Origin: a virus
Length of the DNA stretch: 38,721 bases
Reading direction: 5' to 3' (one strand)
IMG/VR virus record: IMGVR_UViG_3300042112_000874
Location: 1 to 38,721 of that record
Position numbers and translations under genes: made by a program. Positions 1-38,721 of the stretch are shown here, piece after piece. Position 1 is the first letter of the stretch. Every line of letters starts with the position of its first letter. Below the pieces are notes generated by a model, which was not told the origin of the DNA, searched no databases, and saw nothing but the letters and a program-made list of their open reading frames with translations.

Positions 1-321
1 TAACTCGACCTGCGACATCGTGTAGAAACCAGGGTTCACTCTCTGCTTGTCCCACACGAACCCGACAGTGGCCCACTGAAACCCCCATGACTTCATCAGG
101 TCAATCGCCTGGTCGAGGTGGGGCGACGTGGACCAGAGGAAGAGGAGACAGTCCTTCTCTGCGATTCCTCGAATGTCGAGACCCTTCAGCTGCTCAAGTG
201 TGAGAGTCCCATAGTGATTTGAGGCCCCACCGCTTGATCCCTTGCCGAGTCCCTTGTGCTGTGTCTGTCCCTTATAGTCCCAGGGTGGATCGCAGTAGAT
301 GATGGAGTAACGCTTGTTCAT
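1..321 (-). CDS. MT-A70 family adenine-N6 methyltransferase (partial, N-terminal 107 residues)
   Basis: Reading the minus strand from ATG at 321 gives an open frame that runs off the window edge. The peptide begins MNKRYSIIYCDPPW; DPPW (residues 11-14) is the catalytic motif of MT-A70 type N6-adenine methyltransferases, and the following stretch with NHYGTL, then LFLWSTSPHLDQA and WGFQWATVGFVWDK, fits the family core in order. It would methylate adenine in DNA, probably phage DNA, for protection or regulation. The start codon sits directly behind the T-run of a terminator hairpin and has no good ribosome-binding site, so expression probably depends on read-through or an internal start. The C-terminal half lies outside the window. 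Confidence 0.85.
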   Translation of the reverse strand, partial: MNKRYSIIYCDPPWDYKGQTQHKGLGKGSSGGASNHYGTLTLEQLKGLDIRGIAEKDCLLFLWSTSPHLDQAIDLMKSWGFQWATVGFVWDKQRVNPGFYTMSQVEL

Positions 322-368
322 GAAAAAGACTCTTGCTCCCACAGGGATTTTAGTCCCTGGGGAGCAAG
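322..368 (-). terminator. Intrinsic terminator after the 391-660 gene
   Basis: On the minus strand the arms CTTGCTCCC and GGGAGCAAG (outer) and CAGGGA/TCCCTG (inner, one bulged base) form a hairpin of about 15 pairs, followed by AGTCTTTTT. It lies between the end of the small membrane protein gene (391) and the methylase start (321). Confidence 0.8.
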
Positions 369-390
369 TGTTCACCCGTGAGGGTTTGTT

Positions 391-660
391 TTAGGGCTTC
401 GTCTCGACAACGGCCGGAGTGGCCGCCGCGGCGTCAGCAGGAGTCCCCTCGACTGCGGGTGCAGTCTCGGTGACCGGAGTGGTGGGAGCCTCGACAGTCG
501 GGGCAGCCTCGGTAGCAGCCGAGACAGTCTCTGCAGGCTTCTCCTCGACCGGGGTCTCGGTCACACCGCCACCGAAGAGACCGGTGGAAAGCGCAGTGAG
601 ACCAGCAATGATGGCAGCAAGAATTGCTGCAATGACCTTGTTATTCTTGATGAGTTCCAT
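391..660 (-). CDS. Small membrane-anchored protein with Ala/Pro/Thr-rich tail
   Basis: Eighty-nine residues from ATG at 660, preceded by AGAGG about ten bases upstream; a longer reading from 741 would run through the neighbouring lipoprotein gene in another frame and lacks a ribosome site. Residues 1-8 are polar and basic (MELIKNNK), residues 9-33 form one membrane helix ending GLFGGG, and residues 34-89 are a low-complexity tail of Thr, Glu, Pro, Val and Ala. No family is recognised. The N-in single helix with an extended tail would suit an envelope-associated or lysis-accessory protein, but this is only a guess. It lies 13 bases after the small lipoprotein gene, so the two are probably co-transcribed and end at the terminator at 322-368. 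Confidence 0.65.
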   Translation of the reverse strand: MELIKNNKVIAAILAAIIAGLTALSTGLFGGGVTETPVEEKPAETVSAATEAAPTVEAPTTPVTETAPAVEGTPADAAAATPAVVETKP

Positions 661-673
661 TGTGTCCTCTTGG

Positions 674-787
674 TTACTCCGCCGCCGAATCAGCGGCAGA
701 ATCGGTACCGCTCGAGTCTTCATCGCTACCGGTGCAGCCACCGAGGAAGAGAAGACCGAGGGCGAAAATTGCAGTGATGAACTTCAT
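674..787 (-). CDS. 37-residue lipoprotein precursor
   Basis: An ORF from ATG at 787 to TAA at 674. The first 17 residues are a signal sequence (MKFITAIFALGLLFLGG) followed by Cys18, giving a clear lipobox (F-L-G-G-C). The mature part is about 20 residues, rich in Ser, Asp, Ala and Glu (CTGSDEDSSGTDSAADSAAE). A GGAG lies about seven bases before the ATG. It would be exported, lipidated and anchored in the cell envelope. Its acidic Ser/Asp mature sequence resembles a shorter version of the DTGDT lipoprotein at 1377-1664. Tiny phage lipoproteins can block superinfection or act as spanin parts; nothing here shows which. Confidence 0.7.
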   Translation of the reverse strand: MKFITAIFALGLLFLGGCTGSDEDSSGTDSAADSAAE

Positions 788-856
788 TTGATGCTCCATT
801 CCCTTGATTGGGTACCATGATTCTATCATCCGAAGTCGGATGTACAGAACACTCAG

Positions 857-863
857 TAACTAT
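857..863 (-). promoter_or_regulatory. ATAGTTA element upstream of the small lipoprotein
   Basis: The minus strand reads GTATAGTTAC between the tmRNA 3' end and the lipoprotein start at 787. ATAGTTA recurs upstream of four other minus-strand genes (3901, 16726, 18837, 34615). It is a candidate -10 or late-promoter element; function is inferred from recurrence only. Confidence 0.35.
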
Positions 864-898
864 ACTAAAACAAGTGACTGTGTAATTGCTTTATAAGA

Positions 899-1265
899 TG
901 GTGGACCCGAGGGGAGTCGAACCCCTGTCCGAAGCACCATCATCCTTCCGAGATACGTGGCCTGCCGGAAGCTCACCGGCGAGTGTCGGAACCTTTGGCC
1001 CCCGTCACGGTGTCCTGTCTATCTTCGTTCCCCGACCGTCCACCGATCCGTCGGTTCACTGCGGGTCTGAAACTCACCCGGATGGGATCGACCACCCTCC
1101 ATCCGAGCGCCGCGGGGTCTAGATGCCCCGGGACCTCAACTAAGCCGCGAGGGCCTCGCTGAAGTGGTCAGTGTTGTTGGCACTTACTTGCTTGGTCCGA
1201 TAGGGGAGACCACCCCTGCCACGCCCTTCAGGAATCCGACACCCCGTCGAAACCAGTACGGGCCC
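899..1265 (-). ncRNA. ssrA: Transfer-messenger RNA (tmRNA)
   Basis: A 367-nt gene with both tRNA-like ends. The 5' end GGGCCCG pairs with CGGGTCC at the 3' end, including a G3-U70 pair (the alanine identity element), followed by A and an encoded CCA. The 5' part carries the typical TGGTTTCGACGGGGT; the 3' part has a T arm with loop TTCGACT. The reading frame on minus 1181-1140 starts at a GCC resume codon after GTAAGT and encodes the tag ANNTDHFSEALAA then TAG. The tag ends in ALAA, like bacterial degradation tags. tmRNA rescues stalled ribosomes with SmpB and marks the nascent chain for proteolysis. No smpB gene is visible here, so host SmpB would be needed. Confidence 0.93.
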
Positions 1266-1360
1266 ATGAAATGATGTGCGGCTTTTGAACCCCCAGAGCC
1301 GCAAACTGTGCCAACTTACGATCTGGACGGGATTGCTGTCAGGATACCCGTGTGTACGAT

Positions 1361-1372
1361 CCCTGATCAGGG
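1361..1372. repeat. Perfect palindrome between lipoprotein and tmRNA
   Basis: CCCTGATCAGGG is a 12-base perfect palindrome just past the lipoprotein stop. It could be a hairpin that separates the lipoprotein from the tmRNA, but there is no T-run after it on either strand. The rest of 1266-1360 holds a second stem (GCGGCT/AGCCGC near 1280-1303) and no gene. Confidence 0.3.
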
Positions 1373-1376
1373 GCGA

Positions 1377-1664
1377 TTAGGCCGGAGGAGTCTCAGCAGT
1401 GTCTCCGCCCGTGTCCTCGGTCCCGGTGTCGCTGGTGCCCGTATCCGCGCCGGTATCGACAGGGTCGGCGGCAGTGTCACCGGTGTCTGCGCCCGTGTCA
1501 ACGGGGTCGATTGCAGTGTCAGCGGTATCAGCGGTGTCGCCGGTATCGACCGGAGTTCCCGTGTCGTCGCCGCACTCGACAGCGGTGTCTTCCTTCACAT
1601 CCTCATCAGTGGAGCATGCGAAGAGGAGGAAGGGGAGGGTGAGGAACAGAACTACGAAACGCAT
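1377..1664 (-). CDS. DTGDT-repeat lipoprotein
   Basis: Ninety-five residues from ATG at 1664, with AAGGAG eight to ten bases upstream. Residues 1-16 are a signal sequence ending L-L-F-A before Cys17 (lipobox). The mature chain is acidic and repetitive, built from DTGDT, DTADT and PVDTGADTG units, with almost no hydrophobic residues. Such Asp-Thr-Gly rich lipoproteins are typical of Myxococcota and related deltaproteobacterial genomes, where they form flexible surface spacers. Its presence between tRNAs and the tmRNA in a phage-like gene string suggests host-derived cargo. A CATACTTAG element lies 25 bases before the start. Function is unknown beyond likely outer-membrane surface display. Confidence 0.8.
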   Translation of the reverse strand: MRFVVLFLTLPFLLFACSTDEDVKEDTAVECGDDTGTPVDTGDTADTADTAIDPVDTGADTGDTAADPVDTGADTGTSDTGTEDTGGDTAETPPA

Positions 1665-1688
1665 TGTTTTCTCCTTGTGTTGAAAAGG

Positions 1689-1697
1689 CTAAGTATG
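1689..1697 (-). promoter_or_regulatory. CATACTTAG element upstream of the DTGDT lipoprotein
   Basis: The minus strand reads CATACTTAG 25 bases before the ATG at 1664. The identical nonamer occurs immediately before the giant surface protein (25779-25787) and before the endolysin candidate (33440-33448), and nowhere else that I could find. A candidate late promoter core. Confidence 0.4.
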
Positions 1698-1701
1698 GGG
1701 A

Positions 1702-1788
1702 CGGAGACGGCAGGATTTGAACCTGCGACCAGCTTTCGCCGGTGGTCCCTTAGCAAGGGACTGGTTTGAGCCGCTCACCCACGTCTCC
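1702..1788 (-). tRNA. tRNA-Ser(GCU)
   Basis: Acceptor GGAGACG pairs with CGTCTCC, discriminator G, anticodon loop TTGCTAA, long variable arm typical of serine. CCA is not encoded (next bases are TCC), unlike almost all other tRNAs here. Third gene of the Thr-Ser-Ser operon. Confidence 0.95.
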
Positions 1789-1795
1789 AAAGTAA

Positions 1796-1884
1796 TGGCG
1801 GAAGGAGTGAGATTCGAACTCACGGTGGTGATTACCCACGGCGGTTTTCAAGACCGCTGCCTTAAACCACTCGGCCATCCTTCC
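1796..1884 (-). tRNA. tRNA-Ser(UGA)
   Basis: Acceptor GGAAGGA/TCCTTCC, discriminator G, anticodon loop CTTGAAA, long variable arm, CCA encoded at 1796-1798. Confidence 0.95.
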
Positions 1885-1888
1885 ATAA

Positions 1889-1963
1889 TGGAGCCCGAAG
1901 TCGGGATTGAACCGACGACCTGCTGCTTACAAGGCAGCTGCTCTACCACTGAGCTATTTGGGC
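1889..1963 (-). tRNA. tRNA-Thr(UGU)
   Basis: Anticodon stem GCTGC/GCAGC with loop CTTGTAA; CCA encoded. Acceptor GCCCAAA/TTCGGGC-type stem has one A-C mismatch at the fifth pair. First gene of the operon. Confidence 0.93.
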
Positions 1964-1967
1964 GTTT

Positions 1968-1981
1968 GTTCCGGTAGGAAC
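1968..1981 (-). promoter_or_regulatory. Leader hairpin 4 nt before tRNA-Thr
   Basis: GTTCC-TACC-GGAAC on the minus strand, just before the 5' end of the first tRNA. Two other tRNA operons (at 4480 and 9190) have a similar hairpin at the same place, suggesting a shared 5' leader structure. Confidence 0.4.
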
Positions 1982-2007
1982 ATTGGTAATGTAATCACAG
2001 CGTCACG

Positions 2008-2021
2008 AGTGTACATACACT
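2008..2021. promoter_or_regulatory. Operator-like palindrome upstream of the Thr-Ser-Ser tRNA operon
   Basis: AGTGTACATACACT is a perfect inverted repeat (6+2+6) about 45 bases upstream of the first tRNA. It could bind a dimeric repressor. The remaining stretch 2022-2157 contains only a 7-bp stem (2106-2122, CCCCGTG-TAT-CACAGGG) after the next gene, perhaps a weak terminator; no gene is seen. Confidence 0.35.
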
Positions 2022-2157
2022 GATGAACTTCTTTCTTTCCACCAGTTGTCCCAGCTTTGAGCAGGGATGGTGCAATGGTTATCCTAATCAACAATCGCGG
2101 AGTGTCCCCGTGTATCACAGGGTTCAACGGGTGTCATCGTGGTTTCGGTGTGGAACC

Positions 2158-2703
2158 TTAGTCTGCCGAAGTCAAGCGTCCCACCGGCGGCCGTGTTTTC
2201 ATCGCTTTCCTAAAGGCATCCATGTACTCCTTCGACTTTATCACTTCCCTCGAGTACTTCGACCGGTTCTTGTAGTCGGGGAACCCCTCGTCGGACATCA
2301 CCCGCTCCATGTGGGCCTCCTCCTCCGCCATTTCGTCCTCGACCTTCCGGAGGTGCTCTATTGTTCCCTTGAAGGGTTTGTACCTCGACATGAAGCCGAT
2401 GAGACTCTTTTCGAGCGGTTGTGCTGGGTCCTGGATCCAGGTGCCGGGCTCATCCTTGTCCTCGATGTACTGCTCGTAGACGACCCGACCGCCGCTGCAG
2501 GATTCGCTAGTACACTCATCCCGTTTCATCTCAAGCACCCTGGCTATCTGTCCGGCGGAGCCCGAGAAGATGAAGGGATCCGAGATACCAGGCGTGAAGC
2601 GATTCCTGACCGCCTTGGAGCGGAAGTCCACTGGAACAACGTCTCCCTCACGGAGGATCTCCTCACGGACGATTCTGCGAAGCTGTGATTCTGTGATTTT
2701 CAT
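2158..2703 (-). CDS. Tagged protein: shared N-terminal peptide plus unknown 160-residue domain
   Basis: One hundred eighty-one residues starting MKITESQLRRIVREEILRE, a variant of the peptide shared by at least nine proteins in the window. The body (residues 20-181) is charged, with CTSESC in the middle, a Glu/Met-rich helix (EDEMAEEEAHMERVM) and a basic C-terminus; no known domain is recognised. The three adjacent minus-strand genes 3895, 3312 and 2703 all begin with the tag and are separated by only 10-12 bases, so they form one transcription unit. Its length and lack of signal peptide suggest an internal virion or cytoplasmic protein. What the body does is unknown. Confidence 0.85.
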   Translation of the reverse strand: MKITESQLRRIVREEILREGDVVPVDFRSKAVRNRFTPGISDPFIFSGSAGQIARVLEMKRDECTSESCSGGRVVYEQYIEDKDEPGTWIQDPAQPLEKSLIGFMSRYKPFKGTIEHLRKVEDEMAEEEAHMERVMSDEGFPDYKNRSKYSREVIKSKEYMDAFRKAMKTRPPVGRLTSAD

Positions 2704-2715
2704 GTTGATTCCTTG

Positions 2716-3312
2716 TCAAACCATCTGCAAAATGTCGAGGTTCCACAGTGCAAGGAGGGTCGGCGTCCTGCCGTCCTTCCTGCGATACGCCTTCGAGAGC
2801 GAGGACTTGGGCCAGCCATCGTAGCCAACCCAGTTCATCGCACTGTGCTGGTCAAAATTGTCGAGGTGCGTCGGCGTGAGCTTGTCATCCGGGTCGTCGA
2901 GCTGGATCGACTCGATGTCGGGCCTGCTGTTGAGATAGTAGTCCCATACTCTCTTTGCACTGGCGGAGACGGAATCCCTGTCGGACGCAATGGGGTCGGG
3001 ATGGACAGCGTCCATCAGCAAGTCATAGAGGAGCGGGCCCAGTCCCGGGATGCTGACCTTCGATGACTCGACCACCCAGAGCCTCATGCTCTCCCTGCCC
3101 CAACCAGACGGGTGCCAGAGTGGTCCCCTGACCAGCGAAGCAGAGATGCTGCCTGAGCCATCCGGACCCGTGGCCGTGATCTCGACGAGCTTCTCACCAC
3201 TGCTTATCTCGAAGGTGAGTCCCATCTCCACTGCAGTATCGGGAGTGATCATCGCCTCTGTGAGAAGTGTCTCACGGATGAGCTGACGAAGTGTGGATTC
3301 TGTGATTCTCAT
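2716..3312 (-). CDS. Tagged protein with conserved phage domain, paralog 1
   Basis: One hundred ninety-eight residues beginning MRITESTLRQLIRETLLTE. It is a clear paralog of the next upstream gene (3323-3895): both share GLGPL-YDL--D, SDR--VS--AKRVW-YY, a conserved -LDD- followed by LTP, and SSLSKAYRRK-G--PTL near the C-terminus. The GLGPLLYD stretch followed by SDR and AKRVW resembles phage proteins sometimes labelled acetyltransferase-like; I cannot confirm a GNAT acetyl-CoA loop, so treat this as a family of unknown function. AAGGA precedes the ATG. Ends ten bases before the start of the 2158-2703 gene. Confidence 0.85.
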   Translation of the reverse strand: MRITESTLRQLIRETLLTEAMITPDTAVEMGLTFEISSGEKLVEITATGPDGSGSISASLVRGPLWHPSGWGRESMRLWVVESSKVSIPGLGPLLYDLLMDAVHPDPIASDRDSVSASAKRVWDYYLNSRPDIESIQLDDPDDKLTPTHLDNFDQHSAMNWVGYDGWPKSSLSKAYRRKDGRTPTLLALWNLDILQMV

Positions 3313-3322
3313 GTTTCCTTCT

Positions 3323-3895
3323 TCAGTACGAGTCCACGAGGCCGAGTCTCACCAGTGCATCTAAAGTAGGCCTTCCGCCTCCCTTCCGCCTGTAGGCTTT
3401 CGACAGCGAGGAGCTTGACCAATCGCCCTTGTCATGCAGCTTGGCGCTCGTCTGGTAGCAGTTGTCGTCTAGTTCAGGGGTGAGGGTGTTGAACTCATCG
3501 TCCAAATGCAGCTTCTCGATGTCGTCCCTTCGGTCGTGGTAGTAGTTCCACACCCGCTTGGCAGCATCGGAGACATCTTTCCTGTCGGACATTAGAGGGT
3601 GTGGACTGATGACGTCGATCATCAGGTCGTACATGAGGGGACCGAGGCCGTCGATCCTGGCCTGCGAGAACACAATCTGCCAGGCATCGCTGCAGGGGGC
3701 GACGGTCGATGTAGCCGAAAGGGTGCCCACGGCGGAGTCCCTCCCTTCCTTGCGTGCGTAGATGACAGCGCTTTCAGGATACTTGCGAATCTGGAACCTG
3801 AGGCCGAGTTCACTGGCGTATGCTGGTGTCATTGCAACCTCAGTGAGGAGCGCCTCACGGATGAGACTGCGAAGCGTAGATTCAGTGATTCTCAT
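3323..3895 (-). CDS. Tagged protein with conserved phage domain, paralog 2
   Basis: One hundred ninety residues beginning MRITESTLRSLIREALLTE; paralog of 2716-3312, with the same order of conserved blocks (DGLGPLMYDL, MSDRKDVSDAAKRVWNYY, LTPELDDNC, SSLSKAYRRKGG). The start codon lacks a convincing ribosome site; an ATAGTTA element sits only five bases upstream (3901-3907), so if that is a -10 the mRNA could be leaderless. It is the first gene after the terminator of the tRNA-Glu operon. The duplication followed by divergence suggests both copies are retained for related but separate roles. Confidence 0.85.
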   Translation of the reverse strand: MRITESTLRSLIREALLTEVAMTPAYASELGLRFQIRKYPESAVIYARKEGRDSAVGTLSATSTVAPCSDAWQIVFSQARIDGLGPLMYDLMIDVISPHPLMSDRKDVSDAAKRVWNYYHDRRDDIEKLHLDDEFNTLTPELDDNCYQTSAKLHDKGDWSSSSLSKAYRRKGGGRPTLDALVRLGLVDSY

Positions 3896-3900
3896 GCTGA

Positions 3901-3907
3901 TAACTAT
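3901..3907 (-). promoter_or_regulatory. ATAGTTA element next to a tagged-gene start
   Basis: GCATAGTTATC on the minus strand, between the tRNA-Glu terminator and the start codon at 3895. Same heptamer as at 857, 16726, 18837 and 34615. Confidence 0.35.
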
Positions 3908-3916
3908 GCCTCGCGA

Positions 3917-3958
3917 ACCTTAAAAGAACTTTGGGCCGGAATGAATCCGGCCCAAAGT
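3917..3958 (-). terminator. Intrinsic terminator after tRNA-Glu
   Basis: A perfect 13-bp stem (ACTTTGGGCCGGA / TCCGGCCCAAAGT) with a 5-nt loop, followed on the minus strand by TCTTTTAAGG. It begins at the CCA end of tRNA-Glu, so transcript release and tRNA 3' end coincide. Confidence 0.85.
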
Positions 3959-4032
3959 GGTGATCCCACCGGGAGTTGAACCCGGCTTCCGGGGATGAAA
4001 ACCCCGTGTCCTAACCGATAGACGATGGGATC
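3958..4032 (-). tRNA. tRNA-Glu(UUC)
   Basis: Acceptor GATCCCA/TGGGATC, anticodon stem CGGGG/CCCCG with loop TTTTCAT (anticodon TTC), T loop TTCAACT, encoded CCA. Confidence 0.95.
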
Positions 4033-4037
4033 GAAAA

Positions 4038-4301
4038 TTATGATAGCTCTATGAGCCTCTTGGCTCTGAAGTAGTTTCCACCCTTTGCTGCAAGTCCAAC
4101 CTTGAGAAGTGCTTGCCGAATGGATGTCGTTGTCTTGAGTGCGTCAATCATCTCCTCGTCAGACACTCTCTTACCAGACTTTCCCTTGTTCTTGTTTCTA
4201 CCGCGCCATGTATGGGTCATGGAGTGGCAGTTTGGGCAGAGAAGCTCTACATTTTCTCTTGAGTTGTCATGATGGTTACCATTCTTGTGCTCAAGATTCA
4301 A
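4038..4301 (-). pseudogene. HNH endonuclease, 5'-truncated (possible homing endonuclease remnant)
   Basis: Eighty-seven residues from a TTG codon at 4301 (no ATG or ribosome site). It begins NLEHKNGNHHDNSRENVELLC, matching the second half of phage HNH homing endonucleases of the LDHINGNxxDNRxxNLxxLCPNCHSxT type: first His, Asn and the final CPNCH are present, as is the usual C-terminal helix-turn-helix (EEMIDALKTTTSIRQAL, VGLAAKGGNY). The first zinc CxxC pair and N-terminal strand are missing; the frame runs straight into the 3' end of the adjacent tRNA (4308). The tRNA boundary therefore appears to have removed the 5' end. It may be inactive, or it may survive as a mini-nuclease. Confidence 0.7.
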
Positions 4302-4307
4302 AATGAT

Positions 4308-4398
4308 TGGTGTCCCCGGTGGGATTCGAACCCACGATGGTGATTTCTCACGTCGGATTAAAAGTCCGAAACCTTCGGCCAGCTCGGTGCACGAGGAC
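4308..4398 (-). tRNA. tRNA with UUU anticodon and long (type II) variable arm
   Basis: Acceptor GTCCTCG/CGGGGAC, discriminator A, encoded CCA. Anticodon stem TCGGA/TCCGA with loop CTTTTAA reads UUU (lysine), yet the variable region GTGAGAAATCAC forms a long arm as in Leu, Ser or Tyr tRNAs. Body identity and anticodon disagree; see findings. Confidence 0.8.
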
Positions 4399-4404
4399 TC
4401 TGTA

Positions 4405-4480
4405 TGGTTGGGGCGGAAGGATTCGAACCTTCGGATATCGGAGCCAAAGTCCGATGCTCTACCTACTGAGCTACGATCCC
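4405..4480 (-). tRNA. Chimeric tRNA-Gln(UUG)-like gene with broken acceptor stem
   Basis: Anticodon stem TCGGA/TCCGA, loop CTTTGGC (anticodon TTG). The 3' 29 bases (T arm, acceptor 3' strand, CCA) are identical to those of the canonical tRNA-Gln at 5395-5469, but the 5' strand GGGATCG does not match: three of seven acceptor pairs are lost. Either a recombined pseudogene or a tRNA needing repair. Confidence 0.65.
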
Positions 4481-4484
4481 GTTA

Positions 4485-4503
4485 GTTCAGGTGTTTCCTG
4501 AAC
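4485..4503 (-). promoter_or_regulatory. Leader hairpin 4 nt before the second tRNA operon
   Basis: GTTCAGG-AAACA-CCTGAAC on the minus strand, a perfect 7-bp stem between the promoter at 4511-4538 and the first tRNA. Confidence 0.5.
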
Positions 4504-4510
4504 CTTGTCT

Positions 4511-4538
4511 ATAATACATCGACCCAGAGAATTGACAA
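4511..4538 (-). promoter_or_regulatory. Sigma-70-type promoter of the Gln'/UUU/Glu tRNA operon
   Basis: -35 TTGTCA (4533-4538) and -10 TATTAT (4511-4516) with a 16-base spacer, just after the nuclease stop codon. Predicted start lies just before the leader hairpin. Confidence 0.65.
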
Positions 4539-4539
4539 C

Positions 4540-5358
4540 CTACTTCACTTTGCAGGTCTCTTTCTTCGCTTTCGAGTGACCGCCTACGTCTACAGGCCAG
4601 AGAGCCTTTGTGACCGACCCCTTGTCGACCCCAGGTGGGACTGGGAAGGTCACGCCTGTCGCAGCCTCCACTGCGGATATTGAGACAGCCGAGGGAAGGG
4701 GATCAGAGGGCTGCTTCTCGACCTGCCTGAAGATGAAAGCCATCGATTCACCCGTCACGTTGTCAATGATGATCTTGTAGAGGGCCTCGGGGACGACGAC
4801 CTTGCTGTCCCCGATTGTCTTGCTTTTCCCGACCTCGTAGATGTTGCCAGCGTACACAGTGAGGGGGTGCTTCCTCCCCCAGGCCCAGGCTCTTGTCGAG
4901 GCCTCGATGCCCTTCCACACGCCCCTGTTGAGGTTCGGGAGCTGTGGGCTCATGTTGCTCATGAGGAAGGACTCCTGCTCGGTCTGGAGGCTCCAGCTGA
5001 GGTCTGCGTCCGGAACGAGGTGTCCCTTGTCATAACCAGACTTCGCATAGTCTCCCGGTGTCGCCCTGCCTTCCTTCGGAAGAGCCTCGTCTGCGACGAA
5101 TGCGTCCTTCCTTGGGACACAACCGACCGTGTCGGTCGGTGTAACTGTCCATCCGACCCACACGGGAATCTTTGCGACATTATCATGGAGGAGCGCGTAC
5201 CCTTCCTTACATGTCAATGTAGCGCTTGTCTTCGGAGACTGGGGAGCGCCCCAGGGAAGCTCTGTCGAGCACTGTTCGATGGGCTTGTTCGGCTTCTGGT
5301 CCCAGGCAAGAGAAGTGAGCGGGAACAGCAGAAGAGTTGTCAGCAGTATTCTTTTCAT
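4540..5358 (-). CDS. Secreted DNA/RNA non-specific endonuclease
   Basis: Two hundred seventy-two residues from ATG at 5358 (GGAG nine bases upstream); the longer reading from 5382 would begin without a ribosome site. Residues 1-18 are a signal peptide (MKRILLTTLLLFPLTSLA). The body contains YDKGHLVPDAD (residues 109-119), the DRGH active site with Lys for Arg, followed by MSNMSPQ-P-LNRGVWKGIE containing the conserved Asn-rich metal-binding helix. This is the beta-beta-alpha-metal NucA/Serratia nuclease family, which cuts single- or double-stranded DNA and RNA with Mg. Exported location suggests degradation of DNA in the periplasm or after lysis. Cys30, Cys50, Cys80 and a C-terminal Cys may form disulfides. 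It follows the seven-tRNA operon. Confidence 0.88.
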   Translation of the reverse strand: MKRILLTTLLLFPLTSLAWDQKPNKPIEQCSTELPWGAPQSPKTSATLTCKEGYALLHDNVAKIPVWVGWTVTPTDTVGCVPRKDAFVADEALPKEGRATPGDYAKSGYDKGHLVPDADLSWSLQTEQESFLMSNMSPQLPNLNRGVWKGIEASTRAWAWGRKHPLTVYAGNIYEVGKSKTIGDSKVVVPEALYKIIIDNVTGESMAFIFRQVEKQPSDPLPSAVSISAVEAATGVTFPVPPGVDKGSVTKALWPVDVGGHSKAKKETCKVK

Positions 5359-5394
5359 GGTATCTCCAGCACTACGTATCATACCGGAGATTTC

Positions 5395-5469
5395 TGGTTG
5401 GGGCGGAAGGATTCGAACCTTCGAATGCGGGAGTCAAAGTCCCGTGTCTTACCGCTTGACGACGCCCCA
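5395..5469 (-). tRNA. tRNA-Gln(UUG)
   Basis: Canonical glutamine tRNA: TGGGGCG/CGCCCCA acceptor, loop CTTTGAC, encoded CCA. Last gene of a seven-tRNA operon (5957 to 5395). Confidence 0.95.
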
Positions 5470-5470
5470 G

Positions 5471-5546
5471 TGGTGCCCCGAGCGGGATTCGAACCCGCAC
5501 TACAAGAATTTTAAGTTCCTTGACTCTGCCGTTGGTCTATCGGGGC
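5471..5546 (-). tRNA. tRNA-Leu(UAA) with a short variable loop
   Basis: Acceptor GCCCCGA/TCGGGGC, stem AGGAA/TTCTT with loop CTTAAAA (anticodon TAA), only about five bases of variable loop, encoded CCA. Leucine tRNAs of bacteria normally have a long variable arm; this one has a glutamine-like body. Confidence 0.88.
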
Positions 5547-5549
5547 AGG

Positions 5550-5633
5550 TGGTGCGCGAAGAGGGACTTGAACCCTCACACCTTTCGGCACGGGTTCCTA
5601 AGACCCGCGTGTCTGCCATTCCACCATTCGCGC
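5550..5633 (-). tRNA. tRNA-Leu(UAG)
   Basis: Acceptor GCGCGAA/TTCGCGC, loop CTTAGGA, long variable arm (GCCGAAAGGT), encoded CCA; a normal class II leucine tRNA. Confidence 0.95.
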
Positions 5634-5639
5634 GCTGTG

Positions 5640-5716
5640 TGGTCGGGGATGCCGGATTCGAACCGACGACCTCCTGCGCCCAAGGCAGGCGCTCTACCAG
5701 GCTGAGCTAATCCCCG
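5640..5716 (-). tRNA. tRNA-Pro(UGG)
   Basis: Acceptor CGGGGAT/ATCCCCG, anticodon stem CCTGC/GCAGG with loop CTTGGGC, encoded CCA. Confidence 0.95.
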
Positions 5717-5720
5717 AAAT

Positions 5721-5795
5721 TGGTTGTCGAGATCGGGATTGAACCAATGACCCTCGCCTTGTAAGGGCGGTGCTCTTCCACTGAGCTACTCGACA
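5721..5795 (-). tRNA. tRNA-Val(UAC)
   Basis: Acceptor TGTCGAG/CTCGACA, loop CTTACAA, encoded CCA; the outermost anticodon-stem pair is mismatched. Confidence 0.93.
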
Positions 5796-5800
5796 CTGCT

Positions 5801-5877
5801 TGGTAGGTCCGGGCCGACTTGAACGGCCGACCTCTGCCTTATCAGGGCAGCGCTCTAACCAGCTGAGCTACGAACCT
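5801..5877 (-). tRNA. tRNA-Ile(GAU)
   Basis: Acceptor AGGTTCG/CGGACCT, anticodon stem CTGCC/GGCAG with loop CTGATAA, encoded CCA. Confidence 0.95.
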
Positions 5878-5881
5878 TCAG

Positions 5882-5957
5882 TGGTGGAGGCGAGGGGGTT
5901 CGAACCCCTGACCCCCGGCTTGCAAAGCCGGTGCTCTCCCAACTGAGCTACGCCCCC
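5882..5957 (-). tRNA. tRNA-Ala(UGC)
   Basis: Acceptor GGGGGCG/CGCCTCC with the G3-U70 alanine identity pair, stem CCGGC/GCCGG with loop TTTGCAA, encoded CCA. First gene of the seven-tRNA operon; no clear promoter was found in 5958-6016. Confidence 0.95.
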
Positions 5958-6016
5958 AAAGGATAGTCTACTGTATCTGACATCAGGACTTTGTTCACCA
6001 AATGGGTGAAACGGGA

Positions 6017-6424
6017 CTACTTCCCTGCCGGCTTCACTCTCAGGATCTGGTCCTCGGTCCTATAGCCGACGGGTCCTGAAGGGAAGAAGCGACGCTGCAT
6101 TGCGTCCCAAGGGAAAGTCCTTTCGTTGCCACTGTCACCCTTGAATTTCAGGTAGCTCTGGTAAGCCTCGCCGCTGAGACCCTCGCCGCCTGCTCCGAAG
6201 AACTTCGTCATGAGACCGAGACCAGACTTTGCGTCCTCACCGGCCTTTGAGACGAGCCAGTCAACAAAGGTCCAGGTTCCTTCCATCCCATTGATCTCGT
6301 ACTTTGCACCCTTCTTCAGGACTTTTGCGAAATTCTTCGCATCAAGCTCGACAAATCCCTCCGCCGCCTCACGAAGCAGCTCTTCACGGATGACCTGACG
6401 TAGACGTGACTCGGTGATTCTCAT
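6017..6424 (-). CDS. Tagged protein: shared N-terminal peptide plus unknown domain
   Basis: One hundred thirty-five residues beginning MRITESRLRQVIREELLRE, followed by a body with GTWTFVDWLVSKAGEDA, a Gly-rich helix (MTKFFGAGGEGLSGEAYQSYLKF) and a basic tail. No known family. The N-terminal 19 residues match the window-wide tag, the body matches none of the other tagged proteins. Followed 45 bases downstream by the seven-tRNA operon, with a 6-bp stem (TTCACC/GGTGAA) in between that could help termination. Confidence 0.82.
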   Translation of the reverse strand: MRITESRLRQVIREELLREAAEGFVELDAKNFAKVLKKGAKYEINGMEGTWTFVDWLVSKAGEDAKSGLGLMTKFFGAGGEGLSGEAYQSYLKFKGDSGNERTFPWDAMQRRFFPSGPVGYRTEDQILRVKPAGK

Positions 6425-6477
6425 TGCGGTTACTCCATTCTGCTCATTATCTATTCAATGAGCAGCAGGCTTTATGA

Positions 6478-6678
6478 CTATCCTGTCACGTCCTCGACCT
6501 CTCCGTCAAAGGAGAGGCAGAGCTCAGGTTCATGAGGGTGCTCCGTTGACCAGTCCATCGAGCAAGCCCTGGAGAAGTGCTCCACCAGCGTGGGATGATT
6601 GCGCTCGCACCACTGGCGGAGCGCCTCGTGAACCTCGTCCCTGCTGAAATAGAGGTTCACCATCTTCATCTGCCTCAT
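6478..6678 (-). CDS. Unknown 66-residue protein
   Basis: The ATG at 6678 overlaps the stop of the tiny membrane peptide (ATGA), giving translational coupling. The peptide starts MRQMKMVNLYFSRDEVHEALRQWCERNHP and ends with acidic residues. Two internal Met residues (4 and 6) could also serve as starts. Not recognised; soluble, mixed alpha/beta in appearance. Confidence 0.65.
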   Translation of the reverse strand: MRQMKMVNLYFSRDEVHEALRQWCERNHPTLVEHFSRACSMDWSTEHPHEPELCLSFDGEVEDVTG

Positions 6679-6776
6679 CCGCCCGCCGACATCACGAGGA
6701 TCGGCATCGAGAAGAGGACGATGATACCGATGACGACTGCCGCAAACTCAATCTTACTCTTTGTCTCGAAACTCAT
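6675..6776 (-). CDS. 33-residue single-span membrane peptide
   Basis: ATG at 6776 to TGA at 6675. Residues 1-10 are polar (MSFETKSKIE), residues 11-29 form one hydrophobic helix (FAAVVIGIIVLFSMPILVM). Its ATG follows the end of the 6779 gene by two bases and its stop overlaps the next start, so it fits the tight operon. Could be a small holin-like or inner-membrane modulator; no family can be assigned. Confidence 0.55.
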   Translation of the reverse strand: MSFETKSKIEFAAVVIGIIVLFSMPILVMSAGG

Positions 6777-6778
6777 GC

Positions 6779-7096
6779 TTACTCCTTGATCCGAAGGACC
6801 TTGTAGGGATAACCGTGGTAGTTGGTCTGGTCACTGTCCGCCATCTCGAGGAGGCCCTCCTTGAAGAGCTTTCGAATCTGGCGGTGGACATTGGTGAAGC
6901 CGTCTCCCTCCATGAGGTAGATTCCGGATCGGAACCACAGTCCCGATGAGGACCAGTATCCGATGCTGCCGAATCCAATGGCCTCCTCAAAGCTTGCCAT
7001 CCGCATTGTCCCAGGACAGATGTAACCGTTGGAACGGGATGCGACGAGGAACTTCGATTCCTTGAACTTGTTGAGCAGTGCCTGCGAGTCTTTCAT
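6779..7096 (-). CDS. Unknown protein with winged-helix-like C-terminus
   Basis: One hundred five residues from ATG at 7096 preceded by GGAGACAAA; the upstream extension to 7138 lacks a ribosome site. The C-terminal half reads VHRQIRKLFKEGLLEMADSDQ then YPYKVLRI, the usual recognition-helix plus wing pattern of a small winged-helix domain, suggesting DNA binding. The N-terminal half (GYICPGTMRMASFEEAIGFG) is unrecognised. Lies 16 bases after the nucleotidyltransferase gene. Confidence 0.6.
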   Translation of the reverse strand: MKDSQALLNKFKESKFLVASRSNGYICPGTMRMASFEEAIGFGSIGYWSSSGLWFRSGIYLMEGDGFTNVHRQIRKLFKEGLLEMADSDQTNYHGYPYKVLRIKE

Positions 7097-7112
7097 TTTG
7101 TCTCCTTTGTGT

Positions 7113-7994
7113 CTACTTTGCTGCCTGTCCAATCTCATGGAGGGCCCAGTCGACCTGGGTTCGTTCCTGACTCAAGGGACTCGCTCCCATCTGGTAGTTG
7201 TCCTTCTTGTCGCTGATGAACTCCGTCCACTTTCCGAGGAACATGATGAGGTCGGACTTCCCAATGTGTCCACCACTGACGAGTCGCTTCACGGCTGACT
7301 GGACACCGTTGAGGTGACGCTCTGTGAATCCCGGAAAGTTGTCGCCCGCAGCCTTCGCAAGCCACTCCACGAGGAGCGGATATGAGGACTCCTCGATGCC
7401 GTCATAACCTCGGTACTTCATGTACTTTAGGATGCGGGATCCGAGGAAGGGAGAGTGTGTCTGGTTGATGCGGAGCTTTCGGCTGGCCTCCAGCTCATAC
7501 CAGTCCTTTGGGTGGATGAGGACATCGCCCACCAGGGCAACCTGACAATTGACCATGTCGAAACGGGAGATGCACTCCTCGGGAGTCCTGCTGACGAGGT
7601 CGGGCCTGTCGATGAGCTGGACTTTGAAGTTGATGTCCCGCTTCTCAGGGATGACCGCGGATGTCATCGAGACCCAGTCCATGGTCTCCTGTGCAAAACC
7701 CGCCATGGAACGACGGTCATTGAAGGAGCTCGTCGTCCTCTTGGCGCCCTCTTCCGAGGTGAAGAAGACATCGACGTCACCTGCGTGTGCGTAACCGCCC
7801 TTCCTGTCGGACTGACTGAAATACTCACGGAGAGAGTCACCACGGAGGAGCGCTCGCGCAAATCCGCCTGCAACAAAACCACCGTTGAAGAGTGAATTTC
7901 GCATGCGGGAGGAACCCCCGAGGATGGCTCTCATGATCTCCATGTTCTCACCCTTGACAACATCGAGGACATGGGTCTCTGTGAACTGGGCCAT
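7113..7994 (-). CDS. Polymerase-beta superfamily nucleotidyltransferase
   Basis: Two hundred ninety-three residues from ATG at 7994 (AAGGTG upstream); a longer frame would run into the tRNA-Lys gene. Residues 38-52 contain NGGFVAGGFARALLRG and residues 72-78 GDVDVFF, the Gly-rich start and paired Asp (D73, D75) of a nucleotidyltransferase palm. Later INFKVQLID supplies a plausible third acidic residue. FDMVNCQVALVG and the ILKYMKYRGYDG helix fit phage nucleotidyltransferases of unknown substrate. The gene directly follows the Ile-Arg-Lys tRNA operon, so a role in tRNA end repair is attractive but unproven. Confidence 0.72.
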   Translation of the reverse strand: MAQFTETHVLDVVKGENMEIMRAILGGSSRMRNSLFNGGFVAGGFARALLRGDSLREYFSQSDRKGGYAHAGDVDVFFTSEEGAKRTTSSFNDRRSMAGFAQETMDWVSMTSAVIPEKRDINFKVQLIDRPDLVSRTPEECISRFDMVNCQVALVGDVLIHPKDWYELEASRKLRINQTHSPFLGSRILKYMKYRGYDGIEESSYPLLVEWLAKAAGDNFPGFTERHLNGVQSAVKRLVSGGHIGKSDLIMFLGKWTEFISDKKDNYQMGASPLSQERTQVDWALHEIGQAAK

Positions 7995-8023
7995 TGTGCA
8001 CCTTGTGAAGGGTGGATCTGAGA

Positions 8024-8099
8024 TGGTGGAACGGGTGGGGGACGATCCCACGACCTAATGATTAAGAGTCATTTGCTCTACCAACTGAGCTACCGTTCC
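8024..8099 (-). tRNA. tRNA-Lys(CUU) with inverted T-loop pair
   Basis: Acceptor GGAACGG/CCGTTCC, loop CTCTTAA, encoded CCA. The T loop reads ATCGTCC rather than TTCGAAT: T54 and A58 are exchanged (A54, T58), which keeps complementarity at this conserved pair. Confidence 0.9.
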
Positions 8100-8105
8100 A
8101 AGAAA

Positions 8106-8182
8106 TGGCCTCACCAGATGGATTCGAACCATCGACCCGCAGCTTAGAAGGCTGCTGCTCTATCCAGCTGAGCTATGGTGAG
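8106..8182 (-). tRNA. tRNA-Arg(UCU)
   Basis: Acceptor CTCACCA/TGGTGAG, stem GCAGC/GCTGC with loop CTTCTAA, discriminator G, encoded CCA. Confidence 0.95.
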
Positions 8183-8188
8183 AAGAAA

Positions 8189-8264
8189 TGGTAGGCGGGG
8201 TGGGGATTGAACCCACGACCGGTCGGATATAAGCCGACTGCTCTGACCGCTGAGCTACCCGCCT
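8189..8264 (-). tRNA. tRNA-Ile(UAU)
   Basis: Acceptor AGGCGGG/CCCGCCT, stem GTCGG/CCGAC with loop CTTATAT (anticodon TAT), encoded CCA. A UAU-anticodon isoleucine tRNA reads AUA directly, avoiding the lysidine-modified CAU tRNA that most bacteria use. Confidence 0.93.
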
Positions 8265-8326
8265 GTAAGGGACAGAGATCTTATTGAGCAGATTTAGTGG
8301 CATCCACGACCGGACCAGCATGATAG

Positions 8327-8354
8327 ACTATAAACAGGAAGGAGGAGTGTTCAA
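8327..8354 (-). promoter_or_regulatory. Sigma-70-type promoter of the Ile-Arg-Lys tRNA operon
   Basis: -35 TTGAAC (8349-8354, overlapping the thioredoxin stop codon) and -10 TATAGT (8327-8332), 16-base spacer. A leader of about 55 bases precedes the first tRNA. Confidence 0.55.
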
Positions 8355-8662
8355 AGGCTCCGCAACTTCTCAACCAATCCCCTCACTCCAGCTTCGTTGG
8401 CACCGACCAGCGTGTCGACCACCTTGCCGTTGTGGAATCCGATGACAGTTGGGACTGCCTGCACCTTCATCTTCTGGGAGAAGAGCTCACCGCCCTCGAT
8501 ATCCACGTAGGCGAAGACAATGTCCGGGGTCTCGAAGGAGATCTTCTCGGTCTTCGGCTTCAGCAGCTTGCAGGGCATGCACCAGGCGGCCCCGAACTGG
8601 ACGATCACGTGGGTGTTGCCGTCGACAAAGTCTTGGATATTTTCATCGTTGCGGTTGATCAT
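8351..8662 (-). CDS. Thioredoxin
   Basis: One hundred three residues with the active site WCMPC (residues 27-31), the preceding strand HVIVQFGAA, the following AYVDIE strand and the cis-proline AVPTVIGF. This is a full-length single-domain thioredoxin; CMPC replaces the common CGPC, which shifts redox potential in related proteins. It would reduce disulfides in the cytoplasm, for example to feed a ribonucleotide reductase or act as a polymerase factor. The start overlaps the stop of the membrane protein gene (8659) by four bases. Phage thioredoxin or glutaredoxin genes are common. Confidence 0.92.
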   Translation of the reverse strand: MINRNDENIQDFVDGNTHVIVQFGAAWCMPCKLLKPKTEKISFETPDIVFAYVDIEGGELFSQKMKVQAVPTVIGFHNGKVVDTLVGANEAGVRGLVEKLRSL

Positions 8663-8940
8663 CTCTTCTCCCTGTAAGGCACCACAGATGCCATGAACTT
8701 CTCTGAGTCTATTCTCACATGCATCCGGACTGATAAGGTGCTTCCCTCTTCAGTCCGAATTACCGTGATCTCATTCGTGAATGGGTGGTGCTCGATCACT
8801 TCAGCGACATAGCGCTTCATGTATGTGCCGTAGGTCCACTTTGTTCCGATTGCAGGGAACTTTGCGGACCGCTGACGAGCAAACCACGCAATGTGGGCTG
8901 TGACAGCAATGATGATGGAAAGACCGAACAGAGTTGCCAT
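8659..8940 (-). CDS. Small membrane-anchored protein
   Basis: Ninety-three residues; residues 1-20 form a membrane helix (MATLFGLSIIIAVTAHIAWFA) followed by basic RQR, then a beta-rich cytoplasmic domain (TKWTYGTYMKRYVAEVIEHHP, EITVIRTEEGSTLSVRMHVRID). Translationally coupled to thioredoxin. No family recognised. Confidence 0.65.
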   Translation of the reverse strand: MATLFGLSIIIAVTAHIAWFARQRSAKFPAIGTKWTYGTYMKRYVAEVIEHHPFTNEITVIRTEEGSTLSVRMHVRIDSEKFMASVVPYREKR

Positions 8941-8951
8941 GTAAGTAATTA

Positions 8952-9028
8952 TGGCTCCCGCTGGTGGACTTGAACCACCGACCCACGGATTAACAGTCCG
9001 TTGCTCTAACCAACTGAGCTAAGCGGGA
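8952..9028 (-). tRNA. tRNA-Asn(GUU)
   Basis: Acceptor TCCCGCT/AGCGGGA, discriminator G, stem ACGGA/TCCGT with loop CTGTTAA, encoded CCA. Confidence 0.95.
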
Positions 9029-9034
9029 ACAAAA

Positions 9035-9109
9035 TGGAGCGGAAGACGGGATTCGAACCCGCGACCAACAGCTTGGAAGGCTGTGACTCTACCCCTGAGT
9101 TACTTCCGC
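9035..9109 (-). tRNA. tRNA-Gly(UCC)
   Basis: Acceptor GCGGAAG/CTTCCGC, discriminator U, stem ACAGC/GCTGT with loop CTTCCAA, encoded CCA. Confidence 0.95.
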
Positions 9110-9113
9110 AAGG

Positions 9114-9190
9114 TGGCGTCCTCGGCGCGGTTCGAACGCGCGACCCCCAGTTTAGGAAACTGGTGCTCTATCCTGCTGAGCTACGAGGAC
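9114..9190 (-). tRNA. tRNA-Arg(CCU)
   Basis: Acceptor GTCCTCG/CGAGGAC, discriminator G, stem CCAGT/ACTGG with loop TTCCTAA, encoded CCA. First tRNA of the Arg-Gly-Asn operon that continues into the membrane protein and thioredoxin. Confidence 0.95.
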
Positions 9191-9197
9191 TCAATTT

Positions 9198-9216
9198 GTT
9201 GGTTTGTCTAACCAAC
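9198..9216 (-). promoter_or_regulatory. Leader hairpin before the Arg-Gly-Asn tRNA operon
   Basis: GTTGGTT-AGACA-AACCAAC on the minus strand, perfect 7-bp stem, seven bases before the first tRNA and just after the promoter. Confidence 0.5.
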
Positions 9217-9222
9217 GTTCGT

Positions 9223-9252
9223 ATTATAATCCACTCAGCGTAGATTGGACAA
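9223..9252 (-). promoter_or_regulatory. Sigma-70-type promoter of the Arg-Gly-Asn tRNA operon
   Basis: Perfect -10 TATAAT (9223-9228) and -35 TTGTCC (9247-9252) with an 18-base spacer. Confidence 0.7.
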
Positions 9253-9256
9253 CCTT

Positions 9257-9478
9257 CTACTCAAAATCTTTGAGGGGGCCGCTCTCAATCCACACCACTG
9301 CGTTCCCTTCCTTCCTCTCCCAGAGGAAGGCAGAATAGGTGTCCCCACCGATCCAGTGCAGCTCATGGAGCTGGGTCCCACGTGGGATGATAAGTCCAGC
9401 AGAATCGAGGTCAGGGTACTGGATCCCGTAGTGCCCGATTTTTGAAACTCGGGCAGGGATGGGCTTGTTAGTGGTCAT
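9257..9478 (-). CDS. Unknown 73-residue protein
   Basis: ATG at 9478 with GGAGG about eleven bases upstream. Beta-rich sequence (LIIPRGTQLHELHWIGGDTYSAFLWERKEGNAVVWIESGPL). No family recognised. Stop lies just before the tRNA promoter. Confidence 0.6.
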   Translation of the reverse strand: MTTNKPIPARVSKIGHYGIQYPDLDSAGLIIPRGTQLHELHWIGGDTYSAFLWERKEGNAVVWIESGPLKDFE

Positions 9479-9511
9479 CTTGTGTTCCTCCGGACATAAT
9501 CTATACTCTGG

Positions 9512-9781
9512 TCAAGTTTGATTAAGCTTCTTCTCAATCAAGTGCTCGTCAGCGAACCACCAGTTCCCACCGCCCACGTATACGAGCCACATGGTGAAAT
9601 GTCCGCCCGTGTCCTTCTCTGGCCCGTCAATCACGAGACCCACCTCACTTTGGTGTGGGAAGTATCCTCGACCCGGCATGATCCTGTCGGTGAGGTCCCT
9701 CGACATGAGGCCCTCCGCGAAGACGAGATCTACAGAGGTCTCCACGTGACAGAAGGTGACGAGGACACCGGGCTCGATCAT
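9512..9781 (-). CDS. Unknown 89-residue protein
   Basis: The ATG at 9781 overlaps the preceding stop (ATGA). Beta-rich with GYFPHQSEVGLVID and HFTMWLVYVGGGNWWFADEHLI; resembles the many small SH3-like or barrel-like proteins of this genome that read GDLV or VGLV, but no family can be named. Confidence 0.65.
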   Translation of the reverse strand: MIEPGVLVTFCHVETSVDLVFAEGLMSRDLTDRIMPGRGYFPHQSEVGLVIDGPEKDTGGHFTMWLVYVGGGNWWFADEHLIEKKLNQT

Positions 9782-10317
9782 TCCCAGTAGACCTTGACAC
9801 CGCGCTTGTAGTGGCGGAGATTCTCCCTGGCAGCGTCATTCGAGAAGTGTCCGTCACGGTAGGTCGCGTAATTGTTGGGCAGGAGCGCGAACTGTCCGCT
9901 CTCGAGAGCGATGAGGTTGAGGGGCTTGTGTTCCTCAGGGTACCGGCTGTAACCATCTGACCAGTCGACCATGATCCCGGTGTGCCGGCCCTTCGCTTTG
10001 AAAGGAGTGTGGACATCGCACGAGAGCCCCTCAAGGTACTTCACATAGAACGTGTCAGTCTCCTCCCCCATTGCCGTCCAAGGCATGAGGTGCTCTCTTG
10101 GGACGCTGAAGTCAGTTGTCGTCGATATCGCATGGAAAGGGAGCCCGCTCCAGTGCGCGCCGGACTCGAGGAAGACATGACACATGAGCGTCTGGTACTC
10201 CCTAGAGTAGACGGCGTGCCATATCGCTGGGGTGACGCCCTTCGGCATGTTGGGACCGAGGAACTCGTTGTTGACATTCACGTAGAGGTGAAAGGGGAGA
10301 TTTGCATGCCTGCTCAC
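9778..10317 (-). CDS. Unknown 179-residue protein
   Basis: I place the start at GTG 10317, which overlaps the preceding TGA (GTGA) and has GAGGAG nine bases upstream; the longer ATG frame from 10392 would overlap the upstream gene by 79 bases. The protein (VSRHANLPFHLYVNVNNEF...) is rich in aromatic residues and His, with REYQTLMCHVFLESGAHWSGLPFHA and a C-terminal basic stretch. It is reminiscent of small enzymes but no catalytic motif is recognised. Confidence 0.65.
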   Translation of the reverse strand: MSRHANLPFHLYVNVNNEFLGPNMPKGVTPAIWHAVYSREYQTLMCHVFLESGAHWSGLPFHAISTTTDFSVPREHLMPWTAMGEETDTFYVKYLEGLSCDVHTPFKAKGRHTGIMVDWSDGYSRYPEEHKPLNLIALESGQFALLPNNYATYRDGHFSNDAARENLRHYKRGVKVYWE

Positions 10318-10733
10318 TTTCTCTTCTCCTCGCATCCACTGCACAGAGTCTTCACCCAGCTTCCCTTGACGGGTTTCCCAGGATTCCCACACCTCTCACA
10401 AGTCCGCATTGACATCGACTCTGCCATCGCGAGGATTCCATTCACGTACTCGCTGTGGTTGTCGATGTAGAAGCGGAGACCGCCGAACTTCTCCTTCACC
10501 TGCGCGGCCTTCACCTGCACTGTCTCCTCAAACTCCTCTGGGGTGAGATGTCGCTTCCCGAGGTGGTGTTCCATGTGACTCATGATGTTGACACACGCGG
10601 CGTCAATGATGTCATACCACCCGTCACCGACATCGATACCGTAAGACACGACCTTCCGCTCGCCCGTCTCGTCCTTCCTCGTGAAGATCTCGGGGTACTT
10701 GTCGATGAGCTTCTTCTCAAGCTCAGGGGACAT
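10314..10733 (-). CDS. Protein with C-terminal zinc ribbon
   Basis: One hundred thirty-nine residues. The middle contains VKEKFGGLRFYIDN and the C-terminus a four-cysteine zinc ribbon, CERCGNPGKP then TLCSGCEEK (residues about 111-137). This arrangement (KEKFGGLRFY followed by CxxCG-PG and C-xC) is seen in uncharacterised phage and bacterial proteins. It may bind nucleic acid. The start lies 11 bases inside the upstream gene; the downstream gene is coupled by GTGA. Confidence 0.72.
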   Translation of the reverse strand: MSPELEKKLIDKYPEIFTRKDETGERKVVSYGIDVGDGWYDIIDAACVNIMSHMEHHLGKRHLTPEEFEETVQVKAAQVKEKFGGLRFYIDNHSEYVNGILAMAESMSMRTCERCGNPGKPVKGSWVKTLCSGCEEKRK

Positions 10734-11067
10734 CGCTCCCTCCTTTCTTAGATACCTCGTCCACGAAACCGGGATAGAACCCGGTGCCCTCTTTCAGGTG
10801 TCTGACGAGGTTCTGTGGACCGTAGCCCTCGTCATCGCAGTGGGACTCCCAGTGCTCGACAATCTCCTGGTGGGCTGCAAGCATCACGGTCCGGAGACGA
10901 AGGTTCTCCTGTGCAAGACGGGTGACCTCATTCTGCAGAGCCAGAACTTTGCTGGGCTCGCTCACCCACTGAGCAAACTGTCGAATGACTCCCTTTTCAG
11001 ACTCGAGAAGCTTGCGTATGTCTTCCTCGTCAATGTGATGCAACCACTTGGGAAGTACGTCACTCAT
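10723..11067 (-). CDS. Coiled-coil protein of unknown function
   Basis: One hundred fourteen residues. Residues 30-75 have a heptad-like pattern (ALQNEVTRLAQENLRLRTVMLAAHQEIVEHW) predicting a coiled coil, followed by a C-terminal segment containing PQNLVRHLKEGTGFYPGF. No family recognised. Overlaps its neighbours by 8 and 11 bases. Confidence 0.65.
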   Translation of the reverse strand: MSDVLPKWLHHIDEEDIRKLLESEKGVIRQFAQWVSEPSKVLALQNEVTRLAQENLRLRTVMLAAHQEIVEHWESHCDDEGYGPQNLVRHLKEGTGFYPGFVDEVSKKGGSDVP

Positions 11068-11395
11068 TCTTTTCTCCCTTCTTCAGCCTGAGGTTCTCTA
11101 ACCACCCATTGAAAGCTTCGGGATCCCAGTTGTCCTTCTTGTGATCGGATGACGGGTCCTGCCCCCACTGCGACTCAACCCAGCCTTCAACAATCTTGCG
11201 CCAAAGAGTCACATCAACCCTCAGCAGGAGGGTCGGCTTTCGACCTTCACCCTCGCGCCAGTCTACCCTTTCAGTGTCGAGAGACGCCGCCCAACCCTCA
11301 CCTTCGAGCTGGAGGTAGACGTTGTCGTTCTCGAAGCATTCCTGGTAGAGATGAAAGTCTTTCTGGTCATACGCGATAGTGCACCGTGTACTCAT
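11060..11395 (-). CDS. Unknown 111-residue protein
   Basis: Start taken at ATG 11395 (MSTRCTIAYD, with GGAG upstream) rather than 33 bases further up. The opening MSTRCTIAYDQKDFHLYQECF is the N-terminus of a family of small phage and plasmid proteins of unknown function. Trp-rich C-terminal half. First gene of the leftward operon; a divergent promoter region lies upstream. Confidence 0.7.
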   Translation of the reverse strand: MSTRCTIAYDQKDFHLYQECFENDNVYLQLEGEGWAASLDTERVDWREGEGRKPTLLLRVDVTLWRKIVEGWVESQWGQDPSSDHKKDNWDPEAFNGWLENLRLKKGEKNE

Positions 11396-11413
11396 TACCA
11401 CTCCGTCAAATTG

Positions 11414-11442
11414 ATTGTTATTCGACACACGCAGTTGTTCAA
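11414..11442 (-). promoter_or_regulatory. Candidate leftward promoter in the divergent region
   Basis: TTGAAC (11437-11442) and AACAAT (11414-11419) with a 17-base spacer, pointing to the 11395 gene. A weak opposite promoter (TTGTTA then TTCAAT, 17-base spacer) overlaps it and would serve the rightward operon at 11469, so the two directions may compete. Confidence 0.4.
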
Positions 11443-11468
11443 TACTCTGCGAAAGGATACATTAACGC

Positions 11469-12203
11469 ATGAGAATCGGAATCTTCGGGGGCGGATTCAA
11501 GCCCTTCACATCAGGTCATTTCTCGAAGCTTGCTCTCGCGTCTGCAGAGAACGATGAGGTCCTCCTCTTCTACGGCATTGCCGAGAGGAAGAAGGGCTCC
11601 GACTATCTCTACACGAAGGAGATGGCAGAACAGGTCTTCGAAATCGCAAAGGGCGCAATTGAGAGAGAGATGCCCAATGTCAACGTCATCAAGGCGAAAC
11701 CGACTCCCATTGTGATGGCTTTCGAGGCGATCCAAGCGTTTGCAGGCGTCCTCGACTCGCCGAAATTCTTTCGTTACTCCGACTACGGAATCAATGTCGG
11801 TGACGTAGACGAAGTAACTCTTTACGGAGACCAGGACACTGTCAATGAGTACATGATCTATGCAGAAGATCCTGTAAAGGGACCGAGGTACTACGGCACG
11901 ACTCTTCAGGATGGAACCCTTCACTTTGACACAGGAATGGTCGAGGGAGACGACTCTCGGATCATCAACGCCGTGATGAGGTTCCACCCGGGCGGTGACG
12001 CCGGTGAGATCCGCGCGAGGAACCTCGTGAGGGGGTCTGAGGTGAGGGCGTCCATCGCTTCCAGGAACCCCGAGACAATCACTCGCTTCCTCCCTCCCAT
12101 CTACACTCCCGATGAGAAAGCGGCAGTCATCGACATCCTCTACCGGGGACTGTCGGAAAACACGCTTCGACGCGCCATCCGCGCAATGATTATGGTCGGA
12201 TAG
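11469..12203 (+). CDS. Cytidylyltransferase-like nucleotidyltransferase
   Basis: Two hundred forty-four residues, first gene of the rightward operon, with AAAGGA upstream of the ATG. Residues 4-17 read GIFGGGFKPFTSGH, the nucleotide-binding (T/H)xGH motif of the HUP-type nucleotidyltransferase superfamily (NMN/FAD adenylyltransferases, cytidylyltransferases). A later LVRGSEVRASIAS matches the second nucleotide-binding motif (S-x-x-x-R). Catalysis would be transfer of a nucleotide from NTP to a phosphorylated acceptor; related phage proteins are linked with NAD or tRNA metabolism but the substrate cannot be read from sequence. Followed after 12 bases by a tagged gene. Confidence 0.8.
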   Translation: MRIGIFGGGFKPFTSGHFSKLALASAENDEVLLFYGIAERKKGSDYLYTKEMAEQVFEIAKGAIEREMPNVNVIKAKPTPIVMAFEAIQAFAGVLDSPKFFRYSDYGINVGDVDEVTLYGDQDTVNEYMIYAEDPVKGPRYYGTTLQDGTLHFDTGMVEGDDSRIINAVMRFHPGGDAGEIRARNLVRGSEVRASIASRNPETITRFLPPIYTPDEKAAVIDILYRGLSENTLRRAIRAMIMVG

Positions 12204-12215
12204 CAGGAGAACCAG

Positions 12216-12566
12216 ATGAGAATCACAGAGTCACAGCTCAGAAGAATAGTTCGCGAAGAGGCAAAGCGCCTTGTCGAGAGCTCTGCGATGTCTAATCAAT
12301 TTACGGGTGAGGAGCTCAACTCTGACCCTCTTTTCGTTGAAACTTTGGCCGCTGTATTGCAAGAGCGCGGTAGGCGCTACCCAAGGCTCATGAGAGCTCT
12401 TGATGTTGGGAACGCACAGTACCCTGGGCATCTCATGGACCAGATCCTCGATAGGTTGGCAGAAATGAAGGCCTCCGGTGAAAACATCGCCGGCTTCTTC
12501 AACAGCATCCTGACACCTGGACAGATCGCAGAAATTAAGGCAGGCATCCGCGCTCAAATGAGATAG
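12216..12566 (+). CDS. Tagged protein: shared N-terminal peptide plus helical domain
   Basis: One hundred sixteen residues beginning MRITESQLRRIVREEAKRL, then an all-helical body (FVETLAAVLQERGRRYPRLMRAL, MDQILDRLAEMKASGENIAGFF, PGQIAEIKAGIRAQM). GGAGAA lies 8 bases before the ATG. No match to a known family; the 19-residue start is almost identical to five other proteins encoded within the next 3 kb. Confidence 0.88.
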   Translation: MRITESQLRRIVREEAKRLVESSAMSNQFTGEELNSDPLFVETLAAVLQERGRRYPRLMRALDVGNAQYPGHLMDQILDRLAEMKASGENIAGFFNSILTPGQIAEIKAGIRAQMR

Positions 12567-12613
12567 CCCGAGGGAAAGATTTTGGAAACAAGCACAAAAT
12601 TGCGGAAGCACGG

Positions 12614-13885
12614 ATGATCAGACAGCTTATCCGAGAGATGCTCATGCTGGAGAACGGCCCCGAGGCCCACATCCTCAACTTCTACGAGGACCTCGACATG
12701 CCCCTCTCCGAGTTCAAGGAGGCCATCAGGGCCCTTCTCGATGCCCAGGTGGAGGACGTCGAGGAGAAGATGGACGGACAGAACCTCACCTTCACAGTGA
12801 GGAACGGAGAGGTCGAGACATTCTCCAAGGGAGCCTCCTGGGCATCCGTCCAGCGTGGTGGCAAGAAGATCGCCGACTACGAGGCCCAGTATGCCGACCG
12901 CCCACAGGTGAGGGACGCCTTCAAGAGGGCATACGCCTCCCTCCAGTCCGCTGCAGATGTCGATCCCGGTCTCACGTCTCGGCTCTTCAGGGACGGCGGC
13001 GTGGTGGTGGAGTCACTCATGATGCTCCCCGAGAATCCCAACACCATCGTCTACGACAGGCCCACCATCCGATTCGTTCGGGCCTACCCGATGGACCCAG
13101 CGCTCGGTGGTCAGGTGGACCAGGAGGCCTATCGGCAGTTCCTCGCTTCGGCTTCTTCCCTTGATGTTGCCGTACCGATGGGTGAGGTTCCCATCCTCAA
13201 GCTGCAGAAGGTCCTCAATTCTGACCAGGTGGCCAGCGACCTCGAGGCCGACCTCGACGCGCTCATTGCTGAGGCCGGTGTCAATGAGACATCCACCATG
13301 GGTGACCTCATCGTGGGACTCGTGAAGACCCGCCTCGAGGCCGACGGTATGAGTCCTGATGTCGCAGCAAGGGTCGCAATTCGACTCGGTCGCGGTGAGA
13401 AGGCGGCATTCTCTGCGAAGGACGCGAAGGCTGTGGGACCCGGCGTCTGGGAGAAGGTCCAGGGAATGGAGTCCGGTCCATACGTCGACGAGGCCATCAT
13501 CCCCATCGAGAGGATCCTCCAGAAGCTCGCAGTCCAGGTCTTCCGCAACCTGGAGTTCGTCCTCTCGTCCAATCGAACGGAGTCCGGTGATGCCCTTCGG
13601 TCCTTCGTCCGGCAGACTCGGGATGCCGTGAAGGGTGGTCGACTCATTGCCGATCCATCCCAGACCGAGTCCATCAGGGTTGCACTCGAGAGGATCGGTG
13701 ATGAGGCGGCATTCGAGAAGGCGGTTGAGGGAATCGTATTCCGGTGGAAGGGAAAGACCCGGAAACTCACTGGACTCTTTACACCCATCAATAAGCTTCG
13801 TGGATTCTTCGCCTATGGGAAGACTCCAGCAAGAATTTCAACAGAGTCTCGAAAGAGATACTTACCATTTGGGAGGATTGGGTAA
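12614..13885 (+). CDS. RNA/DNA ligase-like adenylyltransferase
   Basis: Four hundred twenty-three residues. Motif I of covalent nucleotidyltransferases is visible as EEKMDGQNLTF (Lys52 in KMDG), a motif III-like GGVVVESLM near residue 130, motif IV as EGIVFRWKG (Glu372) and a motif V-like KLTGLF after it. This suggests an RNA-ligase-like enzyme that would adenylate itself and seal nicks, with the long insert between motifs III and IV being unusual. The N-terminus (MIRQLIREMLMLENG) resembles a shortened form of the shared tag (LR-LIRE). Neighbouring nucleotidyltransferases suggest a nucleic-acid repair module. Confidence 0.65.
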   Translation: MIRQLIREMLMLENGPEAHILNFYEDLDMPLSEFKEAIRALLDAQVEDVEEKMDGQNLTFTVRNGEVETFSKGASWASVQRGGKKIADYEAQYADRPQVRDAFKRAYASLQSAADVDPGLTSRLFRDGGVVVESLMMLPENPNTIVYDRPTIRFVRAYPMDPALGGQVDQEAYRQFLASASSLDVAVPMGEVPILKLQKVLNSDQVASDLEADLDALIAEAGVNETSTMGDLIVGLVKTRLEADGMSPDVAARVAIRLGRGEKAAFSAKDAKAVGPGVWEKVQGMESGPYVDEAIIPIERILQKLAVQVFRNLEFVLSSNRTESGDALRSFVRQTRDAVKGGRLIADPSQTESIRVALERIGDEAAFEKAVEGIVFRWKGKTRKLTGLFTPINKLRGFFAYGKTPARISTESRKRYLPFGRIG

Positions 13886-13886
13886 C

Positions 13887-14123
13887 ATGAGAATCACAGA
13901 GTCGCAGCTTAGAAGGATCGTCAGGGAGGAGGCCAAGAAGTTCAAGAAGGGAAAGAGAATCAACGAGAGCTTTCCTGGAGCGAATGAGGAGCTCTTCAAC
14001 GCGATGGAGAGCTTCGTCCAGGGCTGGATGGATGAATCGGGAGTCGAAGACCCTGCAGGAGCATGTAGGGCTCTTCTCAGTGAGGTAGAGGCCTTCTGTC
14101 AGGCATTCGAAGAGAACTACTGA
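13887..14123 (+). CDS. Tagged small acidic protein
   Basis: Seventy-eight residues from ATG at 13887, two bases after the ligase-like stop. MRITESQLRRIVREEAKKF is followed by a basic stretch (KKGKRINES) and an acidic helical body (EELFNAMESFVQGWMDESG, CRALLSEVEAFCQAFEENY). Unrecognised body. GGAGG lies about 14 bases upstream. Confidence 0.85.
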   Translation: MRITESQLRRIVREEAKKFKKGKRINESFPGANEELFNAMESFVQGWMDESGVEDPAGACRALLSEVEAFCQAFEENY

Positions 14124-14124
14124 G

Positions 14125-14502
14125 ATGAGAATCACAGAGTCACAGCTTCGTAAGATCGTCCGTGAGGAGGCCCGACTTCTGATGAAGGAGGACAAGGGCG
14201 GCCTCTATGACTACGAGCTCGCGATCCTCGCGTACATGCGAGACGGTGCCACAGAGGAGGAAGACATCCGTGTAAACGCTGGTCGAACGTACATGTTTGA
14301 TGCGATTCCTCGTGCCAACTTCAAGGCCTCAGTGGACACCCTCGTGAAGATGGGCCTTGTCACTCGTGGAGGAATGAGCGGTGACATGAGGGCAATGGGA
14401 CCTGGGAGAGGTGCCCGAATGGGAATGGACGTTGACTTCCTGACACTCACGCCGAAGGGTGCGAGAGAGGCAAGAACAGCAGATCGATACATTGGGAGAT
14501 GA
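14125..14502 (+). CDS. Tagged protein with winged-helix-like body
   Basis: One hundred twenty-five residues. MRITESQLRKIVREEARLL is followed by YDYELAILAYMRDGATEEEDIRV, then IPRANFKASVDTLVKMGLVTRGG, a helix-turn-helix plus wing (SVDTLVKMGLVTR, DFLTLTPKGAREA), the usual pattern of small winged-helix DNA-binding or restriction-control proteins. So at least one tagged protein carries a DNA-binding-like domain. Confidence 0.82.
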   Translation: MRITESQLRKIVREEARLLMKEDKGGLYDYELAILAYMRDGATEEEDIRVNAGRTYMFDAIPRANFKASVDTLVKMGLVTRGGMSGDMRAMGPGRGARMGMDVDFLTLTPKGAREARTADRYIGR

Positions 14503-14503
14503 G

Positions 14504-14755
14504 ATGAGAATCACAGAGTCACAGCTTAGAAAGATCGTCCGTCAGGAGGCAAGGCGCCTCCTCGAGTCAGGCATGCCGGGAGCATCAGCATTTGATCAGG
14601 CGGTTGACATCTTCTCAGAGGCGATTATCAATGGCGAGAACGTCGACGTTGGTTCTCGCCGTTGGCTCCAGGTCCTCGACCTCGGGCTCGACGAGGAGGC
14701 TGCTTATGATGCTGTCGATCAAGCCTACGCCAGCACATCAGCTGAGCTTGACTAA
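14504..14755 (+). CDS. Tagged small helical protein
   Basis: Eighty-three residues from ATG at 14504; MRITESQLRKIVRQEARRLLE then a short helical body (DQAVDIFSEAIINGENVDV, LQVLDLGLDEEAAYDAVDQAYAS). It starts two bases after the preceding stop. Same tag, unrelated body. Confidence 0.85.
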   Translation: MRITESQLRKIVRQEARRLLESGMPGASAFDQAVDIFSEAIINGENVDVGSRRWLQVLDLGLDEEAAYDAVDQAYASTSAELD

Positions 14756-14765
14756 AGAGAGCACA

Positions 14766-15131
14766 ATGAGAATCACAGAGTCGCAGCTTAGAAAGATCAT
14801 CAGGGAAGAGATGGGTCGTCTCAGTGAGAACGTCGGCATGTCACCCGGCCCTATTTCTTCATCACAGGAGTTCAAGGCACTCCAGCCCGGTGATCGAATC
14901 AAGGTCAATGGATCTCCATGCGTAGTGGTCGAGTATGATTCATTCTCAGCGACCCTAAAGTACACACGGGAAGGAAAGTCCACGCTATCGAGCCTCGATG
15001 CCCGACTTGCCTGGGCATGGGAACCTGGTGAGCGTCCTGAGATCAGCGTCGAGTGGATTTCGACAGGGGCACCTCCTGATAGGGTCCGACGTGCTCCCCG
15101 TCGTCGCACTTCATACTCTTACTACGATTGA
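14766..15131 (+). CDS. Tagged protein with SH3-like beta body
   Basis: One hundred twenty-one residues beginning MRITESQLRKIIREEMGRL, then a beta-rich segment LQPGDRIKVNGSPCVVVEYDSFSATLKYTREGKSTLSS resembling an SH3-like or KOW-type barrel, and an Arg/Tyr-rich tail (RRAPRRRTSYSYYD). The basic tail suggests contact with nucleic acid or with a charged capsid surface. Confidence 0.85.
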   Translation: MRITESQLRKIIREEMGRLSENVGMSPGPISSSQEFKALQPGDRIKVNGSPCVVVEYDSFSATLKYTREGKSTLSSLDARLAWAWEPGERPEISVEWISTGAPPDRVRRAPRRRTSYSYYD

Positions 15132-15138
15132 GGATAAC

Positions 15139-15192
15139 ATGAGAATCACAGAGTCACAGTTGAGGAAGATCGTCCGTGAGGAGTACAGGTAA
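15139..15192 (+). CDS. Stand-alone 17-residue copy of the shared tag
   Basis: ATG at 15139 to TAA at 15190-15192 encodes MRITESQLRKIVREEYR and nothing else. The stop overlaps the ATG of the next gene (TAATG), so ribosomes finishing the tag may restart on the nucleotidyltransferase. A -1 shift within the last codons would fuse tag and enzyme in one frame; no slippery heptamer is visible. Either a free peptide, a coupling leader or a tag whose fusion has been broken by a frameshift. Confidence 0.7.
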   Translation: MRITESQLRKIVREEYR

Positions 15193-15995
15193 TGGGAGGA
15201 GAGGCATTCAAGGGACCAGACGGCGCCCCACTCACGACCGGAATCAGGAAGTCCGAGGTGGGACCCACGCTGGATGCCCTCCTGCATGACATCCTGAAGC
15301 CGGTGGGGATAGACGCGTATGTGCCTCTCGGTTCCACAGGGAAGAAAGAGATGTCCGGCGACCTCGACATCGCAGTCGGGCCTGTCCCAATGGGCGACCC
15401 GAAGGCTCTCAAGGCGATCAAGGACGGTCTCCTGAAGAACGTCCAAGGAATCATCGGCACCGAGAGAGCAAAGCTCGTCGGACAGAACATTGCTCTCATG
15501 ATCCCCATCATGGGATCACAGGACCGCTTCGTCCAGGTCGATGTGATGCTCTCCGGTGACCCTGAGAAGACCGGTTGGCTGATGTCTGGGACTGGGTCCG
15601 GGGTGAAGGGCGTCTATCGCAACCTCCTCCTCGCTTACCTCGCGAAGATCCGGTCCGAGCAGAGACCGGGCACGAAGATCACCATCTCCTACCCCGGCGG
15701 CATTCAGGTGACCGAGGACGGTGTCGTCACTGTCCCAAGGACCGAGGACGCGGAAGTCATTGTCTCAACCCTCGGTATCCCTGCGAGTCCCTCGGAGATC
15801 ACCCGTTTCGAGGACCTGGTTACCATATTGGCGGGGGTCCCTGATGTCTCAGCGAGACTCTCAGGTTTCGAGGAGTACATAGCACGCTACCTCCAAGATC
15901 CTCACACCGCCATAGAGGCGGCAAAGGCCGTGGAGGCGCTAAAGAATGCTACAAAACTGCGAGAGGCGGTTAGACGAGCCCTCCGCTCCCTCTGA
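15192..15995 (+). CDS. Polymerase-beta superfamily nucleotidyltransferase (GDLDIAV)
   Basis: Two hundred sixty-seven residues. LGSTGKKEMSGDLDIAVGP (residues 46-64) is the Gly-Ser and paired-Asp motif (D57, D59) of the family, and RFVQVDVMLSGD supplies the third Asp. The C-terminal part is helical and includes AIEAAKAVEALKNATKLREAVRRALRSL, the last stretch again resembling LR-x-x-RxxL. Substrate unknown; related phage proteins are found near RNA-ligase-like genes. Translationally coupled to the stand-alone tag ORF, suggesting the enzyme and the tag belong together. Confidence 0.78.
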   Translation: MGGEAFKGPDGAPLTTGIRKSEVGPTLDALLHDILKPVGIDAYVPLGSTGKKEMSGDLDIAVGPVPMGDPKALKAIKDGLLKNVQGIIGTERAKLVGQNIALMIPIMGSQDRFVQVDVMLSGDPEKTGWLMSGTGSGVKGVYRNLLLAYLAKIRSEQRPGTKITISYPGGIQVTEDGVVTVPRTEDAEVIVSTLGIPASPSEITRFEDLVTILAGVPDVSARLSGFEEYIARYLQDPHTAIEAAKAVEALKNATKLREAVRRALRSL

Positions 15996-16514
15996 TCAGC
16001 TAATTCGGATGTCTCTCACGGACATCTGAAGAGTCGTGAACCACGGGTCCTTCACTTCCCGATCAAGCTCGTCAACGGCGAGAGCAACCGGGATTGCTGT
16101 CATCTCCCACTTCTCGATGAGGTCCTCCTCGTGATCCTTCACGGTCATCCGGACCTTCCGTTCCGTGGGCTTCTGGAGCCAAGAGAAGAGGCCGGTGTTC
16201 ATGCCAGGCTTTGCTCGGAACTCACAGACCATCTGACCCGAGGATCCCTCGCCGGGTGTGAAGACGGAGAATTTCACGCCACCGCACTCAAGCGGCTGCA
16301 TCCCATCGATTGCAACCTCCCACTTCGGTGACTCATCGATCTCAGGCTCCACGCCCTCCTCATCACCCGGAGCAATCATCCCCGCGCTCTCGAGGAGTTC
16401 CTGCATCGTGATGAACTGCACCGGCGGATCAATCGACTCACTCGGAGCGTCAACGGGCTCTTCGACAACCTTCTTCTTCCGCTTAAAACTCTTCGGCTCA
16501 GCAGCCTTCGGCAT
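15996..16514 (-). CDS. Unknown protein, convergent with the rightward operon
   Basis: One hundred seventy-two residues from ATG at 16514 (MPKAAEPKSFKRKKKVVEE), which overlaps the upstream gene by 17 bases. A basic start and an acidic linker with Pro/Ser precede a beta-rich domain (WEVAIDGMQPLECGGVKFSVF, ERKVRMTVKDHEEDLIEKWEMTAIPVALAVDELDREVKDPWFTTLQMSVRDIRI). The last strands resemble phage virion proteins of the tail-tube type in pattern only; no certain match. Stop codons of this gene and the rightward operon are adjacent (15995/15996). Confidence 0.7.
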   Translation of the reverse strand: MPKAAEPKSFKRKKKVVEEPVDAPSESIDPPVQFITMQELLESAGMIAPGDEEGVEPEIDESPKWEVAIDGMQPLECGGVKFSVFTPGEGSSGQMVCEFRAKPGMNTGLFSWLQKPTERKVRMTVKDHEEDLIEKWEMTAIPVALAVDELDREVKDPWFTTLQMSVRDIRIS

Positions 16515-16704
16515 TCTTGCTTCCTCGGTCGAGGGATTCCCTGATGACTTTGATGAACTCTTTCTGTGCGCGAGCATCATCCCACTCTGTGACTCCCCAA
16601 GCTTGCATAAGAACACGTTTGATATCCTCGTCAAATTCAATGTTGATCTTGGCGGAGCCGTCAGGCTGCTCCTCAATGCTCTCAATCCTGATTGGAACTT
16701 TCAT
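16498..16704 (-). CDS. Unknown 68-residue protein
   Basis: ATG at 16704 with AAGGAG seven bases upstream. MKVPIRIESIEEQPDGSAKINIEFDEDIKRVLMQAWG reads as a beta-hairpin followed by a helix. It resembles short phage proteins of unknown function. An inverted repeat with an ATAGTTA element lies just upstream (16720-16734). Confidence 0.65.
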   Translation of the reverse strand: MKVPIRIESIEEQPDGSAKINIEFDEDIKRVLMQAWGVTEWDDARAQKEFIKVIRESLDRGSKNAEGC

Positions 16705-16719
16705 TCCTGCTCCTTGATA

Positions 16720-16734
16720 GGATAGTAACTATCC
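16720..16734. promoter_or_regulatory. Palindrome with ATAGTTA element
   Basis: GGATAGTAACTATCC: perfect 7-bp inverted repeat around one base. A related pair, ACTATCC and GGATAGT, flanks six bases at 34617-34636, also upstream of a minus-strand gene. Looks like an operator or a symmetric promoter core. Confidence 0.45.
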
Positions 16735-16744
16735 GTGAGAGCCT

Positions 16745-17542
16745 TTACACTGCTTTCTTGCGGGACTTACGAACCTTCGGAAAGATGAGCTTCTCGGCAT
16801 CAACAGAGACCACCGTGCCCTCGAACAGGATGTCGACCATGACCATCCCGTAACTGGAGAAGGATCGATTCCCGAGGACAAGGACATCGGTGGGAGCCGG
16901 GTCTTCACTGTTCTTGTAGCCTCGGGCGTCTACGTGCCAGGGTCGGATCTGACTGAGTGAACCGACCTTCTCGGGAATGGAGTCCCAGAGGGCAACCACG
17001 CCCTTGAACTGAGACTTCAGGAAGTCAACGTCCTCAACCTCCACTTCACTCTGGCAGAGAATCTTGTTCGCGATCCGGTCAAGCCGGTTGGAGGTCGCCG
17101 GCTTGTTCCCCCAATAGTACGAGGACATGCGGGACTTTCGGTTGAAGAGACCACTGGCAAGCTGCCGGAGCTCGTCGTCAACCTGGACCGAGTTGATGGG
17201 GCGCTGGGCACCCGCCACAATCCTCTCGGCGTACGCCTTCTGACGTTCGGTGAGCTCCCGACCCTGGAGAACTTGACCAGCAAAGCTTCGGAGAGTGTCG
17301 GCCTCGTCCTTGCGGAGACAGGTCTCGGCCACGACGAGCCAGTCCTTCGCGCTCTGCCAGGAGGGCCAGGTCTCGGGAGCGCCCTTCGCGAGGAGTTCGC
17401 GGAGGATGTTGACACCGTTGCCGCGAGGGGGCTTGCCCTCGGCGGAGAGGGAAGCGAGGAACCCACCCGGCCAGGTCCCGCCGAGACCAGCCGCCTGGTA
17501 GGCCTGCGAGAGGGTCCGGACCTTGTCGATTTCGAAGACCAT
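16745..17542 (-). CDS. Unknown 265-residue protein under a box-type promoter
   Basis: ATG at 17542, 22 bases from the -10 hexamer of a conserved promoter (17564-17595), with GGAGG upstream. The protein has a helical first half (SQAYQAAGLGGTWPGGF, LRELLAKGAPETWPSWQSAKDWL, RELTERQKAYAERIV) and a second half with SYYWGNKPATSNRLDRIANKILC then beta strands. No family recognised. The other two genes with this promoter type are the DNA ligase and a zinc-ribbon protein, which suggests an early or middle role. Confidence 0.75.
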   Translation of the reverse strand: MVFEIDKVRTLSQAYQAAGLGGTWPGGFLASLSAEGKPPRGNGVNILRELLAKGAPETWPSWQSAKDWLVVAETCLRKDEADTLRSFAGQVLQGRELTERQKAYAERIVAGAQRPINSVQVDDELRQLASGLFNRKSRMSSYYWGNKPATSNRLDRIANKILCQSEVEVEDVDFLKSQFKGVVALWDSIPEKVGSLSQIRPWHVDARGYKNSEDPAPTDVLVLGNRSFSSYGMVMVDILFEGTVVSVDAEKLIFPKVRKSRKKAV

Positions 17543-17563
17543 CACCAACCTCCGTGTATTATC

Positions 17564-17595
17564 AGTATACCACACTTCACACGAAATTGGAATAG
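17564..17595 (-). promoter_or_regulatory. Box-type promoter P1 (CTATTCCAATTTC)
   Basis: CTATTCCAATTTC (17583-17595), then 13 bases, then TATACT (17564-17569). The -10 is followed by GTAT-7 nt-ATAC. Identical architecture at 20530-20561 and 30711-30742. Confidence 0.75.
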
Positions 17596-17605
17596 GCTGC
17601 GTAAA

Positions 17606-18559
17606 CTATTTTGCACTTTCCCTAAAGAAGTCGACAGTCAGTCGAACTCCTGTCTCAAAGTCGACTATGGGCTCCCAACCGAGACTCATCTTTGCAAACG
17701 TGATGTCCGGCTTCCGTTGAGTCGGATCGTCCTGCGGTAGCGGCTTATGGACGATACCCGCAGTGTTGCCAGTGAATCTGTTGATGTGCTCTGCGAGCTG
17801 TAACATCGTCATCTCATGCGGATTCCCAATGTTACACGGAGTCTTCACGTTAGACTCCATCAGTCTCTCAATTCCCCTCACGAGATCATGGACATAGCAG
17901 AAACTACGAGTCTGCTTCCCGTCTCCGAAGACAGTGAGGGGCTCACCCCTCAGCGCCTGGTTGATGAAGGCTGGCATCACCCTCCCGTCGTTAGGACGCA
18001 TCCTGGGACCGTAGGTGTTGAAGATCCTGACAATCCTTGTTTCGACACCGCGGTATCTCTGGTAGGCCATCGTGAGAGTCTCTGCGTACCGCTTTGCCTC
18101 ATCGTAGACGCTCCGGGGTCCAATGGGATTCACATTCCCCCAGTAACTCTCCACCTGTGGATGGACGGCAGGGTCACCGTACACCTCAGAGGTGCTGGCG
18201 AGGAGGAACCGAGCGCCGGTCTCCCTGCATAGTTCGAGGCACTTCTCGGTTGCCTTGGACCCTGCGTCGAGAGTCTCAAACGGTAGCTGGACATAGTCTA
18301 TGGGACTGGCGGGTGAAGCCATGTGATAGACTCTATCGAACTTGACAGGCTTGCCGTCCTTGTCAAGAAACGTGGGAATCTCTCTGCTCACATCTGCTTG
18401 TTTGAAACTGAAAATTGGATTCTGAACAAGATGCGCCAAGTTTCTTGAATTACCGGTCACGAAGTTATCGACGCCGTAGACTTCGTGACCGACCGTCAGG
18501 AGCAGGTCAATGAGATGAGAGGGCACAAACCCAGCTGCGCCCGTTACAAGTATCCGCAA
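17606..18559 (-). CDS. NAD-dependent epimerase, UDP-glucuronate decarboxylase-like
   Basis: Three hundred seventeen residues from a TTG start at 18559 with GGAGG upstream. It has the Rossmann GxxGxxxS/A motif ([10 protein letters not shown]), the STSEVYGDP segment, the catalytic Tyr152-x-x-x-Lys156 (YDEAK), then [10 protein letters not shown] and [15 protein letters not shown], all typical of UDP-xylose synthase or dTDP-glucose dehydratase-type extended SDRs, with the sequence [18 protein letters not shown] following. It converts a nucleotide sugar, most likely UDP-glucuronate to UDP-xylose, for surface glycan or phage glycosylation. A 13-bp inverted repeat encloses its ribosome site and start (18535-18591). 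Confidence 0.88.
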
Positions 18560-18591
18560 GATTCCTCCATTGGATATTGTAACGGGCGCAG
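18535..18591 (-). promoter_or_regulatory. Long inverted repeat enclosing the epimerase start codon
   Basis: GTAACGGGCGCAG (plus 18579-18591) and CTGCGCCCGTTAC (18535-18547) are perfect 13-base complements separated by 31 bases that hold GGAGG and the TTG start. If it folds, the mRNA hairpin would place the start in its loop and could control translation. No long T-run follows. The remainder 18592-18606 is non-coding. Confidence 0.55.
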
Positions 18592-18606
18592 GGTGCCTGT
18601 ACAGGC

Positions 18607-18792
18607 TTAGTCTAGAGCTTCCTTAGCAAACTTTGCAGAGAGGCCAAGGATAAGCTTCCCTATCTGCTTCCGCTCTTCCTTCGTGACGTGGACCTTTCCA
18701 TCCGCGTCCTTCTTCAGTGCGCCATTCAGATATTTGACAAGCTCCTCAATCTCAGGTGCCAGTGCAATCAGCTCATCAGGTGTTAATGCCAT
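18607..18792 (-). CDS. Unknown 61-residue protein
   Basis: ATG at 18792 (MALTPDEL) with GGAGG eight bases upstream; an upstream ATG at 18837 has no ribosome site. Helical: [46 protein letters not shown]. Reads like the small helical accessory proteins of phage structural gene clusters. Function unknown. Confidence 0.6.
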
Positions 18793-18836
18793 TGTTAGGT
18801 CCTCCCTCGGGTGCGGGTTGTCCGCAAACCCATTCA

Positions 18837-18843
18837 TAACTAT
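18837..18843 (-). promoter_or_regulatory. ATAGTTA element
   Basis: GAATAGTTATG on the minus strand, 45 bases before the ATG at 18792. Same heptamer as at 857, 3901, 16726 and 34615. Confidence 0.35.
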
Positions 18844-18892
18844 TCGGGGAGACCCGCCTCTTCTTCAGAAAGAGGCAAGACTTTGTAGAAAC

Positions 18893-19183
18893 TCAGGTTC
18901 GGTTCATCTCGTTCACGACTTCTTCGGTCCTCATCTCACGGCCGCCCCACGGACCCTCCTGCCACTCAGTGACGTTTCCTTCATCGTCACACGGAAACAC
19001 CAGGGTTTCGTCAATGGCAAACCTGCCGCTTCCGTGCTGCGCATCAGAGATTGAGAAATGACGACCGTCAGTCATCACAACGTGACTTCGAAAGATCATG
19101 CCACCCTTTCGCACCAGGACGCCGTTCTCAACATCATCTTCGATGACCACAGGTTCCTTGAAAGTCACAAACTTGTCAATCAT
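18893..19183 (-). CDS. Unknown 96-residue protein
   Basis: ATG at 19183 overlaps the ligase stop (ATGA). Beta-rich start (MIDKFVTFKEPVVIEDDVENGVLVRKGGMIFRSHVVMTDGRHFSI) and an acidic, polar end. No family recognised. Co-transcribed with the DNA ligase. Confidence 0.65.
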   Translation of the reverse strand: MIDKFVTFKEPVVIEDDVENGVLVRKGGMIFRSHVVMTDGRHFSISDAQHGSGRFAIDETLVFPCDDEGNVTEWQEGPWGGREMRTEEVVNEMNRT

Positions 19184-20508
19184 GCGTTCTCCTTCCAGTT
19201 GTCGTAGGCGGCGTGGATCTTGGGGTCCACGTCAGAGGGGTCTCGAAAGCGGCAGAACACGGGGAACCGCATCTTGCCGTCAGGGGTGAACGGGGGCTGG
19301 TGCTCGCATTCCACGATCCGACCGATCCAGGAGTTCGGGTCCGCGTTGACCTCGGTCTTCAGCTTGTCAGAGTAACCACCGCCGACTCGGGTGACCACAC
19401 CATTGGGGGTGAGGACTCGGAATCCACCGAACTGGCCGGCTCGCTTCGTGGCCACCGAGGCCTCGTACCATCCGATAACGACTCCTTCCTCGGTGGCCAC
19501 CGGCTTCAGCTTCAGGATGGCCGCCGAGCGCTTCCACTGGTACTTTGCGTTGACGTCCTTGAGCATCACACCCTCGTAGTTCTCGTCGAGACATGAGGTG
19601 TAGAAGCTCCGAAGTTCCTCCTCATTGCTACAGGTCATCGACTTCACGAGGCGGAAGGGAGAGGAGTCACCCTGGGAGATGATGAGAGGGTTGAGGATTG
19701 CGAGGCGCTCGGAGTAGGTGAGGTCGGTCTTCTGGGCCTGCCAGTCGGCGAGAGGGACATAGTCGAACACATGATACCGCATCGTCGAGTCGTCCTTCTT
19801 CGACTTCGCTGACATCACCACCGAGGCGGACTCATTCCAGTCCTCGCCCATTGCCTCGCCGTCAAGGACAAAGTCGTCTACCGGAAGCTCCTCGATGGCC
19901 GCCTTGATGCGGGGAAGGGTCTCAAGGACCGTGCCGTTTCGGGTGTAGAGAGTGACCTCACCCTTGGACTTCACGGCCACCACGCGGAGGCCGTCCAGCT
20001 TCGCCTCCACTCGGACAGGATAGGTCACCGGCTCGGAGAAGACGAAGTTCCCATTGACACCCTTGGTGGGGAGGGTCTGGGCGAGTGCCACCGCGAAGGG
20101 GACCACCGTTCCGGGCCAGAGCTTGTTGACCGTGGTGACTGAGACTCCACACCGGAGATTGCGCCAGAGGAGACGTTCCAACCACTTCTGGGTGAGGGAA
20201 TCTCCGGAGGCAATGATCTCGGAGACCGCCTTCCGGGCAGCGTTACCTTTCAGCTCTCGCTTGTCAAGACGTACGAGGAGGTCGAGGAACTCTTCCACCA
20301 GGTCATCGCCATGCCCGCGGGGACCGGGAATAGTCGCCTTGTCGTACTTGGAGACTCCCCAGTTCTTCCAGGGGTCAAAGGCGAGAGAGAAGAATCGCTG
20401 GAGGAGAGCGTCTCCCTGTCGGGGGAAGAGGATAGACTCCTTGTAGAGACGAGAGTTGTCCGCCTCGAGGGCCTCGAGGGTTTCGATTACACCGTTCAGG
20501 CTCTGCAT
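19180..20508 (-). CDS. ATP-dependent DNA ligase (T4 gp30-like)
   Basis: Four hundred forty-two residues from ATG at 20508, 22 bases from the -10 of promoter P2. Covalent-nucleotidyltransferase motifs are in order: EAKLDGLRVV (adenylated Lys170), the DGEAMG motif III, CLDENYEGVMLKDV (motif IV, Glu-Gly-Val-Met) and the LKLKP motif V. The C-terminal OB-fold begins around TEEGVVIGWYEA. Length is close to T4 DNA ligase. It seals nicks in phage replication and repair, using ATP. GGAGG precedes the start. Confidence 0.93.
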   Translation of the reverse strand: MQSLNGVIETLEALEADNSRLYKESILFPRQGDALLQRFFSLAFDPWKNWGVSKYDKATIPGPRGHGDDLVEEFLDLLVRLDKRELKGNAARKAVSEIIASGDSLTQKWLERLLWRNLRCGVSVTTVNKLWPGTVVPFAVALAQTLPTKGVNGNFVFSEPVTYPVRVEAKLDGLRVVAVKSKGEVTLYTRNGTVLETLPRIKAAIEELPVDDFVLDGEAMGEDWNESASVVMSAKSKKDDSTMRYHVFDYVPLADWQAQKTDLTYSERLAILNPLIISQGDSSPFRLVKSMTCSNEEELRSFYTSCLDENYEGVMLKDVNAKYQWKRSAAILKLKPVATEEGVVIGWYEASVATKRAGQFGGFRVLTPNGVVTRVGGGYSDKLKTEVNADPNSWIGRIVECEHQPPFTPDGKMRFPVFCRFRDPSDVDPKIHAAYDNWKENA

Positions 20509-20529
20509 TCCTACCTCCACTGTATGATC

Positions 20530-20561
20530 ATTATACCACAGAACTTCTGAAATTGGAATAG
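20530..20561 (-). promoter_or_regulatory. Box-type promoter P2 of the DNA ligase gene
   Basis: CTATTCCAATTTC (20549-20561), 13 bases, then TATAAT (20530-20535); GTAT-AATGATC-ATAC follows, then GGAGG. The remainder 20562-20611 is the divergent region toward the rightward gene, where only AAAGGAGG before the ATG is clear. Confidence 0.78.
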
Positions 20562-20611
20562 ACAAAGTCACTTCGGAGCAAACTATTTAACACGGAAAGG
20601 AGGAAGGATAC

Positions 20612-21121
20612 ATGCCGGAACCAGGAGAAGGAATCGAGGGCGCTGAGAACACGGGGGCAGAAAATGTCGGAACTGCTGAAGCGCCCACCGCAACAGCGCC
20701 CACCGAAGCGGTGGCAACGCAACCTGTGACTGTCGAGACAACGAAATCAGAGACCGTTGCGCTAGACAAGAACGGCGATAAAATCTACCCGAGTCTCTAC
20801 GACTCAATCCCGACGACATTCGGTGCCATCCTACTCGGTGGAGCTATTGTGGGCGGGATCCAGTGGATCGTGAAGTCGATCTTCGAGCGCGAGAAGAAGG
20901 AGCACAAGGCTCTCACGCAGTTCGTGACCTCGATGTTTGCTTTCATTGTCGGCATCTGGATCGCGGACAAGCTCATTGCTGGCCCATCCGCCCAGCTCCT
21001 CTGGGAGAATGAGAGCCGTGAGGTCCTCACATTTATTAAGGACATCACGCTGATGGTGTTTGCCTACTACTTCGGAACAAAAGCAAATGTCCCTTCAGAC
21101 GATGCAGAGAGAGGTGGCTAA
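20612..21121 (+). CDS. Multi-span membrane protein, possible holin-like
   Basis: One hundred sixty-nine residues; ATG at 20612 with AAAGGAGG upstream. Residues 1-60 are a polar, Ala/Glu/Thr-rich segment, followed by three hydrophobic helices near residues 68-90, 101-121 and 143-160. No signal peptide. The three-helix topology and the neighbouring coiled-coil and membrane proteins could be a lysis or envelope module (holin and accessory proteins), but no family match supports it. The stop overlaps the next ATG (TAATG). Confidence 0.7.
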   Translation: MPEPGEGIEGAENTGAENVGTAEAPTATAPTEAVATQPVTVETTKSETVALDKNGDKIYPSLYDSIPTTFGAILLGGAIVGGIQWIVKSIFEREKKEHKALTQFVTSMFAFIVGIWIADKLIAGPSAQLLWENESREVLTFIKDITLMVFAYYFGTKANVPSDDAERGG

Positions 21122-21594
21122 TGGCCGATCCAGTAGCACAGGTTATGGAGGCAACGGGAGGCGGTAACATCTGGGCCGTCCTCGGACTCGCAGTCTCTGG
21201 CGCTCTTGGTAAGTACGCGTGGGATTTCTATAAGAAGAAGGCCGATCTCAATTTCAAGGCGAACGACAACGTCCGCAAGGACGCGAAAGAGGAAAAGCTC
21301 CTCGATCGCAAGGAGAGGAACGAATACAAGGACGACCTGAAAGAGCGCGTCGCCGCTCTTGAAGTGAAGCTCGAGGCGGCATTGCAGGCGAAAGAGGACC
21401 TCCTCGAGCAGGTGGGTGAGCTCCGCGCCAAGCTTGCGAAGATTGAGACCAAGCTTGAGATCCTCCTCGCGGGTGGTAAGGTCACCCCGGAGCCGCCCAC
21501 GGACGAGAAGCCGAAGCCCAGAGCAAAGGCCAAACCAGCACCTGAGCCCGAGCCGCCTGCTCCGAAGCGCGGCAGGGCGAAGAAGAATGGCTGA
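21121..21594 (+). CDS. Membrane-anchored coiled-coil protein
   Basis: One hundred fifty-seven residues; a helix at 15-33 (NIWAVLGLAVSGALGKYAW), then a long Lys/Glu coiled coil (residues 55-115, with repeated LK-VAALEVKLEAAL-KEDLL patterns) and a Pro/Lys-rich tail (PEPEPPAPKRGRAKKNG). Resembles spanin-like or membrane-tether proteins in layout only. Starts at the overlap with the previous stop; the following gene overlaps by 8 bases. Confidence 0.7.
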   Translation: MADPVAQVMEATGGGNIWAVLGLAVSGALGKYAWDFYKKKADLNFKANDNVRKDAKEEKLLDRKERNEYKDDLKERVAALEVKLEAALQAKEDLLEQVGELRAKLAKIETKLEILLAGGKVTPEPPTDEKPKPRAKAKPAPEPEPPAPKRGRAKKNG

Positions 21595-22252
21595 TACCTG
21601 CGTTGTCAAGTCAGGCGAGATTGTCACCATCGATGATCCTCGCCTGAGCGACACCGACTGCACTATCGAGGCAGGTGTCATCATCCGCCCGCCGACCGAC
21701 GAGACAACTGTCAAGCAGATAGAGAAGCCTGTCGAGGAGAAGCGGGAGGTCAAGGTCGTCAAGAATGTCGTCGAGAAGAAAGTGGAGCCTCCACCGCTTC
21801 CTGAGCCTGAGCCTCCGCCTCCCGTGGTGGCAGCTGCTCCTGCAACCGTGTCCGCTACCCAAGCAGTTGTGGTTGTCCCTGACCCCCAGCCAAAAGAGGA
21901 GACATATCTCGGCATGACTCCTGAGGTTGCAACGATAGCCGCGGTCGGGGCGGTAGCTGCTGTCGGTGCGACTGTCGCTACATCGGCGATGGGCGGTGTC
22001 AGTGTTGTTCAGGCAAAGCTCGCGTCCCTCTTCGGTTCAAAAGCAGCTGCAACTGTTGCGACCGGGGCTGCAGTGACGGCTGGTATGATCGTTGCCGTGA
22101 AGGCGCTCGAGGGGAAGATGGGCAAGCTCGAGGACGACATGAAAAAGGCGAAGGAGGAGGTCGGTGGTGCCGCCTCCTCGATCGATCGGATTGACGCCCT
22201 ACTGAGCCGGCTTGGCAGCGACAACGACGACGAACTCGACCCTTCGGTTTAA
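21587..22252 (+). CDS. Unknown protein with Pro-rich linker and two hydrophobic helices
   Basis: Two hundred twenty-one residues from ATG at 21587. Residues 1-60 are polar; a Pro/Glu-rich linker (EPPPLPEPEPPPPV) follows, then two hydrophobic stretches near 105-125 and 150-165, then a coiled coil with KLEDDMKKAKEEV. The C-terminus overlaps the end of the giant surface protein gene by 54 bases on the opposite strand. Third gene of the rightward membrane cluster. Confidence 0.7.
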   Translation: MADTCVVKSGEIVTIDDPRLSDTDCTIEAGVIIRPPTDETTVKQIEKPVEEKREVKVVKNVVEKKVEPPPLPEPEPPPPVVAAAPATVSATQAVVVVPDPQPKEETYLGMTPEVATIAAVGAVAAVGATVATSAMGGVSVVQAKLASLFGSKAAATVATGAAVTAGMIVAVKALEGKMGKLEDDMKKAKEEVGGAASSIDRIDALLSRLGSDNDDELDPSV

Positions 22253-25200
22253 GGCCTGCCCCTCGGGGGTCCCGGAGGTGTCGAGCGGCGCCGTGTCGCC
22301 CTTACCCTCGATGGAGATGCGCTCCGCATCGACGCCCTTACCTATGAGGTAATCGGCTGCGGCCTTCGCTCTCTCCTGCGAGAGCTCATCGGGATGTTTG
22401 TAATCAATTTCTGAGGAATCGGCGTATCCCACTACTTTCACGCCGTAACCTGGACGGAGGTTGAGGACCGTCCACACACCGTCGAGGGTCGCCTGCGCCT
22501 TCGTGTTGAGCTTCGTATCACCGGGCATGAATCCGATTCCGACCTCCTGCTTCGGGGGAAGGGTAACATCAGGCTTCGCCGGGACAACGATCACGATGGG
22601 CTGGGGCGGTTCCTCCTGAACCTTGCAATCACAGGCGGCGGCGGGTGGGGGCACCTCGACTGGCTCGTCCTCGTCTGGACCGAAAGTCACCTGAACCATC
22701 GCCTGCCAGTCACCGTCACCGGGCTGGCGGATGACTCCCTTGCTCACCGCAGCGCCTATCGAGAAGTTCCCAGCCGTCCACTCGAGCGAGGATCCGACGA
22801 AGAGCGATGACACGGGATCCTCACCGATATTGTGAAAGACCTGCGAGTCGATGCCCACGGTGAAGTCACCGAGAGCGTATGATCCTGCAGCGGTGACGTA
22901 AGGACCCGATCCGAGCTCGTATCCCTCGAGATCGACGCTCGGGTAGACCATGAAGCCAGCCCCGAGAAGCCCGCCGATGTTACCGAACTGGGCCTCGGCT
23001 CCTGCCTCGAGGGTCGCTGCCCACCCAGGATGCGAGACACCGAGGCCCCCGCCTGTGGGAGCCACTACGGCCACGTCACCGTAGGTTCCAATCCCATCAA
23101 CGCTGAAGCCCTTGGAGCTTGCGCGGAATCCACCCCAGACGTCACCGAGACGAGCCACGCCGTCATTCGCTATCGTTGCCGGTATTCCGAAGTCGACAGA
23201 GAAGTGCTCGAAAGTGTAACGATTGGTCGTCCAACCCCAGTAGACGTCATCGATGACCACGACCTCATCGCCCTGCGGGTTGATGTAGGATAGGGGATCG
23301 GTGACCACACCACCGACGATGGCGGTCTCATCTCCGAGGAACCTCGACTCACCCCTCGGTGGGAGGGGCACCACGCTCATCTCGGGGACCTCACCACCAG
23401 AAGCTCCCATCAGGAGTGGGAGTCCGAGGAGGAGGGAGAAGAGGCCCCTCCGCCTTGAGGCAAGGACCGCGCCGAGGGCCACGAGGATGAGGCTACCGCC
23501 CCCGACGCCACCGGTCGTGGAGCAACCGCCGCCCGGGATGTATGAACCCTTCGGGGCTGGCTTCTCGTCCGTGTCATCAACCGGTGGAGTGCCAGTCTCG
23601 TCAGCGCTATCAACGGCTGAATCTGAGCTGGTATCGATCGAGGTATCGTGGCCACTGTCGCCGGTGTCGATCACCACACCGCTGTCACCAGAATCTCCTG
23701 TATCGACCGGCCTGTCATCGACAGGATCGCATGCATCACCGACTCCGTCTCCATCAACGTCGGACTGGTCATTGGAGAGACCCGGACAGTTGTCGGTTGC
23801 GTCGTCAGCCCCATCTCCGTCGGCATCTGAATCGCAGATATCACCAAGACCGTCTCCGTCGGTGTCTGCCTGGTCGGAGTTGAAGGCATCCGAGCAGTTG
23901 TCAGATAGACCGCAGAGCCCGTCCTCATCAGCGTCGTTTGTCGCATCATCCGGACAGGCATCGACATCACCACAGATTCCGTCGGCATCGATGTCGTTGT
24001 CAGCATCGAACTCGCATGGATCGGTGTCGGCACATGCTCCGTCACCATCGACATCGTCGCTTGGATCGAGCGGGCAGACGTCCAGTGATTCACAGGCTCC
24101 GTCGCCGTCCCGATCATCGAGGGAGTCATTGGGGCAGATGTCCTCGTCACCGCAGGTCCCGTCACCGTCGATGTCGTTCAGCTCATCGAGTGGGCAGGTG
24201 TCACAGTCATCTGAGAGGCCGTCCTCGTCCGAATCTACCGTGTCGTCGAAGCCGGGGCAGATGTCCGCAGAGTCGCAGGATCCGTCACCGTCCGAGTCGT
24301 CAGCCGAGTCATCCGGACAGGTGTCACATCCATTGGGGACCGCATCTCCGTCGGTGTCGAGTGTGTCATCTGCGCCTGGGCAGATGTCGTCGGAGTCGCA
24401 TGAACCGTCGGCATCGGAATCACCGAGAGCGTCGAGCGGGCAGGTATCACATCCGTCGGGGGTGTAGTCACCATCGCTGTCGAGGCCGTCATCAGAGCCT
24501 GGGCAGATGTCGTTCTCAGCGCAGACCCCGTCGGAATCGGAGTCATTGTCTGCATCATACTTGCATGCGTCGCACCCGTTCGGGATACCGTCCGAATCTG
24601 AATCGACAAGGTCGCTGTATCCCTCGCAGATGTCCACGTCCCCGCAGACACCATCACCGTCGACATCATCGTATGGATCCGATGGACAGGTGTCGCATCC
24701 GTCAGGGGTGTAATCAGCGTCCGCGTCAGTGAGGTCGTCGTAGCCCTCGCAGGTATCAATGTCACCGCAGACACCGTCGGCATCTGCGTCGTCATACGGA
24801 TCTGATGGGCAGGAATCCGAGGAATCCGGGATCCCGTCACCGTCACCATCAGGCTCCACGGGCGCCTCGGCACAGTCCGTCGCCGCGGCGACTGCGGTCT
24901 CGTCAAGGGTGTAGATGACCCTGAACGTCTCCGTCTGCCCAGGAGCCATGTCACCAATTCTGACAGCGAGTGAGATTGCAGCGTCATCAGAGACCGAAGA
25001 GCCCACCGAGGAGTAGAATCCTGAGCCGCTCCAGATGTCCGAGGCATCGGTGTTGAAGAACCCACCGTGAGTGACCCTTGCCCGGCTGTCGGAGGCGATG
25101 AGGTAGAGGTCCGCACCGTCGCCACCGGTCGCCCTCACCGAGGCGAGGTCTGTGGTTGAGTCAGGCTGCGAGATGATGGTGTTTGTGGTGGAGTAGCTGT

Positions 25201-25774
25201 AGGTCGTCATCACCGAGTTGTCAGGATCGACGTTCCTGAACCAGTAAACGTCGGACAGGGTCGATGAGCCGTTGTTGGTGAGTGTGACAGTCATCACGAC
25301 GTAGACCTCGTCATTAACGACACCATACTGGGTCTCTACTCCGAGGTCTCCCACCGCGCCGGTCCACGACACCGCACCGCCGAGGTTTCCACAGATATCG
25401 ACCTCACATGCGGGGTCACCGAGGGAGCCTGCGATGCCATTCGTCCAACCGTTCGTGTTGTCGTAGGCGACCCCGTTGAACTCAACGCCCCAGCCCTCGA
25501 GCGGAGAGCCGGGTGAGAAGAAGTCGCCGTAGTAGCTCGACCAGCCGTTCCGCTGCGGGTTTGCCACGAAGCCGAGCTGGCCTGTGTTGGAGCGGTAGTG
25601 CCATCCAGAGGGGTAACCGGCCTCTCCGAAAGCACCCTCGGAGCCGATACCGAACTCAACGTATTCGTTACGAATGAAAGCTGAGGTGCCAGGGTCATTG
25701 ACCTCGCAAAAACCAGAGGCTTGAGCGAGCGTTGGGACTACCAGAAAACAAATTGAAAGTAGTAGTTTACGCAT
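22199..25774 (-). CDS. Giant surface protein: TSP3 repeats, MYXO-CTERM-like segment, OmpA C-terminus
   Basis: About 1191 residues. Order: signal peptide (1-20); a beta-sandwich-like domain (about 21-305); some twenty thrombospondin type 3 calcium-binding repeats (about 306-690, with DxDxDG and CP/CD patterns such as DGDGIPDSSDSCP); a DTGDS/DTSSD linker (690-745); a GGGCSTTG then hydrophobic-RRR segment (748-778) matching the MYXO-CTERM anchor; a second hydrophobic run (LFSLLLGLPLLMG); a region likely to be a beta barrel; and an OmpA peptidoglycan-binding domain (about 1078-1185, with VVGYADSSE, ELSQERAKAAADYL, NRRVEF). In Myxococcota these are usually separate proteins; here one frame joins them. 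Likely located in the outer membrane. Confidence 0.85.
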   Translation of the reverse strand: MRKLLLSICFLVVPTLAQASGFCEVNDPGTSAFIRNEYVEFGIGSEGAFGEAGYPSGWHYRSNTGQLGFVANPQRNGWSSYYGDFFSPGSPLEGWGVEFNGVAYDNTNGWTNGIAGSLGDPACEVDICGNLGGAVSWTGAVGDLGVETQYGVVNDEVYVVMTVTLTNNGSSTLSDVYWFRNVDPDNSVMTTYSYSTTNTIISQPDSTTDLASVRATGGDGADLYLIASDSRARVTHGGFFNTDASDIWSGSGFYSSVGSSVSDDAAISLAVRIGDMAPGQTETFRVIYTLDETAVAAATDCAEAPVEPDGDGDGIPDSSDSCPSDPYDDADADGVCGDIDTCEGYDDLTDADADYTPDGCDTCPSDPYDDVDGDGVCGDVDICEGYSDLVDSDSDGIPNGCDACKYDADNDSDSDGVCAENDICPGSDDGLDSDGDYTPDGCDTCPLDALGDSDADGSCDSDDICPGADDTLDTDGDAVPNGCDTCPDDSADDSDGDGSCDSADICPGFDDTVDSDEDGLSDDCDTCPLDELNDIDGDGTCGDEDICPNDSLDDRDGDGACESLDVCPLDPSDDVDGDGACADTDPCEFDADNDIDADGICGDVDACPDDATNDADEDGLCGLSDNCSDAFNSDQADTDGDGLGDICDSDADGDGADDATDNCPGLSNDQSDVDGDGVGDACDPVDDRPVDTGDSGDSGVVIDTGDSGHDTSIDTSSDSAVDSADETGTPPVDDTDEKPAPKGSYIPGGGCSTTGGVGGGSLILVALGAVLASRRRGLFSLLLGLPLLMGASGGEVPEMSVVPLPPRGESRFLGDETAIVGGVVTDPLSYINPQGDEVVVIDDVYWGWTTNRYTFEHFSVDFGIPATIANDGVARLGDVWGGFRASSKGFSVDGIGTYGDVAVVAPTGGGLGVSHPGWAATLEAGAEAQFGNIGGLLGAGFMVYPSVDLEGYELGSGPYVTAAGSYALGDFTVGIDSQVFHNIGEDPVSSLFVGSSLEWTAGNFSIGAAVSKGVIRQPGDGDWQAMVQVTFGPDEDEPVEVPPPAAACDCKVQEEPPQPIVIVVPAKPDVTLPPKQEVGIGFMPGDTKLNTKAQATLDGVWTVLNLRPGYGVKVVGYADSSEIDYKHPDELSQERAKAAADYLIGKGVDAERISIEGKGDTAPLDTSGTPEGQALNRRVEFVVVVAAKPAQ

Positions 25775-25793
25775 ACCACTAAGTATGGTATGC
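25771..25793 (-). promoter_or_regulatory. Start-site hairpin with CATACTTAG of the giant surface gene
   Basis: GCATACCA and TGGTATGC form an 8-bp inverted repeat around CTAAGTA (plus strand), and the right arm contains the start codon (25772-25774). CATACTTAG (25779-25787) is the nonamer also found before the DTGDT lipoprotein and the endolysin. There is no good ribosome site. Confidence 0.45.
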
Positions 25794-25806
25794 GCGAGAG
25801 ACTAAC

Positions 25807-26019
25807 TCATTTACTCAACATTCCTGCAACAGGGTCGCAAGGTGTGAGGATGTGATCCCGGAGGAAAGTCGCCTTCGTCAGACCTGGGTCGAGGTACCAA
25901 CGGTCACCCGTGGAACAGAGCCACTCCTCCATTACACGCTTCGTAGAGTGCTCGAAGTGAGTTACTCGATAGTAGACGTCCTCGGTGACGTCGTGGAACC
26001 ACTGTTCATTGCTACTCAT
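25807..26019 (-). CDS. Unknown 70-residue protein
   Basis: ATG at 26019 overlapping the polymerase stop (ATGA). Acidic, aromatic N-terminal half (WFHDVTEDVYYRVTHFEH) and a less ordered end. No family recognised; co-transcribed with the mini polymerase X. Confidence 0.6.
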   Translation of the reverse strand: MSSNEQWFHDVTEDVYYRVTHFEHSTKRVMEEWLCSTGDRWYLDPGLTKATFLRDHILTPCDPVAGMLSK

Positions 26020-26624
26020 TTCACATTCTCCACGAAGCTGATATTCTCGATGTCGAGCTTGTAACCTTTCTGTTTCTTCACTGCAGACGAAGAGACCCTA
26101 TCAGCCGCAGGAACCCAGTCAACCCCGACAAGGCGGAAGAAGTCCTCCTCCTCCGGAACCGAGACGGGCCTTCCGTCTGGGAGCGTGGGGAGACAGTCTC
26201 GCATCCTCCCGCCGCCGGAGACTCTCTTCCACCGAGAGAACATCGCGGGGACGAAACCGTCGAAGGGGTTGCCATCCGGACCGGTAGCCCCGCCGGTCCT
26301 CATCATGTAGAGAGCTCCCCAGTTGTGCTCATTCGCGATAAAGAAGTCAAGCTTCACCCCAGAGTGAAGCATCATGCGGAGGTACTTTGCGCCGGCTCGT
26401 GGCGGCCAGGGAATCACGTCCGGACAGCCAGGCTTGATGAAGTCGCCGAACTGCGTGAGAGAGCTGAAGAGTCCTTCCCAGTCGAGGACTCGAGCCACAA
26501 GCTCGATATCCTTCACGTTCTGCTTCCGACGACGAACCGACCCTGCCACTTCCACGCGGTGACAGTGGGGAGAAGCCGCGAGTCGGATAGACTCAGAGAG
26601 TTCGAGGGCGCTTTGGATGTCCAC
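26016..26624 (-). CDS. Minimal family X DNA polymerase-like nucleotidyltransferase
   Basis: Two hundred two residues from GTG at 26624 (GGAGG upstream). AGSVRRRKQNVKDIELVAR (residues 28-46) is the GSxRR...D-x-D/E catalytic motif (Asp39, Glu41), and VKLDFFIA gives the third Asp. GALYMMRTGG follows as in family X palms. There is no helix-hairpin-helix or lyase domain, so the protein resembles the very short viral family X polymerases. It would add nucleotides to short gaps in DNA. The second acidic residue is Glu, unusual but seen in some family members. Confidence 0.82.
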   Translation of the reverse strand: MDIQSALELSESIRLAASPHCHRVEVAGSVRRRKQNVKDIELVARVLDWEGLFSSLTQFGDFIKPGCPDVIPWPPRAGAKYLRMMLHSGVKLDFFIANEHNWGALYMMRTGGATGPDGNPFDGFVPAMFSRWKRVSGGGRMRDCLPTLPDGRPVSVPEEEDFFRLVGVDWVPAADRVSSSAVKKQKGYKLDIENISFVENVK

Positions 26625-26796
26625 CTTGCCTCCTGTAGTCTGTTAATTCACTTCGTGACACGTGGACACAACTTTCAAAAATAAAGTTTGACCACTCGAA
26701 GAGGAGGTTGAGGATTACCATTGGCAGCGGAATGAAGTGTAACGGATGTCATCCGAGGGACACCGTGAGGTATTCCGCCGCCCAGCCAGGAGGTGT
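26625..26796 (-). other. Intergenic region with structured RNA potential
   Basis: Between the 26797-27780 gene and the polymerase gene. On the minus strand GCGGAAT pairs with ATTCCGC (7 bp) around a nested stem CGGATG-A-CATCCG, and further downstream AACTTT-ATTTTTG-AAAGTT is a weak terminator-like hairpin. Could be a terminator region or a small ncRNA. GAATTAACA (26641-26649) lies before the polymerase start; the same nonamer precedes the AAA ATPase gene. Confidence 0.4.
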
Positions 26797-27780
26797 CTAG
26801 AACCTGTCGACCTCTTGGGTCCGATCCAGCGCGAGCTCGAGGTCATTGGCTACCCTCTGGGCGACGTACTTGTCGACGTGTGGGCAGGACCTGATTGCCT
26901 CGATCACCTGCTGGGCAATGGGCGCGATCATCGTGACGCTGTAACCCGGCCTCTCCCGACCCTTCTCGATCATCTCCATCGCCTCGAACGCAAAGACTCG
27001 AGCGTCAGAGTCCTCTGGGCACCCTGCGTCCTCGAGGTCCATGTCCGCAGTCTCAAGGGCAGTGATGAACTCAGTCGTCTGGAGCTGCTCGAGGTCCCTC
27101 CCGGCGACCATCTCACCGGCTTCGGAAAGAGAGCGTCTCCGACGCCGAGACTCAACTGTCCCCCTCGAATCGAGTATTGTGAGGACGCGACCGGTCGTCA
27201 TCTTGCCCCGAGCCCAGTCCTCGAACACCTTCCTGAAGAGGTACCGCTGCTCATCGAGATCCGACTTCCAGATGTCCCTTGTCTCGGGTGAGAGGGTCCT
27301 CTCAAGCTCATCAAGCTTCCCGAGGACCTTGCTCTTCAGGCTCTCGAAAGCCTTTCCGATCGGATGGTTCGGGTCACGAGCGTAGTCAGCGCCAGGGTCC
27401 ATGCTCGCATGACTCCTCTGCGCCTGCTTGTAGTTCTCCCAGACCATCCGGTACTCTGGGAGTGTGTGAAGCATGCCGAAGAAAGCGTGGTAACGGTCGA
27501 TGATCTTGTCGTCGCCTGTCCTCTCAAGACGCTGCGTGGTCGTGGGACCGAACATGTCCTCGAGGACGCTGATCAGCCCCTTGATGGCGTTGCCTGACAT
27601 CGAGGCTTGAAGGAAAGTCCACTCCCGAATGAGTTCCCTCCTGATGATTGATCGGAGAGCGGCCTCTCCGATCTTGAGAGTCTTTGGATACCCTTTCTCA
27701 CCCGGACGAGCAGGTCGCTCACCCCGCCGGCGCTTGGCCCAGATGTTGTGCCAGAGACCCTTCTTCTTTGCTTCGTTCAT
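26797..27780 (-). CDS. Protein with AKRRRGERP motif and an internal tag-like segment
   Basis: Three hundred twenty-seven residues from ATG at 27780, overlapping the HAD stop. Residues 4-33 read KKKGLWHNIWAKRRRGE and PGEKGYPKTL, a short motif shared by many marine phage proteins of unknown role. Residues 34-53 read LKIGEAALRSIIRRELIREW, which matches the shared N-terminal tag (I-x-E-x-x-L-R-x-I-I-R-x-E-L-x-R-E) but is internal. The rest is helical and charged. May be a virion-internal protein; function not known. Confidence 0.72.
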   Translation of the reverse strand: MNEAKKKGLWHNIWAKRRRGERPARPGEKGYPKTLKIGEAALRSIIRRELIREWTFLQASMSGNAIKGLISVLEDMFGPTTTQRLERTGDDKIIDRYHAFFGMLHTLPEYRMVWENYKQAQRSHASMDPGADYARDPNHPIGKAFESLKSKVLGKLDELERTLSPETRDIWKSDLDEQRYLFRKVFEDWARGKMTTGRVLTILDSRGTVESRRRRRSLSEAGEMVAGRDLEQLQTTEFITALETADMDLEDAGCPEDSDARVFAFEAMEMIEKGRERPGYSVTMIAPIAQQVIEAIRSCPHVDKYVAQRVANDLELALDRTQEVDRF

Positions 27781-28715
27781 CTTCTTATCCCCGCGAGGTA
27801 CGCCCACCTCTCCATGATTATGCTATCGTCGATTCTGCGACTCTCAGAGATTCCACGAGGGTCAAGCTCTTCCTGCCCCGGATACGACTTTTTCGGAATC
27901 TCCGGATCCGCCTCGTTGTGAGCAAATTCACCGGGACCGTAGACGTGCAGTTCAGAAGGAACCTTCTCTGCCACGGCGGCTTCCACTTCATCCGTGTTCT
28001 TCTTCAGATCATCGTAGAAGTGGATCTCCTCGGGAGGGTCCTCGTAATTCGCGATATACTTCTTGATGATCGCGAGACCTTTATTCTGTCCCGTTACGCC
28101 CATCACACCGTCAGTCGGCTTTGCGCCCTGTGCGGCGAGAAAGTCTTCCATGTCTTTCGAATTCGTGGCAGCAACGTCTTTGCCGTGAAAATCCGTGCCC
28201 ACGCCGTCGGCCTTCCTCGCAGTGATGACGATGGTGTCTGATCCCTGTGCGTTCGCCTTCTTCATCTTGTTGATGGTCGGCTCAATAGGGGTCGTGTCAT
28301 TCACGTTGGTGCCGCTGGAGGGAGTGAAGTCGATCAGAATCGTCTCACCCGGTTGCTCGACCCTGTCAGCGTACCCCGTAGTGACTCCCTGCTTCGAGGG
28401 CGGGAACGCTTTCTGGACCTTGGCGAGGCCGGAGGAGGAGAGGTAGACAGCCATGCCGTTTTCTCTCTCCCTGATGGACTGGATCCCCGGTTCAAGTATT
28501 GCGGTCTCCGGTACGCCGAGAGACGCAAGCCAATCCTTGACCTCTCCCGCAGTCCTGTGAGCGGGTTTGCCGTCCCTGTATAACATCACACCGTTAGCGT
28601 TCGAAGTGAGCCCGAGTGTGTCATCGAAATCGAAGACATGAACCTGCTTTTCAGGTGGAGAGTTGCCAGGTACCGCATCTTCGAAAAGTATGTCAACTAG
28701 CTTTCTGCGTCTCAT
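27777..28715 (-). CDS. HAD-superfamily phosphatase
   Basis: Three hundred twelve residues. VFDFDDTLGLT (residues 27-37) is HAD motif I (DxDDT), DTIVITARKADG matches motif II, and IHFYDDLKKNTDE motif IV (DD). The motif III Lys may be in QNKGLAIIKKY. It resembles phage phosphatases such as the T4 polynucleotide kinase 3'-phosphatase in motif order, so removal of phosphates from nucleic acid ends is plausible. The C-terminus ends RRIDDSIIMERWAYLAGI, a second short motif seen in tagged phage proteins. Overlaps its neighbours by four bases (ATGA). Confidence 0.82.
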   Translation of the reverse strand: MRRRKLVDILFEDAVPGNSPPEKQVHVFDFDDTLGLTSNANGVMLYRDGKPAHRTAGEVKDWLASLGVPETAILEPGIQSIRERENGMAVYLSSSGLAKVQKAFPPSKQGVTTGYADRVEQPGETILIDFTPSSGTNVNDTTPIEPTINKMKKANAQGSDTIVITARKADGVGTDFHGKDVAATNSKDMEDFLAAQGAKPTDGVMGVTGQNKGLAIIKKYIANYEDPPEEIHFYDDLKKNTDEVEAAVAEKVPSELHVYGPGEFAHNEADPEIPKKSYPGQEELDPRGISESRRIDDSIIMERWAYLAGIRR

Positions 28716-28927
28716 CTTGAAGTTCCAACCCTACCGATCTTTCCGTCGGACAGGATCTTCTTCACGTCTTCCGCGAGATCCTGCACGCCCTGTTTGAAGG
28801 GATCGATGAATACGTATGCTGCCGCGACAATCGCAATCACGATAACGCTAATGAGGAGCATGTACTCGACAGTAGACTGGCCCTCTTCTTCGAGGAAGAG
28901 TTGCTTCGCTCGCTGGAGGAGTCTCAC
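28712..28927 (-). CDS. Class III (Flp-type) prepilin
   Basis: Seventy-one residues from a GTG start at 28927, overlapping the preceding TGA (GTGA). A short leader (residues 1-16) ends EEEG, then QSTVEYMLLISVIVIAIVAA: Gly16 is the processing site, Glu21 is the +5 Glu and Tyr22 the usual Tyr of Flp pilins, followed by the hydrophobic spine. The mature peptide is about 55 residues, like Flp or Tad pilins. It would be cut by a prepilin peptidase and assembled into a fibre, or interfere with host pili. It lies in a string of overlapping genes with a secreted protein upstream and the HAD phosphatase downstream. Confidence 0.86.
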   Translation of the reverse strand: MRLLQRAKQLFLEEEGQSTVEYMLLISVIVIAIVAAAYVFIDPFKQGVQDLAEDVKKILSDGKIGRVGTSR

Positions 28928-29196
28928 TTCACTTCATCCGTCGACTGGTCAATCTCCGCATTCCAGTCGGTGCGAAGCTTGATGAGCGGGTTGAAACTCG
29001 CCTTCTTCCTCTCAAGCACCAGAGCGCTCTGGGGTTTCTGCAGGATTCCCTCGACCTCGAGGCCCTCAAAATCGATCTCGGTCTTCTGCTTGTACACGAC
29101 CTTCCTGTCGTCGGTTTCCTCGTCACGGTCATCGGCGCGCGTATGTCCCGGGAGGAACACGAGAGAGAGAATGAGAGACAGTCTCAGGTACTTCAT
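28924..29196 (-). CDS. Secreted protein resembling myxobacterial gliding-motility component
   Basis: Ninety residues with a signal peptide (1-21, MKYLRLSLILSLVFLPGHTRA). The mature part contains KVVYKQKTEIDFEGLEVEGIL and LERKKASFNPLIKLRTDWN, a pattern I associate with small periplasmic proteins of the adventurous gliding apparatus in Myxococcota (CglF-like). The family match is from memory and needs a database check. Its overlap with the pilin gene suggests that host motility genes were acquired together. Confidence 0.65.
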   Translation of the reverse strand: MKYLRLSLILSLVFLPGHTRADDRDEETDDRKVVYKQKTEIDFEGLEVEGILQKPQSALVLERKKASFNPLIKLRTDWNAEIDQSTDEVK

Positions 29197-29555
29197 TTTT
29201 CTTTCCTTGACCTTACATATTCACAGACCTGTGCAAGGACCTCAAGCGCGCACAGCTTGTCCCCATCAGTGTCGGAAGACTTGCGGAGAGCAAAGAAGTT
29301 TCTCTCTTGATAGGGACTGCCCAGGTGCGCCCCATTCTCTGAGATGAACCAGGTGTCGGCCTCCGGAACTCCGGCTCCCACAGCGAGGCGGCTCGCCTCT
29401 CTCATGATCTCCATCGGGTTGTAGGGCACCTCACACCGGATGATGTGGGCCCTCTCACTTCCGCAAGTCACCCTCTCCGACCTCGTGTTAATTCTGTGAC
29501 GAGACTCGGGAGAAATCTTGCCGAGGGTCTCCCAGTACTGTTCATTCTTGATCAC
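29193..29555 (-). CDS. Unknown protein, possible EVE/HNH-like fold not assignable
   Basis: One hundred twenty residues from GTG at 29555 with AAGGGG upstream; a TTG at 29570 is an alternative. The sequence MIKNEQYWETLGKISPESRHRINTRSERVTC is followed by RREASRLAVGAGVPEADTWFISENGAHLG-type text and a C-terminal helix. I recognise no family. It overlaps the preceding gene by 14 bases and is coupled to the following secreted protein (ATGA). Confidence 0.62.
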   Translation of the reverse strand: MIKNEQYWETLGKISPESRHRINTRSERVTCGSERAHIIRCEVPYNPMEIMREASRLAVGAGVPEADTWFISENGAHLGSPYQERNFFALRKSSDTDGDKLCALEVLAQVCEYVRSRKEK

Positions 29556-29769
29556 TTTTCGCCCCTTCAACGCGTTGAATGTAACGATCGATGTACCACA
29601 TCGCCTTGCGCAGGTCCTGTCCCGCCGTGTCAGTCCCCTTTCGGCCCTGACGCGCGATGTATTTCACGGCATTCCCAAGACAGAAATCGAGGTCCCATGC
29701 CTCAATCACATCGATGACCTCAAATCCCGTGTCCTTGCGATAGTGACTCGGGTGATCCACCTGACTCAT
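29542..29769 (-). CDS. DUF3310 family protein (T7 gp1.7-like)
   Basis: Seventy-five residues: VDHPSHYRKDTGFEVIDVIEAWDLDFCLGNAVKYIARQGRKG is the DUF3310 signature almost completely, with the conserved YxR and GRKG. T7 gp1.7, a nucleotide kinase, is a member; most members are small phage proteins of unknown role in nucleotide metabolism. It overlaps 29720-29950 by 50 bases. Start MSQVDHPSHY is the usual start. Confidence 0.9.
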   Translation of the reverse strand: MSQVDHPSHYRKDTGFEVIDVIEAWDLDFCLGNAVKYIARQGRKGTDTAGQDLRKAMWYIDRYIQRVEGAKSDQE

Positions 29770-29950
29770 TTGTCTCCTCTAATTTCTCAAGATTGCGTGA
29801 CAAGTACCAGCCCTCGACACCGTCAAGGGGGAACTTGACAAAAACTTCTTCCGGGAAGATGCCTCGATGATCACAGACGTCAAGGACAACTCCGTAGTCC
29901 TTTACTCTGCTGTCAATGGACTTCCAAAGCACGAGGTCGCCCTTCTTCAT
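29720..29950 (-). CDS. Unknown small SH3-like protein
   Basis: Seventy-six residues: MKKGDLVLWKSIDSRVKDYGVVLDVC then VKFPLDGVEGWYLSRNLEKL. The GDLV-x-GVVLD start is a barrel pattern shared by several small genes nearby (29983, 33877, 37222, 37701), suggesting a family of short phage SH3-like or PUA-like proteins. Function unknown. Confidence 0.62.
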   Translation of the reverse strand: MKKGDLVLWKSIDSRVKDYGVVLDVCDHRGIFPEEVFVKFPLDGVEGWYLSRNLEKLEETNESGGSPESLSQGHGI

Positions 29951-29982
29951 TGGACCCTTCCGAAGTCAAGGGTAACCAAAAT

Positions 29983-30249
29983 CTAGACCGTGTTCACTTC
30001 ATGGACATTCTTCTCGTCAAACCAGGACTCGAACTCTCCACTCGGGGAAACGATGAGGTACTCGCTGCGCTTGTCCTCCTGCGTGAACGCCCAGCCCCCA
30101 ATCCACGAGCTCACTCCTGAGCCACCGATGACGAAGGGTCGAACATCCACAACCACACCGTGCCTGAGCTCCTCATCATGGGAGAAGAGCCTCTCATTGA
30201 CCCGGTGCTTGACGAGCACGAGGTCTCCCTTCTTGAATTTTGTCTCCAT
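29983..30249 (-). CDS. Unknown small SH3-like protein
   Basis: Eighty-eight residues from ATG at 30249, which shares its A with the previous TGA (TGATG). METKFKKGDLVLVKHRVNERLFSHDEELRHGVVVDVRPF shows the same GDLV pattern as its neighbour, likely a diverged duplicate. An upstream reading adds five residues but lacks a ribosome site. Confidence 0.65.
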   Translation of the reverse strand: METKFKKGDLVLVKHRVNERLFSHDEELRHGVVVDVRPFVIGGSGVSSWIGGWAFTQEDKRSEYLIVSPSGEFESWFDEKNVHEVNTV

Positions 30250-30686
30250 CAGGACTTCCAGCAAAGGTCAGAACAATAAGAGTTACCCTTCTTGGAGACC
30301 AGGAGGGGAGCGCCACACTTACACTTTCCGTTGGACCGGCACTTGGTCCAGGTGTCTCGGGCACGCTGGATAGTGCGTTCCTTGATGTCTTCCACCGTGC
30401 CGCGACGGTGGACCGAGGCATTGCCGACAAGGCCCTTCGTCTTTCCATCGTTCTCGTAGGAGCCGACCACCCGGATGGCGTCCGCGCCGACGAGGCGGAC
30501 TTCGTTGTCGACGATGGAGGTGTAGACCTTGATCTTGAACTTCGTCCCCTCGACCGGGCGGGTCCAGACCTCCTCCTCCGCTGGGTGGCGACCGGTCACT
30601 GGGGAGAAACCAGCGGTCTCAAGCGCCTCACGGAGGTGGGTCGCCAGGAAGGCGCGGTGGAAGGGTTCCCGGTGGTCGTACTTCAT
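30249..30686 (-). CDS. Zinc-ribbon protein under promoter P3
   Basis: One hundred forty-five residues from ATG at 30686 (GGAGG upstream). N-terminal half reads MKYDHREPFHRAFLATHLREALETAGF, a phage-conserved unknown start; the C-terminus is a zinc ribbon, CKCGAPLLVSKKGNSYCSDLCW. A zinc-bound C-terminus with a nucleic-acid role is plausible. The third gene with the CTATTCCAATTTC promoter. Confidence 0.72.
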   Translation of the reverse strand: MKYDHREPFHRAFLATHLREALETAGFSPVTGRHPAEEEVWTRPVEGTKFKIKVYTSIVDNEVRLVGADAIRVVGSYENDGKTKGLVGNASVHRRGTVEDIKERTIQRARDTWTKCRSNGKCKCGAPLLVSKKGNSYCSDLCWKS

Positions 30687-30710
30687 GGTGGGTGGCCTCC
30701 TTGTATTGTG

Positions 30711-30742
30711 ATAGTAATACAAGTCTCACGAAATTGGAATAG
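30711..30742 (-). promoter_or_regulatory. Box-type promoter P3
   Basis: CTATTCCAATTTC (30730-30742), 13 bases, TACTAT (30711-30716), then an AATACA half of an inverted repeat and GGAGG. Same layout as P1 and P2. Confidence 0.72.
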
Positions 30743-30747
30743 ACCGA

Positions 30748-30969
30748 TCAACTTTCTCGTAAAATAAGTCTCACCCACTCCCGAAGTTTCATCGTCTTGA
30801 AGTACTGGGAGATCTTCTCTCTCATGTCAGGCTCGACAATCGTCCCCGGCTCGTCAAGCATGTCATCCTGGGCGCCGTAGGTGCGGTCGTGAGGAGCCCT
30901 TGTCTTCGCTTTTGGGGCCAGCCCACTGTGACCTGGTGTCGCGGGGTCTCCTGCAGTTCTCCATCCCAT
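30748..30969 (-). CDS. Small protein with C-terminal tag-like segment
   Basis: Seventy-three residues. The N-terminal half is polar (GDPATPGHSGLAPKAKTRAPHDRT), the C-terminus reads MREKISQYFKTMKLREWVRLILRES; its last part (KLREWVRLILRE) resembles the shared tag but sits at the C-terminus. It follows the 47-residue membrane peptide by few bases. Weak ribosome site. Function unknown. Confidence 0.6.
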   Translation of the reverse strand: MGWRTAGDPATPGHSGLAPKAKTRAPHDRTYGAQDDMLDEPGTIVEPDMREKISQYFKTMKLREWVRLILRES

Positions 30970-30973
30970 GACT

Positions 30974-31117
30974 CTACTTATCTCTCGTGAAGTAGAGGAG
31001 AGACAGACAACCCAAAATTATCAAAGCGTTCATTGCATAGAAGAAATTGCGTCCCTCAGGGTCAAGCAGGGTCCACATGAAGAACGTGAAAGCCTTGTCG
31101 ACAACCCACTCGATCAC
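30974..31117 (-). CDS. 47-residue membrane peptide
   Basis: GTG at 31117 overlaps the TGA of the lipoprotein (GTGA); a GGGGAG lies about eight bases upstream. The peptide contains one hydrophobic helix (FYAMNALIILGCLSLLYFT) after an amphipathic N-terminal part (VIEWVVDKAFTFFMWTLLDP). It could be a small holin-like protein; nothing further can be seen. Confidence 0.5.
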   Translation of the reverse strand: MIEWVVDKAFTFFMWTLLDPEGRNFFYAMNALIILGCLSLLYFTRDK

Positions 31118-32259
31118 CGACAGCTCCCCATCAGGTCGGTCGTGACGCCGCCTGGGACGGTGACCTCGACAAAGGGCTCATAACATCCCTCCGAGTTGAC
31201 ATTTCGAGTGTCAGTCCAGACAAGGCTGCTCGCAAAGTACACGTTCACAGTGACGTCATTGCGACCGATGTAGGTGCTCCCCGGATAGTCATGCACGTAG
31301 ACCGTGTACGTTCCGCGAGCTGGAGAACCAATGTTGATGTTCTCAGGACCCGTTCCCGGTATGTCGTCGAGGTCAAGTATCGGGTCGTCAGAGGATCCGG
31401 TGCCTCCCCAGTTGAGCCCTCCCCAAGTGCAGTTTGCGTAGTAACAGTCAGAGTTCGTGGTGAGAGCCCCTCCGTCATCCAGCAGGTGGAGATCCATGTC
31501 GTCACCCGAGTGGACCCAGAACATCTCGATCCAGAGACCGTCACCCGCAGTTGCATTGAGGGTCGCAGTGCAGGGCTCAGAAGAGATGCCATCGTTGTCC
31601 GTGACAATGAGCTGACCGATATACTCACCGGCTACGTCAGGCGTGAATCCTCTCCGATTAGCAGCGCCCCCGGGCATCGTGGCCGTTGCTCCGGCCGGAG
31701 CTGAAATTAGAGACCAGTCGTACGACACTATTGACCCGTCATCGTAGGAAGAGCTGCCAATCCAGTCAGCAGACTCATGGATGGCAAGAACCTCGACTGG
31801 GTCGACAGAGCATACTGCGATAGGCTGGGAGAGCGGCGGGGGATCATTGCTCGTGTCTCCCGTGTCCACAACTTCTGCTCCGGCTAGCAGAGGCACACGA
31901 AGGTTAGGATTAGCAGGATCATTAGAAAGGATTTGAAGGTCACCTGATGTCTCGCTCCCGTCGGATGTGTAGGTGATAGTGAGCTCTGCAGACGAACCGG
32001 GCTCATAGGATCCCGGGAGAGGTTCCAAGAGAGTGAAAGTCTCACGACCGTCACCGATCTGCATTGCGGTCACATTGAGGGTGACATCACCGACAGAGGA
32101 CATCGTGATGACTTGAGCCGCAGACTCCCCGGCAGGCACGACCCCGTATTCCACGGACTCAGGTGTCACCTGAATCTGCGGTGTGCCGTCAGAAACTGGG
32201 TCCTTCACGCGATGGATCTCATTGTCCATGCAGGCCGCGAGCATTAGAAGATTTACCAC
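31114..32259 (-). CDS. Lipoprotein with ASH/choice-of-anchor and PKD-like domains
   Basis: Three hundred eighty-one residues from GTG at 32259, chosen because GGAGGAG lies just upstream; longer frames overlap the SET gene. The start (VVNLLMLAAC) gives a lipobox with an unusually short, uncharged signal region. Residues about 25-110 form a HYDIN/ASH-like choice-of-anchor domain (VEYGVVPAGESAAQ, DVTLNVTAMQIGDG, LQILSNDPANP); a DTGDT linker follows; then a PKD-like domain (SYDWSLISAPAGATA, YIGQLIVTDNDGI) and a C-terminal domain with DMDLHLLDDGG. This is a surface protein in the style of Myxococcota. Role unknown. Confidence 0.72.
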   Translation of the reverse strand: MVNLLMLAACMDNEIHRVKDPVSDGTPQIQVTPESVEYGVVPAGESAAQVITMSSVGDVTLNVTAMQIGDGRETFTLLEPLPGSYEPGSSAELTITYTSDGSETSGDLQILSNDPANPNLRVPLLAGAEVVDTGDTSNDPPPLSQPIAVCSVDPVEVLAIHESADWIGSSSYDDGSIVSYDWSLISAPAGATATMPGGAANRRGFTPDVAGEYIGQLIVTDNDGISSEPCTATLNATAGDGLWIEMFWVHSGDDMDLHLLDDGGALTTNSDCYYANCTWGGLNWGGTGSSDDPILDLDDIPGTGPENINIGSPARGTYTVYVHDYPGSTYIGRNDVTVNVYFASSLVWTDTRNVNSEGCYEPFVEVTVPGGVTTDLMGSCR

Positions 32260-32308
32260 GGACTTCTCCTCCAAATGATTCTGTAAGAAAGTATACGGAG
32301 ACGGCCGA

Positions 32309-32734
32309 TTGTTCAGGAGCGACCGAAAGGGTTTCTTTTTCCCTGACGCAGAGATCAAGGATTCTCCCGGGAAGGGCCGTGGAGTCTTCGCGTTACGGCG
32401 TTACGAGAAAGACGAGCTGATAGAGAGGGCTCCCACTTTCTCCTGTGAGGACTCTCTCCTCAGCATGCTGTACGACGCAAACTGCGACAGGACAATTTTC
32501 CACGACTACGTCTTCAACTCGTACGGGATAGCCCATGTCGCCCTTGGGTGGGCGTCGATCTACAATCACTCCAGCGACAACAACGCACACTGGAAGGTGA
32601 ACAATGACAAGCAGCAGATCGAGATCCGAGCAAGGAAAGTGATAGAGCCCGGCGAGGAGATCACCGTGCTCTACACCAACGTCCCCAAGCTTCTGTGGTT
32701 CGAGAACTCAGAGAACCTGTCTAACCGACCTTGA
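32309..32734 (+). CDS. SET-domain protein (lysine methyltransferase-like)
   Basis: One hundred forty-one residues, TTG start at 32309 (GGAG upstream). The short SET core is clear: SPGKGRGVFALRRY (residues 19-32), YNHSSDNNAHW (residues 85-95, the NHS that binds AdoMet), and the catalytic-site strand EPGEEITVLY (about residues 113-122). Stand-alone SET proteins methylate lysines in other proteins; phage examples are rare. The gene lies alone on the plus strand, divergent from the lipoprotein and overlapping the endolysin gene end by 14 bases. Possible target: a host or virion protein. Confidence 0.85.
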   Translation: MFRSDRKGFFFPDAEIKDSPGKGRGVFALRRYEKDELIERAPTFSCEDSLLSMLYDANCDRTIFHDYVFNSYGIAHVALGWASIYNHSSDNNAHWKVNNDKQQIEIRARKVIEPGEEITVLYTNVPKLLWFENSENLSNRP

Positions 32735-33425
32735 CTCCCCGCACCGAGAAAGGAAGCCTCAGCTCCCAGTTGTCGGCCTTGATGAGGTCGAGGATCGCAT
32801 CCTGGCGGTAAACCGTCTTCTGAACTATCGGGTTGTTGTTCCCAGAGAGCCAGGCACGTCGGGCATTGAGGTATGCCTTCACCCAGGCCTTCTCATCACC
32901 ACCGTTCTTCGGTGACTTCTCGGGGAACGCGGCTCGGTGGGTCCCGACCCTTCCCGGACCCGAGTGGATGCAGGTGTCATAGATCGCGAGAAGACCGAGG
33001 GCGGTGGTGAGACCGATGTCCTTCGCGTGGTTGACAGCGGGCAGGAAGTAGTTCTGGTCGAACACGAAATCCTGGGCCTGCTGCATGATCGGATCAGCGC
33101 CACAGGTCTTCAGGAGATTGATGAGTGCAGTGAGCCACGCTGGGAACGGTCCCTTCGGGTCGACCTTCGCGGACTCGTTGGTCGCGAGGTAGCCCAGGTA
33201 CTGTGAGAGCTCAGCAGCATGGACGCCCTTCAACTCGATGTACTTCTTACACACGAGGTCAAGGGAACCTGCCTTGTCCGTGCACTGGTGCTTGCCGTAC
33301 GATATCCCCGCTCCGTCTTTCAGGACCGTGCAGGTTGAGTACGAAGCGGCCGTGGGAACCTTTCCTGTCTCGAAAATCGCAAGCACGCAGTCGATAGCGT
33401 GTTTCTGCTCGGGTGTGTAGTTCAT
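32721..33425 (-). CDS. GH46-like endolysin candidate (chitosanase fold)
   Basis: Two hundred thirty-four residues from ATG at 33425 with GGAGG upstream. The start MNYTPEQKHAIDCVLAIFETG, then VLKDGAGISYGKHQCTD, matches the GH46 pattern in which the catalytic Glu (here Glu19) is followed by DGxG-xxYG. YLGYLATNE, QQAQDFVFDQNYF and LGLLAIYDTCIHSGPG-type helices fit the lysozyme-like fold. Members cut beta-1,4 glycosidic bonds in chitosan or peptidoglycan, and many phage members act as endolysins. No signal peptide, so a holin would be needed. A CATACTTAG element lies 15 bases upstream of the start. Confidence 0.75.
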   Translation of the reverse strand: MNYTPEQKHAIDCVLAIFETGKVPTAASYSTCTVLKDGAGISYGKHQCTDKAGSLDLVCKKYIELKGVHAAELSQYLGYLATNESAKVDPKGPFPAWLTALINLLKTCGADPIMQQAQDFVFDQNYFLPAVNHAKDIGLTTALGLLAIYDTCIHSGPGRVGTHRAAFPEKSPKNGGDEKAWVKAYLNARRAWLSGNNNPIVQKTVYRQDAILDLIKADNWELRLPFSVRGVKVG

Positions 33426-33439
33426 CTTGATCCTCCGAG

Positions 33440-33448
33440 CTAAGTATG
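33440..33448 (-). promoter_or_regulatory. CATACTTAG element of the endolysin gene
   Basis: Third copy of the nonamer, 15 bases before the start, with GGAGG between. Confidence 0.4.
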
Positions 33449-33451
33449 CGA

Positions 33452-33739
33452 TCAGAGGGCCTTGAGAAACCTCGAGTCCACAAGAAGACGACCTGAGTCT
33501 GTCACACACCAGTAGTAGATTCCCTTACCGAGGTCCTCTTCCATGAGGTTCTTCGCAGCTGTCTCGACACGCTCAATGACAAGGGCGTCGGTCTCGGGTC
33601 GAATCTTCTTCTTCCCCTTCAGGCGGGCACGTCCCTCCTGCGCCTTATCCAGACTTGCCCAGCCATACGGTGGCTCTATTCCCTCACACTCCCAACACAC
33701 GATCTTTGCAATCTCTCCCTCGATAAGTCTCTCACTCAT
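33452..33739 (-). CDS. Unknown small protein
   Basis: Ninety-five residues from ATG at 33739 (MSERLIEGEIAK), overlapping the upstream stop. Contains CWECEG and a basic segment (GRARLKGKKKIRPET) plus a helix (VIERVETAAKNLMEEDLG). No family recognised. Confidence 0.55.
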   Translation of the reverse strand: MSERLIEGEIAKIVCWECEGIEPPYGWASLDKAQEGRARLKGKKKIRPETDALVIERVETAAKNLMEEDLGKGIYYWCVTDSGRLLVDSRFLKAL

Positions 33740-33866
33740 CGTTACACTCGGCTTCATTGTCGGGAAAACACGTCTCATCGAAGCCGTTCGTGAGATCTCT
33801 CTCATTGTAAGTCATGCTGTCACCGTTGGCGTAAGTTACGGTGAAACTCTTTCCCTCATCCTGCAC
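33732..33866 (-). CDS. Unknown 44-residue protein
   Basis: GTG at 33866 with GAGGAGGG upstream: VQDEGKSFTVTYANGDSMTYNERDLTNG and an acidic end. Short beta-hairpin-like. No family recognised. An earlier ATG frame to 34004 would overlap the upstream gene in another frame. Confidence 0.5.
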   Translation of the reverse strand: MQDEGKSFTVTYANGDSMTYNERDLTNGFDETCFPDNEAECNDE

Positions 33867-33876
33867 TTTCCCTCCT

Positions 33877-34080
33877 CTACTGGTTGACTTTCGAGACCCA
33901 ACCAGCGTATAGAACAACAGTCTCTTCACGACACAGGACTCTGATGTTGGGCTCTGGTTCCTTGATGAGATCCTCGCTCGGGTCTTCCACAAGCTCAAGT
34001 CCAATCACAAGAGCGTCATATCCCACGTAATACCGCGGACCTATGTCAACCTTGACAAGGTCACCGACGCGGAGTCCCAT
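33877..34080 (-). CDS. Unknown small SH3-like protein
   Basis: Sixty-seven residues from ATG at 34080; MGLRVGDLVKVDIGPRYYVGYDALVIGLEL shows the same GDLV pattern as 29720 and 37701. Likely a member of this small phage-protein family. Confidence 0.6.
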   Translation of the reverse strand: MGLRVGDLVKVDIGPRYYVGYDALVIGLELVEDPSEDLIKEPEPNIRVLCREETVVLYAGWVSKVNQ

Positions 34081-34137
34081 GAAGTGTTCCAACAAGCTGA
34101 GTCTTCCTGTCAAGACTCTAAGTTGAAGAGTGGGACT

Positions 34138-34203
34138 TTATCTCTTGCGTTGCCACATTCTCTCAAGAACTCTGAGAAGCTCGTACGAGAAGTTTCCGAA
34201 CAT
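34138..34203 (-). CDS. 21-residue peptide
   Basis: ATG at 34203 to TAA at 34138: MFGNFSYELLRVLERMWQRKR, an amphipathic helix that resembles the shared tag in its leucine/arginine spacing. It starts three bases after the end of the preceding gene. Too short for confidence. Confidence 0.3.
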   Translation of the reverse strand: MFGNFSYELLRVLERMWQRKR

Positions 34204-34206
34204 AGT

Positions 34207-34599
34207 TCAGCCGACCCCTGGGAATCCATTCGAAGATGTCACTCGGAGAAAGCTTGCAGAAGAGATGGGAGTGAGACCAGCGACAATGGTAAAAGTCGGA
34301 GAACCCGAGGACCCCGAGATAAACAACCTGTCTGTCCTGATCTCTCCCGAATAAGCCTCTGAACCGCTGAGAGTGAAGAAGTTTGAATTCGCCGAAGTGA
34401 GACCGTTCTGCGTGAATCCGACCGCAATGACCGTGGAAGACGCTCCAGTGTTCTTCACGGTGAAGAAGCGGGTGACTCCCTGAAAGGCAATTTCCTTGGT
34501 CGAGCCCAGGGCAACGTTCGATGATGTCACAAAGGGTGACGCCGAGATCTGGTACGCTGGGACGTACCCTTCGCCCCAGTTCGGATTGTTCATTGACAT
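34207..34599 (-). CDS. Small beta-rich protein, paralog A (possible virion decoration)
   Basis: One hundred thirty residues, ATG at 34599 with GGAGAG upstream. All-beta sequence (KEIAFQGVTRFFTVKNTGASSTVIAVGFTQNG, YSGEIRTDRLFIS-G, SPTFTIVAGLTPI) and C-terminus VTSSNGFPGVG. The 34677-35072 protein has the same layout and ending, so the two are duplicates. Such small Ig-like or beta-sandwich repeats are common in capsid decoration or tail proteins, but I cannot name one. Confidence 0.75.
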   Translation of the reverse strand: MSMNNPNWGEGYVPAYQISASPFVTSSNVALGSTKEIAFQGVTRFFTVKNTGASSTVIAVGFTQNGLTSANSNFFTLSGSEAYSGEIRTDRLFISGSSGSPTFTIVAGLTPISSASFLRVTSSNGFPGVG

Positions 34600-34613
34600 C
34601 TTTCTCTCCAGGG

Positions 34614-34636
34614 ATAACTATCCATTCTCGGATAGT
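34614..34636. promoter_or_regulatory. ATAGTTA element and inverted repeat
   Basis: GGATAGTTATC on minus, within ACTATCC-ATTCTC-GGATAGT (plus 34617-34636, 7-bp inverted repeat), directly before the 34599 gene. Same inverted-repeat words as at 16720-16734. Confidence 0.45.
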
Positions 34637-34676
34637 CGCATTCTAGAGTAACATATCATCGATTTGAAGTGATAAA

Positions 34677-35072
34677 TCAACCGACATTAGCGAAGCCATT
34701 TGAGCCAGTGATCGACGGAAAGTCAGATGACGTCACGTTAGTCAGGCCGACCATGATTGAGATCGGAGATCCCCCAGACTGGTCGCTCTTTGCCCAGATG
34801 CTCGTGCATTTCACTTCAATGGGGCCCACATGTTCCCCGGGATGCACATGAAAGTGATTTCCACCGTTCACACCGTTCTGGGTGAAGCCGAAATAGATGT
34901 CCTTGTTACCGTTGGAAGCGTCGTCATTCGAGACCATGACCCAGCGAGTGACATAGTCGAATCTGAACTCGACTGCGGAGGTGGCAACGAGCGAAGAAGT
35001 GACCCAAGGCCATGACGAGACCATGTACTCGGAAGAGTTTCCGTGGTGCGGCTTTACGTTATACAGTGACAC
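34677..35072 (-). CDS. Small beta-rich protein, paralog B (possible virion decoration)
   Basis: One hundred thirty-one residues. Same layout as 34207-34599: WPWVTSS start, FRFDYVTRWVMVSN, IYFGFTQNG, HVHPGEHVGPIEV, SPISIMVGLTNV, and the matching end SITGSNGFANVG. Ribosome site GGAAAGAGG. Paralog pair suggests a decoration or fibre-tip role. The preceding GATATTTAAGG may be part of its promoter. Confidence 0.75.
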   Translation of the reverse strand: MSLYNVKPHHGNSSEYMVSSWPWVTSSLVATSAVEFRFDYVTRWVMVSNDDASNGNKDIYFGFTQNGVNGGNHFHVHPGEHVGPIEVKCTSIWAKSDQSGGSPISIMVGLTNVTSSDFPSITGSNGFANVG

Positions 35073-35108
35073 ATTTTCCTCTTTCCTTAAATATCGTGAA
35101 ATTGCGCC

Positions 35109-35318
35109 TTAAGGAAACTCTCTGCGCCACTTTCCGTTTCCCTCGCTACAAAAGCATGAGTGCTCAAAATTGTAGAGCGGCGTGATAGACTCTTTGGGAT
35201 AACAGACGCTCTTGCATCTTTCCTCAAACTCCCATGTCAAGGACCCCCACGCGATGACACTCATGAAAGCCGCAAACATGAAGAACCATGTCATGAGATT
35301 CTCTTCCCTCTGGTTCAT
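35109..35318 (-). CDS. Membrane protein with cysteine pairs
   Basis: Sixty-nine residues; the ATG at 35318 shares its A with the AAA stop (TGATG). A hydrophobic helix (residues 9-25, MTWFFMFAAFMSVIAWG) precedes an ectodomain-like segment with four cysteines (CKSVC, CFC). Likely anchored with the C-terminus outside the inner membrane. Unknown. Confidence 0.62.
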   Translation of the reverse strand: MNQREENLMTWFFMFAAFMSVIAWGSLTWEFEERCKSVCYPKESITPLYNFEHSCFCSEGNGKWRREFP

Positions 35319-36469
35319 CAGAAGTCACCTCGACCAAAACTGTAGTTGCTCAACCCACCGCCCTTTCGGACCTCCGTGAACACGACCTCGAACTCGGTGT
35401 CGTAGTCCTGCACTCGGAAGACGTAGGTACCAGTGTTCGGGTCGACCTGGAAGAGGTGTTCCTGGCGGAGCTCAAGGTACATCCTCTCATCTGCCTCTGC
35501 CCACTCGTCACCGTCGTCATCAGTGGCCTTCTTGGCGATACCCTCCTCCTCGAGCCGAAGGCTGATGTTATTGTCGTAGCGCTCGTTGGAGATCATGTAG
35601 ATAGGGGAGACGTCGTACCTCGTGTTGAGGGGCTTCCACTTGCGGCCCTTCTGCTTCGGGGTAGTGACGGTCGGGACCCAGAAGACTCCACTATTGCCGC
35701 CAGCCGGCTTCACATTGAGGACCTCGATGGCGTCATCGAACTCTCCACCGTAGCGGTTGAGCTCGTCCACGAGGACCTGGAGCATGTCAAAGTTGAAGTC
35801 GTCACAGAGTGCGGAGAGGGTGGTGATCTTCTCCAGGTACTTCCCACAGTCTTGGAGCTTGTCCTCGCAGTACTCTCGGATGAACTCGGTGTCGAGACGG
35901 TCATAGGAGATTGCGTAGCGGAGTCGACTCGGTCGGTTGTGGAAGAAACCCTTCACCTTGTACCGGTCGTTGCAGGTGATGACCATCACCTTGTTCTGGG
36001 CGGTGTAGACGCCGTCAAAGAGAGTGAGGATGGACTCCTGCGCGTCCTCGTCATAGAGCTTCTCGAACTCGTCAAAGATGACCACAGCCGCCTGCTCGAT
36101 CCCCTGGATCGTCCGCATAAAGCGCTCGTCAGAGAAGGGAGTGTTGACGATGATGGTGGGGAGTCCAGAAGTCACCGCGACATACTTTGCCAGGAGAGTC
36201 TTACCGGAGCCCTTTAGTCCACTGAGGAAGACACCCACCTGGGTCCCAGGCTGGCGGTCGTAGAAGGTGTCGAGGATCCGTCGACCGTAGCGCTCCGTCT
36301 TCCCGTAGAGCTTCTTTGGAAGGACGAAGGCCTCGCTCTCCTCGAGGTAGTACTCTCCCGTGAGAGGGTGCTTGCACACCGTGAAGTTTCCAGGTGGAAG
36401 CTGGTCGCGGACGTCCATTCGAGAGTCAGTGGCCAGAGTCCAAATGTTGTCAGACTTGTGAAACTTCAT
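35318..36469 (-). CDS. AAA+ ATPase
   Basis: Three hundred eighty-three residues from ATG at 36469. Walker A GLKGSGKT (84-91), Walker B VVIFDEFE (129-136), sensor I region (VMVITCND), and an arginine-finger-like segment (RPSRLRYAI). The N-terminal 80 residues are conserved in phage homologues. AAA ATPases with this single-domain layout are common in jumbo and T4-like phages and may act as chaperones, unfoldases or clamp-loader-like remodelling factors. C-terminal 150 residues carry an acidic segment (DDDGDEWAEADE). A strong promoter is upstream. Confidence 0.85.
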   Translation of the reverse strand: MKFHKSDNIWTLATDSRMDVRDQLPPGNFTVCKHPLTGEYYLEESEAFVLPKKLYGKTERYGRRILDTFYDRQPGTQVGVFLSGLKGSGKTLLAKYVAVTSGLPTIIVNTPFSDERFMRTIQGIEQAAVVIFDEFEKLYDEDAQESILTLFDGVYTAQNKVMVITCNDRYKVKGFFHNRPSRLRYAISYDRLDTEFIREYCEDKLQDCGKYLEKITTLSALCDDFNFDMLQVLVDELNRYGGEFDDAIEVLNVKPAGGNSGVFWVPTVTTPKQKGRKWKPLNTRYDVSPIYMISNERYDNNISLRLEEEGIAKKATDDDGDEWAEADERMYLELRQEHLFQVDPNTGTYVFRVQDYDTEFEVVFTEVRKGGGLSNYSFGRGDF

Positions 36470-36485
36470 TGTATCTCCAGTGTTA

Positions 36486-36514
36486 ATTCTATTGGGAGTC
36501 TTCGGATTGTTCAA
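36486..36514 (-). promoter_or_regulatory. Sigma-70-type promoter of the AAA ATPase gene
   Basis: -35 TTGAAC (36509-36514), 17-base spacer, -10 TAGAAT (36486-36491), overlapping the stop of the upstream gene (36489). Confidence 0.7.
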
Positions 36515-36716
36515 GCGGGATGAGGGTGTAGTAGGAAGTGTTGAGGAGAATCCTGGACTCTCCGTCCCACACCTCGAAGTGCCAGTGGTTGCTACCGACG
36601 ACCTGGTCACCGGGCGGGCACACTCTCAAGAGAACACAGCAGATGTCCCTTTCCGAGCCCCAGTTGTCGATTGCTCGGTAAGTGTGTCCGACAGGGAGCT
36701 CACTCTGCGACGGCAT
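36489..36716 (-). CDS. Unknown 75-residue protein
   Basis: ATG at 36716, overlapping the 36700 gene by 17 bases. MPSQSELPVGHTYRAIDNWGSERDICCVLLRVCPPGDQVVGSNHWHFEVWDG is beta-rich with several cysteines. No family recognised. Confidence 0.6.
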   Translation of the reverse strand: MPSQSELPVGHTYRAIDNWGSERDICCVLLRVCPPGDQVVGSNHWHFEVWDGESRILLNTSYYTLIPLEQSEDSQ

Positions 36717-36942
36717 CGATGTCCTCCAGATCGGGCGCGTACACGAAACCCTTGCGTCCATCCCAGAGGACCTCGACCCAGTGATTCTTCGTCGCGTTTG
36801 AGAGTGTTCCTGTCCAGACGCTGACGATGAGGACATTGACGTGTGCAGGCACGTAGAACATCACGTTGTAGTCCGGAATCATGGGATCGAATTCTGTCTC
36901 GATCCTCGTCCGCATGATGGTGCCCGGGACGATGATTCTCAT
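36700..36942 (-). CDS. Unknown 80-residue protein
   Basis: ATG at 36942 overlapping the stop of the preceding membrane frame (ATGA). MRIIVPGTIMRTRIETEFDPMIPDYNVMFYVPAHVNVLIVSVWTG is beta-rich, ending acidic. No family recognised. Confidence 0.6.
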   Translation of the reverse strand: MRIIVPGTIMRTRIETEFDPMIPDYNVMFYVPAHVNVLIVSVWTGTLSNATKNHWVEVLWDGRKGFVYAPDLEDIDAVAE

Positions 36943-37133
36943 ATCCCCAGCTGGACCCTTATTGTTGCGAAGAGGACGTAGAAGAACCCGACGAGAGTTG
37001 CCTTGACAAGGGTGTCGACAATGAGGAATGCGCATCCAGGAGTTGAGTCAGATCCTCGATCACCTCCTCCTTCATCTCCTCCAGCTTCCCGCCCCTGAAT
37101 CTCACTGCCCATTTCCCGTCTCCGTTCTTCCAT
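36939..37133 (-). CDS. Possible membrane protein frame overlapping the upstream gene
   Basis: This frame ends FLIVDTLVKATLVGFFYVLFATIRVQLGI, a good membrane helix, and its TGA overlaps the next ATG (ATGA), as at many junctions here. But its only ATG starts lie deep in the 36959-37225 gene and its N-terminus reads as out-of-frame text. See the frameshift finding. Confidence 0.35.
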   Translation of the reverse strand: MEERRREMGSEIQGREAGGDEGGGDRGSDSTPGCAFLIVDTLVKATLVGFFYVLFATIRVQLGI

Positions 37134-37225
37134 AGGACGATGAAATATTCGAACCCTTCGCTAGGTGCGGTGAGTCTAAAGTACTTCTCTCTCCACACTC
37201 TCAGTTGCCCAGGGAGGACTTTCAC
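36959..37225 (-). CDS. Unknown 88-residue protein, possibly frameshifted at its end
   Basis: ATG at 37225 overlaps the 37222 stop (ATGA). MKVLPGQLRVWREKYFRLTAPSEGFEYFIVLWKNGDGKWAVRFRG is a convincing beta-rich start; the last 20 residues become Ser-rich (LSTPLSRQLSSGSSTSSSQQ), as expected when a frame runs past its natural end. The other frame over the same region codes a membrane helix. Confidence 0.55.
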   Translation of the reverse strand: MKVLPGQLRVWREKYFRLTAPSEGFEYFIVLWKNGDGKWAVRFRGGKLEEMKEEVIEDLTQLLDAHSSLSTPLSRQLSSGSSTSSSQQ

Positions 37226-37473
37226 TTCTTCTCGCCAGCGTCTTGACAGACTACACGAGAAAGTATCCTCGCTTCCTCTCCATCGACAAAGTACGCAACA
37301 GGCGCTCTCACGATACTTCCGAAAGGAGCCAAGAAATCACCGAAAGACCTCTCCCAGGCGTCTTCAAACCCTCCCAGGTAGACCCACGTCTCACCCTCAA
37401 CGATTCTCCAGTCACAGGTCTCGTCTTCCCATATTCGACGACTGACGAGGTCACCCGGCTGGAATCTTTTCAT
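37222..37473 (-). CDS. Unknown small SH3-like protein
   Basis: Eighty-three residues: MKRFQPGDLVSRRIWEDETCDWRIVEGETWVYLGGFEDAW. The PGDLV-start is the same pattern as several neighbours. Overlaps 37451 by 23 bases. Confidence 0.62.
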   Translation of the reverse strand: MKRFQPGDLVSRRIWEDETCDWRIVEGETWVYLGGFEDAWERSFGDFLAPFGSIVRAPVAYFVDGEEARILSRVVCQDAGEKK

Positions 37474-37723
37474 TGATCACCAGAATCTCATCTCGAAACA
37501 GCCAGCCGACTCCGTGATCGCACGATATGAGCGGCATCGGGTCTCCCTTGTCCCAAGGGCGAACCCACTCACCGATGACTATGGCGTGTGTGCCGATAGG
37601 AATCTCTACTTCTTCTTCTCTGTCGTCCATGAAACCGAGAGTGACCCTGTCACCGCCTCCGTGGCTGGCCTTCACCTCGATAAGAGTGCCTGGTGGCGGG
37701 TTACTCAATCGGGACGAGTTCAT
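37451..37723 (-). CDS. Unknown 90-residue protein
   Basis: ATG at 37723 (MNSSRLSNPPPGTLIEVKASHGGGDRVTLGFMDDREEEVEIPIGTHAIVIGEW). Beta-rich, ends WLFRDEILVINEKIPAG. Overlaps its neighbours on both sides. No family recognised. Confidence 0.58.
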   Translation of the reverse strand: MNSSRLSNPPPGTLIEVKASHGGGDRVTLGFMDDREEEVEIPIGTHAIVIGEWVRPWDKGDPMPLISCDHGVGWLFRDEILVINEKIPAG

Positions 37724-37889
37724 CTGTGCTCCACCCGTATGAGACCCTCTCGGAATCTCCGACATAGATGTCATGGTCACTCTTTCCCCGCCAGTCCATC
37801 TCAGACTTGATGACAACTGCGTAAACCACTTTTGTCATCGATTCCCTGAATCTCACTAGGGTACCGACCGGGAGCAGTTTCTCTTTCAT
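37701..37889 (-). CDS. Unknown small SH3-like protein
   Basis: Sixty-two residues: MKEKLLPVGTLVRFRESMTKVVYAVVIKSEMDW then SYGWSTDELVPI. Same short barrel pattern; ends with a start-overlapping neighbour. Starts after the methylase stop by 8 bases. Confidence 0.6.
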   Translation of the reverse strand: MKEKLLPVGTLVRFRESMTKVVYAVVIKSEMDWRGKSDHDIYVGDSERVSYGWSTDELVPIE

Positions 37890-37897
37890 GCTGTATC

Positions 37898-38677
37898 TTA
37901 TAACGCAGCACGGGAGTTTTCAACGAGATCTCTTATCCGGACGAGGGACTTCTCGTGGTATCCGGCGTCCCTCTCAGAACCGATGAACCTCCTTCCGTTC
38001 TTGAGAGATGCTATCGCGGTCGAGCCCGAGCCAGAGAATGGGTCGAGGACCACGTCACCGGGCTGGGTGTGGGCGAGGATGCACCTCTCGAGCAAGGCCA
38101 CCGGCTTCTGTGTCGGGTGCCAACTGCAGTACTCCCGACTCGTGGTGTGGTTGTTCTGCTGCCAGACGTCGGTGGGAACCTTACCGTTCATGAAGTCTTC
38201 ACCTGTGCGGATGTTCTTGGTCACCTTCCGCGGGACCTCGACCTGTGAAGGGAACCACCGGAGATCCGGGCCCTTCGAGTACATGAGGAGGTCCTCATGT
38301 TTTCGGGGCCACGTCTTCTTTGTCCGCCCACCCCAGTCGTAGGACCAGACGATCCAGTTGCGGTACTCGAGCTTCGCTTGGTGGTTCATGACCCCAAGCT
38401 TGAAACGCAGGAACGTGTCCGTCTTGGTCGTGCCCCAGACATAGAGGGCACCGCCGGGCTTCAGCACGACAGAGCACTGTCGTACCCAGGCGTCACACCA
38501 CGAGAGGTACGCGGCCTCGTCCTTCCACTGGTGGTCCCAATCATTTCCCACGATCTCGAAGTAGGGAGGGTCCGCGATGATGACGTCCACACTCTCCTCG
38601 GGAAGGGAGGTGAGTAGTTCCATGGCATCGACATTCCGGAGGTCCAGTCCACCAATCGCTATTGCATCGCTTGACAC
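37898..38677 (-). CDS. DNA methyltransferase (beta-class, N4-cytosine or N6-adenine)
   Basis: Two hundred fifty-nine residues from GTG at 38677 (GGAG upstream). IIADPPYFEI (DPPY at 36-39) is catalytic motif IV, and DPFSGSGSTAIASLKNGRRFIGSE near the C-terminus is the AdoMet-binding FxGxG motif I. This order (IV before I) is the beta class. HPTQKP matches the usual TQKP block before motif I. Whether it methylates A or C cannot be told from sequence. No restriction partner is visible, so it probably protects phage DNA. The remaining 44 bases to the window edge hold no gene. Confidence 0.9.
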   Translation of the reverse strand: MSSDAIAIGGLDLRNVDAMELLTSLPEESVDVIIADPPYFEIVGNDWDHQWKDEAAYLSWCDAWVRQCSVVLKPGGALYVWGTTKTDTFLRFKLGVMNHQAKLEYRNWIVWSYDWGGRTKKTWPRKHEDLLMYSKGPDLRWFPSQVEVPRKVTKNIRTGEDFMNGKVPTDVWQQNNHTTSREYCSWHPTQKPVALLERCILAHTQPGDVVLDPFSGSGSTAIASLKNGRRFIGSERDAGYHEKSLVRIRDLVENSRAAL

Positions 38678-38721
38678 GCGTTTATCTCCGTTTCATTCGT
38701 TTTCAGAGCCAATGGTAATCC

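Follow-up and report, generated by a model that had tools for sequence, protein, structure and literature searches.

A shared N-terminal peptide on unrelated virus proteins: a candidate capsid-targeting propeptide of T4-like phages

Tagged genes of the window

The window, i.e., the whole 38.7-kb stretch of viral DNA that was analysed, carries ten ATG-started copies of the peptide M[RK]ITESxLRx[IVL][IV]R[EQ], hereafter called the tag. A previous sequence-only reading had reported at least nine proteins with nearly identical N-termini, and this was borne out, every start being exact. The tags begin at 2703, 3312, 3895 and 6424 on the minus strand and at 12216, 13887, 14125, 14504 and 14766 on the plus strand, and a 17-residue ORF starts at 15139 (plus). 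The features of the window are as follows.

2647..2703, minus: tag MKITESQLRRIVREEILRE of the 181-aa protein 2158-2703; cleavage is predicted behind E19, which would leave a body beginning with GDVVPVDF
3256..3312, minus: tag MRITESTLRQLIRETLLTE of the 198-aa protein 2716-3312, whose body is GNAT-like as judged from the model of its paralogue
3839..3895, minus: tag MRITESTLRSLIREALLTE of the 190-aa protein 3323-3895; predicted GNAT-like fold from about residue 20
6368..6424, minus: tag MRITESRLRQVIREELLRE of the 135-aa protein 6017-6424
12216..12278, plus: tag MRITESQLRRIVREEAKRLVE of the 116-aa protein 12216-12566; entire gene missing in the close relative L007
12614..13885, plus: 423-aa RNA-ligase-like protein; it bounds the variable array of tagged genes on the left
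13887..13967, plus: tag MRITESQLRRIVREEAKKFKKGKRINE of the 78-aa protein 13887-14123
14125..14190, plus: tag MRITESQLRKIVREEARLLMKE of the 125-aa protein 14125-14502; M-K-E in place of the canonical [LI]-x-E
14504..14566, plus: tag MRITESQLRKIVRQEARRLLE of the 83-aa protein 14504-14755
14766..14828, plus: tag MRITESQLRKIIREEMGRLSE of the 121-aa protein 14766-15131
15139..15192, plus: 17-aa ORF, a deletion scar by comparison with L117, L118 and L119
15192..15995, plus: 267-aa conserved protein without the tag, right border of the variable array
27777..28715, minus: HAD-like protein with the short CTS-like start KLVDILFE|D and the C-terminus ERWAYLAGIRR
34207..35072, minus: two relatives (34207-34599, 34677-35072) of a head-module protein of about 131 aa

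The bodies behind the tag had been described as unrelated. This stands for eight body families; the proteins 2716-3312 and 3323-3895 are paralogues (49% identity), so the nine tagged proteins amount to eight families. Pfam and PHROGs searches with the tagged proteins of the window returned nothing significant, and homologues of the two GNAT-like proteins were not found among annotated phages. The model of 3323-3895 shows a loose helix of low confidence (residues 5-17) followed by a confidently folded body, for which a fold search weakly suggests a GNAT-like acetyltransferase fold (best PDB E 0.003, TM 0.42-0.43; best viral E 2e-4). The model of 2158-2703 was of poor quality and unfit for fold search. 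As for the RNA-ligase-like protein, its RNA_ligase match lies below the curated cut-off, and its start, MIRQLIREML, is perhaps a truncated tag. The late-promoter motif TATAAAT was not found anywhere in the window.

Between the copies in the window, the mean pairwise DNA identity is 0.77 in the 45-bp tag vs 0.25-0.29 in the flanking blocks. Most substitutions inside the tag are silent (pS 0.52, pN 0.16, ratio 0.30), which indicates that the peptide is conserved and not merely the DNA. Tagged genes are gained and lost between close relatives as variable cassettes, and these adjoin tRNA clusters, as in T4. The 17-residue ORF at 15139 is indeed present and ATG-started, as had been noted, but it is not a functional unit. 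It joins the head of a tag to the final codons of a lost tagged gene of 72/73 aa; the gene is intact at this site in L117 and L118, and L119 carries a different scar. The idea of a free peptide or frameshift leader was dropped in favour of a deletion scar, given the loci of these relatives.

One may ask whether it is primarily the DNA that matters here, e.g., as a common start region that helps genes to spread by recombination or holds translation signals, with the peptide being incidental. The likeness in DNA of tags within one genome, their position at the edges of genes that were gained or lost, and the scar at 15139 would agree with this. Nevertheless, we regard this explanation as very improbable, as the low pN/pS ratio, the confinement of identity to the tag, and the use of different codons for the same peptide in unrelated genomes all speak against it. 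Recombination probably does take place at the tag, but as a secondary matter.

Distribution of the tag and of T4-type head genes

A 14-codon pattern of the tag found 43 matching stretches in IMG/VR. The same pattern read backwards gave no match, and neither did the same codons permuted, which excludes chance. In 257 Gb of bacterial and archaeal genomes, only two contigs contain the tag, one of them a 306-kb phage contig; the tag is virus-specific. At least 168 tagged proteins were collected, in about 127 body families, and nearly all of them are ORFans. Searches with tblastn against the annotated phage collection, using either the bare 20-aa peptide or core protein A (see below), gave no match; hence no cultured relative with proteomics was found. 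By pattern search, the nearest gp23 relatives Mel-JY01, immuto and RM378 have no tags; the uncultured 484-kb LR756508 has six diverged ones. The peptide is not named in the open-licence literature searched, a body of text mostly outside subscription journals. This and its lack of matches in annotated phages may be the reason why it went unnoticed.

The tag occurs together with T4-type head genes. The prohead protease gp21 (PF03420) was detected in 15 of 29 tag-bearing records and the capsid protein gp23 (PF07068) likewise in 15 of 29; both are present in eight of the nine source records above 95 kb. The exception, G017 (104 kb), shows neither and may be a fragment. Among random IMG/VR contigs, gp21 was found in 1 of 28 (Fisher p 6e-5, or 0.04 for records of at least 40 kb). 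The window is itself a 38.7-kb fragment in which none of gp21, gp22 and gp23 was found, so its kinship with T4-like phages is inferred via its relatives: the close relatives G003, G006 and G014 encode gp22 and gp23 alongside a prohead protease of the gp21 type (Peptidase S77). In 13 modules of tag-bearing records, terminase, portal, S77 protease, scaffold and gp23-type capsid are syntenic, and the gp23 of tag-bearing records matches solved T4 capsid chains.

These 13 gp20-gp21-gp22-gp23 modules also encode two small core-type proteins, A and B, with tag-like N-termini, adjacent to gp21 and preceding gp22 and gp23. The N-termini of 266 ORFs from the 13 modules were scored with a tag profile whose training set left out the core proteins. 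The top of the ranking was taken by tags, core A (13 of 13 modules) and core B (11 modules), above the other untagged N-termini. In size and position, core B (81-105 aa) and core A (139-190 aa) resemble T4 gp67 (80 aa) and gp68 (141 aa), which likewise adjoin gp21. The likeness rests on these features and not on sequence homology: the gene order is gp67-gp68-gp21 in T4 vs gp21-A-B here, and the tag-like N-termini are absent from gp67 and gp68. The gene of the protein of about 131 aa, with two relatives in the window, lies between gp21 and core A in related head modules.

The end of the tag and the prohead protease

The published cleavage motif of gp21 is L/I-X-E (PMC9026906). In T4 IPIII, replacing the Glu at P1 by Asp prevents cleavage and leaves entry unaffected (PMC9026906). 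The tag ends in such a site: [LI]-x-E with P1 at residues 15-28 occurs in 100 of 140 tagged proteins (71%), against 40.7 ± 5.0 (29%) after shuffling. In deeper windows of the same proteins, the motif reaches 10-18%, in untagged ORFs 23%, and the variants [LI]-x-D/K/R at the tag boundary only 8-13%. Recent duplication of tags inside one genome (27 in G018) makes them non-independent data points, but the result holds with one tag per contig (77% vs 33% shuffled). The canonical motif is missing at residues 15-28 in about 29% of tagged proteins, including that at 14125. Conservation stops at the site, with about 1-2 bits per position before it and 0.1-0.4 bits after it; roughly half of the proteins have S, A or G at P1'. 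In a relative of 2158-2703 in L069, the tag has diverged and the body is conserved from residue 20 onward. Moreover, [LI]xE[ASGN] is enriched in gp22 (135 observed vs 41 expected), gp21 (43 vs 7), core A (26 vs 5.5) and gp23 (43 vs 18), whereas portal (18 vs 25) and terminase (10 vs 6) show no enrichment.

These features bear on two further explanations. The tag helix is amphipathic and rich in Leu, Arg and Glu, and could be a module, unconnected with the capsid, by which the proteins oligomerise or dock to a cytosolic partner of phage or host origin (e.g., RNA polymerase or a chaperone). Most bodies are small orphans, a kind that often binds host proteins. Such a module, however, predicts neither the E-specific boundary, nor the likeness to core proteins adjacent to gp21, nor the restriction to phages with gp21 and gp23, and it is considered unlikely. 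Alternatively, the tag might direct proteins to the host inner membrane, a phage nucleus or the head exterior. An amphipathic helix could bind lipid, and T4 proheads assemble on the membrane (PMC5694885); yet the tag resembles the N-termini of core-type proteins and ends in a prohead-protease site, and none of the genes named in this analysis suggests a phage nucleus. We give this destination very little credence.

The tag as a probable capsid-targeting propeptide

The co-occurrence with gp21 and gp23, the tag-like core N-termini and the [LI]-x-E boundary support the original proposal of a T4-like capsid-targeting tag that the prohead protease removes. The peptide very probably serves a large T4-like phage as a capsid-targeting propeptide (CTS), acting in docking, cutting, packaging and injection; these steps and the function of the cargo are what we infer from the sequences. 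Each tagged protein would be made with an N-terminal amphipathic helix of 18-27 residues. Before the gp23 shell closes, this helix would dock the protein on the prohead core, consisting of the scaffold gp22 and the two small core proteins with the same kind of helix. During prohead maturation, gp21 would cut after [LI]-x-E just behind the helix, and the helix fragment would be lost. The freed body would remain among the packaged DNA and enter the next host upon ejection. On this view, the bodies would serve host takeover or counter-defence and exchange fast, comparable with T4 IPI-III and Alt.

The CTSs of T4 IPI, IPII, IPIII and Alt offer the closest parallel. They too are short N-terminal peptides (about 10-20 residues for the T4 type) on otherwise unrelated small proteins, end in L/I-x-E, and occur in phages with gp21, gp22 and gp23, where their genes vary among relatives and adjoin tRNA genes. 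The tag is somewhat longer (about 18-27 residues vs 7-19 in T4), the bodies behind it differ from those of the T4 IPs and Alt, and its users are more numerous: nine in 38.7 kb and 27 in one 201-kb genome, whereas T4 has three IPs plus Alt. On the CTSs of T4 ipI, ipII and ipIII, the tag profile gave background scores only. The CTS class is defined by function, and similarity to T4 marks only T4's own set; the claim is therefore that the tag works like a CTS. Judged by these comparisons, it would be a sequence-distinct variant of the known CTS type with no detectable similarity to T4's own targeting peptides. In the giant phages phiKZ and SPN3US, a protease removes propeptides of head proteins at S-x-E or A-x-E sites (PMC5694885; PMC10052503). 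The likeness extends to N-terminal propeptides of internal head proteins and to some identical short N-termini on diverged paralogues (PMC5694885; PMC10052503). The propeptides of SPN3US are mostly 111-254 residues long, and the cleavage motif and the phage lineage are other than those of tag-bearing phages.

The HAD-like protein 27777-28715 is possibly a second kind of packaged protein; besides its CTS-like start, its end, ERWAYLAGIRR, resembles the C-terminus of gp22. A more far-reaching picture, which is tentative and somewhat doubtful, is that each virion injects dozens of orphan effectors by means of one interchangeable tag, that the tag DNA serves as a recombination joint for cargo swapping, and that a C-terminal RWxxLAG address shared with the scaffold is used by larger enzymes.

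If the capsid-targeting reading is true, a simple sequence signature would reveal the proteins that an uncultured phage has inside its head and passes on upon infection. Well over a hundred orphan proteins would become candidate early effectors or counter-defence proteins. Furthermore, the "internal protein" strategy known from T4, which is dispensable and hypervariable, would be open to large-scale study.

Tag copies, bodies and spread

All ten copies of the N-terminal peptide M[RK]ITESxLRx[IVL][IV]R[EQ] (hereafter the tag) listed by the sequence-only reading were found where it had placed them. Nine of them open proteins of 78-198 aa, and the tenth is a 17-aa ORF. In the window, pairwise DNA identity is 0.77 within the tag versus 0.25-0.29 in the non-overlapping blocks to its left and right. 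The substitutions are chiefly synonymous (pN/pS 0.30), which points to selection on the tag peptide. The remainders of the tagged proteins (bodies) had been described as unrelated. This does not apply to the paralogues 2716-3312 and 3323-3895; no further kinship among the nine bodies was found. Pfam and PHROGs gave no significant match for the window's tagged bodies. The model of 3323-3895 (mean pLDDT 77) has a poorly predicted helix at residues 5-17, and from residue 20 onwards the body is compact. It matches GNAT acetyltransferases best, though weakly, from which comes the lead that one or more cargo families may acetylate some host target. 2158-2703 was also modelled, with low confidence.

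A degenerate 14-codon tag pattern matched 43 stretches in IMG/VR; reversed and codon-permuted control patterns gave 0 matches. The fetched loci yielded 168 tagged proteins, and 163 bodies fell into 127 families, 109 of them single-member. In the stretches read, the tag-bearing records G018 (201 kb) and G022 hold 27 tagged proteins, mostly in tandem, and 21, respectively. Of 98 tagged proteins scanned, Pfam gives a clear name to just two, a NUDIX hydrolase and a DUF5824 protein.

Tag-bearing phages and their head modules

Of 29 source records, 15 encode the T4-type prohead protease gp21 (PF03420) and 15 the capsid protein gp23 (PF07068); both occur in 8 of the 9 records longer than 95 kb. In random IMG/VR contigs gp21 was found in 1 of 28 (Fisher p 6e-5 against tag-bearing records; p 0.04 with the comparison limited to records ≥40 kb). 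The window, itself a fragment, lacks both genes. Its proteins match G005 (locus L007; up to 97% identity), G006, G014 and G003, and the last three records each carry gp21 and gp23.

Within the limits of the sequence fetched, 13 modules share the order gp17 (terminase), gp20 (portal), a protein of about 284 aa, gp21, often a protein of about 131 aa, core A (139-190 aa), core B (81-105 aa), others, gp22 (scaffold) and gp23. A tag profile trained on non-core tags only was scored against the N-termini of the 266 ORFs in these modules. The first 34 places go exclusively to tagged proteins, core A (13/13), core B (in 11 modules) and small proteins encoded near gp20; the remaining head genes score lower, and the median of all ORFs is -28 bits. 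The cargo tag and the N-termini of small prohead-core-type proteins are thus of one kind. Core A and core B are probably core components, judging from place, size and density of gp21-type sites. T4 gp67 and gp68 resemble them in size and neighbourhood, though not in order.

A search of bacterial and archaeal genomes (257 Gb) with the tag pattern matched two contigs. One of them, the 306-kb NHDW01000006.1 (loci L115 and L116) of a Methylococcaceae MAG (TMED69), has the tag, gp21 and core A: a large phage contig binned with a bacterium.

Other genes of the window
26797-27807, minus strand: 336-aa neighbour of the HAD-like protein
27777-28715, minus strand: HAD-like protein with C-terminus ERWAYLAGIRR
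34207-34599 and 34677-35072, minus strand: two relatives of the ~131-aa protein that sits between gp21 and core A in the related head modules
22199-25774, minus strand: 1191-aa protein, judged by inspection to have Asp-rich repeats like those of thrombospondin type 3 and a C-terminus like that of OmpA
17606-18559, minus strand: NAD-dependent sugar-nucleotide epimerase-like protein (by inspection)
19180-20571, minus strand: DNA ligase-like protein (by inspection)
37898-38677, minus strand: DNA methyltransferase-like protein (by inspection)

Elsewhere among 3029 ORFs, a C-terminus of the RWxxLA type occurs only in gp22 scaffolds, core A and one 323-aa protein of locus L034, which shares a KLVDxLFED start with the HAD-like protein. 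Locus L070 also belongs to this observation, and in G006 the HAD-like protein and its neighbour form a single 642-aa ORF. In the window's copy of the neighbour, a tag-like internal stretch at residues ~43-60, LKIGEAALRSIIRRELIRE, follows a KKGLWHNIWAKRRRGERPARPGEKGYPKT leader. A thrombospondin-type-3-like/OmpA-like protein is unusual for a phage contig.

The predicted cut site behind the tag

T4 gp21 cleaves after L/I-X-E, and the propeptides of the T4 internal proteins measure 10-19 residues (PMC9026906). Tags were identified by residues 1-14 only, and cut sites counted in residues 15-28. There, [LI]-x-E occurs in 100 of 140 non-redundant tagged proteins versus 40.7 +/- 5.0 in shuffles. The share is 10-18% in deeper windows and 23% for untagged ORFs from the same contigs; [LI]-x-D, [LI]-x-K and [LI]-x-R reach 8-13% at residues 15-28. 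Taking a single tag from each of 40 contigs gives 77% observed, 33% shuffled and 12% deeper. About half of the sites have S, A or G directly after E. Each position carries about 1-2 bits of information up to the site and 0.1-0.4 bits past it. In the window, eight of the nine tagged proteins have a canonical site, the exception being 14125 with M-K-E. Between 2158-2703 and its G014 relative the tag has diverged, and conservation begins at residue 20, directly behind the predicted cut.

Unlike portal and terminase, gp22, gp21, core A and gp23 are richer than expected in the extended motif [LI]xE[ASGN], which fits the division between substrates and non-substrates of T4 gp21. All 13 gp23 proteins have L[KR]E or I[KR]E, then S, A or V, near the start of the mature T4 chain.

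Gene turnover and reading of the tag

Although their DNA on either side is 83-92% identical, window and L007 differ in tagged genes: 12216-12566 is entirely absent from L007, which in turn carries a 131-aa tagged gene that the window lacks. The stretch bounded by the conserved genes 12614-13885 and 15192-15995 holds four tagged genes and the 17-aa ORF in the window, two tagged genes in locus L118, and nothing but a 16-aa scar in L119. The stand-alone ORF reported at 15139 does exist. In L117 and L118, a tagged gene of 72/73 aa (..EEYR) ends in its place, with the same last codons; the ORF (15139-15192) is therefore read as a deletion scar. The scars in the window and L119 are different ones at the same place, and the former apparently lies at a short repeat, TGAGGAG, common to the tag and the end of the lost gene.

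The genes ipI, ipII and ipIII of T4 adjoin its tRNA cluster and vary among relatives (PMC9026906, PMC3012670). The tagged genes are alike in both respects, four window tags sitting among 19 tRNA genes. These tRNA genes and a phage-encoded tmRNA gene lie at 899-1265 and 1699-9190 on the minus strand; a further tRNA, tRNA-Pro, is at 30326.

The best reading is that the tag would be a T4-type capsid-targeting propeptide of new sequence. The sequence-only reading had drawn this comparison, and the shared tag, the gp21/gp23 link, the core-type likeness and the [LI]-x-E boundary favor it; these features, like the cassette turnover, are visible in the sequences themselves. T4 capsid-targeting propeptides do not score above background with the tag profile, so the likeness is claimed for the way of working, not for descent. 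Each tagged protein would dock to the prohead core, the tag would be cut off, and the body would be packaged and then injected; the functions given to the bodies are putative.
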